Source: Sipunculus nudus
Taxonomy: Eukaryota; Annelida; Sipuncula; Golfingiida; Sipunculidae
NCBI GenBank assembly: GCA_026874595.1
Contig: CM049316.1
Coordinates: forward strand, 68,534,676 to 68,598,675
DNA: 64,000 nucleotides
Reading direction: 5' to 3'
Shown here: piece after piece, positions 1-64,000 of the stretch
How the letters are laid out: each line of letters opens with the position of its first letter
Numbering within the stretch: the stretch's first letter is position 1
Translations under genes and position numbers: made by a program
Notes under the pieces: generated by a model
What the model saw: the letters and a program-made list of their open reading frames with translations, nothing else
Told to the model about the DNA's origin: nothing
Database searches by the model: none

Positions 1-1687
1 AGACTGGCACGTTTCGACACCATTGGACCTACAAATCTGAAATTCCGCATACAGTTAGATGTCCCCAAAATCTCCTACCATGCCGAAAATTGGGTCAATA
101 TGACTTCGTTCCTTTGAGATATTAAGGAAAACCTCAATTTTTTATTAGAAATCAATTTTCACACTTCAGGACTGCCTAATATCAAAACCACTCATCTGGT
201 TTTCTTCATATTTACCTTAAATATTCCTCTATATAGTTCCTATGTACATGCCAGAAATTAAGTCAGTAATTTTTTAATTTAAAAAAGTTATGGGCCAAAA
301 CATAATGGACTTTGTAAAAAAATCAGGAAAGATATTTGGTCACTTAAGACCAAAAGTGTTTTAAAGGTAGGGACTTTTTTCAGTAATACAACTATAATTA
401 ATCAAAATTTAATTGTATACCAAAAATTAGATCAAAATCTGTTCAATATTTTTTTAAATATCGGCAAAAATATAAAATTGGTAACTTAAATTTTGCCCAA
501 GTTTGACCACGGCACGTTTTTTTCCTGTAAGTACTGTGGATTTAATTTTCATAGCATGTACACATAAGGATTTAATCTGTTAAAATCTGAAATTTGAAAA
601 TAAAAGCTGCAAAATTAGGCTAGTTATTAAATTTTTTTTTAGGCTCTTGTTGTATACCCTGACATTGTCAAGCAGTCCACTTTGATGACTGTAGGTCATT
701 GAGTGTACATCTCTATGCTCCCCAGGCTGTTGGCATAATGTTAGATGTCCCCAAAATCTCCTACCATACCAAAAATTGGGTCATTAGGACTTCGTTCCTT
801 CAAGATATTAAGAAAAAAGCTCCGTTTTCCATAAAAAAAGCCTTTGTTACACTACAAGGCTGCCTATTTTCAAAACCACTGATCTGTTTTTGATCATATT
901 TAGTATTCACATTCTTTCCTACATTTTCTATGAACATACCAAAAATTAGGTCAGTATTGGGTATTATTTTGAAGTTATGGACCAAAATGTAATGCAATTT
1001 TTAAAAAATCAGGATATATATTTACTCACCTAACCTGAGAATTGCTGAAGCTAGAGACTTTTTTTTCAGGAGTATAACTTTATTTAATCAAGATTCAATT
1101 GTTAACCCCAAATTAGATCTGGATTTTGCAAATTCTTCAAGTTATTAGCATAAATAAAAAATCAATACCTTAAATTTTGTCCAACTTTGGCAATGGCACG
1201 TTTTTTCCCTGTAAGCACTGTTGATTTAATTTTCACAGCATATATACATAAGGATTTAATCTATTAAAATCTGAAATTTCAAAGAAATTGATTGGAAAGA
1301 ATAGCTTTTATTCATGTTTTCATACACAATGTCAAGTGTTGTTTACATTTAGCCCACCTAGTGGTACAGCCTTCACTTGCATTATGTAACCCACCCCAGG
1401 CAGCTTCCTTGGCTCAGCTTGGCCAATACCAGCAGGCTTCCCCCCTCAGATGGTGCATAAACTAGATGAATGTTATTATTTTCTGTAGTTGATTCATTCT
1501 TATTATAGGCTATGCTATGCTATTTTAGATTTTGTATTGTACCACCAGGGTTACAATGATTAAAGTGTACATTTAATTGTGTCCACAAAGTGGTGTATTG
1601 CTATGAAAGTGCGGATGTTCATCAGATAAGTAATTCCTTACTTCAGAAGAGTAAAAACTTCACCAGGTGTGAAATTGACTATTAATT

Positions 1688-3635
1688 GTATCGCCAGACA
1701 TAGTCTGGAGATACTATGGTTTTGGCACGGTCGCGCCGCCGCGGCCGCCGAGATTTCTTTTGGACACAATAACTCAAAAAATATTTCACGGATCTTTACC
1801 AAACTTGGTATATGTATAGATATGGGTGAGAGGACGATGCCTATTTAAAATGAGGTCATGACCTCAACTAGGAGAGTGACCTTGACATTGAATATGTTCA
1901 ATTTTGGGGAAAATCACACAAATTCTTTAATATCTCAAGAAATCTTGCATGGATTTATCCCAAAATCAACTTGATGGAAGATCATGGATAGGGTTGTCAT
2001 GTTCCAGAAACTGGTGGCGCCACCTATTATTCTTTACTTGTTTTCATGCCGTTTAATATCCCCAAAATAGCTACTTGACAGTACTGTGAGCATTATAAGT
2101 CAAAAACTAATGGGCAGATTTCTTTCATATTATGCAAATACATAGATATGGGTTATGGGATGATGTTTATTTAAATTGGGGTCATGACCTTTCCTATGAG
2201 AGTGGCCTTGACCTTGAATATTGCCATATATGGTGAAAATCACACAAAATCATTAATTTCTCAATAAGGGATGCATGCATTGGTCCAAAAATCAACTTGA
2301 CCGAAGATCTTGGATAGTAATGTCATGTACCGGAAACAGGTGGCGCCACCTTTATTCTTTTACTTGTTTTCTTGCCGTTTAATACCCAATCATTGCCACT
2401 TAACAGTACATTTATAACCTGTGAGCATTATAAGTCAAAAACTAATGGACAGATTTCTTTCATATTATGCATATACATAGACATGGGTTATGGGATGATG
2501 TATATATAAATTGGGGTCATGACCTTTCCTATTAGAGTGGCCTTGACCTTGAATATTGCCATATATGGTGAAAATTACACAAAATCATTAATATCTCAAT
2601 AAGGGATGCATGCATTGGTCCAAAAATCAACATGTTTGAAGATCTTGGAAAGTTTTGTCATGTACCGGAAACAGGTGGCGCCACCTGTTATTCTTTTACT
2701 TGTTTTGTGCCGTTTAATACCCCATCATAGCCATTTATCAGTACTGTGAGCATTATAAGTCAAAAACTAATTTACAAATTTCTTTCATATTATGCATATA
2801 CATAGATATGGGTTATAGGATAATGTTTATTTGAATAGGGGTCATGACCTTTCCAATGAGTGGTCTTGACCTTGAATATTGCCATATATGGTGAAAATCA
2901 CACAAAATCATTAATTTCTCAATAAGGGATGCATTGATTGGTCCAAAAATCAACTTGACTGAAGATCTTGGATAGTAATGTCATGTACCGGAAACAGGTG
3001 GCGCCACCTGTTATTCTTTTACTTGTTTTCGTGCCGTTTAATACCCCATCATTGCCACTTAACAGTACATTTATAACCTGTTAGCATTATAAGTCAAAAA
3101 CTAATGGACAGATTTCTTTCATATTATGCATATACATAGACATGGGTTATGGGATGATGCATATATAAATAGGGGTCATGACCTTTCCAATGAGTGGCCT
3201 TGACCTTGAATATTGCCATATATGGTGAAAATCACACAAAATCATTAATTTCTCAATAAGGGATGCATTGATTGGTCCAAAAATCAACTTGAACGAAGAT
3301 CTTGGATAGTGTTGTCATGAACGGGAAACAGGTGGTGCCACCTGTTATTCATTTACTTGTTTTCGTGCCGTTTAATACCCCATCATTGCCACTAAACAGT
3401 ATTGTGAGCATTATAAGTCAAAAACTAATGGACAGATTTCTTGCATATACATGGACATAGGTTAGGGGATGATGTATATTGAAATTTGGATCATGACCTT
3501 TTCTATGAGAATGACCTTTTTTATGAGTGTGGTCTGATATTAATTGTTGCTGAAGATGGGGGGCCTATTCTTAAAGGGGGGGGGGATTAATTGTCTGGCG
3601 ATACTATGGCACCTGCGGTGCCAAGAAATATCTAG
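1688..3635 (+). mobile_element. Complete Helentron-like element, family D, nested in A1
   Basis: The left end GTATCGCCAGAC (1688-1699) folds with the following GTCTGGAGATAC into a hairpin. The exact inverse GTCTGGCGATAC recurs at 3593-3604. It is followed by a perfect 3' hairpin GGCACC-TGC-GGTGCC and terminal CTAG (3632-3635) before T. A hairpin about ten bases before CTAG|T is the classic Helitron 3' end. A CpG-rich GCC tract lies at about 1729-1750. The empty site (ATTAATTCCAG) is preserved in the two other A copies near 29312 and 54475, so the boundaries are well supported. Confidence 0.88.
1750..3500 (+). repeat. Tandem array of about 330-base units inside element D
   Basis: Five units are marked by the palindrome GGTGGCGCCACC at 2013, 2339, 2674, 2997 and (with one change) 3331, at spacings of about 323-335. 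Each unit also has a GGTCATGACCTTTCC-type segment, a CCTTGACCTTGAATATTG segment and the sentence-like block CATTATAAGTCAAAAACTAA. Units are highly similar, so array growth is recent or homogenised. Confidence 0.85.
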
Positions 3636-5025
3636 TTCCAGTAATAAATTAAAACTGGGATAGTAATTAGCACAATGATATTGTTTGTCCCTCATTCAAC
3701 CAACAGTGTGTATACTTTATTTGAAAAGATGTTTTATTTTATCAAATTTACTGAATCTTTTATTTTATTTTGGTGAATAAAATTAAGCATGTACTGAAAA
3801 CTTCTATGTGCAAAACTTTTTAATAGTGATTCAAGGAATAATCTTGTAGATGCCATGTTGTGGCATTATATTCTTTTAAATTCAGTTTAAACATTTGTGA
3901 TTTAAAAATAAAAAAAATATATGTGTATGCATAATATGACCCAATATGAGCTACACTCTGGATATATAATGATTGCAACTTTTGCAACAATTCTAATATA
4001 GTAACTTATAGTTTCAGTTTTTTTATTAAAAATATATAAAACTTGTAAATAAAAAAAAAATGATTCAGATAAAAACTTCTAAATGAAAAAATGTATATAT
4101 GCTAAAAAAATAGGATTATATATAAAAACTTAAATGCATTATTTATTTGAAAGTGAAATAAAGGTATTAGTCCATTCTGTCCACTTGCCTGTCCATCTGT
4201 AAATTTTCATATGCATCACAGTATCTAAAAACTTTTACTGTTTTTCTTCATGACAGTCTTGTCAGAGTATTAGTTTGCAATCATATATTTAGAACTTTAC
4301 TATAACCAAGTAGGAGGGCCCCTTTCCTCTTAGCTTTTCATATTCTTATAATAAATGAAAAACATTACAATAGAATATTTCGACATCCACCTTCATGCTG
4401 CCCTCACTTTTCCCTTCTCATAACCCCATCCCAGAGTCAGCCTCAGTAAGCAAGAACAAGATGAATCAGATATATTCATACTTAAATATTTTGTTTAACT
4501 ATTTGTCTATAGGTACCTATGTACATACCAGAAATTATGTCAATATTGTGTAATATGTAGACATAGTGGGCATCACAATAATGTACCTTGTCAAGACTAA
4601 AGAGATATTGTGTCATACAGCACAAATTCATAAATCACTTCATCAGCATAGTTAATCATAACATCATATCTGTCAAATTGAAAGCTTGCAGACTACCATA
4701 CACTTTAGATCCTTCAACAAATAGCCTTATCATCATTCTACTACTGCTCATTACTGCCGTCATTGCATTCATATTTGCTCAAATATATCACAATTTTCAA
4801 CCCCTCCTAAATAAATGAAAAATAAACTACTATATTTTACTCTATTAATCCATCAGTCGGGTAATTTCATTTATCATTTACTCACATATTACATTACATT
4901 CCTTTATAATAGCCCAACATGTCCATGATATTCATAATCTTTATCAACTCGATATAGTATCACAGTGGAGTAACATTTATAGTCCAATCACAATCAGCTG
5001 AGCGCCATGACCCATGGGTCCCTTG

Positions 5026-5660
5026 TCTTTAAAAAGTAATTAAGAGAGCTTAATGCCATACCGGTTTGGCATCCCCATCCGCTTCTGCACTTTTAAAAGG
5101 CTTATATCACCTACATGCTGGCATCTATCAATATTATATCATAATTCTGTATTATTATTGCAAAAAATGTTCCTGGTGTTTTGATCTTGACTTATGCTCT
5201 CAAGGTCAAGTCACAGTAGATTCTGGGCATTGCTTGTTCATTAGCACAATAACAACAAGGGTTTTGATTTGATTTTGTTCTAATTTAGTGGAAGGCATCT
5301 ATTAATGCCACTATCGAAATGATTAACTTTTGGTTGACCTTGACCCATATTTGCGCAATTTTTTAGCACTTTGGCATTATCACCAATGACTGAATATCAT
5401 CAAAAAATGGTTTTCAGTGCTTCCTAGGCATACTGTCAAATATTCTTGTATATCAGTATTGCCCCATACTAATTCCAAATAGTTTTTTTTTTTTAATTTG
5501 GTCACTGATATAATTTAGCACAGTGACCAAATACTGTCAAAAAATGGTTTTAGGCGCAGCTAAGGCATATTATTAAATATTCTTATGTTTCAGTATTGTT
5601 ACATTCTGATTTCACAGTTTTCTGAAATTAGGTCATTCTGACCTGATTTAGCCTTAAAAC
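5026..5660. other. Non-genic stretch with a degenerate tandem pair
   Basis: No gene is seen. Two diverged units of about 130-150 bases share CAAAAAATGGTTTT and CAAATATTCTT/TAAATATTCTTAT phrases (about 5400-5600). A short inverted repeat GCCATACC/GGTTTGGC lies near 5054-5070. Confidence 0.5.
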
Positions 5661-6243
5661 TTTGTTTATATTAAAAACTAGGTCAGTATTGCGTCTTGTT
5701 CTGAAGTTATGGGCCCAAACATAATGCACTTTTTAAAAAATTAGGAAATATATTTACTCACTTAACAAGAGAATTGCTAAAGCTTGGGAATTTTTTTCAG
5801 GAATATAACTTTATTTAATCAAGATTCAGTTGTCTACCCAAAATCAGATCTGAATTTAATTTTTTTAAGTTATAAGTATAAATAAAAAATCAATACCTTA
5901 AATTTTGTCCAATTTTGGCAATGGCCCATTTTTTCCTGTAAGCACTGTTGATTTAATTTTCACAGCATATATACATAAGGATACATAATACTTCAAAATC
6001 TGAAACTTCAAAGGAATTGATTGAAAAGAGTAGCTTTTATTCAAGTTTTCATACATCATGTCAAGTGTTGTTCACATCAAGCCCACCTAGTAGTACAGCC
6101 TTCACTTATGTCATGTAACCCACTCCAGGCAGCTTGCCTTGGCTCAGCTTGGCCACTAATAGCAGGCTACCCCTCTGCCCTGCACTCCCCCCCCCTTCCC
6201 CCCCCCCCCCCCCCCCCGATCCATAAACTAGATGAATGTTATT
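5661..6243 (+). mobile_element. Family A fragment
   Basis: It matches the second half of A1 (about 926-1480), including the ACTAGATGAATGTTATT phrase and a long poly-C tract (about 6187-6217). It is broken at its right side by element C1, whose left end directly follows GTTATT. Confidence 0.7.
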
Positions 6244-8377
6244 GTATCCGCCAAAACAGAGTTTTGCGGATACTATGTTTTCAGCTGCACGCCGCCGCTG
6301 CTGCCGCCGTAGGTGTCCGGAGAACTCATCCGTAACCGCTGGGCAGAATTTTACGAAACCCAGGATTATGTTCGGGTCACATGTGAACTGCTGCGCCCCG
6401 ATTTTGTTTTGACCTCTGACCTTTCCTCTGCACTCTGAGTCCGTTTGTGCGTCTGTTTCCACACATAAATCCACATATCTCCGATACCGTTTGACGGATC
6501 AGGAAATTTTTTTGCACAAATGTAGCCCTTGGAGAGCTTTATAACATACACAAAAAATGGTGGCGCCACCTGCAACCATGTTTGCACAGTGTCCATCTGT
6601 TCGTCTGCCTTGGGTTAAAATCACTCATATCTCTGCAGTGATTTGACTAATTCACCTGAAATTTGGCATGCGTATACATCCTGGATAGCTTTTTTGATTT
6701 TATGACAGGTGGCGCCACCTACATTCACGTTTATGCTGCAGACATCCAAGCTCATATCTCGGGAACCGTTTAACCGATCAGGAAAATTTTTTTTGCACAA
6801 ATGTAGCCCTTGGAGAGCTTTATAACATACACAAAAAATGGTGGCGCCACCTGCAACAATGTTTGCACAGTGTCCATCTGTTCATCTGCCTTGAGTTAAA
6901 ATCACTCATATATCTGCAGTGACTTGACTAATTCACCTGAAATTCGGCATGCGTATACATCCTGGATTGCTTTTCTAATTTTATGATAGGTGGCGCCACC
7001 TACATTCACATTTACGCTGCAGACATCCAAGCTCATATCTCGGGAACCGTTTGACCGATCAGGAAAATTTTTTTGCACAAATGTAGCCCTTGGAGAGCTT
7101 TATAACATACACAAAAAATGGTGGCGCCACCTGCAACCATGTTTGCACAGTGTCCATCTGTTCGTCTGCCTTGGGTTAAAATCACTCATATCTCTGCAGT
7201 GATTTGACTAATTCACCTGAAATTTGGCATGCCTATACATCCTGGATAGCTTTTCTGATTTTATGACAGGTGGCGCCACCTACATTCACGTTTACGCTGC
7301 AGACATCCAAGCTCATATCTCGGGAACCGTTTAACCGATCAGGAAAATTTTTTTGCACAAATGTAGCCCTTGGAGAGCTTTATAACATACACAAAAAATG
7401 GTGGCGCCACCTGCAACAATGTTTGCACAGTGTCCATCTGTTCATCTGCCTTGGGTTAAAATCACTCATATCTCTGCAGTGACTTGACTAATTCACCTGA
7501 AATTCGGCATGCGTATACATCCTGGATTGCTTTTCTAATTTTATGACAGGTGGCGCCACCTACATTCACGTTTATGCTGCAGACATCCAAGCTCATATCT
7601 CGGGAACCGTTTGACCGATCAGGAAAATTTTTATGCACTAATGTAGCCCTTGGAGAGCTTTATAACATACACAAATTATGGTGGCGCAACCTGCAACCAT
7701 GTTTGCACAGTGTCCATCTGTTCGTCTGCCTTGGGTTAAAATCACTCATATCTCTGCAGTGATTTGACTAATTCACCTGAAATTTTTGGCATGCGTATAC
7801 ATCCTGGATAGCTTTTCTGATTTTATGACAGGTGGCGCCACCTACATTCACGTTTACGCTGCAGACATCCAAGCTCATATCTCGGGAACCGTTTAACCGA
7901 TCAGGAAAATTTTTTTGCACAAATGTAGCCCTTGGAGAGCTTTATAACATACACAAAATATGGTGGCGCCACCTGCAACCATGTTTGCACAGTGTCCATC
8001 TGTTCATCTGCCTTGGGTTAAAATCACTCCTATCTCTGCAGTGATTTGACTAATTCACCTGAAATTCGGCATGCGTATACATCCTGGATAGCTTTTCTGA
8101 TTTTATGACAGGTGGCGCCACCTACATTCACGTTTACATTGCAGACATCCAAGCTCATATCTCGGGAACCGTTTGACCGATTGGGCCAAAATTTTGCATG
8201 TGTATAGATCTCACATAGCTCTTTATCATACGCAAAACTGGTGGCACTACCTGCAGCCATTTTTGCACAGCTCCTGTCTGTTTGTCTGCCATTGGATAAA
8301 ATCACTCATATATCGGCAGTGGTTTGACATATCTGCCTGAAATTTTGCAGGTTTGGGCCAAAGTTTTGCATGTGTAT
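6244..8377 (+). mobile_element. Helentron-like element, family C (copy C1, 3' end missing)
   Basis: The left end GTATCCGCC pairs with the nearby GTTTTGCGGATAC to form a terminal hairpin. A GCC/GCTG-rich tract follows (about 6287-6312). The body is a 280-base tandem array. The sequence stops mid-unit at GCATGTGTAT, where the LTR of the retrotransposon begins. The expected C right end (GCGGATAC, hairpin, CTAG) is not found beyond the retrotransposon, so this copy was truncated or rearranged. Confidence 0.78.
6480..8377 (+). repeat. 280-base tandem array (dimeric unit) in C1
   Basis: Palindrome GGTGGCGCCACC recurs at 6559, 6708, 6840 and onward with alternating spacing of about 149 and 132 bases, so the 280-base unit is an old dimer of about 140-base monomers. 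Both halves keep CTCATATCTC and a GAACCGTTTGACC-like core. Near-identical 70-codon frames inside the units are only a product of the repetition. Confidence 0.9.
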
Positions 8378-9510
8378 TGTCACCAGAAATCGGTGACAAT
8401 ATGTACGGTGTTTTGTATCATAGTTTAACGAAGTCTGTTCTCTATTGATATTGACGTGAAACGTCATCCTAAAGCGTTGACAGGTCTTGATTGTATATAT
8501 ATATATATATTGTGTATTCTTGTATGGAATCCCATCGGCTATCAGCTGATTTATCCGTGTCACGCATCGTGTGTAATTATTTCTGGTATGTGGGTCGCCA
8601 AGGTGACGCTAACAGTCAAACTAGGTCACATATATCCTTATATGGGACACTTGAGAAATGAGCCAATCAGAGAACCGGATCGCCGTATTGTGACGACGAT
8701 TGTGACGTCAGAGTTCAGGGAGAGACGCTGGAAGCTGCCTTCAGTTGGGTCTTGAAGCTTGAGGTGGCAGCACGCACGCACGGGAGTAGGAACATTGAAA
8801 CGCCAGGAACGACATAGAAGCAAGCTTCTACAAGGACCCAGCTCATGAGAACTCAGCCGTGCTGCAGAAAGAGCTTCGTATTGGCGATATAGAGAGAGCA
8901 CGCTCGTCACCTGCCGGCCTAGTTCAGCTTGACCTAGATACATAACCGCCGTAAGCCGTGAAACCGTTGCTACACGAGCAAGGTCAAGGACTCTAAGCTC
9001 TACATAAACAAAGGGCGCTATTGCATGCATGTGAATGTAAACCTACCCGGGTCGCTGACAAGCAAGATCAGTTGAAGATCGCTAAACTCAGAAAGACTAT
9101 ATGCTGCTAACCATACGCTAGATTCTACACAAAACAGTAACCAGAGATCTCTGAAGGAACTGGACTTTATTGGTTTTTATACAAACCACGGACTCAGTAA
9201 ATATCCTGTATTTTTAATGTGAAGAACTGTCGTATTGACACATCAACGCACACACTCACACTTGTGTCTCTGTAAGTATTGTCTTGAATATATTTGTGAA
9301 TTTAACCTCATGTCTCATAGTTTCTATTGATCTGGGTGTATGATTGTCTGGTATTTTTTATACACGTCCTTAAAAGAACCTGGAAATGTCACCTGTAATG
9401 ACCGGGATCTAATTTCTTGATTAATGAAATCAAGTGGCGAGCGTTAACCCATCCTATTGTTTTATAGGATATATCCGTTGTAAAGTTTTCATGTTAAGTT
9501 AGGGGTGACA
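8378..9510 (+). repeat. Candidate 5' LTR
   Basis: It begins TGTCACC and ends GGTGACA, a 7-base inverted terminal repeat in the TG...CA form, giving about 1133 bases. It abuts repeat sequence on its left and a primer-site-like sequence six bases from its right end. The 3' LTR is missing, so its limits cannot be checked by comparing two LTRs. Confidence 0.5.
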
Positions 9511-9515
9511 TTGTA

Positions 9516-9533
9516 TGGCGAGCGTGCCAGGAT
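9516..9533 (+). other. Candidate tRNA primer binding site
   Basis: TGGCGAGCGTGCCAGGAT starts with TGG, the complement of a tRNA 3' CCA, just after the candidate LTR. A similar TGGCGAGCG occurs at about 9434, inside the LTR. The tRNA was not identified. Confidence 0.4.
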
Positions 9534-10231
9534 ATAATTAGCCTTAAAAAAAACTGGCTAATTACAGTGAGTTTCAGAAGTTTTGAACTGAGAAAACAGT
9601 ACTGAAACCAGACATTCATATACTCAAACCAGAGTTGATCTGAATTAATAATTGGAAATGACACCAAACTGATGTTATAGTGTATACTTGCTCAATGAAA
9701 TTACCCCACTATTAGGAGTTAATATTTATTCTGTGAGAATATTACCTGAAGCATAACATTGTTTCAGGATTAGCATATACCTTGAAGATTTGGCTAGAAC
9801 ACATGCATGTTTTGTGAGTAATGCTAGTTCAGTGATACCTGAACATCATTACTGATTTGATATAAACCCAGATTAGAGTGAACATTTTTGATGTTGTTAG
9901 ATACGCCCTGGTATAATTTTTCCTACACTGGTTTGTGATTGGTCACGTGGTAGGGTCTCTTTACAGGTAAGTTTACCCCTCCCGATTGGCATGGTAATCA
10001 TAGGTGCATGGTGTTTATTGATATCTTGATATCCATCCGTCCATCCGTCTGACCCTTCGTCCGACCTTCCGTCCGTCCGTCCGTATAAGTAGATTTTGAT
10101 GCGTAGAGCTACCGTAGTGTTATTGTACGGATACCGCCGGTTCGTTAGGTTGGCTTTGACAGTACGTATTTACGGATTTTTAAGAGCCGATATTACTAGA
10201 TACTGGAATCTTACTAGGTTAGAGCGTTACC
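9534..10231 (+). other. Retrotransposon leader
   Basis: Untranslated region between primer site and gag. It has no long frame. At 10028-10085 it carries imperfect CCGT/CCGTCCGT repeats, unexpectedly like the simple repeats just inside the left ends of the family A and B elements. Confidence 0.45.
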
Positions 10232-10597
10232 ATGGAAACGTTAGAGTCACTTGTTAGATGCGGGCAGGCCTTGGGGCTTAAGGACCAGGCTTTACAAGAT
10301 TATGTTGAGGCTAGACGGCGTGCGGATGAAGAACGTGAGGAAAGAGCTAGGCAACGTGAAATAGAGCGTGAGCAGCGGGAAATAGAGCGCGAGCGAGAGG
10401 CTAGAGCCCACGAATTAGAGGTTCTAAGGTTAAAGTCTGACTCTGGGGTTAAAGAAGAGAGAAGTAGGGATGTATTCCCGAAAATCCAGCTTCCACCTTT
10501 TGATGAGGCTCACGATCAGCTAGATGCGTTTCTTGAGCGATTTGAACGATTAGCTGTATGTCAAGGCTATGATAGGGAGAATTGGGGCTTCACCTGA
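10232..10597 (+). pseudogene. gag N-terminal part (frameshifted from the rest)
   Basis: ATG in a good context (ACC before ATG) opens a 121-codon frame. Residues about 28-75 are a highly charged, Glu/Arg-rich heptad-like region (REIEREQREIERERE), probably a coiled coil. Residues about 85-118 (IQLPPFDEAHDQLDAFLERF) are the usual start of a Gypsy-type capsid domain. The frame then runs into a stop at 10595-10597, while the capsid continues without a gap in the +2 frame from 10582. A one-base loss in or near the GGGG run at 10584-10587 explains this. It is a decay mutation or sequencing error, since a shift in mid-capsid is not a known programmed site. Gag proteins form the retrotransposon particle and bind its RNA. 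Confidence 0.75.
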
Positions 10598-12222
10598 GTC
10601 CGTTACTGCGGGGTAAGGCGCTAGGGACTTACACACACTTATCGGTTAGTGAGGCCATGGATTATGATAAGTTAAAGATAGCCTTGTTAAAGCGATACCA
10701 AACGACCGAAGAGGGTTATCGACACAAGTTTCGGACTTGTAGGCCTGAGCGAGGCGAAACGCCGAGTCAGTTTGCGGTGAGACTGAGTGGATACCTAGAC
10801 CATTGGATAGGGATGGCAGGGGTCGGAGGTGACTACGACGGGGTAGTTAACCTGTTGATGTGTGAGCAGTTCGTAAACTGCTGTAGTAGGGATCTCTCTA
10901 TGTTTTTGAAAGAGAGACGGTGTCGTGACTTTGATAGTATGGTAGACTTAGCCGAGAGATATACGGAGGCTCATGGTGTACACAGCCTTACAGCAGGTCC
11001 TCGTTATGGCAATAATGTGCCGCGTCCAGCGCAACCGGTATCTCAGCCTAGAGAGAAGCGAGAGGTTGAGCGCAGTTGGGACGGTCAGACATTTAAGCCA
11101 TCAGGAGGCATCAGATGTTATTTATGTAATGAACTGGGACATAAGGCGCGGGAATGTAAGACTAGTGCCCGGTCGAGGCCTAGGTCTTCCCCTCAAGTAG
11201 GGCGTGCTGCTGGCGATCAGCAGAGGTATAGGACTAATTTTAGCCCCCCGTATAACCCAAAACAGAAACCGGAGACTATGTCAATGGCAGTAGTCGAGGC
11301 GGAAACGGAGACAGTCGGTGCGGTGAAACCGGAAGTAGAGAGTCGTAGTCAGTCGTTAGGATTTGCTGCCCAGACAGAAGGCGGAATCTCGTTACCTGTG
11401 TGTGAAGGGCTGGTGAATGGTAAGTCAGCGAGGGTGCTGCGGGATTCGGGATGTTCCTCGGCAGGAATACGTGAGTCGTACGTGGAGCCGAATCAGTTCA
11501 CCGGACACCAGGTCGAGTGTAGGTTGTTCGACGGGTCTGTAAGACAATTTCCTACGGCTAGGATTAATGTGGACTGTGCGTACTTTGTCGGTACTATCGA
11601 GGCAATGGTGGTCGAGGATGCTGTATGTGATTTAGCGCTAGGTAACGTAGCAGGAGCGCGTGGTCCGTATGATCCGGACCCGACGTGGAAGTCTGAGCGG
11701 TCCTCAGGCATAGTGTGTGACGGTGTAGAGTCACAAAAGGAGGTGTCGTCCGTGGTGGAGACACGGAGCGCTGCACGAGAGAAACAGATACCGACGCGTA
11801 GCTTGAATGTTGCAAGCCCAGTTGCCGATGTGAGTCCGGCCGAATTTTTGAAGGCGCAGGAGGAGGATGGGTCTTTAGCGCCGTATTGGAGGCTAGCTAG
11901 AGAGGCTAGAAATGATAGTCCATTTAGAATTGAGGACGGATATTTAGTTCGGGTTGTGAGTGATAAACGGGGAGATCAAGATGGATCTCGAGTGGTGGTA
12001 CCTCAGACGTTACGGTACGACGTAATGAGGATGGGCCACGAAGCGGTTATGGCGGGCCATCAGGGCATAGACAAAACGCACGACCGCGTGAGAACTCAGT
12101 TTTTCTGGAAAGGGATGTATAATGACATTGCTGAGTTTTGCAAGTCCTGTCCCATTTGCCAGAAAACCATACCTAAAAGGCAAGGTGCCTGGAGCTACGT
12201 TAGGCCAGATGCCATTAATTGA
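10582..12222 (+). pseudogene. gag (SCAN-like capsid, CCHC knuckle)-protease-integrase N-terminus
   Basis: A 546-codon frame that continues the gag above. Residues 3-131 are a capsid with the pattern of the SCAN domain: LSPLLRGKAL, then ALLKRYQTTEEGYRHKFR, EQFV, LAERYTEAHG. The SCAN family is known to descend from Gmr1-like gag. A zinc knuckle follows, C179-x2-C182-x4-H187-x4-C192. The aspartic protease has D288-S-G and a later LALGNVAGA segment. The integrase HHCC zinc finger is H486, H493, C523, C526 with WKGMYNDI between. No reverse transcriptase lies between protease and integrase: the Gmr1 order. It breaks after residue about 534. Integrase-like sequence goes on in another frame to about 12261 and then stops, so the D,D,E catalytic site is lost. 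The element cannot encode a full pol. Confidence 0.82.
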
Positions 12223-12261
12223 TGAGCCCTGGCGTAGAATTTCGATGGATCTGGTTGGACC

Positions 12262-12807
12262 TGTATTTTTTTCAATTTTTTAGGCATTTTTTCTCTATTT
12301 ATGAGACCTTCCAATGAAGTGGTCATCTGTTTACATGCCACAAACTGTAACTGCTGTACCTAGAATCTTCTTACTTAACATCCAGGGAGACTAATGAAAA
12401 ATCTCCTTGGAAACCTGAAATTAGGTTTCTGTAACCCATATTCTCTGAGCTATAGGGCTCATAAATACCCCCAAGAATAATTAAAAATTTGATACAAACA
12501 AAAGCTCCAGTATCTGAATAACTAATGCCTTGATAGCCATGATTCTTTGGATATAAATTGATCATGGAGTGTTTCATCAGTTCTTGCAGACTAGTGGCAC
12601 TCCATGTATTTTTTTCAAATTTTTACGCATTTTTTTTTCTATTTATGAGACCTTCAAATGAAGTTGTCATCTGTCCAAAAGCCCACTGAAACCCATTTCT
12701 AAGGACTTTTCACAAAATTCATGATTTGTTTGCACTCTGGCAGTCATTTTTTTCATTGTTCAACATTCCTTGAATTCAGCTGAGCGTTATGGCCCATGGG
12801 CCACTTG
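12262..12807 (+). mobile_element. Family A' right part
   Basis: The body phrases AGAATCTTCTTACTT, CCTGAAATTAGGTTTCTGT and a T-run after ACTGTGCCAC-like sequence identify sub-type A'. The right end is CAGCTGAG, hairpin GGCCCATGGGCC (12791-12802) and ACTTG. The hairpin differs from the family norm GACCCATGGGTC by a paired A-to-G and T-to-C change, which keeps the stem. The left end is missing at the retrotransposon junction. Confidence 0.75.
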
Positions 12808-13971
12808 TTTCAGGAATATAAGATCATTTAATCAAGATTCAATTGTATACCGAAAATTAGATCTGAAATTTGCAATTTTTTTAAGTTATTAGCATAAATA
12901 TAAAATCAGTACCTTAAATTTTGCCCAACTTTGGCCACGGCACATTTTTTTCCTGTAAGTATTGTCGATCCTATTTTCACAGCATGTACACATAACGATT
13001 TAATCTGTTAAAATCTGAAATTTGAAAAATAAAAGCTGCAAAATTAGGCTAGTTATTGAATTTGTTTGGAGGCTCTTGTTGTATTCCCTGACATTGTCCA
13101 GCTGTCCACTGAGGTCACTGTAGGTTAATCAGTGCAACTCTCTATGCTCCCCAGACTGTTATGTAATCCCATCACTGGGGGCAAGCCCTCTCTCTTGTTG
13201 AGCTTGACCAGCTGCAGGCTGCCAGCATAAATACCACAGGGAGCCTTTCTCTCTCTCTTCCCCCCCTCCCCCCCCCACCCCATTCTGTTGATAGACCTAT
13301 ACTATGAACTAGATGAATCTTAAAGTTAACATTTTTACAGTTACAAAGGAGACCCCTCCTCCACCCACCCCTTCAATACACAGGACTAATAAACAAGATA
13401 TAATTTTAATGTTAAATAAATTCTTTTTAATGGGACTTGGACAATTTTGATTTTTTTAAAGAAAAAAATGTTCAGGAATTTAATCCTAATATTCAAATGT
13501 GATAAAATATTAGGATCTAATGTAAGTGCTAACTGACAAGATTTAAGAATATATTAATACTTTGTAGCATTTCATTCATATCTCTTAAAGTTGGCGGGGC
13601 CTAGGCGTGAATAACACTGTTAACTTAGTATTAAAAATAGGAATATTGGTCAAACTTTATGGGATTAATTTTTAACTCTTATGGCCATATATTTAACTTT
13701 TGAAAACTTAATTACCTTCACACATTATTTGTTTATGAAATGTTACTTTTATATAACACTTACTTTAGGCCTATTTGTTCCCTTGGTGCATCACTAAATG
13801 GTTTGCTCATGTCCATTATTCTATGATTTACAGAGTTTCATTTTAGCAGGGCCATTTTCTTATAGCTTTTCTAATGATAATATACATGAAAAACCAAAAG
13901 AAATAAAAATATTTTGCAGTTACTAATATTTTCCAAAATTCAGCTGAGTGATGTGACCCATGGGTCCCTTG
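12808..13971 (+). mobile_element. Family A right part
   Basis: Resumes A-type body (CAGGAATATAAGATCATTTAATCAAG) directly after the A' end, so the A' copy was inserted in its T-run. It ends with CAGCTGAG (13941-13948), hairpin GACCCATGGGTC (13955-13966) and CCTTG. A C-rich tract lies near 13259-13280. The stretch 13330-13900 is AT-rich without genes. Confidence 0.7.
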
Positions 13972-14325
13972 TTTACGATTTTTTTTCTCTATTTTTGAGA
14001 CCTCAAAAGATGCTGTCATCTATTAACAGGGCACAAATTGTAACCATTGGACCTGGAATCTTCTCACTTTACATCTAGAGAGGTCCATGAAAAGTCTTCT
14101 TGGAAACCTGGAATTTGGTCTCTGTTACCCATATTCTTCCAGCTATGGGGCTCCAAAGTATCCCCCAAAATAATGAAAAATTTGATACAAAAGCACAAGT
14201 ATCTGAACAACTAAAGCATTGCTCACCATGATTCTTTGCATTGATATTAATCATGGAGTGTTTCATCAGTTTCTGCAGACTGGTTGCACCACCTGTATTT
14301 TTTTCAATTTTTTTTAACAATTTTT
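13972..14325 (+). mobile_element. Family A' fragment
   Basis: A' body resumes after the family A end (TTTTTTTTCTCTATTTTTGAGACC) and runs to the T-run that received the next A' copy. It includes a degenerate copy of the palindrome (GGTTGCACCACC) near 14282. Confidence 0.65.
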
Positions 14326-15599
14326 AGCTCAGCTGACTGAAAGTCATCTGAGCTATAGCGATCACTCTTTGTCCGTCGTCCGTCTGTCCGTCTGTCCATC
14401 TGTCCGTCCGTTAACCAGGCACAAATCGTAACCGCTGAACCTAGAACCTTGTAACTTGGGATTCTGAGAGGTCCATGAAAAATCTCCTTGGAAACCAGAA
14501 ATTAGGTCTCTGTTACCCATATCCTTCGAGCTATGGGGCCCCAAAGTACCCCCCAGAAAAGTAAAAAATTTCATACAAAAACTTCAATATCTCATTAACT
14601 ACTTGACTGATGGTCATGATTTTTGGCATACATATTGATCATGAGATGTTCCATCACTTCCTGCAGACTGGTGGCGCCATCTGTATTTTTCGATTTTTTT
14701 TACAATTTTTTCCTCTATTTTTGAGACGTTTAAAGATGCTGTCATCTGTTAACGTGGCACAAATCGTAACCGCTGGACCTAGAATCTTCATTCTCGACAC
14801 ACTGAGAAACCTATTAAAAGTCTCCGTGGAAACCATAAATTAGATCTCTGTTACCCATATCCTTCGAGCTATGGGGCCCCAAACTACCCCCCAGAAAAGT
14901 CAAAAATTTCAAACAAAAACTTCAATATCTCATTAACTACTTGACTGATGGTCATGATTTTTGGCATACGTATTGATCATGAGATGTTCCATCACTTCCT
15001 GCAGACTGGTGGCGCCACCTGAATTTTTCGATTTTTTACGAATTTAAAAATGTGAACAGCTGTTAACAGGGCACAAATCATAAAGAATGGACCTAGAATC
15101 TTCATTCTTGACACACTGAGAGGTCCATAAAAAGTCTGCATGGAAACCTGAAATAAGGTCTCTGTTACCCATATCCTTTGAGCTATGGGGGGCTCCCAAT
15201 TAGTCTCTTACACAGACACACGGTGGCGCTCCGCAACCCCCCAGTGGGTCTGTAAACGGAGACCATTTTGGGCCTGGGATTCCGCCCGAATCTATTCAGA
15301 TGAGTTCAAGCTGCGCATGCGTGCTACGCGATTCTGTTCAGGTACAGCTGCAAGCGAGTCACGGGCATGAAACACATTTTCTCTGTCAAAGGTCACTCAA
15401 ATTAGGATAACTGATGCTGTGTCATTGACGAACGGGATATACTCAGGTTATGGCAGCTTCTAAGTGTCACTCATACGGTTACTGCATGTACATTCATAAT
15501 GATATACTGTATTAAACGTTGCACTTCCTGATATCGCTCAAGTCCATGTGTGTACTGTACGTTTTGCCTGCATGCTTCGTGTGCCTGACTGTTATCAAT

Positions 15600-16490
15600 T
15601 AATAAATAAAATATCAAAGTACGACCATGATTTGCTTTTTAAAAAATAAACTTTTTAAAAAGTACCATATAATCAGGAGGGCCAGTATTAAACCTGTACT
15701 GCCAAAGTTTTACTTCCAAGAAAATGTTCTTAGTGCCACGCCCCCTTTTCTTTGGTTGATGTGTGTGTGTGGGATGGGGGGGGGGGGGGGGGGCAATGTT
15801 TTTACACAAATGTAGACCGTGAGAAAATGCCAAAGTTTTGAGCCAAATCAACATATATTATTATGTGATATTTAGATACAACAAAATGTTAATGTATGAT
15901 TTTCACTTTGTTTTTGTTTTAATTTTTGTACTGGATTAAATTTTTATGTATTTTTACAACAAATTATTATTCAAATGTGTTTCCTTTACCGCTAAATGTG
16001 AAATGTGTAACTTCCTGATTACCTTAAATGTTTAAAGATTAATTCATAAAACAACACATTAACTGAAAATATTAAAAAAAAAGTAATGCAGTTCAATCAT
16101 AGGTAGTATATATGCTTTTCCACCTTTTGATATAAAGATACATGCAATCAACAACAATCAGTACGACCCAAAATATAAGCATTGTGTTAAACAAATATCA
16201 TGTATTTATTTAAAAAAACATTCAATCAGAGAAAACCCTGTCATGATATAGTCATGTTGAGTTCATAAATAAGCTTTCCCAGATTTTTTTATTTCATTAT
16301 TTTATCATTACAAGCATTTCATGATTACATTCTATTGATATCCCTATTTTTAACAAGTCATGATAATCATACAATATAACCATATCGTATTCATTTTCTG
16401 TAATGCACATGAACTTTAAAATATCATCTCTTACAAAATGAAAGGTCTTAAACTCTGAATGAGTTTTAATAAATCTGCTGGCAGAACATG
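15600..16490. other. AT-rich interior of the TIR transposon, no gene seen
   Basis: No frame or domain is recognisable. A (GT)n and poly-G tract lies at about 15760-15793. Confidence 0.5.
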
Positions 16491-16492
16491 GT

Positions 16493-17201
16493 AGTGTTGT
16501 AGAATTCCAGTCTACACTTGTACTCTAGTTCAGACTTGAGTTCACTTTTTAAGGACTCGGACTTGGACGCGAGGGTCCTGAACTTGGACTTCTACTTAGA
16601 CTCGCAGGTATAAGGACTCAAGAAATCACCCAGAGTCTATCTCAAGCAGAAGCGGATTGAGGGGGGTCCAGAGGTCAGGACCCCCTTTTTTCATACGCCG
16701 CAACCTTTTCGAGGGTTTCTGGTAACATTTTGTGGCCTGGATCCCCCTTTTACCAGGCCTTGGGACCTTATTTTGACTGTTGAGTCCAATAAAAAAGAAA
16801 ACTCACATATTATGTTAAGATTGTGCACATGGGTTAATTACTTATTGAATATTATAAAAAAAAATAAGACAAAACATACCAAGGTTTAGCTCTGTATCAG
16901 GAGTTAAATGTAATTAAACATTCAAATAAAGCGCACTTAAAAATTAATAAATTTGCATGATTATCCAAAATATCCGTTTCCAAGTTCTTTTAATAAGAAA
17001 ATTTGTGTAAAACTTGGACTAGTGTGCCAAATGACTTGGACTCAATGATGGTGGACTTGGACTCATGTTCCAAATGACTTGGACTTGAAGAAGGTGGACT
17101 TGGACTTAAACCTTAAGGATTCATATTTAGAATTGGACTTGAGTGACCTGGACTCTGACTTGCACTTGGACTTGAATGGGGTGGACTAAACTACATCACT
17201 G
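16493..17201. repeat. ACTTGGACT-rich element, possible hAT-like MITE
   Basis: Imperfect repeats of GACTTGGACT fill both flanks (16530-16620 and 17010-17185). The borders look inverted, TAGTGTTGTAG at the left and CTACATCACTG at the right, reminiscent of hAT termini. I could not find a convincing 8-bp duplication. The inner part at 16640-16780 has an inverted GGGGGTCC/GGACCCCC pair typical of another small repeat. Confidence 0.4.
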
Positions 17202-19690
17202 CAAAGTGGTAGGAAATGCAAATCATCTTCCCTTAAAGATGAACTTTTCAGTATATATCAAAAGAATACAGAAATACACTACACTGAAGCAGATCAAAAG
17301 CAACAGTCTGGCATGTGTCAGCTTCTCTACTTATTACTTTATATCAGGTGCTTGATTTGAAACAAAAATTATGTTCTCATGGTTAAAGCACAAACTTGAG
17401 TGAAATAAAATGTAAAGTTACATAGACCTGGTATGGACTCTTTGTTTTAAGCAAGTCTGGTCTTTATCATTGGTACATGTATCTCCTTTACTTTGATTTC
17501 CTATATTTAAATAAGTATTTTTGTTGGACCTTGTGGACTTCCATTAGGATATATTTTACCATAGAAAAAGATCTGTGCTTGTATCTATGTTTTACTAAGG
17601 AATTGTTATATGTATTAACATTATATAGATATCTAAATACAATGTAGTTATTCACATGACATGAATAGAATGATCAGAAGTCTATGTGTCTGCATGCATA
17701 GTATTTGACCATTGGTCTCGTTCAAATCTGCAGTTCTATACATGTAATTGGCACCATGTAAATGCTGTCCTTAAACAATTTTCTCCTTCATGTAAAGTGA
17801 TCTTAATTGCTTTTTTCCTGCAATATTACAGGACTTTTTATTTCCACATATTGTGGGTTAAGTAGGAATTTGATTTTTTTTTTTCACATGAAATCCCCAT
17901 TGAAAATTTATTAGTGTGCAAATCAAGGTTTATAGGTTTCAGCTTTAACTTTCACCTCAAAAAATGCAAGTAATTTATTAATGCAGCAGACCTATACCTT
18001 AATATATGAATCACATAGACTAACATGGAGCATGTATTCACCTTTTTTTTCATTTCCCAGGGAGGGAGTTTAGGACATCCAATCTTCCCCTAAGCATACA
18101 TCCCTACAGAGACAGTGGGCTTTATTTTGTCATGGAGATCAGGGTGCTTCTTCAGTATCTTACTGGAACTAAAACTTTAAATTTTAGAACTGCACCAGTC
18201 TGAAATTAATAGTAGTACAACAGCATGTTTTTTATTTACAGCTGAACATAATATAGTGATAAGCTGTTGAGATGTACCCAGCTGCATATGGGAGCATGTC
18301 AGTTGCAAAAAAAAACCCAGTTTGGGTTGAATGGGTTTTACCAAGTTATTCCTCAGAATTGGTTTTACCACTAATTTCTATTATTCAGAATGATGTGCCT
18401 TTTAATGCTGGTTGACTGGCTTTGATTCAGTGAATTATTTGATGCATTGTTACCTGCAGCCCTTATATATTCTGATAGTCATGTGTGAGAGAGAGCATGT
18501 GGACAAATGGACACTAGGAACCTCAACTGATCTTTAATACTGAACATAGTTCATAAACATAGCTAATATATTGCATTTCCACCAAGAAACACATCTGACC
18601 AAAAATAATAAATTGAAATGCTGTAACAGTGAATGCAGGTTTATCAAGCACATGCTAATAAATCTTCAGCATTATAGCATTTAACTGATGACATTATGCC
18701 TATACATATTAAACTGCAGTGCAACATTCCATATCTGAGCACATCTCTATATCCAACTGGAAATGATCAAATACACACAAGCTAGTAATACACAGGGTAG
18801 CTGGTATTTTGTACAAAGATGTAACTGAACTGCGAGCATTAATGCCATATCTTTTCACATTAAAATTTAGGACAGATTATCCTCTTAAGATATCTATGAC
18901 ACACACTTTTGGTCCTCAGACTTGACCCTGAGGTAAAATGTTATTCAGAGTGGACCAGTGACATTTGTTTGACTTTTAAAACCACTGAAATTCCTATTTA
19001 ACCTTGAACAAAGGTCTCCTCTTCATAAAACACAGTTGGACAAACTCAAACTTTGTCAATTATTTTTATTTGCTGCCAAAAAGTTCCATCATTTTTCTTT
19101 TAAAGTAACATGTCTGTATTTTCTTTTCTAATGTATTTGTTTTTGTACCTTCATTTTTATTCAAGTATATTAATTTATCAACGCCCATTTTTCATAGATA
19201 AATCAGAATTACTGCACATATTTATATGACAAATATATATTTTAAATTTGAATTATTTGTTTTAAGGTTATTGCATGATACTTGGAATGTATATTACACA
19301 ATGTATGAAATATTAGTTAAAATATATGAATCTTTTGTGCTGAATGTGATTAAGCACCAGGTCATATAATATACATTCATCCTGTTACAGCATGACACTT
19401 AACCAACAGAATATATACTGGTATACATACATACATGCCTCTATATATACATATATATATATATAAAATGGATCTAAGGCCCAGTAAAGTAACACCCGTT
19501 GAACATATTTATACAGACTATACATGACACTATAAAAAAATATATACAGGTATAATATAAAAAAAGGTTTATGCTTGAAATCTTAAATGATTTGGGGGGA
19601 AATATAATAAATTTTACTCTTTCTAAGTGTTTGGTTTAGGGAGCATGCTGTCCCACAAATTTTGACAAACCTCAGGCAATGGGCTGTTAG
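17202..19690. other. AT-rich sequence without recognisable genes
   Basis: Inside the TIR transposon. Both strands have frequent stops, with no frame of interest. A (TA)n tract lies at 19440-19465. Confidence 0.5.
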
Positions 19691-19715
19691 TCAGAAATAA
19701 ACACTTCACGACTTA

Positions 19716-20030
19716 CCCTGACGACAAGCCGTGAGGCTTGAGGTGAGGGGCACACCGACCTTCTGTTTAGCCTTAGGTTTGACATGTATGCATATCCAAC
19801 TTCGTGTTCTTTACCCATAAAGCTGGCATTATGCTTCCGTAATAATTAGCAGTTGTATTTACAATATGTGTCTATTGTTCCTTCATCATGAAGCCCGATA
19901 TTAAAAAGATCCCAATGAAGTACTCGTCAGCTGACAGCCAGCACCATGTGCGCTTGTTTATTGACAGAGCCAAGCAGGGGCTTTCCCGGGATTGGCCAAT
20001 GAGAAAATTCAGTAAATCTGGCCAATCAGA
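19716..20030 (-). promoter_or_regulatory. Possible minus-strand promoter with first exon and splice donor
   Basis: Two CCAAT-box contexts, TTGGCCAATGAG (about 19993-20003) and TGGCCAATCAGAG (about 20019-20031), sit 26 bases apart just inside the right TIR. About 280 bases further on the minus strand is a perfect donor, CAGG|GTAAGT (plus-strand complement at 19711-19720). The stretch between has only short ATG frames, so it would be an untranslated or non-coding first exon. This is inference only. Confidence 0.3.
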
Positions 20031-21260
20031 GAAGGCCTTTTATTCCCCATCCACAGGCTCAATCGGAGCCTGTGGAAGAGGCTAGCTCCCAATAACCCCC
20101 CCAGAATAATGGAAAATTTGATAAAAACAAACTGCAACATCTCAATAACTACAACACTGATGGTCATGATTTTTGGCATACATATTGATCAAGAGGTGTT
20201 TCATCAGTACCTGCAGACTGGTGGTGCCACCTGTATTTTTTCAAATTTTCACAATTTTTTTTTCTCTATTTTCGAGACCTTTCAGGATGTAGTTATCTGT
20301 CAACAGGGTACAAATCGTAAGGACTGGACCTAGAATCTTCATTGTTGACACACAGGGAGACCCATGATAAGTCTCCATGGACACCTGAAATTAGGTCTCT
20401 GTTACCCATATCCTTTGAGCTATGGCACTCCAAAGTACAGCTCAGAATAATGGAAAATTTGATACAAAAGCTGAAGTATCTGAACAACTAATGCAGAGAT
20501 CACCATAATTGTTTTCATGGATATTGATCATGGAGTGTTTCATCAGTTTCTGCAGACTGGTGGCACCACCTGTATTTGTTCTGGTTTTTTTACGAATTTT
20601 TTCTCTATTTTTGAGACCTTTAAAGTTATGAACATCTGTTAACAGGGCACAAATAATTAAAACTGGACCTAGAATCTTCATTCTTGACACACAGGGAGAC
20701 CCATGAAAAGTCTCCATGGAAACCTGAAATTAGGTCTCTGTTACCCATATTCTTTAAGCTGTATGGCTCCAAATTGGCCCCCAGAATAATGGAAAATTTG
20801 ATACAAAAACTGCAGTATCTCAATAACTACAACACTGATGGTCATGATTTTCGGCATACATATTGATCAACACTTGTTCCATCAGTTTCTGCAGACTGGG
20901 TGCGCCACCTCTATTTTTTTCAAATTTTTACGATTTTTTTTCTCTTTTTTTGATACCTTTAAAGATGTGGTTATCTGTCAACAGGGTACAAATCACAACA
21001 ACTGGACCTAGAATCTTCATTCTTGTCATGCAAGAAGGCCCATGAAAAGTGCCTGTGGAAACTTAAAATTAGGTGTCTGTAACCCATATCCTTCAAGCTA
21101 TAGGACTCCGAAGTATCCCTCAGAATAATGGACAATTTGATACAAAAGCTGAAGTATCGGAACAACTAATGGGGAGATCACCATGATTCTTTGCATGGAT
21201 ATTGATGTTTGTAAGTGTTTTTATTAGTTTCTGCAGACTGGTGGAGCCACCTGTATTTTT

Positions 21261-22868
21261 GTACCCGCCAAAACGAAGTTTTGTGGATACTTTGTTTTTG
21301 ACCGGGTTCCTCCGCCGTTGCTGCGTTCGTTTCCAGAGAGCTCCTCTGGGACTTGATTTTATCAGCTTTCCAAGCTCATATCTCGGGAACCGTTTGACTG
21401 ATCAGAAATAAAATTTATACTAATGTAGCCCTTGGATAGCTCTATAACATACACAAAAAATGGTCGCCACCTGTAACCATGTTTGCACAGTGTCCATCTG
21501 TTCATCTGCCTTTGGTTAAAATCACTCATATCTCTGCAGTGAATTGACTAATTCACCTGAAATTCGGCATGTGTATACATCCTGGATAGCTTTCTTGATT
21601 TTATGACAGGTGGCGCCACCTACATTCTCATTCACGCTGATGACATCCAAGCTCATATTTCGGGAACCGTTTGACCAATCGGGCCAAAATTTTGCATGTA
21701 TATAGATCTAACATAGCTCTTTATCATACGCTAAACTGGTGGCACCACCTGCAACCATTTTTGCACAGCGTCTGTCTGTTTGTCTGCCGTGCAATAATGT
21801 CACTCATATCTCAGCAGTGGTTTGACATATCTGCCTAAAATTTTGCAGTTTTATACATCCTGGATAGCTTTCTTGATTTTATGACAGGTGGCACCACCTA
21901 CATTCACGTTCACGCTGATGACATCCAAGCTCATATCTCGGGAACCGTTTGACCGATCGGGCCAAAATTTTGCATGTGTATAGATCTAACATAGCTCTTT
22001 ATCATACACAGAACTGGTGGCACCACCTGCAACCATTTTTGCACAGCGTCTGTCTGTTTGTCTGCTGTGCAATAAAGTCACTCACATCTTGGCAGTGGTT
22101 TGACATATCTGCCTAAAATTTTGCAGTTTTATACATCCTTGATAGCTTTCTTGATTTTATGACAGGTGGCGCCACCTTTGTTATAGTTTATGCTGCAGAC
22201 ATCCAAGCTCATATCTCAGGAACCGTTTGAACGATTGGGCCAAAATTTTGCATGTGTATAGATCTCACATAGGTCTTTATCATACACAAAACTGGAGGGG
22301 CCACCTGCAACCATTTTTGCACATTTTGCACAGCGTCTGTCTGTTGGTCTGCCATGGCCTAAAATCACTCATTTCTCTGTAGTGGTTTGACATAACTGCC
22401 TAAAATTTTGCAGGTTTATACATCCTGGATAGCTTTCTTGATTTTATGACAGGTGGCGCCACCTACATTCTAGTTAACGCTGCATACATCCAAGCTAATA
22501 TCTCAGGAACCATTTGACCGATTGGGCCAAAATTGTGCTTGTGTTTAGATCTCACATAGGTCTTTATCATACACAAAACTGCAACCATTTTTGCACAGCG
22601 TCTGTCTGTTTGTCTGCCGTGGGCTAAAATCACTCATATCCATGTAGTGGTTTGACTTTTCTGCCTAAAATTTTGCATTTGTATACAACTTGGACAGCTT
22701 TCTGGATTTGTGGTAGGTTGCACAACCTACATACACATTTAGGCTGCAGACATCCATGCTAATATGCAACATACCTCACTCTGTTTCCCCTTGCCACTCA
22801 ATCCATGCCTCACTTCACTCTGATTTTGGCAGATACACGTAGTCACTTGTCGGCTACCCGTATTCTAG
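21261..22868 (+). mobile_element. Complete Helentron-like element, family C (C2)
   Basis: The left end GTACCCGCC folds with GTTTTGTGGATAC and follows the T-run of the A' body phrase CCTGTATTTTT. The body has five to six diverged monomers of about 140 bases marked by GGTGGCGCCACC or one-base variants, with CTCATATCTCGGGAACCGTT cores. The right end is AGATACAC, hairpin GTAGTC/GGCTAC (22839-22857, one G-T pair) and CCGTATTCTAG before T. A' sequence continues on the other side. Confidence 0.82.
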
Positions 22869-23048
22869 TTTTTAAAGTTTACACATTTTTTCTCTATTTT
22901 TCAGATATATAAATACAGACTAAATATTGGCCTGTTGGTTAATCTGTTTGATGCTTCAGTTGAATGGGTATCTACCATTCTGATGATAAAATTTCCTTTT
23001 GTGAATCTCTTCCCAGTCAGCTGAGCGTCATGACCCATGGGTCACTTG

Positions 23049-23909
23049 TTTTTTCTCTATTTTGATACCTTAAAAGATGCCTTCATCTGTCAACAGGGCA
23101 CAAATTATAACCTCTGGACCTGGAATCTTCTAACTTTACATCCAGATAGGTCCATAAAAAGTCTCCTTGAAAACTTAGAATTAGGTCTCTGATACCCATA
23201 TTCTTCAATTCATGGGGATTCCGAAAAAAACCCTAGAATAATGGAAAATTATATACAAAAGCTCAAGTATCTGAACAACTAATGCATTGATCACCATGAT
23301 TCTTTGCATGGATATTGATCATGGGGTGTTACTCAAGTTTTGCTGACTGGTGGGGCCACCTGTATTTTTTTTATTTTTTACAATTTTTTTCTCTATTTTT
23401 GAGACCTTAAAAGATGCCGTCATCTGGTTTTTAAAAGGGCACAAATCGTAATGACTAGACCTAGAATCTTCTTTCTTGAGATGCTGGGAGGCCCATGAAA
23501 AGTCTCCTTGGAAACCTGAAATTAGGTCACTGTCACCCATTTTGTCCGAGCTATGAGGCTCAGAAGTACCCCCAGAATAGTTGAAAATTTGATACCAAAG
23601 TAGGGCACAAATCATAACCATGGGGCCCAGAATCTTCTAACTTATATCCTGAGATTCCTCAAAAGTTCTCCCCAGAAACCTGAAATTGGGTCACAGTGAC
23701 CTATATTCTCAGATTTTTGGGGTGTGTGTGAGCACCCCAGAAATAATGCAATATGCACACAAATAGCCAGATTCCTCATGAAAGGCTGGTTGGATTGTCA
23801 TCAAATTTGTTGTGCTTATGGGTCTTGAATAACTTAAGCAAATATCCATGAACAATGATGCCACCTGTCTTAATTGGCTGTCTGTGCAAGGACATATTAT
23901 CAACATGTC
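23049..23909 (+). mobile_element. Family A' fragment
   Basis: A' body units (TCTCTATTTTTGAGACC, CTAGAATCTTC, GGTCTCTGATACCC) end near ATCAACATGTCACTTGTTCT, a decayed right end without the intact hairpin. The copy ending at 46626 has the same final phrases (GGTGTG..GAGCACCC, TGTCTGTGCAAGGACA). Confidence 0.6.
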
Positions 23910-24115
23910 ACTTGTTCTTCAAGACAGTCTTGTCAGAGTATTAGTTTTGCCATCATATATTTAGAACCTTACTATAACCAAGTAGGAAGGCCCCTTTCCT
24001 GTTAGCTTCTAATATGCTTATATATATGAAAAACATTACAATGGAATATTTTGGATATTTTGCATTTGCAAAAATTTTAAACTTCAGCTGAGCGCCGTGA
24101 CCCATGGGTCTCTTG
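23910..24115 (+). mobile_element. Family A right-end fragment
   Basis: It starts at the A phrase GACAGTCTTGTCAGAGTATTAG and ends with CAGCTGAG, hairpin GACCCATGGGTC (24099-24110) and TCTTG. Confidence 0.65.
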
Positions 24116-24779
24116 TTATGTATTAGTAAAGCAGTGTGACATGTTGATATGATTTCCTGAAATAATGTGACCATGAGGTGCTTCATGTTTTTTCATGCAA
24201 ATGCAGCTTTATCTGTTTTTCTTTTAAATTAAGTTGAAACATGATATGATCAAAGAAAATTAATTATATGTGGATACACAATTTGACATGATGCGAGCCG
24301 AACTCAGGGTAAATAATGATGCAACTTATAATTCTGAACTATCTTATATTTTCAATTTTTTTTACATTGTAAATTTATAAAATTGGTCAAATGTATGTGA
24401 TAAAAATTATTCTTCTGCCAAAAATGGATATGCTAAAAAAATAGGGTTTAACATAAACATGAAAGCATTATTCCCCTGCCTCAGCAGAAAGTAAAATTAA
24501 GTGATGAGTCCTCTCTGTCCACTGGTCCATCCATCTGTAAGTATTTCAAATGTGCACAGTATCTGAAAAACTTTTACTGTTTTTTTTCATGGCAGTCCTG
24601 TCAGAGTATTAATTTGGCAATCACATATATAGCCATTGGTTATAACCAAATAGCAGGGCCATTTCCACTTAGTTTTACAAATGCAAATATGAAAAAAATA
24701 GCAGTATTAGTAAGTATATTTTGCTTATGCTAATATTTTTATAAAGTTCAGCAGGGCACCATGACCCATGGGTCCCTTG
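24116..24779 (+). mobile_element. Diverged family A right part
   Basis: Body phrases (ACTTTTACTGTTTTTTTTCATG, GTCAGAGTATTAATTTGGC) match A. The end has TTCAGCAGGGCACCAT, hairpin GACCCATGGGTC (24763-24774) and CCTTG, with a changed subterminal repeat. It marks the left edge of the unique island holding the first candidate exon. Confidence 0.6.
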
Positions 24780-25188
24780 TTTCCAGTTTATTAACCATTT
24801 TGGCTGGTAACATGTATATAGCTCTGTATTTTTACACATGTTATTACTATCACATTTTTGAAATACTGATACACTTACAAATATTTGGTCTTAAGAGGCT
24901 TTTGCATCTTTGATGTAGTTCATAAAATTGCACAGTATTAGTTTGGCAATTATATATTTAGTATTTGATTACTACAAAATAATGCTTTCAAATAATTGTT
25001 AATTCTTACTTTATACAGGTAATTGTCACACCTGTATTGAAACATAATCAAGTGCTTTTCAAATATGGTATATATGTTATCAAAGAAGGATAAGATCTGA
25101 TTTATATTCCATTACAATTACTTGTAGGCCTTGTTAATCTTCCCAGTGAATAATGTCTGTTTATAGGCAATTGCTGGTTATTCTTTAA

Positions 25189-25200
25189 TATATAAAAAGG
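25189..25200 (+). promoter_or_regulatory. TATA-box candidate
   Basis: TATATAAAAAGG lies 43 bases upstream of the candidate start codon at 25232. Transcription about 30 bases downstream would leave a leader of only 10 to 15 bases. Chance TATA matches are common in AT-rich DNA. Confidence 0.35.
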
Positions 25201-25231
25201 AAACTGTTTATTAGATTTTGCAGAGGGAAAT

Positions 25232-25313
25232 ATGTCAGACAATTATACAGTCAACAAAAAGGATGGTCCCAAGGTCAATGTAAGATGTAATCAATGTGTG
25301 GAGGATATTGACT
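25232..25313 (+). CDS. Candidate first coding exon of the multi-CARD gene
   Basis: ATG with A at -3 opens 27 codons plus one base (MSDNYTVNKKDGPKVNVRCN then QCVEDID), ending at ACT|GTGAGT, a good donor in phase 1. Joined to the CARD exon at 32005, which needs one base from upstream, the frame stays open and creates a serine codon. Without splicing the frame stops seven bases later. The peptide has a C-x2-C pair but no domain that I recognise. Supporting points are the location in a non-repetitive island, the matching phase and the upstream TATA-like sequence. Against it are its shortness and the 6.7 kb intron, which is almost wholly mobile elements. Another upstream exon could be the true partner. 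Confidence 0.42.
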
Positions 25314-25673
25314 GTGAGTTCTAAGGTTAAATTAACCTGTATAATTGTTGTAAACAGTCTATTAAAAGTATTCATAGGATTTAGTATATTGTTTATTGCT
25401 CCATCATGCTAAAAAATAAGACAGAGACAAGCATCTAAAGGTTTCCAGTATAGCTTCTTCCATTTTTGTATTTCTGAAATCAGTACCTGCTGAAGGTTAC
25501 ACTTATATTGTCACTCATAATTTTAACTATACAAAGACGTTCAGATCAGATAAGAAAAAGTGTTATGGTAATTTCTGTGTAATACATGAATATTATTGGA
25601 ATAATTGATGTATGATAAGGTTGCTTGAAATTACTATATATTTGAAATAATGATGAAATAATGTGGGTTTTTT

Positions 25674-28600
25674 AGCGAACCTGTGATTAGCGAACCTGTG
25701 AGCTTATGCAATGGTGTGTCATCATCCGGCATCCGTTGGCCGTCGTCCATCGTCCGTCATGTGTACGTTAACCCATACTATCTTGAAAACAGCAAGAGTT
25801 AGCATTACAAAATTTTATGAAAAAAATTATTCATCTAAAAAACTCTATAGGATTTTGCTTATTTTTTGGCTAACTGCATTTTCTTAGATTTTATAGGGAA
25901 AAAGCTTAAAAACCTTTAAAAATCTTCTTCTCTGAAACTGTTCAGCCAAATTGTCCAATATTTCACAGTAAGGACCCTTGGAACAATCTCTCTCAAGTTT
26001 GTTTGATTGGTTTAAGTTTGGTGATTTTTGGCTGAGTTACAGGAAGTTAAACTTAGTCATCTGTCAAAAAAAGCATACTGAAATTACAATCTCAGAAACG
26101 GCTGGAGCTAACATCACCAAATTTTAGGCAAATGTTTGTCACATGAGTCATATCTGAAATTGAGGTATTGGTGGCGCCACCTGCATCAGCCTTTTTTGTA
26201 AGGGGGTCATCAGTGCCCTTATCATACTGAGGGCTTCAAAAAACTTCTTCTCTGAAACCATATGGCCAAATTGTTTAATATCGCATGGAAATGATCTTAG
26301 GGTACTGCTTTCTGAAGTTTGTTCAAATGGTCTCAGTTCAGTGACTTTTCGCTGAGTTATGGGAAGCTTAATTTAGTCGTATGCCATGACAGCCCATTTT
26401 AGCTCAGTGACCACATAGATCTTCTTCTCAAAAACCGCTGGGCCAAATTCTTAAATCTCACACATTAATTATCCTTAGAACACCCTTAGATAATTCAAGG
26501 GTGTTCAAATGGTTTTGGTTCAGTGATTTTTGGCTGAGTTATGGGAAGCTTAACGTAGCCATTTTTCTGTATTTTCCTATATGAGTTATAAACCTGCAAA
26601 ACATTTTTGAATGACACCACTGAGGCTAATTTGTTTAATATTTTACAATGACTGGAGCCAGCATCATGAAATTTTATGCAAAAAATTAGCCATCTGAAAA
26701 ACTCTGCATTTTCTTAGATTTTGTAGGGAAAAAGCTAAAAAAAATTATTTAAATCTTTTCCTCCAAAACGGTCAAGCCAAATTGTTCAATCTCAAGTTTA
26801 TTCAAGTGGTTAAATTTTGGCCGAGTAAAGGGAAGTTGAACTTAAGTCATCTGTCAAAAAAGCATACTAAAATGACAATCTCAGAAAAAAACGGAGCTAT
26901 CATCACCAAATTTTATGCCATTGTTGGTTACATGAGTCATATATGAAATTCAGGTATTGGTGGCATATCACCTGCATTGACATTTTTTTGTACTGGGGTC
27001 ATTGGTCATCTGTACATTAATCCATGATTTCTCAGGTACAGCAGGAGCTACCATCCCCAGATTTTATGCAGTAATTTGTCACATATAATATGTTGTGGGT
27101 TTTAGCTTATTTTTTTGTTATCTGGATTTATTCAAATTTTATAGGGAAAAAGCTGAAAAACTTTAAAAGTCTTCTTCTTGTAAACAGTCCAGCCAAATGG
27201 TTCAATATTTTACAGAAATGGTCCCAGAGGCAAGCCTTCTCAAGTTAAATTTGTTCAAATGGTTTGCATTTGATGAATTTTAGCGGAGTTACATGAATTT
27301 GAACTTAGTCATTTGGCCAAGTAAGCATACTGACATAGTAATCTCAGAAATGACAGAACCGAGCATTTCCAAGTATTGTGCAAAGGTTGGTCACATGACT
27401 CATATTTGAAGTTGCAGATTTTGTGGTGCCACCTTCATTGACCTGTTTTTTTATGGGCAAAAACCTCATAATTTTAGCCTCTTTCTGCTTATAATGTTTA
27501 TGATGAAACTGTCAAGTTGAATCGTTCAGTTTTTAGCTCAGCTGACTATAAGTCATCTGAGCTATAGTCATGGTCCATTGTCCGTCTTCCGTCCGTCTGT
27601 CGGTCCGTCCGTCCGTCCGTCTGGATGTCCGTCCGTAAGACTGGCACGTTTCGACACCGTTGGACCTACGAATCTGAATTTCGGCATACAGTTAGATGTC
27701 CCCATAATCTCCTACCATGCCAAAAATTGGGTCAATAGAACTTCGTTCCTTTGACATATTAAGGAAAAACCTCAATTTTTTATTAGAAATCTATTTTCAC
27801 ACTTCAGGACTGCCTAATATCAAAACTACTCATTTGGTTTTCTTCATATTTACCATAAATATTCCTCTATATAGTTCCTATGTACATGCCAGATATTAAG
27901 TCAGTATTATATAATATAAAAAAGTTATGGGCCCAAACATAATGGACTTTGTAAAAAAAATCAGGAAGATATTTGGTCACTTAAGACCAAAAGTGTTGAA
28001 GGTAGGGACTTTTTTCCGGTAATACAACTTTAATTAATCAAAATTTAATTGTATACCAAAAATTAGATCAAAATTTATTAAATTTTTTTAAATATTGGCA
28101 AAAATATAAAATTGGTACCTTAAATTTTGCCCAACTTTGGCCATGGCACGTTTTTTTCCTGTAAGTACTGTGGATTTAATTTTCACACCATGTATACATA
28201 AGGATTTAATCTGTTAAAATCTGAAATATGAAAATAAAAGCTGCAAAATTAGGCTAGTTATTGAATTTTTTGGAGGCTCTTGTTGTATTCCCTTACATTG
28301 TCAAGCAGTCCACTTTGATGACTGTAGGTCATTCAGTGCACATCTCTATGCTCCCCAGGCTGTTGACAAAATTTTAGATGTCCCCAAAATCTCCTACCAT
28401 ACCGAAAATTGGGTCATTAGGACTTTGTTCCTTCGAGATATTAAGGAAAAAAAACTCTGTTTTCCATAAAAAAAAGCCATTGTTACACTTCAAGGCTGCC
28501 TAATATCAAAACCACTGATCTGTTTTTGATCGTATTTAGTATTCACATTCTTTTATACATTTTCTATGAACATACCAAAAATTAGGTCAGTATTGGGTAT

Positions 28601-31600
28601 TATTTTGAAGTTATGGGCCAAAACATATTGCAATTTTTTAAAAAATCAGGAAATATATTTACTCACATGAGAATTGCTGAACCTAGAGACTTTTTTTCAG
28701 GAATATAACTTTATTTAATCAAGATTCAATTAATTACCCAAAATTAGATCTGAATTTTGCAAATTTTTCAAGTTATTAGCATAAATAAAAAATCAATACC
28801 TTAAATTTTGTCCAACTTTGGCACTGTTGATTTAATTTTCCCAGCATATATGCATAAGGATTTAATCTTTTAAAATCTGAACTTTCAAAAGAAATTGATT
28901 GGAATGAATAGCTTTTATTCATGTTTTCATACACCATGTCAAGTGTTGTTTACATCTAGCCCACCTAGTAGTACAGCCTTCACTTGCATTATGTAACCTA
29001 CCCCAGGCAGCTTACCTTGGCCCTGCTTGGCCACTACTAGCAGGCTTCCCCTTTGACCTGCACTCACCCCCCCCCCCCCCAGCTGGTGCATAAACTAGAA
29101 GAATGTTATAATTTTTCTGTATTTTATTTTATTCTTGGACATGCTACATTTTAGATTTTGTATTGAACCACCAGGGTTACAATGATTAAAGTGTACAGTA
29201 TTTAATTGTGTCCACAAAGTGGTGTATTGCTGTGAAAGTGTGGATGTTCATGAGATAAGTAATTCCTTACTTCAAAAGAGTAAAAACTTCACCAGGTGTG
29301 AAATTGACTATTAATTCCAGTAATTAATTAAAACTGGGATAGTAATTAGCACAATGAAATTGTTTGTCCCTCATTCAACCAACAGTGTGTATACTTTATT
29401 TGAAAAGATGTTTTATTTTATCAAATTTACTTATTTTTTATTTTGGTGAATAAAATTAAGCATGTCCTGAAAACTCCAATGTGCAAAACTTTTTAATAGT
29501 GATTCAAGGAATATTCTTGATGATGCCATGTTGTGGCATTATTTTCTTTTAAAATCAGTTTAAACATTCATGATTTAAAAATAATAAAATATATGTGTAT
29601 GCATAATATGACCCAATGTTTTTTACTCTGTATATATAATGATTGCAACTTTTGTAACAATTCTAATATTTTAACTTATATTTTCAGGTTTTTAAATTAA
29701 AAATTTATAAACCTGAAAAAAAAATGATTCAGATAAAAACTTCCTAATGGAAAAAGTGGATCTGCTTAAAAAAATAGGATTATATATAAACTTAAATGCA
29801 TTATTCTCTTGAAAGTGAAATAAAGGTATTAGTCCATTCTGTCCTCTTGCCTGTCCATCTGTAAATTTTCGTATGCAACACAGTATCTCAAAACTTTTAC
29901 TGTTTTTCTTCATGACAGTCTTGTCAGAGTATTAGTTTGCAATCATATATTTAGAACTTTACTATAACCAAGTAGGAGGGCCCCTTTCCTCTTAGCTTTT
30001 CATATTCTTATATAAATGAAAAACATTACAATAGAATATTTCTACATCCACCTTCGTGCTGCCCTCACTTTTCCCTTCTCCGAACCCCATCCCAAAGTCA
30101 GCCTCAGTAAGCAAGAACAAGATGAATCAGATATATTCATACTTTAATATTTTGTATAACTATTCGTCCATAGGTACCTATGTACATGCCAGAAATTATG
30201 TCAATATTGTGTAATATGTAGACATAGTGGGCACACTTTAGATCCTTCAACAAATAGCCTTATCATCATTCTACTACTGCTTATTACTGCTGTCATTGCA
30301 TTCATATTTGCTCAAATATATCACAATTTTCAACCCCTCCTAAATAAATAAAAAATAAACCACTTTATTTGACTCTATTAATCCATCAGTCAGGTAATTT
30401 CATTTATCCTTTACTCACATATTAAATTACATTCCTTTATAATAGCCCAACATGTACATGATATTCATAAGCTTTATCGACTCGATATAGTATCACAGTG
30501 GAGAAACATTTATAGTCCAATCACGATCAGCTGAGCGCCGTGACCCATGGGTCCCTTGTTTAAAAGAATTATCCTAGGACATGGTTCTTCCAATCATATC
30601 AGAAAACTTAAGTTGGTCTTATTGCCATAATTATGTCTATTTCAAACTAAGGACTGCAAAACTGTTCTTCTTTAAAATTATTGTTTCAATTATAACTTCT
30701 GTAACATTGCACAAAAATTATTCTTAGGTGGCCCTTGTTCTAGTTTACTTGAATGATTTTTGGCAGAATTATTGGACCTTTAACAATGAAAGGACTGCAT
30801 CTTTTATTATTATAGATATTTTTGGTAAAACGTTTATGAATATGTCAGCTTGAAAAAAAAGCATTTTAGCCAAAGTCTTTCAGTATTTGCAAACAGATTT
30901 ACCAACAGGCAAAGATTGTGTCTGTATCATTGAATAGGTTGAAAAACTGCCAACTGTTTAAGATTTTGCAACAGATCAAGAGTTCATTCAGTGCAGCCAG
31001 ATATAGGTCAAGGGTTCAATCAGAGCAGCCAAGCACAAGGCATGTGATCAACCCATGGGTGTCATGTGAACACCTCATAGGCAGCATGTGATCACCTCAT
31101 GGGTAGCATGTGGAGTTAATCTGTGAGCTTATGCAAGGCTGTGGCTACTATTTTAGATTTGGCAACAGGCCAAATGTCAGTCTCTATCTATTTATAGCTT
31201 TGGCAGACTGCCAACTGCATCAGATTAGGCAACAGGTCAAGAGTTCACTCAGTGCAGCCAGGTAAAGGTCAAAAGTTCACTTAGTCTAGCATGGTGCAGG
31301 TCAAAGAGTTCACTCAGTGCAGTAGCCTGAACCAGTAATTTGTCACAGTTCACTAGGGGCAACTGCCTTTCTCACCTAAGCCTGGTCAGCCCCGTGCATC
31401 AGACTTAAGGTAAGTTTGATGTATTATCCTGATATTTTGACCTGTCTATGTGTCTTTGATGGCTTTCTCATTCACAAGACAGGTGTCGCCACCTACAATG
31501 ACTTTTGCAGTGTATGCGCCTGCTTATTTCTACAGAGGAATTTGATATATCAGCCTGAAATTGGCATATTTATACCTATCAAATGGCTTTGTTGTATACA

Positions 31601-31930
31601 AGACTGGTGGTGCCACCTACAATCATTTTTGTATAGTGTGTGTCCCTGCTTATTTCTCGTAAGGGGTTTGATAAATCAGTCTTAAATTGGGCATATGTAT
31701 ATATCTCTGATAGCTTCGTTGTATACAGGACTGGTGGTGCCAGCTGCAATCATTTTGTGTTGTGTGCACCCATGCCAGAATTTCAGCAGTGATGTTTGTG
31801 TAATTGTTTCTTATTCAAATTGTTTAGTACTTGCATTGTTATTGTACATGAAAAGTAATGGTCCAGCATTGAAGCATAATTACCGATGTATATCCCAATG
31901 CACAGGTTCGCATTAGGCCTGTAGGCCTTG
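25674..31930 (+). mobile_element. Complete Helentron-like element, family B (B1), with A2 nested
   Basis: The left end AGCGAACCTGTG occurs twice in tandem (25674 and 25689), followed by TCATCCGGCATCCG..CGTCC repeats. The body has units with CTCAGAAACGGCTGGAGC, CACCAAATTTTA and GGTGGCGCCACCTGCAT (about 26170). The right end is CACAGGTTCGC (31901-31911), hairpin AGGCC-TGTA-GGCCT (31915-31928) and TTG. Its first 1.86 kb and last 1.37 kb are separated by the nested A2 element. Without A2 it is about 3.2 kb. Confidence 0.82.
27535..30558 (+). mobile_element. Complete reference copy of family A (A2), nested in B1
   Basis: The left terminal hairpin lies at 27535-27563 (outer arms AGCTCAG/CTGAGCT, inner arms TGACT/AGTCA, loop ATA), followed by GTCCGTCCGTC repeats at 27580-27637. 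There are two 690-base body units, a poly-C tract at about 29067-29080, right repeat CAGCTGAG (30528-30535), hairpin GACCCATGGGTC (30542-30553) and CCTTG. It is 3024 bases. The B1 body resumes as AAAAGAATTATCCTAGG, matching the uninterrupted B copy near 33090, so the target was a T-run and no long duplication was made. Confidence 0.9.
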
Positions 31931-32510
31931 TTTTTAAAGAAATTTTAAGTCATGATCTGATTGATTGACTCAAAAATGTAGATGAACTGTTTTTGTGTAT
32001 TCAGCAGAACACCAGGCAATAGATCACAGAACTATAATTATCCGGCATTGGGATCAATTAAGCACAAACATCAACATTGGAGAGTTGGCTCAAAATCTGA
32101 TTGACCACAGGGTTTTGAATAAAGAAGAAATAAAACAGTTGTACAGAATCCCCAAAAAAGAAGCAAGAGGGCATGCTTTACTCAACAGTATTCTGCAATC
32201 TGATTACATGATATACAGACAGTTTCTGTCCGCTCTTAATGGCTGCAAAACTCATGCCAGTTTGTTCAAGCTGCTAGAACCAACAGGTACTGTACAGGCG
32301 CAAAATGTTTCACATAAAAAAAAGTATCTTCTGATCTCCAGGATTAGTTTTCCAAAGCAAGAGTTCCATCGAGCCATTTCATTAATATTATTTTTTATAT
32401 CAGCTAGACATGAATTATTGCCAATCAGCAAAAATATCCACACATGATATTCTATGCTTCCATTACATCTATATCATTAGCTGATAAACCTGGTATCTGG
32501 GCTTTTTATT
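31931..32510 (+). other. Unique island around CARD exon 1
   Basis: About 580 non-repetitive bases between a B right end and the next B-like left end. The B end lies 75 bases upstream of the splice acceptor. Confidence 0.6.
32005..32286 (+). CDS. CARD domain exon 1 (phase 1-1)
   Basis: Ninety-four codons spliced between TATTCAG|CAGAACACC and CAACAG|GTACTG. The peptide has the six-helix pattern of a caspase recruitment domain: IIIRHWDQLSTNI (helix 1), ELAQNLIDHRVL (helix 2), KEEIKQLYRI (helix 3), GHALLNSILQ (helix 4), YRQFLSALNG (helix 5) and ASLFKLLEP (helix 6). CARDs bind other CARDs to build apoptosis and innate-immune signalling complexes in the cytoplasm. The acceptor is a CAGCAG tandem. 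Using the second AG with the candidate first exon would make TAA, so the first is the productive site. Domain call is from pattern, not a search. The gene cannot be named. Confidence 0.78.
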
Positions 32511-35500
32511 TGCGAACCTATGAGTTTTGCGATGGTGCAGTGTAGTGCGTCGTCTGTACTTTAGCCCATACTATCACGAAAATGGCAGGAGCTAGCTTCC
32601 CCAAATTTTATGCAAAAATCTGTCATATATCAAATGTTGTGGGATTTAGTGTTTTGTGGCGCTCTCTGCATTAACTTACATTTTATGGGGAAAAAGCTAA
32701 AAAACCTTTCAAAAATCTTCTTGATTCTTCTTTTTTCTCTGAAATCATTCAGCCAAAATGTTCAATATTTCACAGAAATGATTCCAGAGACCAACTCTCT
32801 CATTTTGTTCAAATGGTTTGCATTAGATAAATATTGGCCAAGTTACAGGAATTTGAATTTAGTCATTTGGCAAGTAAGCATAATAACGTAACAATATGAC
32901 AAACAATAGGAGCTAGGATCACAATATTTTGTGAAAATGTTGGTCACGTGACTCATATTTGAAATTGCAGTTTTTGTGGCGCCACGTGCATAGACCTGTT
33001 TTTTTATGATCAGAAACCTTTTAATTTTAGCCACTTTCAGCTTGAAAATGATTTAAAATGAAACTGTCAAGCTGAGTGGTTTAATTTTTCACAAGAATAT
33101 TCTAGGATAGGGCTTTAGCCAACCTGTGAGCTAATGCAATGGTGTGGCATCATCCAGCGGCAGTCATCTGTATGTTGACCCATACTATCTCGGAAACAAA
33201 AGGGGCTAGCATCACAAAATTTTATGTAAAAAAATAGCCATCTAAATAACTCTATCGGATTTTGCTCATTTTTTGGCTAACTGCATTTTCTTAGGTTTTG
33301 TAGAGAAAAGCTAAAAAAATCTTCTCCGACAAAATGGTCCAGCCAAATTGTTCAATATTTCATAGAAAGAATCTCTTATACCATCTCTCTCAAGTTTGTT
33401 TAAATGGTTTAAGTTCTGTGAATTTTGGCCGAGTTACAGGAAGTTGAACTTAGTCATATGTCCAAAAAAGCATAATAAAATGACAATCTCAGAAAAAAAC
33501 GGAGCTATCATCATCATATTTTATGCCATTGTTGGTCACATGAGTCACATATGAAATTGAGGTATTGGTGGCGCCACCTGCATTGACATTTTTTTGTACG
33601 GGGGTCATCAGTGCCTGTATCATACTGACGGCTACAAAGAACTTCTCTGAATCCATATGGCCAAATTGTTTAATATCCTCAGAAATGATCCTAGGGAGTG
33701 CTTTCTGAAATTTGTTCAAATGGTCTTGGTTAAGTAACTTTTGGCTGAGTTATGGGAAGCTGAATTTAGTCATATGCCATAACAGCCCATTTGAGCTCAG
33801 TAGCTAGATAGATCTTCTTCTCCAAAATCACCGGGCCAAATTCTTAAATCTCACACATTAATTATCCTTAGATGTTGATAATTCAAGTTTTTTTCAAATT
33901 GTTTTGGTTCAGTGATTTTTGGCTGAGTTATGGGAAGCTTAACTTAGCCATTTTACAGTATTTTCCCATATGAGTTATAAACCTGCAAAACGTTTTTTGA
34001 CTGACGCCACTGAGGCCAGTTTGTTAAATATTTTACAAGAATAATCCATTGAATAATTCTTATAATAATTGTCTTTTGTGGTTCCAGAGAATGAATTTTG
34101 TCTGAATTATAAAGATTGAATTGAGTCATTTTACCATATATGTTAGCTGTGTGAAGCAGATACATCCAGCCTGGCACCAGTTTATCAGCATCAGTTACAT
34201 CATGCCTCTAGACATTTAGATTTCAGGTTATCATTTAAAAGTTTTAAAAAAAAATGTAGATTTATGATTTTAGATATTCCTCATGCCAGACAATGTTTAC
34301 AATCACAGGTATACAGCTCTCTATGGGTATATAAAGACAGGTGTACATGGATTATAAAAAATTGGTATCCAAATTCAACATAATTCGAGATTTTGCCATC
34401 AGTGAGATGTATCTGTATTATGATTTTGCATTCAATATGCATCTGTAGTAATTTTTAGCAAAGCTGTGAGCTAATGCGATGGTGTAGCGTCATCCGTTGT
34501 CTGCACGTTAACCCATACTAAACAACTGGAGCTAGCATCATGAAATTTAATGCAAAAAATTAGCTATCTCAAAAACTTCATTTTCTTAGATATCATTGAG
34601 AAAAAGCTAAAAAAAAAAATTTTTTAAATCTTCTCCTTCGAAACAGTACAACTTAAATTTTTCAATATTTCAGAGAAATAATCTTTAATACCATCTCTCT
34701 CAAGTTTGTTTGAATGGTTCAAGTTCGGTGAAGTTTTGCCGAGTTACAGGAAGTTGAACTTGTCAACTGTACAAAATAGCATACTAAAATGACAATCTCA
34801 GAAAGGGCCGGAGCTATCATCACCAAATTTTATGCCAGTGTTGGTCGCATGAGCCATTTATCATATTCAGGTATTCGTTGCGCCACCTGCATTGACCTTT
34901 TTTTGTACGGGGGTCATTGGTCATCTGTTCATTAACCCATAATTTCTCAGGAATAGCAGGAGCTACCATCCCCAGATTTTATGCAATAATCTGTCACATA
35001 TCAAATGTTGTGGGATTCAGCTTATTTTTATAGGGAAAAAGCTGAGAAACTTTTAAGAGTCTTCTTCTTGTAAACAGTCCAGCCAAATTGTTAAATATTT
35101 TACAGAAATGATCCCAGAGGCAAGCCATCTCAAGTTTGTTCAAATGGTTTGCATTTTATAAATTTTAGTGGAGTTACACAAATTTGAACAGTCATTTGTG
35201 CAAGTAAGAAAACTGACATAGTAATCTCAGAATTGACAGAAGCTAGCATTACCAATTATTGTGCAAATGTTGGTCACATGACTCATATTTGAAGTTGCAG
35301 ATTTTGTGGTGTTATCTACATTGACCTTTTTTTTATGGACAAAAAAAAAGGGCCCCTGCATGAGCTTATGCAATGGTGTGGCTACTATTTCAGATTTGGC
35401 AACAAGCTAGAGGTCAGTCTAGATCCATATATATAGCTTTGGCAGACTGCCAACAGGTCAAGAGTTCACTCAGTGCAGCCAGGTATAGGTCAGGAGTACA

Positions 35501-36476
35501 CTCAGTGCAGTAGCTGCATTCTATTTATAGCACTGGCAGACTGTCCACTGCATCAGATTTGGCACCAAAGTTCAGCCATGATCTATTAATAGCTTTGGTA
35601 GAATGCCAAATGTGTCAGATTATGCAAAAGGTCAAGAGTTCACTCAATGCAGCCAGGTACAGGTCAAAAGTTCACTCAGTCTAACCAGGTGCAGGTCATA
35701 AGTTCACTCAGTGCAGTAGCCTGAGCCAGCACAGTTCACTCGGGGCAACTGCCTTTCTCACCTAAGCCTGGTCAGCCCCATGCATCAGACTCAAGGTAAG
35801 TTTGATGTATTGGCCTGACATATTTGACCTGTCTATGCATCTTTGATGGCTTTCTCATTCACAAGACAGGTGTCGCCACCTACATTCACTTTTGCACAGT
35901 GCATGCCCTTGCTTATTTCTGGCAGAGGAATTGGATACATCAGCCTGAAATTGGGCATATTTATACATATCGGGTAGCTTTATTGTGTACAAGACTGGTG
36001 GCGCCACCTATAATAATTTTTGCACAGTGTATGTCCCTGCTTATTAAGCAGGAGGGGTTTGACATATCAATCTGATTGGGCATATGTATTTATCTTTGAT
36101 AGATTCATTGTATACAAGATTGTTGGTTCCAGCTACAATCATTTTTGTGTTGTGTGCACCCATGCCAGAATTTCAGCAATGATGTTTGTACAATTGTTCT
36201 TGTTCTTGTTCAGAATGTTTAGTACTTGCATTGTTCATATACATGTAATCAATTGCACAGGTTTGCATCAGGCCTGTAGGCCTTGTTTGTTGTGTGCACC
36301 CTTGCCAGAATTTCAGCAGTGATGTTTGTTTAATTGTTTCTTGGTCTAAGTGTTTAGTACTTGCATTGTTCATATATACATGTTACACATGTTCTTGAAA
36401 ATAAATGGTCCAGCACTGAAGCGTTATACCTAGTATAATCTCATTGCACAGGTTTGCATTAGGCCTGTAGGCCTTG
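32511..36476 (+). mobile_element. Cluster of nested family B elements
   Basis: Three left ends are recognisable: GCGAACCTATGAG at 32512, AGCCAACCTGTGAGC at 33117 and AGCAAAGCTGTGAGC at 34457, each after a T-run. Each is followed by an ATCCG/CGTC tract and CATACTATCTC-type body. Only the last copy keeps a right end, and it is doubled: hairpin AGGCCTGTAGGCCT at 36270-36283 and again at 36461-36474, with about 190 bases between repeated from GTGTGCACCC. GGTGGCGCCACC occurs near 33568 and 35999. Confidence 0.72.
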
Positions 36477-36478
36477 TT

Positions 36479-36906
36479 TAAGGTCACAGCCACCATTATG
36501 CTTAAGTGATGTTAATACAATAACTCAAAAAGAATTTGAATTACAGTCACCAAATTTGCAGCATTGCTTCATTTTATCAAGGGCTAGTCAAATCTGAACA
36601 AAGTTGACTTTGAAGCATTTTTCAAGGTCACATTAGCGATAATGCTACAATGATGTTAATGCAATAACTCAAATAGAATTGGAGGTACAGTCACTAAACT
36701 TAGAGCCTTGATGAACCTTATCAGGGCTAGATCAAGATCGAACATGGATGACCTGAACACATTTTTCAAGGTCACAGGGGCAATAATGTTAAATGATGTT
36801 AAAGCAATAACTGGAAAAGAATTTTAGGCACAGTCACCAAACTTGCAGCATTGACGTACCTCATGAAGGGCCAGGTCAGGTTCCAAAATTGATGACCTTC
36901 GTGCAG
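36479..36906 (+). repeat. Tandem units of about 120 bases (family F)
   Basis: Units share GATGTTAATGCAATAACTCAA, CAGTCACCAAACTTG and TTTTTCAAGGTCACA. At least three units lie between the B end and element E. Each holds a TCAAGGTCA-type half-site. Similar AAGGTCAC-rich units recur at 63495-64000. Confidence 0.65.
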
Positions 36907-36911
36907 TTTTT

Positions 36912-37936
36912 AGCCCTCAGCCCTTAGGCTGATGGGCTATTGTCGTCACCCAAGCTGTCTGTCCATCCGTCCGGCGTCCGTTAACTTTTACCTTGTGAGG
37001 GGGATATCTTGAAAAGGATTCACCGTCAGAATTTTATTTCCTCGGTAAAGATGTATTTCAACAAAATCTCGGTCAAGTTCGAAGATGGGTGACCTTGACC
37101 TATTTTTCTACATTTTAGAGCTGATTATAGAAAAACACTTAGATGCTTATTACTCAGGAACCATTTGGTGGATTTTCACAAAACTTACTATGATTATTGG
37201 GACTGATAGTCTGTACCTGCTATACAAGTTTGGTGGCCCCTGCTACAATTTCTGATTTTTAATGAATTTTTATCCGATTTTTCAACTTTGGGCTTGTGAG
37301 CGGGATATCTTGAAAAGGATTCACCGTAAGAATTTTATTTTTTCGGTGAAGATGTATATTGACAAAATCTCAGTCAAGTTCGAAGATGGGTGACCTTGAC
37401 CTATTTGTCTACGTTTTAGAGCTGATTATAGAAAAAACATTTAGAAGCTTATTTCTCAGGAACCATTGGACGGATTTTCACAATACTAACTATGATCATA
37501 GGTACTGATGGTCTGTAACTGCTGCACAAGTTTGGGGGCGCCACCTGCAATTTCTGATTTTTTATTGAATTATTCTTGGATTTTTCAACTTTGGCCTTGT
37601 TAGCGGGATATCTTAAAGAATTCTCAATAGGAATTTCATTTCTTTGGTGAAGATGTATATCGACAAAAATCTCGTTCATGTTCGAAGATGGATGACCTTG
37701 ACCTACTTTTCAAGGTCACAGAGCTTATAATAGAATAAAACTTAGAAGCTTATTTTTCAGGAAGCATTTGGTGGATTATTATGAATCATGGTACATACCT
37801 CTCCATTTTAAATTTATAACTGAGACATGTACAGATATACATCCATGTGAGAACAGATGTTTAGTACTTGTTACTGTTACCACCTCTAAACACTGTTCTT
37901 TTGGCTGAGGGCTTTTGTCAGCTTCTGCTGAGGCAA
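36912..37936 (+). mobile_element. Complete Helentron-like element, family E
   Basis: The left hairpin (36912-36938) has arms AGCCC-CAGCC against GGCTG-GGGCT. A CCGTCCGGCGTCCG tract follows. Body units of about 300 bases contain CTTGAAAAGGATTCACCGT, GGGTGACCTTGACCTA and GGGGGCGCCACCTGC (about 37538). The right repeat GGCTGAGGGCT (37903-37913) is the inverse of the left AGCCCTCAGCC. The hairpin TCAGC-TTCT-GCTGA (37918-37931) follows, then GGCAA and a T-run. Length 1025 bases. The plan is as in A-D, with unrelated sequence. Confidence 0.8.
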
Positions 37937-38008
37937 TTTGGCTGTGTGTAAATGACACATATAAACTAATTTATTTTACATGGATTGTACAAATAGTTAT
38001 TATAACTA

Positions 38009-38200
38009 ATCGAGCCACTCTCCATGGCTCCGGTGATGGCGTTCGGTAGTCTGCAGTGGTGGAGGAAACCGGAGTACCCGGAGGAAACCACCGGCCTTGG
38101 ACGTGCAACTACAACCCACTCGCATAGCTACGCCGGGGATGGAACCCGGGTCGCCAGCGAAGAGTGCCAAGCGTTTTACCACTCAACTGTCCAGCTGAGT
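38009..38200 (-). repeat. tRNA-derived SINE fragment
   Basis: On the minus strand the head (from about 38197 down) reads like a tRNA. An A-box-like TTGAGTGGTAAAACGC is followed about 35 bases later by a B box GGGTTCCATCCCC. The body contains CCGGTGGTTTCCTCC and CTCCGGTTTCCTCC, resembling the conserved core of widespread animal/mollusc SINEs. It replaces the 5' part of the neighbouring A'' copy. Family name not assigned. Confidence 0.6.
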
Positions 38201-40369
38201 TTTCATCACAAACCTTCCATCTTTCACATACAGCTCACCTACCAACAGGGGAAGAACCATAATTATTTTGAGGTCACAAGATCAAAGGTCAAGGTCACAG
38301 AACCAACTTCTTTGAAAAGCCTCAGGATGCATTTTAAGCCAAACATTACATCCCAATTCTTTGATCTTTCACATATAGCTCGCCTAATAAGTGGGAGAAG
38401 AATCCTATAGATGTTGAGGTCACAAGGTCAAAGGTCAGGGTCACAGGATCCACTTCTTTGAAAATGTTGTGGACACATCCAGCTAGACCTTTCATTCCAA
38501 ACCTTTCAGCACTGATATCGCTTCTCTGCCAACAAGGGAAAAGACCTGTTGATTTTGAGGTCAAAGGTCAAGTTCACAGCACCCTCTTCTTGCGTGGAGT
38601 CATTTTCAGCAAACTTTTCAATCTATACTTTCCATCTGTCATATATGGCTTACCTACCAATAGGAGAAGAAGCCTATTGATGTTGAGTTCAAAAGGTCGA
38701 AGGTCAAGGTCACAATATTGTTCTAAATGCTTGTGAACATATTTCAAGTGAAACTGTTCAACCCAAACCTTCAGTCTTTCACATATGTCACATCTATGCA
38801 TCACTGAATTTGATTCAAACTTCATATTTATGGGTCTTTTTGCATGAAGAAATAACTAATTGATTTTGAGGTCAGCTGGTCAGGAGGTTAAAGGTTGCAG
38901 GTCTAAGTTATTCACTCATTGGTTGCCAAGTAATTACACCCGGCCAGATGTAAGTGGTTAGTAGTTGCCCATCGTTTAGAAAGAATCCAGTTGATATGTG
39001 GGCAAAAGGCCAAGGTCATAGGTCAGGGATGTTCACAATAACTTATTTTGTAGACCATCTGTATTTTTCTTGTTTTCTTGTATATATAACCATATGGCAC
39101 TCACAACTGGTACATCTCACTATGTACCCATAATTGTCAGTGACACTTGTGATATATGACTCCCTTTTGTATCAGCTCATGGAGTGATAAGGATATATCA
39201 TTAGTGCATAACAAAAACACTGGTTCCGAAATGCTTTGGCCAGGCATTAAGACTATGAGAGTTAAGTGTTAAGTTTAGCTACTGATTTATAAAATGATGG
39301 GAACATTTTGCAGTTTATATCATGGAATCATAGCAATAAACTTAGTTTTCTAGATATCTGAATATTATTAGACAAATTATCAGATATACCAGCAAGTATT
39401 TGTTCTGATAATATGTGGGTCTGTACCTGGATTTAGGATGGCTTTATTTGATAACAAGACTCTTAGTGATGCTTTCTGCATTTCTTTTCTTTTAGGTTTT
39501 GCAGTTTACCTACCCTGCTGACCCCGTTGAATAGCAAGCTGATAATTAAAACAAATTGGACTTGCACTTTTTACATTTGCATGTTCATAAATCTGATATG
39601 AGAGCTCTCCAACCTGATCATGCCTTTTGAATTGTTTTGGACATTCATAACTGTTACATTCTTTGAAGCAATTGCTACAAGTTTAGTGTCTTATTGGTGG
39701 ATGTGTGACTTGTCAGAAAACCATTATGTCTGCCAGGTAGCCATTTTAGAAATCCTTTTGCCAGGACAGTTTCTGTGATTTTTTTATGATGTTTGGTCCC
39801 TTTAAGAGGATGTTTGTTGTTCAATTTCCGACCTGTCAGAAATCCAATATGGCCACCAGAACGCCATCTTTAAATTCCTTTAGAACATATTAACTCAAGA
39901 ACTATTAAAGTGAATGCAGTAGGATGTATATTAATGTAATCTTGCATTGGGTCAAAGATTTCTTAATAAATATGACCATCATTTATGAAAGCTCAGTACA
40001 GTTGGCTTGTATTGAATAAAAATTAATATGGAAGCACCCGTTTCACAATAATTCTTGCATGGATTTCCTTGATCTTTTGCTATATTTTGATCTTATATGT
40101 GGCCTGTGTGGTATTCCTTTTGAGACTGACAGGTATCGAGCAAGCTGTGGGATTAGTTCCTGATAGCTCAACAACCATACATTTTGCCTCAGACCATCAT
40201 TCATTATGTTTTAACCAGACATATATGATAAGAATTTATGGCAATGTAGAAAGTTTAAACAAAATTGGCATTTAGGTTCTGCAACAATTTTACTAGAAGT
40301 TGTGAATTGCAGCCCATGATGTCGCAGGTCATGCTTGGCAGCTGAGTGTCATGACCCATGGGTCACTTG
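38201..40369 (+). mobile_element. Helentron-like sub-type A'' (5' truncated)
   Basis: It aligns throughout with the complete A'' copy at 61321-63494. The first part is tandem units of about 130-140 bases with TTTCACATACAGCTCACC, CAACAGGGGAAG and AGGTCAAAGGTCAAGGTCAC. The second part (about 39180-40345) is unique to A'' and includes a TTCTTTTAG|GTTTTGCAG segment. It ends with CAGCTGAG, hairpin GACCCATGGGTC (40353-40364) and ACTTG. Confidence 0.78.
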
Positions 40370-40940
40370 TTTTCTAAATATTCCCACATCAGGCAGAGAT
40401 GAACTAGATCTGTTCCACGGATCAACTTTGCCCTTGTTCATTTCACACAAAAATTGATTGTAGGTTCCCTGGATGAAAGCATGGCCAGCGGAACAAGATC
40501 CTCTGGCAATAAACAAGTCCCAAGTGGTGCACCAGGTGAGACATCTTTTGCTTTTTTCAAGAGAATGCGAATAAGCTTAGTTTATTTTTGATTTCACCTG
40601 AGTTTGATCATGCTGAGTTTGCATGATCCCTCTTGATCCCTCATCTGTTAAGCAATCTGAATGCCTGTCCGACTATTTTTTCAGTTCTATGATGGGTAAT
40701 TTATTGGAATCTGATTGATAATTTATCTTTTATATCAAGTTCATTAAAAACAGTTACTACAATTCAGTTATAATTTTGAATAAATTTTGACATATTTTGA
40801 TCTTTTTGTGCATGAAATTAGATTTAAATATAGAAGATTATAAACTTGAAAACAAATAAATGTACAAACTCAAAGTTTAAATGGTTGCTTAAGAAAAAGA
40901 AAAAAAGTAATGATAATGTGGAGTAATGGATGCTTTTGTT
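40370..40940 (+). other. Unique island around the linker exon
   Basis: About 570 non-repetitive bases between the A'' right end and the next B left end. The A'' end is 95 bases upstream of the linker-exon acceptor. Confidence 0.5.
40464..40535 (+). CDS. Candidate linker exon between CARD 1 and CARD 2
   Basis: Seventy-two bases between GATTGTAG|GTTCCC and CACCAG|GTGAGA, in phase 1 at both ends. It fits the exons on either side and keeps the frame. It encodes 24 residues rich in Ser, Gly and small residues (GSLDESMASGTRSSGNKQ), as expected for a flexible linker. The donor is strong and the acceptor's pyrimidine tract is weak. Position in a unique island and phase agreement are the main support. 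It could be skipped. Confidence 0.5.
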
Positions 40941-42328
40941 AGCGAACCTGTGAGCTTATGCGATGGTGCGGCTTCATTTGTTGTGGGTCTTGAGTCATCT
41001 GTACGTTAACCATAGCTATCTCAAAAATGGCAGGAGCTTCCATCAAAGATTTTTTTGGAAATAATCAGTCATCTGAAAAACCCTATCTGATTCTGTTTAC
41101 TTTTTTCTAACTGCATTTTCTTAGATTTTATAGGGAAAAAGCTTAAAAAAGCTTTAAAAAACTTCTTCTCTGAAACTGTAAAGCCAAATTGTCCAATATT
41201 TGACAGAAATGATCCTTGGAACAATGTCTCTCAAGTTTGTTTGAATGGTTCCAGTTCGGAGAATTTTGGCCAAGTTACATGAAGTTGAACTTTGTCATCT
41301 GTCAGAAAAAGCATACTAAAATTAGAATCTCAGAAATGGCTGTAGCTATCATCACCAAATTTTATGCCAATGTTTTTCACATATGTCATATCTGAAATAG
41401 AGGTATTGGTGGCGCCACCTACATTGATCTGTTTTTTACAAGCAATAATGTAATTTTAGACTCTTCTAGCTGTTACACTGTTTTATGATGAAACTGTTAA
41501 GCTGATTGGTTTAAACTTTACAAGAATTATTCTGTGGTAGGGTTCTGCCAATTTATAAGAATAGATTGGGTAAATGCAGCTTTAAAAAATCAGTGTAGCC
41601 AATTGAAAAAAGGCTTTCAGAGTTTCAGATTTAACAAAATGCCAAGTTTCAACATGCAGAGTCAAGAGGTCACTAAGTTCAACCAGGTGAGGTCCAGACA
41701 TCACCATGGCAACTGACCTTGCTCTGTCTGGTGTCTAGACAATGTGTCTAGATGTCTAGACACATCGCCTAGACATCTAGACACATCATTTAGATCTAGA
41801 ATGCCCAGATTAGAACTAGTCGAACTATATCCTTCAACTGTTTGAAAAAACTTTGTTTGCATTTTTAGCGAATCTGTGAGCTTATTCGATGGAGTAGCAT
41901 CTTCCGCCATGTGTCATAGCTATCTCAAAAAGGGCAGGAGCTAGCATCACCAAATATTTTGCAAAAAATCATCTAAAAAATTCTATCAGATTTTGCTTAT
42001 TTCTTGGCTAACTGCAGATTTTATAGGGAAAAAGCTGAAAAACATTTTAAAATGTTCTTCTTCGAAACCATGCTGCCAAATTGTCCGTTCAACTGTCCCA
42101 ATAATCCTCCCTGGCAAAAAGAACATAACTGAAATATCCTGACTGATACATCCTAGTTTTAAAATGTCCTAGTCCAAAATGTGCAGGTCCAAAATGTCCA
42201 TTTTGCTGAAATCATAATGACGAAGGTTGATATGCAGGACATGAGAGGATCAATATTAAATTTTAAAAATAAACCTCGATTCATACTCCCAAACTTTATA
42301 CAGGTTCGCATTAGGCCTATAGGCCTTG
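40941..42328 (+). mobile_element. Family B elements (nested pair)
   Basis: Left ends AGCGAACCTGTGAGC at 40941 and AGCGAATCTGTGAGC at 41868 both follow T-runs. GGTGGCGCCACC lies near 41408. One right end is kept: CAGGTTCGC, then hairpin AGGCC-TATA-GGCCT (42313-42326) and TTG. The loop differs by one base from the usual TGTA while the stem is intact. Confidence 0.72.
41731..41800. repeat. GTCTAGAC palindromic minisatellite
   Basis: Dense TCTAGAC/GTCTAGA repeats form overlapping inverted repeats able to fold. The same cluster occurs in another B copy at 47998-48060. Confidence 0.75.
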
Positions 42329-42407
42329 TTCTTAGTTCATGAAAGGTCACATTATCTAAGGTTTCAGTGACAGTCAGCTGATCATCATGTAACCCATGGG
42401 TCACTTG
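42329..42407 (+). mobile_element. Decayed family A right end
   Basis: GTCAGCTGA, the weakened hairpin AACCCATGGGTC (about 42391-42402) and ACTTG. It directly follows the B end. Confidence 0.6.
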
Positions 42408-42532
42408 TTTATTTGTATTAAGTTCCCTGAGAAATCAGAATGAGCCATGTCAGTATGTTCTCTGATGGAGTGTAAGAACCTATACACAAACTGCATTGTG
42501 ATACATGTACTTGTACTCTATAAATAATTGCT

Positions 42533-43662
42533 GGGTAACCTGTGGACTTGTGCGATGGTGTGGCGCCATCCGTTGGCCGTAGTACGTCATCTATATGTTA
42601 ACCCATACTATCTTGAAAACAGCAGGAGTTAGCAGAAATGATCCTAGGGTAGTGCTTTCTGAATTTTGTTCAAATGGTCTCAGTTCAGTGACATTTGGCC
42701 AGGTGGTGAAAAGCTGAATTTAGTCATATGGCATAACAGCTCATTTAAGCTCAGTGGCTACAGAGATCTTCTTCTCAAAAACCACTGGGCCAAATTCTTA
42801 AATCTCACACATTTATTATTCTCAGATGTTGATAATTCAAGTTTGTTCAAATGGCTTTGGTTCAGAGCTTTTTGGCTGAGTTACAGGAAGCTGAACTTAG
42901 CCAGTTTGCTGTATCTTCCTTTATGAGTTATAAACCTGCAAAATGTTTTTCGACTGATGCCACCTAAGCCAGTTTAGATGTTTCTTGCGAATAAATTAGC
43001 CAGTTAGGATTTTTTTCACCAGATCTCCCCATTGCTAGCCATTGGTGAACTGGCGAATAGGCAGGGCCAGCACTGCAGCTGTGCCAGATTATGCAACAGG
43101 TTAAGAGCTCACTCAATGCAGCCAGGTACAGGTCAAAATTTCACTAAGTCTAGTGAGGTGCAGGACAAGAGTTCACTCAGTGCAGTAGCTTGAGCCAGCA
43201 TTTGTAACAGTTCACTTGGGGCAACTGCCTTTCTCACCTAAGCCTGGTCAGCCCAGTGCATCAAACTCAAGAGAATTTTGATGTATTGGCCTGATATTTT
43301 GACCTGTCTATGCATAGTCGCCACCTACAGTGACCTTGCACAGTGTATGTGTCTGCTTATTTCTTCAGAGGAATTTGATATATCAGCCTGAAATAGGGCA
43401 AATTTATACATTTTGATAAGGTCGTCATAAACAAGACCTGTGGCACCACCTGCAATAATTTTGCACAGTGTATGACCCTGCTTATTTCTCAGGAGGGGAT
43501 ATCACTTTTATCAGCCTGAAATTTGGCATATGTATACATCTCTGATACCTTTCGTCATATACAAGACATGTTGGCCTACTTGAAAAGTAATGGCATAGCA
43601 CTGAAGCATTATAACTGGTGTATAAACCATTGCACAGGTCTGCATTATTCCTGTAGGCCTTG
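42533..43662 (+). mobile_element. Family B element (B6), diverged ends
   Basis: A left-end remnant GGTAACCTGTGGACTTGTGCG is followed by a B body (TTCTCAAAAACCACTGGGCC, GCAGCCAGGTACAGGTC). The right end is CACAGGTCTGC with the decayed hairpin ATTCCTGTAGGCCT and TTG. It lies 54 bases upstream of CARD exon 2's start. Confidence 0.65.
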
Positions 43663-43716
43663 TTTTTAGGTTTCACAGAATAAGCAAATTAAACTTTTTA
43701 TCCCTTTATTTGCCAG

Positions 43717-43989
43717 GTTTTGATGACAAAGGATACAGGGGCCGTTTTGTGAAACATATGGACACTTTAATAGCCACTATAGATTTCAACAAATTGTTAG
43801 AGAGGGTGACTTTCCATGGACTTTTGGAAGAGGAGACTGTGGACATTTTTTATCAGATGTCTAATAGCCGTGATCGAATATCATTCCTGTTTGGCAAAAG
43901 TTTAGCTCTTGATATACACAAATATGAGCAGTTGCTGGATATTTTGGGCCAAACTGATATGTACCCAGAACTTCAAGAATTGCTTGAAG
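43717..43989 (+). CDS. CARD domain exon 2 (phase 1-1)
   Basis: Ninety-one codons between CTTTATTTGCCAG|GTTTTG and TTGAAG|GTATGA. The acceptor has a good pyrimidine tract (TTTTTATCCCTTTATTTGCCAG). The peptide is a second CARD, with helices near FVKHMDTLIATI, FNKLLERVTFHGLL, EETVDIFYQM, RISFLFGKSLAL, IHKYEQLLDIL and YPELQELLEG. One domain is carried by one symmetric exon, the arrangement that permits domain duplication without frame change. It differs clearly from CARD 1 in sequence, so the duplication is old or the domains have separate origins. Cytoplasmic adaptor or sensor function is inferred from the family. Confidence 0.8.
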
Positions 43990-45028
43990 GTATGAGTTTT
44001 TATAGACTTTAATTGCCAAGCTTTTTGTAGCACATTTGAGCTATATTTATAATCCATTGTCCATCATCCTTCAATCTGTCTGTCCTTTAAAGTACCACAT
44101 TTTGAAACTGTTAAACTTACGGATCCAAAATTTGACATATATTTTGTCCATTATGGTTAAAGCCAATCACCGATCCTAAGAACACTACACAAACACATCA
44201 GCAGTGAGAAAGCTAACATTATCACTGCTGTCAAGCTTGGTAAAAATAGTCCCGCTTGACACAGCGGTATAACTTTTATAATGAGAGTCTACCTCATGGA
44301 TGGTTGAACAGAACTGTTTAAATACATTTGGGCACATATTTCTTGTGTAGTATGAAGACAGCAAATGACTGTGTCAAGTGGTACAATTTGTAGCTAATGT
44401 CAAGCCAAATATCGCTCCTTGCTTTCATTTTTTAAGCTCTTTTTAGTGCGTCCCCAATGTATTCAAAACCACACTTCTGGGATAATCGTAAAAGTTAAAA
44501 ATAGTGTTTACTCTTGTCGACAACTGTACATTCAGTGGGATATTCCTGGCAGCAAATGTCACATACCGATATATACCAGGTCAAAAACGCCTGAATATGC
44601 TATGTCAAGCTGAATCAGTTGAAAGTCAAAAGGAAAGTGTTATGAAAGCAAATTACGCAGTGCTGTTAAAGGTGCCAACCCCCTGTATTTCGATGGAACC
44701 AATATTACCAGTTGCATGCGGTACACAGTTAATGAAAGAGCAATGCCGTGTTCAGTATATACCAGGTTGGAAACACTTGAATATGCTGTGTCAAGCTGAA
44801 TCAGTTAAAAGATGGGAGGAAGGTGTCATGAAATGAATTACGCTGTGCCGTTGTAAAAAATTACCAACCCCCCACATTAAGATGGAACCAATGTAACCAG
44901 TTATATGTGATGCACAGTTAATGGAAGAGGCACTTCGTGTTAAGACCATGTAAACAATGTTACCAACTGCACACAGTGTAAAATAAATGATACAGCAACA
45001 GGAAACATGTTTCAACGTGTTCTTTTTT
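43990..45028. repeat. Intron island with about 230-base tandem duplication
   Basis: No gene is seen. From about 44570 to 44990 two to three diverged copies share ATATACCAGGT, AATATGCT(A/G)TGTCAAGCTGA, GATGGAACCAAT and CACAGTTAATG(A/G)AAGAG. It does not match families A-E. Confidence 0.6.
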
Positions 45029-45719
45029 AGCTCAGCTGTCTTTAAGTCATCTGAGCTGTAGTCGTGGTCCTTTGTCCATATGTTCGTCCATTAAACTGGC
45101 ATGTTTTAAAACCGTTGGACCTACGAATCTGAAATTCAGCATACCATTAGGTATCCCCAAAATCTCCTACCATACCGAAAATTGGGTCAATCAGACTTTG
45201 TTCCTTCAAGATTATTAAGGAAAAAAATCCATTTTCCATTAAAAACCTATTGTTACACTTCAAGACTGCCTAATATCAAAACCACTGATCTGATATTGAT
45301 CATTTTTATTATATTAATTTCTCCATATATTTTCTATGTACATACTGGAAATTATATCAATATCTTTTAAATTCTTGAAGTTATAGGCTCGAACATAATG
45401 CACTTTGTAAACATTCAGGAAATATATTAACCCCTTAACTTGAAAATTGCTGAAGCAAGAGACTTTTTTTTCAGGTATGTGATTATATTTAATCAAGATT
45501 CAATTGTATACCCAAAATTAAATCTTAATTGTTAAAATTTTATTGGTTATTAGCATAAATATCAAATCAGTACCTTAAATTTTGCTCAGATTTGACCATG
45601 GCACATTTTTTCCCTGTAACTGCTGTGGATTTAATTTTCACAGCATATGTTTTCATAAGCGTTTCATCAGTTATCATCTGAAATTTGAAACCAATTGATC
45701 AAAAACTGTAGATTTTATT
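45029..45719 (+). mobile_element. Family A left part (A5)
   Basis: The left end AGCTCAGCTGTCTTTAAGTC follows a T-run. The body is A-type down to TAGATTTTATT, where element A4 is inserted. The right part is not present on the other side. Confidence 0.7.
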
Positions 45720-46626
45720 AGCTCAGCTGACTATAAGTCATCTGAGCTATAGTCGTGGTCCATTGTCCGTCGTCCGTCCGTCTGTTCGTCCGTCCGTCCG
45801 TAGATGTGGCACGTTTTGAAACCGTAAGACCTAGGAATCCAAAATTCAGCATAATGTTGGATGTCCCCAAGATCTCCTACCAAGCCGAAAACTGGGTCTT
45901 TGCGACTTTGTTCCTTTGAGAAATTAAGGAAAAACCTCAATTTTTTATTAAAATCCTATTTTCACACTTCAGGACTGCCTAATATCAAAACCACTCATCT
46001 GTTTTTCTTTGCATGCATCTTGATCTTGGAGTGTTTCATCAGTTCCTGCAGGCTGGTGGTGCTTCCTGAATTTTTTTTTCTAATTTTTATGCATTTTTTT
46101 TCTATTTTTTGAGACCTTCAAAGATGCAGTCGTCTGTTAACAGGGTACAAATTGTAACCATTCAACCTAGAATCTTCTTATTTAAAATGCAGAGATGAAA
46201 AATCCCCATGGAAACCTGAAATTAGGTCTCTGTTACCCATGTTCTCTGAGCTATTGGGCTAATAAGCACCCCCAATCATAATTAAAAATTTGATACCAAA
46301 GCAGGGCACAAATCATAAACATTGGACCTGGAATCTTCTAACCTAAAATCCAGGGAGGTCTATGAAAATCTCCTTGGAAACCTGAAATTGGGTCACAGTG
46401 AACTATATTCTCAGAGTTTTGGGGTATGTTTGAGCACCCTAGAAAATACACACAAATTGCCAGATTCCTCATGAAGGGCAGGTTGGTTTGTCATCAGATT
46501 TGTTGTGCTTGTGGGTCTTGATAAACTTAAGCTATTATGCATGAACAATGATGCCTCCTACATTATCTTAATTAGTTGTCTGTGCAAGGACAAATTGTCA
46601 ACATATCATGACCCAGGGGTCACTTT
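45720..46626 (+). mobile_element. Chimeric A/A' Helentron-like element ending next to CARD exon 3
   Basis: The left end is typical of A (AGCTCAGCTGACTATAAGTC, then CGTCCGTC repeats). At about 46010 the body switches to A' (GAGTGTTTCATCAGTTCCTGCAG). The right end is a decayed hairpin GACCCAGGGGTC (46610-46621) and ACTTTTTT. The end lies 13-18 bases from the splice acceptor at 46639/46640, so the T-run target belongs to that acceptor's pyrimidine tract. Confidence 0.7.
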
Positions 46627-46639
46627 TTTATCTTTTAAG

Positions 46640-47002
46640 GTAATCACCAGGGGAAAGATGCTTCCGAGGACGAATACCACACAGTTGAACAGATGAAATG
46701 TCTCTTGAAAAAAAACAGAAATTTCTATGTGAGGAAACTTCAGGTTAACCAAGATATGTTAACTGCTCTACACAGAAGTGGAGTCATTTCTTTCCAAGAC
46801 TTTTCATTCCTTCCAACCTTACCAGATAATAAGAAAAATGGAAAAATTATAGATGTGGTGTTAAAATTAAGTGACCAAATGTTCAGTATTTTCCTTGAAG
46901 TCCTGGAGACATATCAGCCTGACCTTTACAGACAGCTGAGGAAGCCACAGAAGCCACAGAAGCAATCACAAACACAGAAGCAATTGCTTACACAGCAGAC
47001 AG
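46640..47002 (+). CDS. CARD domain exon 3 with Gln/Lys-rich tail (phase 1-1)
   Basis: One hundred twenty-one codons between ATCTTTTAAG|GTAATC and GCAGACAG|GTATTA. The AG at CACCAG|GGG just downstream would break the frame with a phase-1 partner, so the first AG is chosen. After an acidic lead (GKDASEDEYHTVEQ) residues about 20-100 form a third CARD: MKCLLKKNRNFYVRKL, DMLTALHRSGVISFQDFSFL, NGKIIDVVLKLSDQMFSIFL, YQPDLYRQLR. A low-complexity tail of repeated KPQ/KQ/TQ follows, probably disordered. The donor is again phase 1, so at least one more exon follows, which I could not find. It forms a three-CARD protein with the exons upstream. Confidence 0.76.
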
Positions 47003-47462
47003 GTATTAATTTTAAAGTTTCTTACGATATATACTTGAGAGAAATAAGTATATGATTATATAAATGTAAATAAATATGTACCGTAGACCCCTTTTTTTAT
47101 GGTTGCAAGCCCCCTGAGTTTGCAAGGTCCCTTTAAGGAGTTCCCACTAAGGTCCAAATACTAAAAAACTCCCTTAAATCTACACCCAGACTCTGTCCCA
47201 GGCCCAAGTGTAGTGATAGTCAGCTGCACTGAGCAAGTAAATCAAGACATAGCTACTTCAATGTATAATAAAATAAAAAGTTATGATCATCAAGGTTAAA
47301 TATGTGGCCTCATTCCATTATATACCTCAGTTTTCCCAAAAATTTCTTAAGCTCAATCCCCTTATAGGAGGATAATTATTAAGAAAAATAAAGCATTTTC
47401 CATACTTAAAATCAGTCTTGACAAGGTTTAATTTAAACTCGAAATATTTCCTTACATCTTTA
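47003..47462. other. Unique intron sequence downstream of CARD exon 3
   Basis: No gene, repeat family or further exon recognised. Confidence 0.45.
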
Positions 47463-47997
47463 ACAAAGGTGTGAGCTGTCCCGGCGTTGTCCGTCTTGCG
47501 TCGTGTGTCGTGCGTCGTACGTCGTCTGTACGTTAACCATAGCTATCTCAAAAAAGGCAGAAGCTAGCATCACCAAATTTTTTTCAAATGATCATTCATC
47601 TGAAAAACTCTATTGGATTTTGTTTATTTTTTTCTTACTGCATTTTCTTAGATTTTATAAGGAAAAGCTGAAAAAGCTTTAAAAATCTTTTTCTCCAAAA
47701 CTGTCCAGCCAAATTGTCCAATATTTCACAGAAATGATCCCTGAAAGTATCTTTCTCAAGTTTGTTCGAATGGTTTAAGTTCGGAGATTTTTGGCCGAGT
47801 TACAGGGGGTTGAACTTAGTCAATAGATTGGGTAAATACAGCTTTAAAAAAGCATTGTAGCCAATTCAGAAAAGGCTTTCTGTGTTTGAAAACAGATATG
47901 ACAACATGCTGAGTTTCAACAGCCAAGTCAAGAGGTCACTCAGTACAAACAGGTGGGTTCCAGACATCACCATGGCAACTGACCTGGCTCTGAAGGG

Positions 47998-48060
47998 TGT
48001 CTAGACAATGTGTCTAGACGTCTAGACACAGCGTCTAGAAGTCTAGACAATGTCTAGATG
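47998..48060. repeat. GTCTAGAC palindromic minisatellite (second copy)
   Basis: Same cluster as at 41731-41800 but with a different number and order of units, so the array has changed since the two B copies separated. Confidence 0.7.
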
Positions 48061-48129
48061 CAGAATTCCCAGATAATTGGAACTATATCTTTCAACTGTT
48101 TGAAAAAACTTGGTTTGCATTTTAAGTGA

Positions 48130-49464
48130 ATCGGATTTATCATCAGGTCACATGTGAACTGCTGCATTTCTGGATGACCTCTGACCTTCCTCACTGCCCA
48201 GCGTCCATTTGTGCGTCTGTTTCTACACATAAACCCACATATCTCCTGAACCTTTGACCGATCAGGCTAAAAATTTTGCACTAATGTAGCCCTTTGATAG
48301 CTTTATAACATATACAAAAAATGGTTGGGCCATCTACAACCATTTTTGGACAGCGTCCATCTGTTCATCTGCCTTAGGATAAAATCACTCATATCACTCA
48401 TATCTCAGCAGTGATTTGAACCTGAAATTTTGCAGGTTTATACATCATGGACAGCTTTTTCGATTTTATGACAGGTGGCGCCACCTACATTCATGTTTTC
48501 TCTGCACACATCCAAACCCATGTCTTGGGAAACATTTGACCGATTAAGCCAAAATTTTGCATGTGTATAGATCTCACATAGCTCTTCATCATAGGCAAAA
48601 CTGGTGGCGCCACCTGCAACCACTTATGCACAGCGTCCATCTGTTCATCTGCTTTGGGATAAAATCACATCTCAGAAGTGGTTTGACTTATGCACCTGAA
48701 ATTTTGCAAGTTTATACATCCTGGACAGCTTTCTCGATTTTATGACAGGTGGCGCCACCTACATTCACATTTACTCTGCAGACATCCAAGATCATATCTC
48801 GGGAACCAATTGACCAATTTGGCCAAAATTGTGCATGTGTATAGATCTCACATAACTCTTCATCATAGGCAAAACAGGTGGCGCCACCTGCAACCACTTA
48901 TGCGCAGCGTCCATCTGTTCATCTGCTTTGGGATAAAATCACTCATATCTCAGAAGTGGTTTGACTTATCCACCTGAAATTTTGCAGGTTTATACATCCT
49001 GGACAGCTTTTGCGATTTTATGACAGGTGGCACCACCTACATTCACGTTTACTGTGCAGACATCCAAGCTCATATCTCTGGAACCATTTGACCGATTGGG
49101 CCAAAATTTTGCATGTGTATAGATCTCACATAGCTCTTCATCATAGACAAAACTGGTGGTGCCACCTCCAACCACTTATGCACAGCATCCATCTGTTCAT
49201 CTGCTTTGGGATTAAATCACTCATATCTCAGCAGTGTTTTGACTTATCCACCTGAAATTTTGCAGGTTTATACATCATGGACAATTTTCTCGATTTTATG
49301 ACAGGTGGCACCACCTACATTCATGTTTACACTGCAGACATCCATGCTAATATGCAACACACCTTACTCTATTCCCCATGCCACTTAATCCATGCCTCAC
49401 TTCACCTGTCCCACTCTGATTTCTGCGGATACACATAGTCGCTTGTCGACTACCCATATTCTAG
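48130..49464 (+). mobile_element. Family C element (C3), left end missing
   Basis: It begins inside the C leader (GGTCACATGTGAACTGCTGC, also near 6376). It has six or seven monomers of about 140 bases marked by GGTGGCGCCACC near 48477, 48605, 48748 and 48878 and one-base variants. The right end has GCGGATAC (49425-49432), perfect hairpin TAGTCG-CTTGT-CGACTA (49436-49452) and CCCATATTCTAG before T. Confidence 0.8.
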
Positions 49465-51067
49465 TTTTAAAATGTCCTAGTCTGAAACTTGCAAGTCTGA
49501 AACGTCCATTTTGCTGAAATCATAATGACTAAGGTAGATATGCAGGACTTAAGAGGATCAATATTAAATTTTAAAAATAAACCTCCATTCATGCTCCTTA
49601 ACTTTGCACAGAATTACAGGAATTTGAACTTACTCATTTGGCCAATTAAGCATACTGACGTAACAATCTCAGAATCGACAAAAGGTAGCATCACCAAGTT
49701 TTTTGAAAATGTTGGTCACATGACTCATATTTGACATTGCAGTTATTGTGGCCCCACCTACATCATCTTTTTTTTTACGGACAGAAACCTCATAATTTTA
49801 GCCTATTTCAGTTTAAAAATGTTTTATGATGAAATTGTCAAGCTTAATCATTTAATTTTTCACAAGTTTTATCCTAGGATAGGATTCATTCAATCGTATA
49901 AGAATAGATTTGGTTAATTTATTTTTCATAGAGTCATAGAAAGCTGCATGAAATTGGCATTGTGGCCATTAGTAAGCCTATCTCAAACTGAGGAGTCTTC
50001 AGCAAAACTGTCATTTCAACTTCTGTAACATTGTTGAAAAATGATTTTTAGGAGGCCTTTCTTCAAGTTTACTTAAATGATTGTTGGCAGAATTATTGGA
50101 CCTTTAACAATGAAAGGACTCTATCTTTTATTATTCTAAGAATTTTGTAAAACAACCTTATGGATATGTCAGCTTGAAAAAAAGCATTGTAGCCGAAGTC
50201 TTTCAGTGTGCATAAACAGATTTACAAACAGGCCAAGATTGTGTCTGTATCCATAAATAGCTTGATAGACTGCCTGCTATTTAAGATTTGGCAACAAAAC
50301 AAAGGTCAGTCTGGATCTATTTATAGCTTTGGCAGACTGCCAACTGTGTCAGATTTTGCAACAGGTCAGGTGTTCATTCAAAGCAGCCAGGTAGAGGTCA
50401 AGAGCTCACTCAGTGCAGCCAGGTGTAGGTCAAGTGTGAACCCAGTGCAGTAGTTGCAGAGAGCAATTTGTTCTGGTTCACCCAGGGCAACTGCTTTCCT
50501 CACATAAGCCTGGTCAGTCCAGTGTACCTAACTCAAGAGAAGTTTGATATATTGGCCTGATATTTTTACCTGTCTTTCTCATCCACAAGACTATTGATGC
50601 CACCTGCAATTACTTTTGCACAGTGTATGTGCTTGCTTATTTCTAGGGAGGAATGTGATATATCAGCCTAAAATTTCGCATATTTATACATATTTGATAG
50701 CTTTGTTGTATGCAAGACTGGTGTTGCCACCTACAATAATTACAGTGTATGTCCCTGCTTATTTCTCTTGGGGGGGGGGGGGTTTCATATATCAACCTGA
50801 AATAGGGCATATGTACACATCTTGGATAGCTTCTTTGTATACAAGACTGGTGACACCACCTAAAATCATTTTTGCATTGTGTGCACCCATGCCAATATTT
50901 CTGCAGTGATGTTTCTTTAATTAGTTCTTGTACAAAATGTGTAGTACTTGCATTGTTCATATGCATGTTACACATGTAATATAAAAGTAATGGTCCAGCA
51001 TTGAAGCATAAAACCTGGTGTATTAACCATTGCACAGGTTTGCATTAAGCCTGTAGGCCTCATTTTT

Positions 51068-54000
51068 AGCTCAGCTGACTATAAGTCATCTGAGCTATAG
51101 TCGTGGTCCATTGTCCGTCGTCCGTCTGTCTGGCTGTCCGTCCTTAAGACTGGCACGTTTCAACACCGTTGGACCTACGAATCTGAAATTCAGCATACAG
51201 TTAGATGTCCCCAAAATCTCCTACCAACTCACACATAAATTATCCTTAGATGTTGATAATTCAAGTTTGTTCAAATGGTCTCAGTTCAGTGACTTTTGGC
51301 TGAGTTATGGGAAGCTGAATTTAGTCATATGCCATAACAGCCCATGTAAGCTAAGTGGCTACGAAAATCTTCTTCTCAAAAACTACGGGGCCAAATTCTT
51401 AAATCTCACACATTAATTATCCTTAGATGTTGATAATTCAAGTTTGTTCAGTGACTTTTGGCTAAGTTATGGGAAGCTGAATTTAGTCATATGCCATAAC
51501 AGCCCATGTTATCTGAGTGGCTACAAAAATCTTCTTCTCAAAAACCACTCAGCCAAATTCTTAAATTTCATACATTAATTATCCTTAGCAGTTGATAATT
51601 CAGGTTTGTTCAAATGGTTTTGGTTCAATGATTTTTGGCTGAGTTATGGGAAGCTGAACTTTGCCATTTTGCTGTATTTTCCCATATGAGTTATAAACCT
51701 ACAAAACGTTTTTCGACTGATGATACTGAGGCCAGTTTGTTTAATATTTTGCATGAATAATTCCCTGAATCATTCTAATAATAATTGTCTTTTATGGTTC
51801 CAAAAAATGAATTTTGGCTGAATTATAAAGATTGAATTGAGTCATTTTACCATATATGTTAGCTGTGTGAAGCAGATACATACATCTAGCCTAGCACCAG
51901 TTCATCAGCATCCATTACATCATGCCTCTAGACATTTAGATTTCAGAATATCTATGGAAAATATTGACAATGTTTTTTAAAAGCTTTTAAAAGATGTAGA
52001 TTTATGATATTACATATCATCTGTACACTATTCATAATTTCTTAGGAATAGCAGGAGCTACCATCTCCAAATTTTATGCAATTATCAGTCACATATCAAA
52101 TGTTGATGGATTCAGCTCATTTTTGCTATCTGCATTTACTTAGATTTTACAGGGGAAAAGCTGAAAAAAACTTCTTCTTCTTGTAAAGAGTCCAGCCAAA
52201 TTGTTCAATATTTTACAGAAATGATCCCAGAGGCGAGCCTTCTAAAGTTTGTTCAAATGGTTTGTGTTGGATAAATTTTAGCAGAGTTACATAACAGGCC
52301 AAGATTGTGTATGTTTCTTGAATAGGTTGAGAAACTGCCAACTGTTTCAGATTTGGCAACAGATCAAGAGTTCATTCAGTGCAGCCAGATTTAGGTCAAG
52401 AGTCAGAGAATCAGTGCAGCCAAGCACAAGGCATGTGATCACCTCATGGGCAGCATGTGATCATTTCATGGGTAGCATGTGATCACCTCATGAGTATCAT
52501 TTGATCACCTCATGTTCATTCAGTGCAGCCAGGTACAGGTCAAAAGTTCACTCAGTCTAGCCAGGTGCAGGTCAAGAGTTCACTCAGTGCAGTAGCCTGA
52601 GCCAGTAATTTGTCACAGTACACTCGGGGCAACAGCCTTTCTCACCTAAGCCTGGTCAGCCCCGTGCATCAGACTCAAGGTAAGTTTGATGTATTGGGCT
52701 GATATTCTGACCTGTCTATATGTCTTTAATGGCTTTCTCGTTCACAAGACAGGTGTTGCCATCTACAATGACTTTTGCAAAGTGTATGTGCCTGCTTAAT
52801 TCTACGGAATAATTTGATATATCAGCCTGAAATCGGGCATATTTATACATGTCAAATAGCTTTGTCGTATACAAGACTGGTGGTGCCACCTACAATAATT
52901 TTTGTGTTGTGTGCACCCATGCCAGAATTTCAGCAGTGATGTTTGTGTATTGTTTCTTGTTCAAAATGTTTAGTACTTGCATTGTTCATATATATGAAAA
53001 GTAGTGGTTCAGCATTGAAGCGTTATACCTGGTGTATATCCATGTGCACAGGTTCGCATTAGGCCTGTAGGCCTTGTATAATTTAAAAAAGTTATGGGCC
53101 CAAACATAATGGACTTTGTAAAAAAATCAGGAAGATATTTGGTCACTTAAGACCAAAAGTGTTAAAGGTAGGGACTTTTTTCCAGTAATACAACTTTAAT
53201 TAATCAAAATTTAATTGTATACAAAAAATTAGATCAAAATCTGTTAAATTTTTTTAAATATTGGCAAAAATATAAAATTGGTACCTTAAATTTTGCCCAA
53301 CTTTGGCCATGGCATGTTTTTTTCCTGTAAGTACTGTGGATTTAATTTCACAGCATGTATACATAAGGATTTAATCTGTTAAAATCTGAAATTTGAAAAT
53401 AAAAGCTGCAAAATTAGGCTAGTTATTGAATTTTTTTGGAGGCTCTTGTTGTATTCCCTTACATTGTCAAGCAGTCCACTTTGATGACTGTAGGTCATTC
53501 AGTGCACATCTCTATGCTCCCCAAGCTGTTGACATAATTTTAGATGTCCCCAAAATCTCCTACCATACCGAAAATTGGGTCATTAGGACTTCGTTCCTTT
53601 GAGATATTAAGGAAAAAACTCTGTTTTCCATAAAAAAAGCCATTGTTACATTTCAAGGCTGCCTAATATCAAAACCACTGATCTGTTTTTGATCGTATTT
53701 AGTATTCACATTCTTTCATACATTTTCTATGAACATGCCAAAAATTAGGTCAGTATTGGGTATTATTTTGAAGTTATGGGCCAAAACATAATGCAATTTT
53801 TTTAAAAATCAGGAAATATATTTACTCACCTAACATGAGAATTGCTGAACCTAGAGACTTTTTTTTAGGAATATAACTTTATTTAATCAAGATTCAATTT
53901 TTTACCCAAAATTAGATCTGAATTTTGCAAATTGTTCAAGTTATTAGCATAAATAAAAAATCAATACCTTAAATTTTGTCCAACTTTGGCACTGTTGATT

Positions 54001-55931
54001 TAATGTTCACAGCATATATACATAAGGATTTAATCTTTTAAAATCTGAAATTTCAAAGAAATTGATTGGAAAGAATAGCTTTTATTCATGTTTTCATACA
54101 CCATGTCAAGTGTTGTTTACATCTGGCCCACCTAGTAGTACAGCCTTCACTTGCATTATGTAACCAACCCCAGGCAGCTTGCCTTGGGTCAGCTTGGCCA
54201 CTACCAGCAGGCTTCCCCTCTGCCCTGCACCCCCCCCCCCCCCCGATGGTGCATAAACTAGATGAATGTTATTATATTTTTCTGTATTTTATTCATTCTT
54301 ATTCTAGGCTATGCTACATTTTAGATTTTGTATTGTACCACCAGGGTTACAGTGATTAAAGTGTACATTTAATTGTGTCCACAAAGTGGTGTATTGCTAT
54401 GATAGTGTGGGTGTTCATGAGATAAGTAATTCCTTACTTCAGAAGAGTAAAAACTTCACCAGGCGTGAAATTGACTATTAATTCCAGTAATTAATTAAAA
54501 CTTGGATAGTAATTAGCACAATGATATTGTTTGTTTCTCATTCAACCAACAGTGTGTATACTTTATTTGAAAAGATGTTTTATTTTATCAAATTTACTGA
54601 ATCTTTTATTTTATTTTGGTGAATAAAATTAAGCAGGTACTGAAAACTCCAATGTGCAAAACTTTTTAATAGTGATTCAAGGAATAATCTTGTAGATGCT
54701 ATGTTATGGCATTATTTTCTTTTAAATTCAGTTTCAACATTTATGATTTAAAAATAATAAAATATATGCTAATATGACCCAATATGAGCCACACTCTGGA
54801 TATATGATGATTGCAACTTTTGCAACAATTCTAATATTTTAACTTGTAGTTTCAGTTTTTTTTACTCTGTCTATATAATGATTGCAACTTTTGCAACAAT
54901 TCTATATTTTAACTTATATTTTCAGGTTTTTTTATTAAAAATTTGTAAAACCAGTAAATAAAAAAATGATTCAGATAAAAACTTCTTAATGAAAAAAGTG
55001 GATATGCTTAAAAAAAATAGGATAATATATAAACTTAAATGCATTATTCCCTTGAAAGTGAAATAAAGGTATTAGTCCATTCTGTCCACTTGCCTGTCCA
55101 TCTGTAAATTTTCATATGCATCACAGTATCTAAAAACTTTTACTGTTTTTCCTTCATGACAGTCTTGTCAGAGTATTAGTTTGCAATCATATATTTAGAA
55201 CTTTACTATAACCTAGTAGGAGGGCCCCTTTCCTCTTAGCTTTTCATATTCTTATATAAATGGAAAACATTACAATAGAATATTTCTACATCCACCTTCG
55301 TGCTGCCCTCACTTTTCCCTTCTCCGAACCCCATCCCAAAGTCAGCCTCAGTAAGCAAGAACAAGATGAATCAGATATATTCATACTTTAATATTTTGTA
55401 TAACTATTCATCCATAGGTACCTATGTACATGCCAGAAATTATGTCAATATTGTGTAATATGTAGACATAGTGGGCATCACAATAATGTACCTTGTCAAG
55501 ACTAAAGAGATATTGTGTCATACAGTCACAAATTCATAAATCACTTCATCAGCATAGTTAATTATAACATCATATCTGTCAAATTGAAAGCTTGCAGACT
55601 ACCATACACTTTAGATCCTTCAACAAATAGCCTTATCATCATTCTACTACTGCTTATTACTGCTGTCATTGCGATCATATTTGCTCAAATATATCACAAT
55701 TTTCAACCCCTCCTAAATAAATAAAAAATAAACCACTATATTTGACTCTATTAATCCATCAGTCAGGTTATTTCATTTGTCATTTACTCACATATTACAT
55801 TACATTCCTTTATAATAGCCCAACATGTCCATGATATTCAAAAGCTTTATCAACTCGATATAGTATCACAGTGGAGAAACATTTATAGTCCAATCACGAT
55901 CAGCTGAGCGCCAAGACCCATGGGTCCCTTG
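51068..55931 (+). mobile_element. Family A element (A3) interrupted by a B fragment
   Basis: The left end AGCTCAGCTGACTATAAGTC and GTCCGTC repeats run to CTCCTACCA at about 51226. B sequence occupies the body to 53076. The A body resumes at ATTTAAAAAAGTTATGGGCC, with about 190 bases of A missing at the join. The right end is CAGCTGAG, hairpin GACCCATGGGTC (55915-55926) and CCTTG. Confidence 0.75.
51227..53076 (+). mobile_element. 5'-truncated family B insert in A3
   Basis: It starts mid-body (CACACATAAATTATCCTTAG) and ends properly with CACAGGTTCGC, hairpin AGGCCTGTAGGCCT (53061-53074) and TG. Blocks such as AGTTCACTCAGTGCAGTAG match other B copies. Loss of its left end together with 190 bases of A suggests a deletion or template switch at the left junction. 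Confidence 0.68.
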
Positions 55932-56130
55932 TTAAGTTTAAGACTGCAAGATAAAAGGTCAAGGTCACACAACCCCACTTTTTGAAAAAAACATGTGCCT
56001 ATGTTTTAAGCAAAGTTTGCATCCAAAACCATTCTTCTTTTACTTATAGATCACCTGACAATAGAAGCAGAACCATCTATATATCAACATCACAAGATCA
56101 AATGTCAAGGTCAGAGGACCATCCTACTAA
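55932..56130 (+). repeat. Fragment of A''-type AGGTCA-rich unit
   Basis: AAAAGGTCAAGGTCACACAACC, TCTTTTACTTATAGATCACC and CACAAGATCAAATGTCAAGGTCA correspond to one and a half A'' tandem units. Confidence 0.6.
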
Positions 56131-57097
56131 TTCTTATGCTGACCAGGCTTACAGTTTAATAATCAGATAATTCCTCTGTTGTCTGGGATACTCTACTCCA
56201 ATATCTTTATACACAACTATCACTGATTCCAACCTCAACATCTTTATTAATTTGTTTAAATACTGTTTTGAGTCAGTGCCCTCTGTCTCTGCATGTAATC
56301 AGGTCTATTAAGTATTATTATATTTTTTCCAGCATCTCTCACCTCATACAAGAAGTCTATAGTCCTTTTGTTGGGCCCTTTTTGACCTGTCTGTGTTCTA
56401 GTCTGTCTTGAGAATCTTAAAAAAGTGGTTGAGTTGAATGCCAAATGGACCTCTTGTCTGATTCTAGGGATCCGGGCCTGTTCAAAGGCGTTAGATAAAC
56501 TTACAAGTCTCTTGGTTGCAGTATAAAAACTTATTATAACTACAGCAAATGAGCGGCCAAGCCCCATACTCAGGACTGGACCCCCAGTTTCTGTTTCTCA
56601 ATACATCGCATGTCTCCCAGCAAGACTTCTACATAATGATTAAACCAATCAGAAATTTACTTGAAGTGTCACAAAAGCTACAATAAAAAGATGGTGTACA
56701 TGGGAGGTGAATGAAAGTGCAATTAGGGTCTTTATCCATTAGAATCTAAGTAAATAATTCTGCATATCTTCCTTACATTTTATCAGTATATTTAAAAATA
56801 ATGCAGCATTGGAAGACAATCTTCTTAAAAAAACAGCTTGATAGTTTATCATGTCCTGTATAAGAAACTGGTTGCCAAATAAACTTGACTGATAGTGTAA
56901 ATTTGAAGTTTGTATCATGGTCAGTGTAAATACAAAGCTTATGACAAATAATTTCAGACTATTTTGAATTTTTGTCACAGAGGATCAGCAGTGGGTGATT
57001 TTCTTTTGTTATGTAATTCATAATGTAGTTATATCTATCGCATTTGGTCAATTAACTTTAAAAAAATCAATTTTGATGATTTTTATGACTTTGTACA

Positions 57098-57150
57098 GTG
57101 ATTTAAATCATGATTTAAATCACAATTTAAATCAAGTGATTTAAATCATA
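57098..57150. repeat. GATTTAAATC palindrome cluster
   Basis: Four overlapping TGATTTAAATCA-like units able to form a cruciform. Origin unknown. Confidence 0.7.
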
Positions 57151-57587
57151 CCAGGCCTGTTTGCTCATACCAGGAATTCAGTTACCCCACAATATACATT
57201 TTGAATAAAGACCACACAATTTAAGTCCAAAATAATATGTCAATATTATCTGAAGCTTAGGTATATGTGATCTTCTCTAAAAATAGATATGCACAGATGG
57301 ATGCCATGCACAAAATATTAAAACTGGTAGATGCACTACCAGTATTTTGTATGAGGGAAAAACTGTTGTAAGATTGTAGGTAGAATAGTGTATATGGTAA
57401 AATTATTCAGATCTATAACATGCTGCCATATGCTTTTTAATTCTGGTGGGATAATTTGGACTACACAGTATCTAGTTACATAATCTTAAAAAAAATAATA
57501 TGTTCAGCAATATTTAATTGAATGGTAATTAAACTCTAAAAGCTCAATTAATTAAACTGCATTATTTTCTCCTGCTTCCGCGGAACG

Positions 57588-57668
57588 GGGGACATTGATT
57601 TGGGTTTGTCTGTCTGACATTGCTGTCTGTCTAGCTGTCTGTGTATCCCTCTGTCTGTCTGTCTGTCA
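57588..57668 (+). repeat. TCTG/GTCTG simple repeat after CCGCGGAACGG motif
   Basis: An imperfect TGTC/TCTG tract follows TTCCGCGGAACGGGGG, itself an inverted repeat (TTCCGCGGAA). The hairpin-plus-simple-repeat layout recalls the left ends of the Helentron-like families, but no right end was found. Confidence 0.5.
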
Positions 57669-58349
57669 GGTTTCATTTCCATGTGATAACTAAATATTAT
57701 CCGATTTCATTCAAATTGGGTCTGTGATTGCTCTCATGCATACCTTGGTTAGGATTGGTTTTGGAGTGTCTCTCTGAAAAATTATTATCACCAGCTCCAG
57801 AAAAAAAATTCCCTTTGTTTCCAGTTCACAACCAATATTATGACATGTGGAGACATCTTCAGGGGACAATGAAAACTAAAACACAGGCACGATGCCATGT
57901 GGAAACATCTTCAGGGGATAATAAAAACTAAAACATATTAAGTAGGACATCAATTCAACAAATTTACTTGTTTTGAGTAAGTTAATCTATAATTAAGTTA
58001 AAATGGAAATACCTAGGTAAGTACCATAACTGCTGATAAAAAGTAGGTTTATAGAAGTTTATTCAACTCAGAAGGACCCCTTTCGGGGTATACAGAGTCA
58101 TGCAATACATTATAAAGAAATTCTTACATGGCAAGATCACATGTGATATAAAACAAATTTTACATAGTCATTGAATGACCAATAACAATCAATATACGAC
58201 AAAGGCACATATTTCTAACCTAAGTATAAAAAGAAGATAATATGCAACATACCAATATACTAATATTTGCATAAAGATAGGAACACCTATCTGAAAATAA
58301 TACTGACACTAAGATGGTAAAATAATTATTTGTAATGTCTCTCTATAAA

Positions 58350-59048
58350 TAATTTTGGCACAGTGCCAGGATTGGAAGAAGTGCAGCCAGGTATAGGTCA
58401 AGTGGTCATTCAGTGCAGTAGCTGCATTCTATTTATAGCTTTAGCAGACTGCTCACTGCATCAGATTTGGCACCAAAGTTCAGCCTGGATCTATTTATAG
58501 CTTTGGCAGACTGCCAACTGTGTCAGATTATGCAACAGGTCAAGAGTTCACTCAGTGCAGCCAGGTACAGGTCAGAAGTTCATTAGTCTAGCGAGGTGCA
58601 GGTCAAGAGTTCACTCAGTGCAGTAGCTTGAGGCAGCAATTTGTCACAGTTCACTCTGGGGCAACTGCCTTACTCACTTTAGCCTGGTCAGACCCATGCA
58701 TCAGACTCAAGGTAAGTTTGATGTATTGGCCTGATATTTTGACCTGTCCATGTGTCCTTGATGGTATTCTCATTTATAAGACAGGAGGTGCCACCTACAT
58801 TGACTTTTGCAGTGTATGCGCCTTCTTATTTCTACAGAGGAATTTGATACATCAGCCCAAAATTGGGCTATTTATACATATCGGGTAGCTTTATAGTGTA
58901 CAAGACTGGTGGTGCCTCCTACAATCATTTTTGCGCAGTGTATGTCCCTGCTTATTTCACAGGAGGGGTTTGACATATCAGTCTGACATTGGGCATATGT
59001 AATATCTCTTGGTTGAATACAAGACTGGTGGTGCCAGCTACATTTATT
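58350..59048 (+). mobile_element. Family B fragment
   Basis: B right-half blocks (GCAGCCAGGTA, AGTTCACTCAGTGCAG, TCAGCCCAAAATTGGG) run up to ACTGGTGGTGCCAGCTACATTTATT, where a C left end is inserted. The B right end is missing. Confidence 0.65.
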
Positions 59049-59150
59049 GTATCTGCCAATACAGAGTTTTGCAGATGCTATGTTTTCAGTTGGACAAGTG
59101 GACATGCATTGACTGGTGACAGAAGAAAGAGGGAAGTTGCGTTGCTAAAT
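59049..59150 (+). mobile_element. Family C left end (C4)
   Basis: GTATCTGCC pairs with GTTTTGCAGATGC to form the C-type left hairpin. The following sequence does not match the C body, so its right limit is unknown. Confidence 0.5.
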
Positions 59151-60028
59151 TTCTAGCTGATAAGTCAAACCATGCACTCCTAAGGTGTGTGATATTTTCA
59201 CCCAAAATAGGCTTGCAAATGGACACCACACAAACACTGTGGAGGTGGTGCCATCAGTTTTGTTTGTTTGAGATATTTTATTGTCAATGAATATGAACAT
59301 ATATATCACATAATACAAGTATCAATTGGATTGAGTGCAAGCTACTCAAAGCTTACCTTGACTCTCTCCCAAATGTTTCAGAGGTGACTAAAAATTTGTG
59401 ATGGCAGTATTCAGGGTGTTTGGGTGTGATTGAGTTTAAGTGAAATAGGGTGGTATTGATGTTGGGTAAGCGAGGGTAAGTTGTATATTTTCTCAGTATT
59501 AATGGTAGCAATTATTTATTGATTTATTAAGGCCCCACTTGAAAAGCAGTACCCTATAATGATCACCATGTCAGTCCATCCTACCCTACTTCCGTCAGTT
59601 ATACTTTCTTTCGCACGCAAAATCTCAACAAGAACAAGCTTGATCTTTTTCAAATTCACAGGTATGATTGATACCTACGAGGGTTCCAGACCTTTTGAAT
59701 TACAGAATTGCAATATGGCTGCCACGTACAGCAAAAGCGGTGAATTAAAAGCGGTTGAATATTGTGTCTAGACGTATGTTTTCTTGGTCAAAGATCCCAA
59801 TTAAGCCATAATAGCAAAGGTTAAGTTGGTATTTTGAATTTTAATATGCAAATTAGGGCAGCCTGTTGATGAAAAGTCGCGGAATTCGGTTAATTCTCCT
59901 GTTAGCAGAACCAGACCTGGCGAACCTTGAAGCATGACATTTGGCAGGAACACAGGAAATCTTATTTGGGGATGGGGGTAGGGTGGGGATGTCTTTAGAT
60001 AGTCCTACAATGTTACACACATTTAGTT
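59151..60028. other. Stretch without recognised gene
   Basis: A 70-codon frame at 59559-59771 has no recognisable domain. No family A-E sequence is seen until the A' left end at 60029. Confidence 0.45.
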
Positions 60029-61081
60029 AGCTCAACTGACTGAAAGACATCTGAGCTATATCAATCACTCTTTGTCAGTCGGCCGTCCAGCCGTCCGTCT
60101 GGCCGTCCGTTAACAGGGCACAAATCGTAACCACTGTACCTGGAATCTTGTAACTTGACATCCTGGGAGGTCCACAAGAAATCTGCTTGGACACATGAAA
60201 TTGAGTCTCTGTTACCCATATTCTTTGAGCTTTAGGTCTCCTGAGTACACCCCAGAATAATAAAAAATTTGATACAAAAGCTCAAGTATCTGAATAATAA
60301 CTACTGCATTGATCATCATCATTCTTTGCATGAATATTGATCATGGAGTGTTCCATCAGTTCCTGCAAACTGGTGGTGCCACCTGTATTTTTTTCTAATT
60401 TTTACTCACCTTTTTTTCTCTTTTTTTTGATACCTTCAAAGAAGCTGTCATCTGTTAAAAGGGCACAAATCGTAACCCCTGGACCTTGAATCTTCTAACT
60501 TTGAATTTAAAGAAGTCCATGAAAAGTCTTCATGTAGACCTGAATTTAGGTCTCTGTTACCCATATCTTCTGAGCAATGGGGCTCGTAAGTACCTCCAGA
60601 ATAATTAAAAATGTGATACAAAAGCTCCAGTGTCTGATCAACTAATACATTGATCACCACAATTCTTAGCATGCCTATTGATCATGGAGTGTTTCAGCAG
60701 TTCCTGCAGACTGGTGGTGCCACCAGTATTTCTTCTAAATTTTACCCATTTTTTTTCTCTGTTTGAGACCTTCAAATGAAATGGACTTCCATTAAAAAGC
60801 CACAAATTGTAACCGTTGCACCTGGAATTTACTTACTTCACATCCTGGAGGGGTCTATGAAAAAACTCCTATGAAACATGAAATTAGGTCTCTGTTACCC
60901 ATATCCTCCAAGCTTTGGGGCTTGCAAGTACCCCCCCCCCCCCCAGAATAATGAAAAGTTTGATACAAAAGCTCCAGTATCTGAATAACTAATGCATCGA
61001 ATGCCATGATTTTTTGCATGCATATTCATCAATTGGGGATTCATTAGTTCTTGCAAACTGGTGATGTCACCTGTTTTTTTT
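60029..61081 (+). mobile_element. Sub-type A' left part
   Basis: The left end AGCTCAACTGACTGAAAGAC is followed by CCGTCC-type repeats. There are three A' units with ACCTGGAATCTTGTAAC and TTCCTGCAAACTGGTGGTGCC. The copy stops at the T-run after GATGTCACCTG, where A'' is inserted. The right part is not found after A''. Confidence 0.7.
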
Positions 61082-63494
61082 AGCTCAGCTGACTTTCAGT
61101 CATGCTGGGCTATAGCAATGGGTCTTTGTCCGGCGTCCTTCCGTCTGTCCGTCCGGCTGTCCGTCCGTTAGCAGGGCACAAATCGTAACTGTAGGGGCTA
61201 GGGCCATGAACCCTATGCAGTCTTAGAGGTTATAAAAAGATCTCCTTGCAAACCTGAAATTAGGTCACTGTGACCTATATTCTCGAAGTTCTGGGGTGTG
61301 TTTGCACCCCACTGAAATAACTCTTTGAGACAAAATTTTCATCCCAAACCTTCCATCTTTCACATACAGCTCACCTACCAACAGGGGAAGAACCATAATT
61401 TTTTTCAGGTCAAAAGGTCAAAGGTCAAGGTCACAGGAGCCTCTTCTTTGAAAAGCCTGTGGATGCATTTTAAGCCAACCCTTTCATCCCAATTCTTTGA
61501 TATTTCTCATATAGCTCACCTACTAAGAGAAGAATCCTATAGATTTTGAGGTCAAAGGTCAGGGTCACAGGATCCACTTCTTTGAAAAGGTAGTGGACAC
61601 ATTTCAAGCTAGACTTTTCATTCCAAACCTTCCAGCACTGATATCGCTTCTCTGCCAACAGGGGAAAAGACCTGTTGATTTTGAGGTCAAAGGTCAAGTT
61701 CACAGCACTCACTTCTAGCGTGGAGTCATTTTCAGGCAAATTTTTCAATCTGTACCTTCCATCTGTCATATATGGCTTACCTAACAATACGGGAAGAAGC
61801 CTATTGATGTTTAGGTCAAAAAGTCAAAGGTCAAGGTCACAATATTTAATTGTTCTAAATGCTTGTGAGCATATTTCAAGTGTAACTGTTCAACCCAGAC
61901 CTTCAGTCTTTCACATATGCCACATCTATGCATCACTCAGTTTGACTCAAACTTCATATTTATGGGTCTTTTTGCTTGAATAAATAACTTATTGATTTTG
62001 GGGTCAGCTGGTCAGCAGGTTAAAGGTTGCAGGTCAAAGTTATTCACCCATTGGTTGCCAAGTAATTACACCAGATTTAAATGGTCAGTAGTTACCCATC
62101 ATTTAGAAAGAATCCAGTTGATATATGGGCAAAAGGCCAAGGTCATAGGTCAGGGATGTTCACAATTACTTATTTTATAGACCATCTTTATTTTTCTTGT
62201 ATATATAACCATCCAACTCCAGCTGGTACATCTCCCTGTGTGGCTGTAATTGTGAGTGACACTGGTGGCATATGACTCCCTTTTGTATCAGCCTATTAAG
62301 TGATAAGGCTCAGTGATAAGTACCTTGTTACTTCATAACAAAAACACTTGTCAGAATGCTTCAGCCAGGCATTAAGACTATGAGAGTATAGTATTAAGGT
62401 TTAGCTACTGATTTATAAGATGATGGGAACATTTTGCAGTTTATTTTATGGAATCCCAGCAATAAACTTAGTTTCCTAGATATCTGAATATTTTAATATA
62501 TATCACCACATATAAAAGCAAGTGTTTGTTCTCATAATATGTGGATGTGTACCTTGATTTAGGATGGCTTTTTGTTTTATTTCAAGACTCTTAGTCATGC
62601 TTTCTGCATTTCTTTTCTTTCAGGTTTGGCAGTTTACCTACCCTGCTGACCCCGTTGAAAAGCAGAGTGATAATAAAAAAATATTGGACTTACACTTTTT
62701 ACAATTGCATATCTATAAATCTGATATGAGGGCCTGGACATGCCTTTTGAATTATTTTGGGCATTTATTACTGGATAATTTGCCCCAAGTTTGGTCTCTT
62801 ATTGGAGAATGTGGGATATCAAATGTCATACTTGTCAGAAATCCATTATGTCTGCCAGTTGGCCACCTTAGAAATTCTTTCTTCAGGGCAGTTTCAGTAA
62901 TTTTTCTTTAATGTTTGGTCCGATTTAGAGAATGTTTGTTATCTGATTTCAGACTTGTCAGAAGTCCAATATGGCCACCAGGCAACCATCTTTTAATTCC
63001 TTTTGATCTTATTATCTCAAGAACAGTTAAAGTGAATGCAGTTGGATGTATATTTATGTAATCTTGTAAAGGATTGGGTCAAATATTTCTGAATAAATAT
63101 TACCATCATTTATAAAAGTGCAGTACAGTTGGCTTGTATTGAATAAAAATTCATACAGAAGCACCTGTTTCTCAATAATTCTTGCATGTATTTCCTTGAT
63201 TTTTGCTATATATTTTGATCTTATATTTGCCCTTTGTGGTGTTCCTTTTGAGACTGACAGGTTTCAAGCAAGCTGTTGGAATAGTTCCTGATATCTTAAC
63301 AATCATGCATTTTCCTCAGACCATCAATTCACTGTGTTTTAACCAGACATAGGTGATATATATTTCTGTTGTCATAGAAAATTTTCAACAAATTGGCAAA
63401 TTGGTTCTTCAAAATTTGACTGGAAGTTGTGAATCTGTCCATGATGTCACAGGTCATGCTTGGCAGCTGTGCGTCATGACCCATGGGTCACTTG
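61082..63494 (+). mobile_element. Complete Helentron-like element, sub-type A''
   Basis: The left hairpin AGCTCAG..CTGGGCT has one changed pair, followed by CCGTCTGTCCGTCCGG repeats. Tandem AGGTCA-rich units run 61321-62170. A second-half segment (62290-63470) is shared only with the copy at 38201-40369. The right end is CAGCTGTG, hairpin GACCCATGGGTC (63478-63489) and ACTTG. Length 2413 bases. Confidence 0.82.
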
Positions 63495-64000
63495 TTTTGT
63501 CTCACCATCCCCCCCCCATTATCATCCTTATCTGTAGAATATCTTGTGAACTATTGAAGGGCTGCATATTTTCTGCCAAAATTTGAAACACTCAATTGTT
63601 CATACCAAAATCTCGGAGGAGTTCGAAAACAGGTGACCTTGGCTTTCATATTCAAGGTTAAATCTGCCAAAATGTGAAATTGTTGTGAACCCTATAACCT
63701 TTGATGTATTCCACATTTTGTCCTCAAATTTGGTAAACCTATTGTTCCTGCCAAGTTCTCAGTGGATTTTGAAAACTGGTGACCTTGACTAGGATCTTCA
63801 AGGTCAAATCAGTCAAATTATGCTTATTGTCTCTTGAACATAATAACTTTTGAAGTATTTCCCATTTTGTCCTCAAATTTGCTACACCAATTGCTCCTAC
63901 CAAGCTTTGATGATTTTGGAACCTAGTGACCTTGACCAGGATCTTTATGGTCAAATCAGTTGAATTTTAGTTATTGTCTTGTGGACGAGATCATTTTTGA
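63495..64000 (+). repeat. Tandem units of about 180 bases (F-like), running off the window
   Basis: Units share CCATTTTGTCCTCAAATTTG, TGGTGACCTTGAC(T/C)AGGATCTT and GGTCAAATCAGT. Each holds TGACCTTGA and often TCAAGGTCA. Ends not seen. Confidence 0.65.

Follow-up and report, generated by a model that had tools for sequence, protein, structure and literature searches.

The window, a 64,000-nucleotide stretch of Sipunculus nudus DNA, contains elements of five families, A to E. All are HINEs: non-autonomous elements derived from rolling-circle Helentrons, with subterminal inverted repeats (subTIRs) near their ends. The following features were mapped:

1–5028, + strand: A-family copy 1, left end beyond the window, D inserted at 1686–3636, A right end at 4995–5028; placed by self-alignment, end scan and flanks.
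1685–63497, + strand: 35 Helentron-type end matches; the lone minus match is that of the D left hairpin to itself.
1686–3636, + strand: complete HINE D; subTIRs 1688–1700 and 3592–3604, left hairpin 1694–1708, tandem body 1816–3518, right hairpin 3607–3623, end CTAG; empty site at 29306.
2011–61073, no strand assigned: 64 sites of the palindrome CAGGTGGCGCCACCTG with at most 4 mismatches, none better in reverse, the profile having been built from these same sites.
6241–8354, + strand: C-family element; 280-bp tandem array 6474–8328 with two palindrome-like sites per unit.
14327–15060, + strand: A-type left end, TGTCCGTC microsatellite and 338-bp tandem units with CTGGTGGCGCCACCTG-like sites.
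20097–21260, + strand: 339-bp tandem array of the type seen at 14410.
21256–22868, + strand: HINE C; left hairpin 21269–21283, tandem array 21436–22765, end CTAG; subTIR of 7 bp, at chance.
25668–31932, + strand: HINE B, the outer element, split by A; subTIRs 25675–25685 and 31901–31911, end CTTG.
27531–30561, + strand: HINE A copy 2, nested in B; subTIRs 27536–27545 and 30527–30536, GTCC microsatellite 27580–27636, end CTTG.
36908–37936, + strand: HINE E; subTIRs 36912–36922 and 37903–37913, tandem array 36983–37768, degenerate end.
48139–49472, + strand: C-family element with a 278-bp array.
51069–55934, + strand: A-family copy 3, split by a B-type element whose end lies at about 53078.

The common orientation of all elements had gone unremarked in the first-pass annotation of this DNA. 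The + strand of the window, which carries the elements, also has two CARD-like open frames, and Rfam at gathering thresholds gave no match within the window.

That annotation had proposed that the five families share one order of parts; such a plan does exist at the coordinates given, and the proposal was confirmed in part. Comparison of the first 45 with the last 75 bases of each element revealed perfect subTIRs of 13 bp in D, 11 bp in B and in E, and 10 bp in A, as high a score being reached in 0 of 300 shuffles for each; the C copy in the window has just 7 perfect bp, equalled by 27 of 300 shuffles and not above chance. Set beside the 11–15 bp used to define Helentrons and HINEs, D, B and E fall within the range and A is slightly short. 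The right-hand copy of the left arm, predicted 15–40 bases before the right end, was observed 21–38 bases before it. Left hairpins were computed in A, C, D and E, exactly the four named beforehand, and the hairpin finder, which demanded a loop of at least 3, found none in B. Right-end hairpins in A (GACCCATGGGTC), in B (AGGCCTGTAGGCCT) and in C (GTAG...CTAC) were therefore read by eye; those of D (7-bp stem) and E (5-bp stem, weak) were computed. The expected 3' palindrome or stem-loop near the right end is thus present throughout, weakly so in E.

The proposed CTTG/CTAG-like ends were confirmed in A and B (CTTG) and in C and D (CTAG), but the E copy in the window ends in ...GAGGCAA. Canonical Helitrons have 5' TC and 3' CTRR ends and an AT target. 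These ends are not matched here: A and B end in CTTG and the left ends begin with T runs, although CTRR would accommodate the CTAG seen in C and D. A CpG-rich repeat followed by a tandem body, claimed for every family, held only in part. A and E show a clear GTCC/GTCY-like repeat and B a degenerate one; in D there is a GCC run, and in C a weak stretch rich in CCG. Four families (B, C, D and E) gave scored tandem arrays. The A copy at 27.5–30.6 kb has the microsatellite only, and a 338-bp array lies in another element (14327) whose left end is of A type. D starts at one constant base in 7 of 7 copies, with unrelated DNA before it; its right end was located in 4 of the 7, within the stretch fetched. 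Its empty and filled sites are compatible with a TT target, the Ts at both borders making the cut position ambiguous. We assign the elements to the HINEs on the basis of the subTIRs, the constant left end of D and the D empty site inside the window.

The first-pass annotation had also suggested that such a plan may be undescribed, but it has been published for HINEs (PMC7492417, PMC4067079). The available text on the Pacific oyster describes 11 HINEs in one genome (Cg_HINE), with a 5' subTIR, an inverted repeat, a GTCY/GTCC microsatellite, tandem repeats, a 3' subTIR, a palindrome and TT targets (PMC7492417). The likeness extends to a satellite-like array in fixed orientation to its flanks, T-rich targets and several unrelated families per genome. 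DINE-1/HINE elements of Drosophila and a mite follow the same plan, with 12–15 bp subTIRs, a 3' palindrome, a microsatellite, central repeats, a TT/T-rich preference and Rep-helicase-endonuclease partners; their sequences differ from ours, and the portion of the paper at hand makes no mention of strand domains (PMC4067079).

To look for autonomous partners we examined 17 Rep loci. For A, three independent copies with A-type ends were found, on contigs C17 (14.9 kb), C5 and C10. They start at the same TTTTTAGCTCAGCTGAC after unrelated upstream flanks and cease to match at the same base of the A-type right end (98.2% and 98.6% identity over ~2.18 kb), where the following bases differ. The open frame of this element, 2342 codons long, is a Rep-helicase with matches to Helitron_like_N (E = 1.2e-27), PIF1 (4.2e-23) and Exo_endo_phos (2.7e-4), the last under the Pfam cut-off (21.2 versus 24.5 bits), and a Herpes_teg_N match in its N-terminal part. 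Autonomous Rep-PIF1(-endonuclease) Helentrons thus serve A-type ends, which bears out the label 'Helentron-like'. Blast between A and these partners aligned the last 35–36 bp only (88–100%), and the right end of A copy 2 is identical over 36 bp to that of a Helentron on C7, which forms a pair with one on C3. Among the other Rep loci, H1, H2 and H6 form a second group, and H4 matches H3 at 93% identity over most of the frame, the match ending just past it. The same search gave no partner for B, C, D or E among the 17 loci, where C ends were met solely as an inserted C-type element.

The partner of A also carries the 5' hairpin, the CpG microsatellite and a palindrome-bearing tandem array. Since this one family carries the plan itself, the HINE plan would be a remnant of the autonomous 5' region plus the 3' end. 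The oyster HINEs were related to no autonomous element in the text available (PMC7492417). Helentrons with tegument-like/OTU deubiquitinase domains (PMC9741609) resemble the A partner in its Herpes_teg_N match; the partner differs in having HINE-type tandem arrays upstream of the frame, a feature not discussed for those elements in the part of that paper at hand. That A to E are five transposon families not yet described, with a CpG-module plan of a new kind, is extremely improbable: their exact sequences matched no named family in this analysis, but the plan, microsatellite included, is published for oyster and fly HINEs, and for A the proposal is refuted by the Rep-Hel Helentrons that own its ends. 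An undescribed superfamily is ruled out by the same published plan and partners.

The families had been called unrelated. Their ends do differ, but the tandem bodies of different families contain a common, register-locked module ending in GGTGGCGCCACC, and unrelated tandem bodies were accordingly rejected. This sequence occurs at 111,757 places genome-wide, against 14 for the reversed control, and at the 20 loci sampled the 12-bp palindrome, with its more than 100,000 occurrences, fell within sequence of Helentron families. Its half-site YAGGTGGCGC presumably resembles the CTCF core, a likeness that we take as a lead. No palindrome module appears in the oyster text, the basis of this comparison, although a figure of that paper boxes two shared monomer segments (PMC7492417).

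We then considered orientation. The end scan of the window gave 35 matches on the + strand and no genuine one on the − strand, and only 6 in total in ten shuffled windows. Self-alignments of at least 250 bp were direct in 210 cases and inverted in none, many linking units within a single array. Genome-wide strand totals (+/−) are balanced: A 1440/1352, B 2281/2234, D 297/297 and E 671/690. On contig C1, however, 20 of 20 sampled loci (23 sites) between 119 and 829 kb lie on the − strand. Over 0–15.6 Mb of C1, the strand of B equalled that of the nearest A, D or E in 52 of 57 cases within 50 kb and 70 of 77 within 100 kb. Neither value was reached in any of 99 label rotations (best rotation within 100 kb, 57), and agreement was still 47/52 within 100 kb once the first 3.3 Mb had been removed. 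Agreement between families on C1 was 26/28 below 10 kb, 39/46 at 10–25 kb, 52/61 at 25–50 kb and 76/100 at 50–100 kb; it fell to 147/205 at 100–200 kb, 259/405 at 200–400 kb and 463/787 at 400–800 kb, with 708/1385 at 0.8–1.6 Mb and 1558/2751 at 1.6–3.2 Mb. The 199 sites form 38 runs of one orientation, whereas 2000 shuffles averaged 90 runs and never gave fewer than 66. Among the listed sites the longest runs contain 30 and 26 sites and span 992 and 1205 kb; a run of 30 was matched in the shuffles because minus sites are in excess. Elements with unrelated ends co-orient over tens to hundreds of kilobases in the window and in C1:0–15.6 Mb, and their agreement decays with distance.

This effect is regional, not genome-wide. 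In C1:15.6–28.3 Mb, families agreed in 21/23 pairs below 50 kb, 10/17 at 50–100 kb and 21/43 at 100–200 kb, and in C1:28.3–71 Mb (D and E only) the effect was absent (1/3, 0/4 and 4/11; 5/18 in total within 200 kb). On other contigs, with window pairs left out, the 304 listed sites gave no pair below 50 kb, 3/7 at 50–100 kb, 5/6 at 100–200 kb and 8/16 at 200–400 kb, and the pooled 8/13 within 200 kb is not significant. C-pattern sites (n = 38), too sparse for C1, were used only in this comparison; a further set of 35 sites was used here and for one chromosome end. Neither A–D nor D–E pairs alone reached significance (p ~0.07–0.22), and pooled agreement was 0.43 at 0.6–1.2 Mb.

A common orientation could arise if new elements entered older ones on a fixed strand, their target T runs lying on one element strand. 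Nested elements are frequent (A within B, D within A, B within A), but the window has 273 T5 and 255 A5 runs (TT/AA 5424/4500), too even for 35:0, and agreement in C1:0–15.6 Mb persists at 100–200 kb (60/72 and 62/79), beyond the nest size seen. We regard such seeding as improbable, and T-run targeting as sole cause is ruled out by the T5 and A5 counts. Direct duplication of blocks already holding elements, to which we likewise give little credence, would be left in place by label rotation, and some repeats speak for it: four B copies on C5 recur with a period of ~8.5 kb, and some block pairs in the window repeat over 1–2 kb. For the 17 right ends of A and B in the window, however, the sequence downstream is similar in just two pairs, the elements on C1 are irregularly spaced, and the families that agree have unrelated ends. 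In two all-versus-all comparisons of the sampled DNA, aimed at a non-Helentron control, the second listing its 60 longest matches, every repeat that could be assigned belonged to a Helentron family, a Rep element or a subtelomeric satellite.

Chromosome ends were also inspected. Outward-pointing elements were found at 10 of 11, a post hoc count that took, for each end, the closest site within ~1.1 Mb, a limit set after the fact; the test fixed beforehand gave 3 of 5 outward, among the matches listed (to C11). At the C4 left end four sites run in the wrong direction. Rep matches near ends, outside the count, were mixed: + at C8 right, − and then + inward at C17 right, and + at C10 left.

These observations bear on transcription, which could set orientation if elements entered the strand displaced in transcription bubbles or R-loops, or if selection removed one orientation in introns. 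Agreement peaks within ~50 kb, the scale of genes, and in C1:15.6–28.3 Mb is confined to that scale; the CARD-like frames of the window also share the strand of the elements. Runs spanning 992 and 1205 kb, however, exceed the usual gene span, and outward orientation at chromosome ends, post hoc as that count is, would not be expected from gene direction. We consider transcription rather unlikely as the cause.

Our preferred reading, with a probability of roughly 0.5, is that these Helentrons insert in a strand-directed manner and that fork direction sets their orientation. The Rep protein would paste the top strand of the element into single-stranded DNA, entering the lagging-strand template at a moving fork, and orientation would record the prevailing germline fork direction wherever one direction prevails. 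The lagging-strand step, the fork as cause and the germline timing are what we infer from these data. Bacterial IS200/IS605 elements offer the precedent: they insert into single strands, and their orientation recapitulates replication direction via the lagging-strand template (PMC5371812, in the portion available), IS608 being described without a helicase in the accessible part of PMC5876387. Those elements are bacterial, and for Helentrons the replication link is our extrapolation. In the oyster, integration was reported in both orientations, and we noticed no test of local co-orientation in the text at hand (PMC7492417). Among the matches listed in a literature search, no report described replication-linked or domain-wise Helitron or Helentron orientation; subscription journals fall mostly outside its coverage, making this weak evidence of novelty.

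Taken together, this analysis addresses the open question of how eukaryotic rolling-circle transposons choose their targets. The repeats are rolling-circle elements of known type, and the new aspect is their same-way orientation across families with different ends, possibly recording the direction of chromosome copying. For family A, a question that the oyster paper did not settle is answered, in that the microsatellite and satellite-like array belong to an autonomous Helentron (PMC7492417, as far as its available text goes). Should transcription set orientation, the result would be a strand-specific targeting rule absent from the available parts of the HINE and IS papers compared. If instead the fork does so, Helentrons would exploit single-stranded replication DNA as related bacterial HUH elements do, and the copies would form a layered record of replication direction in a species without replication data. 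With a chance that we put a little short of even, Helentron orientation, where one fork direction prevails, would be a fossil map of germline replication direction at 0.1–1 Mb resolution, and these would be the first eukaryotic rolling-circle transposons shown to have replication-directed, strand-specific insertion. As each family has hundreds to thousands of copies, fork direction could then be traced through time, if this reading of the map is true.

Families A, B, D and E, four of the five non-autonomous Helentron (HINE) families in the window (C11:68,534,676-68,598,675), each carry a perfect subterminal inverted repeat of 10-13 bp, matched by 0/300 shuffles in each case; in the window copy of family C the inverted repeat did not exceed chance (27/300 shuffles were as good). 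Comparison of family D copies revealed an identical left end in 7/7, with unrelated flanks, and located the right end in 4/7, within the stretch retrieved around each, while the empty site of D is still present in the window. The first-pass annotation had suggested that several such families at this density, each with a CpG module, may be undescribed. However, two published accounts already give the same order for HINE/DINE-1 elements (hairpin, microsatellite, tandem array, inverted subterminal repeat, hairpin), and report GTCY microsatellites and several unrelated families within one genome for such elements (PMC4067079, PMC7492417). In A and E the CpG module is this published GTCY-type microsatellite.

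Autonomous partners sharing these ends and encoding a Rep/helicase, which had been put forward as the means of confirming the families, were recovered for A; those of B, C, D and E were not found among 17 Rep loci, six of them examined with long flanks and the other eleven as tails. The Rep family, PF14214, gave 143 matches among 150 candidates scored. The A right end was matched by blast in 7/17 Rep loci, with a variant of its motif in an eighth (L023), but as A-type right ends are frequent in the window we did not rely on this count and compared independent copies instead. Helentron copies on C17, C5 and C10 are 98% identical over their final 2.18 kb, and the match ceases at one base of the A-type right end, beyond which the flanks differ; upstream, the main blocks show ~92-98% identity back to a common start at TTTTTAGCTCAGCTGAC, where the flanks are again different. 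Copies of a second Rep family (68% identity to the first) on C7 and C3 match at 96.7% up to an A-like right end. In the C17 copy, the 2342-codon frame contains Helitron_like_N and PIF1 domains, an endonuclease match below threshold, DUF6570 and a herpes-tegument-like domain, a type reported in Helentrons (PMC9741609). The 6.8 kb upstream of this frame hold a GTCC microsatellite and tandem units bearing CTGGTGGCGCCACCTG-like sites, together with a C-type element and a further left-end sequence. All three copies have this C-type element and both left ends. The tandem array and microsatellite are thus part of the autonomous Helentron.

In all three copies (L005-L006, L020, L032, L033, L035, L036) the second left end lies ~0.7-1.1 kb inside the first, and the C-type element lies 5' of the Rep frame. 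Elsewhere, L007-L008 holds a Rep frame with 93% identity to that of the A partner, similarity ending just past the frame and possibly pairing a like protein with other ends.

The tandem bodies share a palindrome module, with 64 window sites at no more than 4 mismatches from CAGGTGGCGCCACCTG; 200 palindromes built from its shuffled half averaged 0.87 sites and reached at most 15. Genome-wide, exact copies of the 16-mer number 4,777 (reversed control, 0), and the 12-mer GGTGGCGCCACC occurs at 111,757 places (reversed control, 14; an imperfect control, having one extra CpG). When 84 sites, drawn from the window and from 20 sampled loci and grouped in seven clusters, were anchored on the palindrome, their in-register flanks scored 88; 500 slid controls averaged -155 (sd 28, maximum -69). 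Two one-site clusters resemble members of other clusters offset by small indels; with this pair dropped, the remaining five scored 44 versus -117 (sd 29, maximum 1; 0/2000), at a mean flank identity of 36% versus 28.5% in controls. Flank likeness between clusters is weak yet palindrome-locked. The half-site YAGGTGGCGC presumably resembles the CTCF core.

Within the window, elements of all ends scanned point one way: the scan returned 35 plus-strand matches and one minus-strand match, the latter being the D left hairpin matching itself, compared with 6 hits in total across ten shuffled windows. All self-alignments of at least 250 bp are direct (210/210), many linking units within a single array. 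The 17 right ends of A and B include only two pairs that are alike in downstream sequence, so that ~15 insertions appear independent. Counts of T5 and A5 runs are near-equal (273 vs 255).

Open frames in the window:
10582-12222 (+): 546 aa open frame with Integrase_H2C2, zinc knuckle and SCAN match, probably part of an LTR-retrotransposon-like gene
31995-32447 (+): CARD-like open frame sharing the elements' strand; its match falls below the Pfam cut-off
46693-47055 (+): CARD-like open frame, likewise sharing the elements' strand

Genome-wide, strands are balanced within each family (A 1440/1352, B 2281/2234, D 297/297, E 671/690). Since the first 100 places per exact-match pattern were listed, the dense comparison was placed on C1, among the matches listed. 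Pooled neighbouring sites of different families among A, D and E agreed in strand in 59/78 cases within 100 kb (label rotation 0/5000) and 160/238 within 300 kb (p 0.0006); A-E was significant by itself, and D-E and A-D singly were not. Family B, brought in afterwards as a new family, matched the strand of its nearest A/D/E site in 36/38 cases (25 kb), 52/57 (50 kb), 70/77 (100 kb) and 80/90 (200 kb), whereas 99 rotations reached at most 30, 43 and 57 at the first three distances; without the first 3.3 Mb the counts were 24/25, 34/38, 47/52 and 53/61. Across six family pairs, agreement ran from 26/28 (<10 kb) through 76/100 (50-100 kb) and 147/205 (100-200 kb) to 463/787 (400-800 kb) and 708/1385 (0.8-1.6 Mb). 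The 199 sites of C1:0-15.6 Mb fall into 38 runs (2000 shuffles: mean 90, minimum 66), among them one of 30 sites covering 992 kb and one of 26 sites covering 1205 kb, although a 30-site run is also attained in shuffles because minus sites are in excess.

Cross-family strand agreement on C1 by region (<50 kb; 50-100 kb; 100-200 kb)
0-3.3 Mb: 33/37; 21/29; 60/72
3.3-15.6 Mb: 62/72; 45/50; 62/79
15.6-28.3 Mb (no B listed): 21/23; 10/17; 21/43
28.3-71 Mb (D, E only): 1/3; 0/4; 4/11

Strong strand domains are thus shown in the window and over C1:0-15.6 Mb; to 28 Mb of C1 agreement is shown at short range only, and nothing is shown beyond. The 304 sites listed on other contigs, with window pairs excluded, gave 0 pairs <50 kb and then 3/7, 5/6 and 8/16 to 400 kb. 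At C3:43.8-55.2 Mb, seven listed B sites are consecutively plus over ~11 Mb, against A sites that read -, -, + and an E site on minus. Separately, four B right ends ~8.5 kb apart at C5:22.956-22.981 Mb suggest tandem duplication of a block containing a B element.

We infer that fork direction may cause these domains. In an element oriented along fork movement, the top strand lies on the lagging-strand template. This template is also where IS200/IS605 elements insert, hence their orientation mirrors replication direction (PMC5371812), and work on Helraiser, a eukaryotic Helitron, supports single-strand nicking and circle formation, with integration treated as less settled (PMC5876387). Together these favour, by analogy, Helentron insertion into lagging-strand template DNA. 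The main rival is that transcription direction sets element orientation.

If orientation follows the fork, elements are expected to point outward near telomeres. This prediction, fixed beforehand for sites within 3 Mb, gave 3/5 among the sites listed, which reach C11. In 23 pieces sampled at a 200-kb distance from chromosome ends, one consisting wholly of N, elements occurred in 5: plus at the C3 and C13 right ends, minus at the C3, C7 and C10 left ends. With listed sites added, and each end called by its nearest site within ~1.1 Mb, a post hoc cut-off, orientation was outward at 10/11 ends: left ends of C3, C7, C10, C11 and C14 minus and C4 plus, right ends of C1, C3, C7, C8 and C13 all plus. 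The count omits C1 left, as the source of the idea, and Rep matches (C8 right, +; C17 right, - then + inward; C10 left, +). Opposing sites also lie at C1 right (-, 0.15 Mb), C3 left (+, 1.12 Mb) and C11 left (+, 1.39 Mb). Satellite arrays are mirror-imaged between the C7 and C9 right and the C8 and C17 left ends, giving these four contig ends the look of genuine subtelomeres; the satellite-like arrays near chromosome ends (L062, L064, L074, L080), mirrored between right and left, have a unit of roughly 375 bp, from between-match shifts.

Were Helentrons inserted into lagging-strand template DNA, strand domains would be visible where a single fork direction prevails, and would blur where origins are numerous or shifted.
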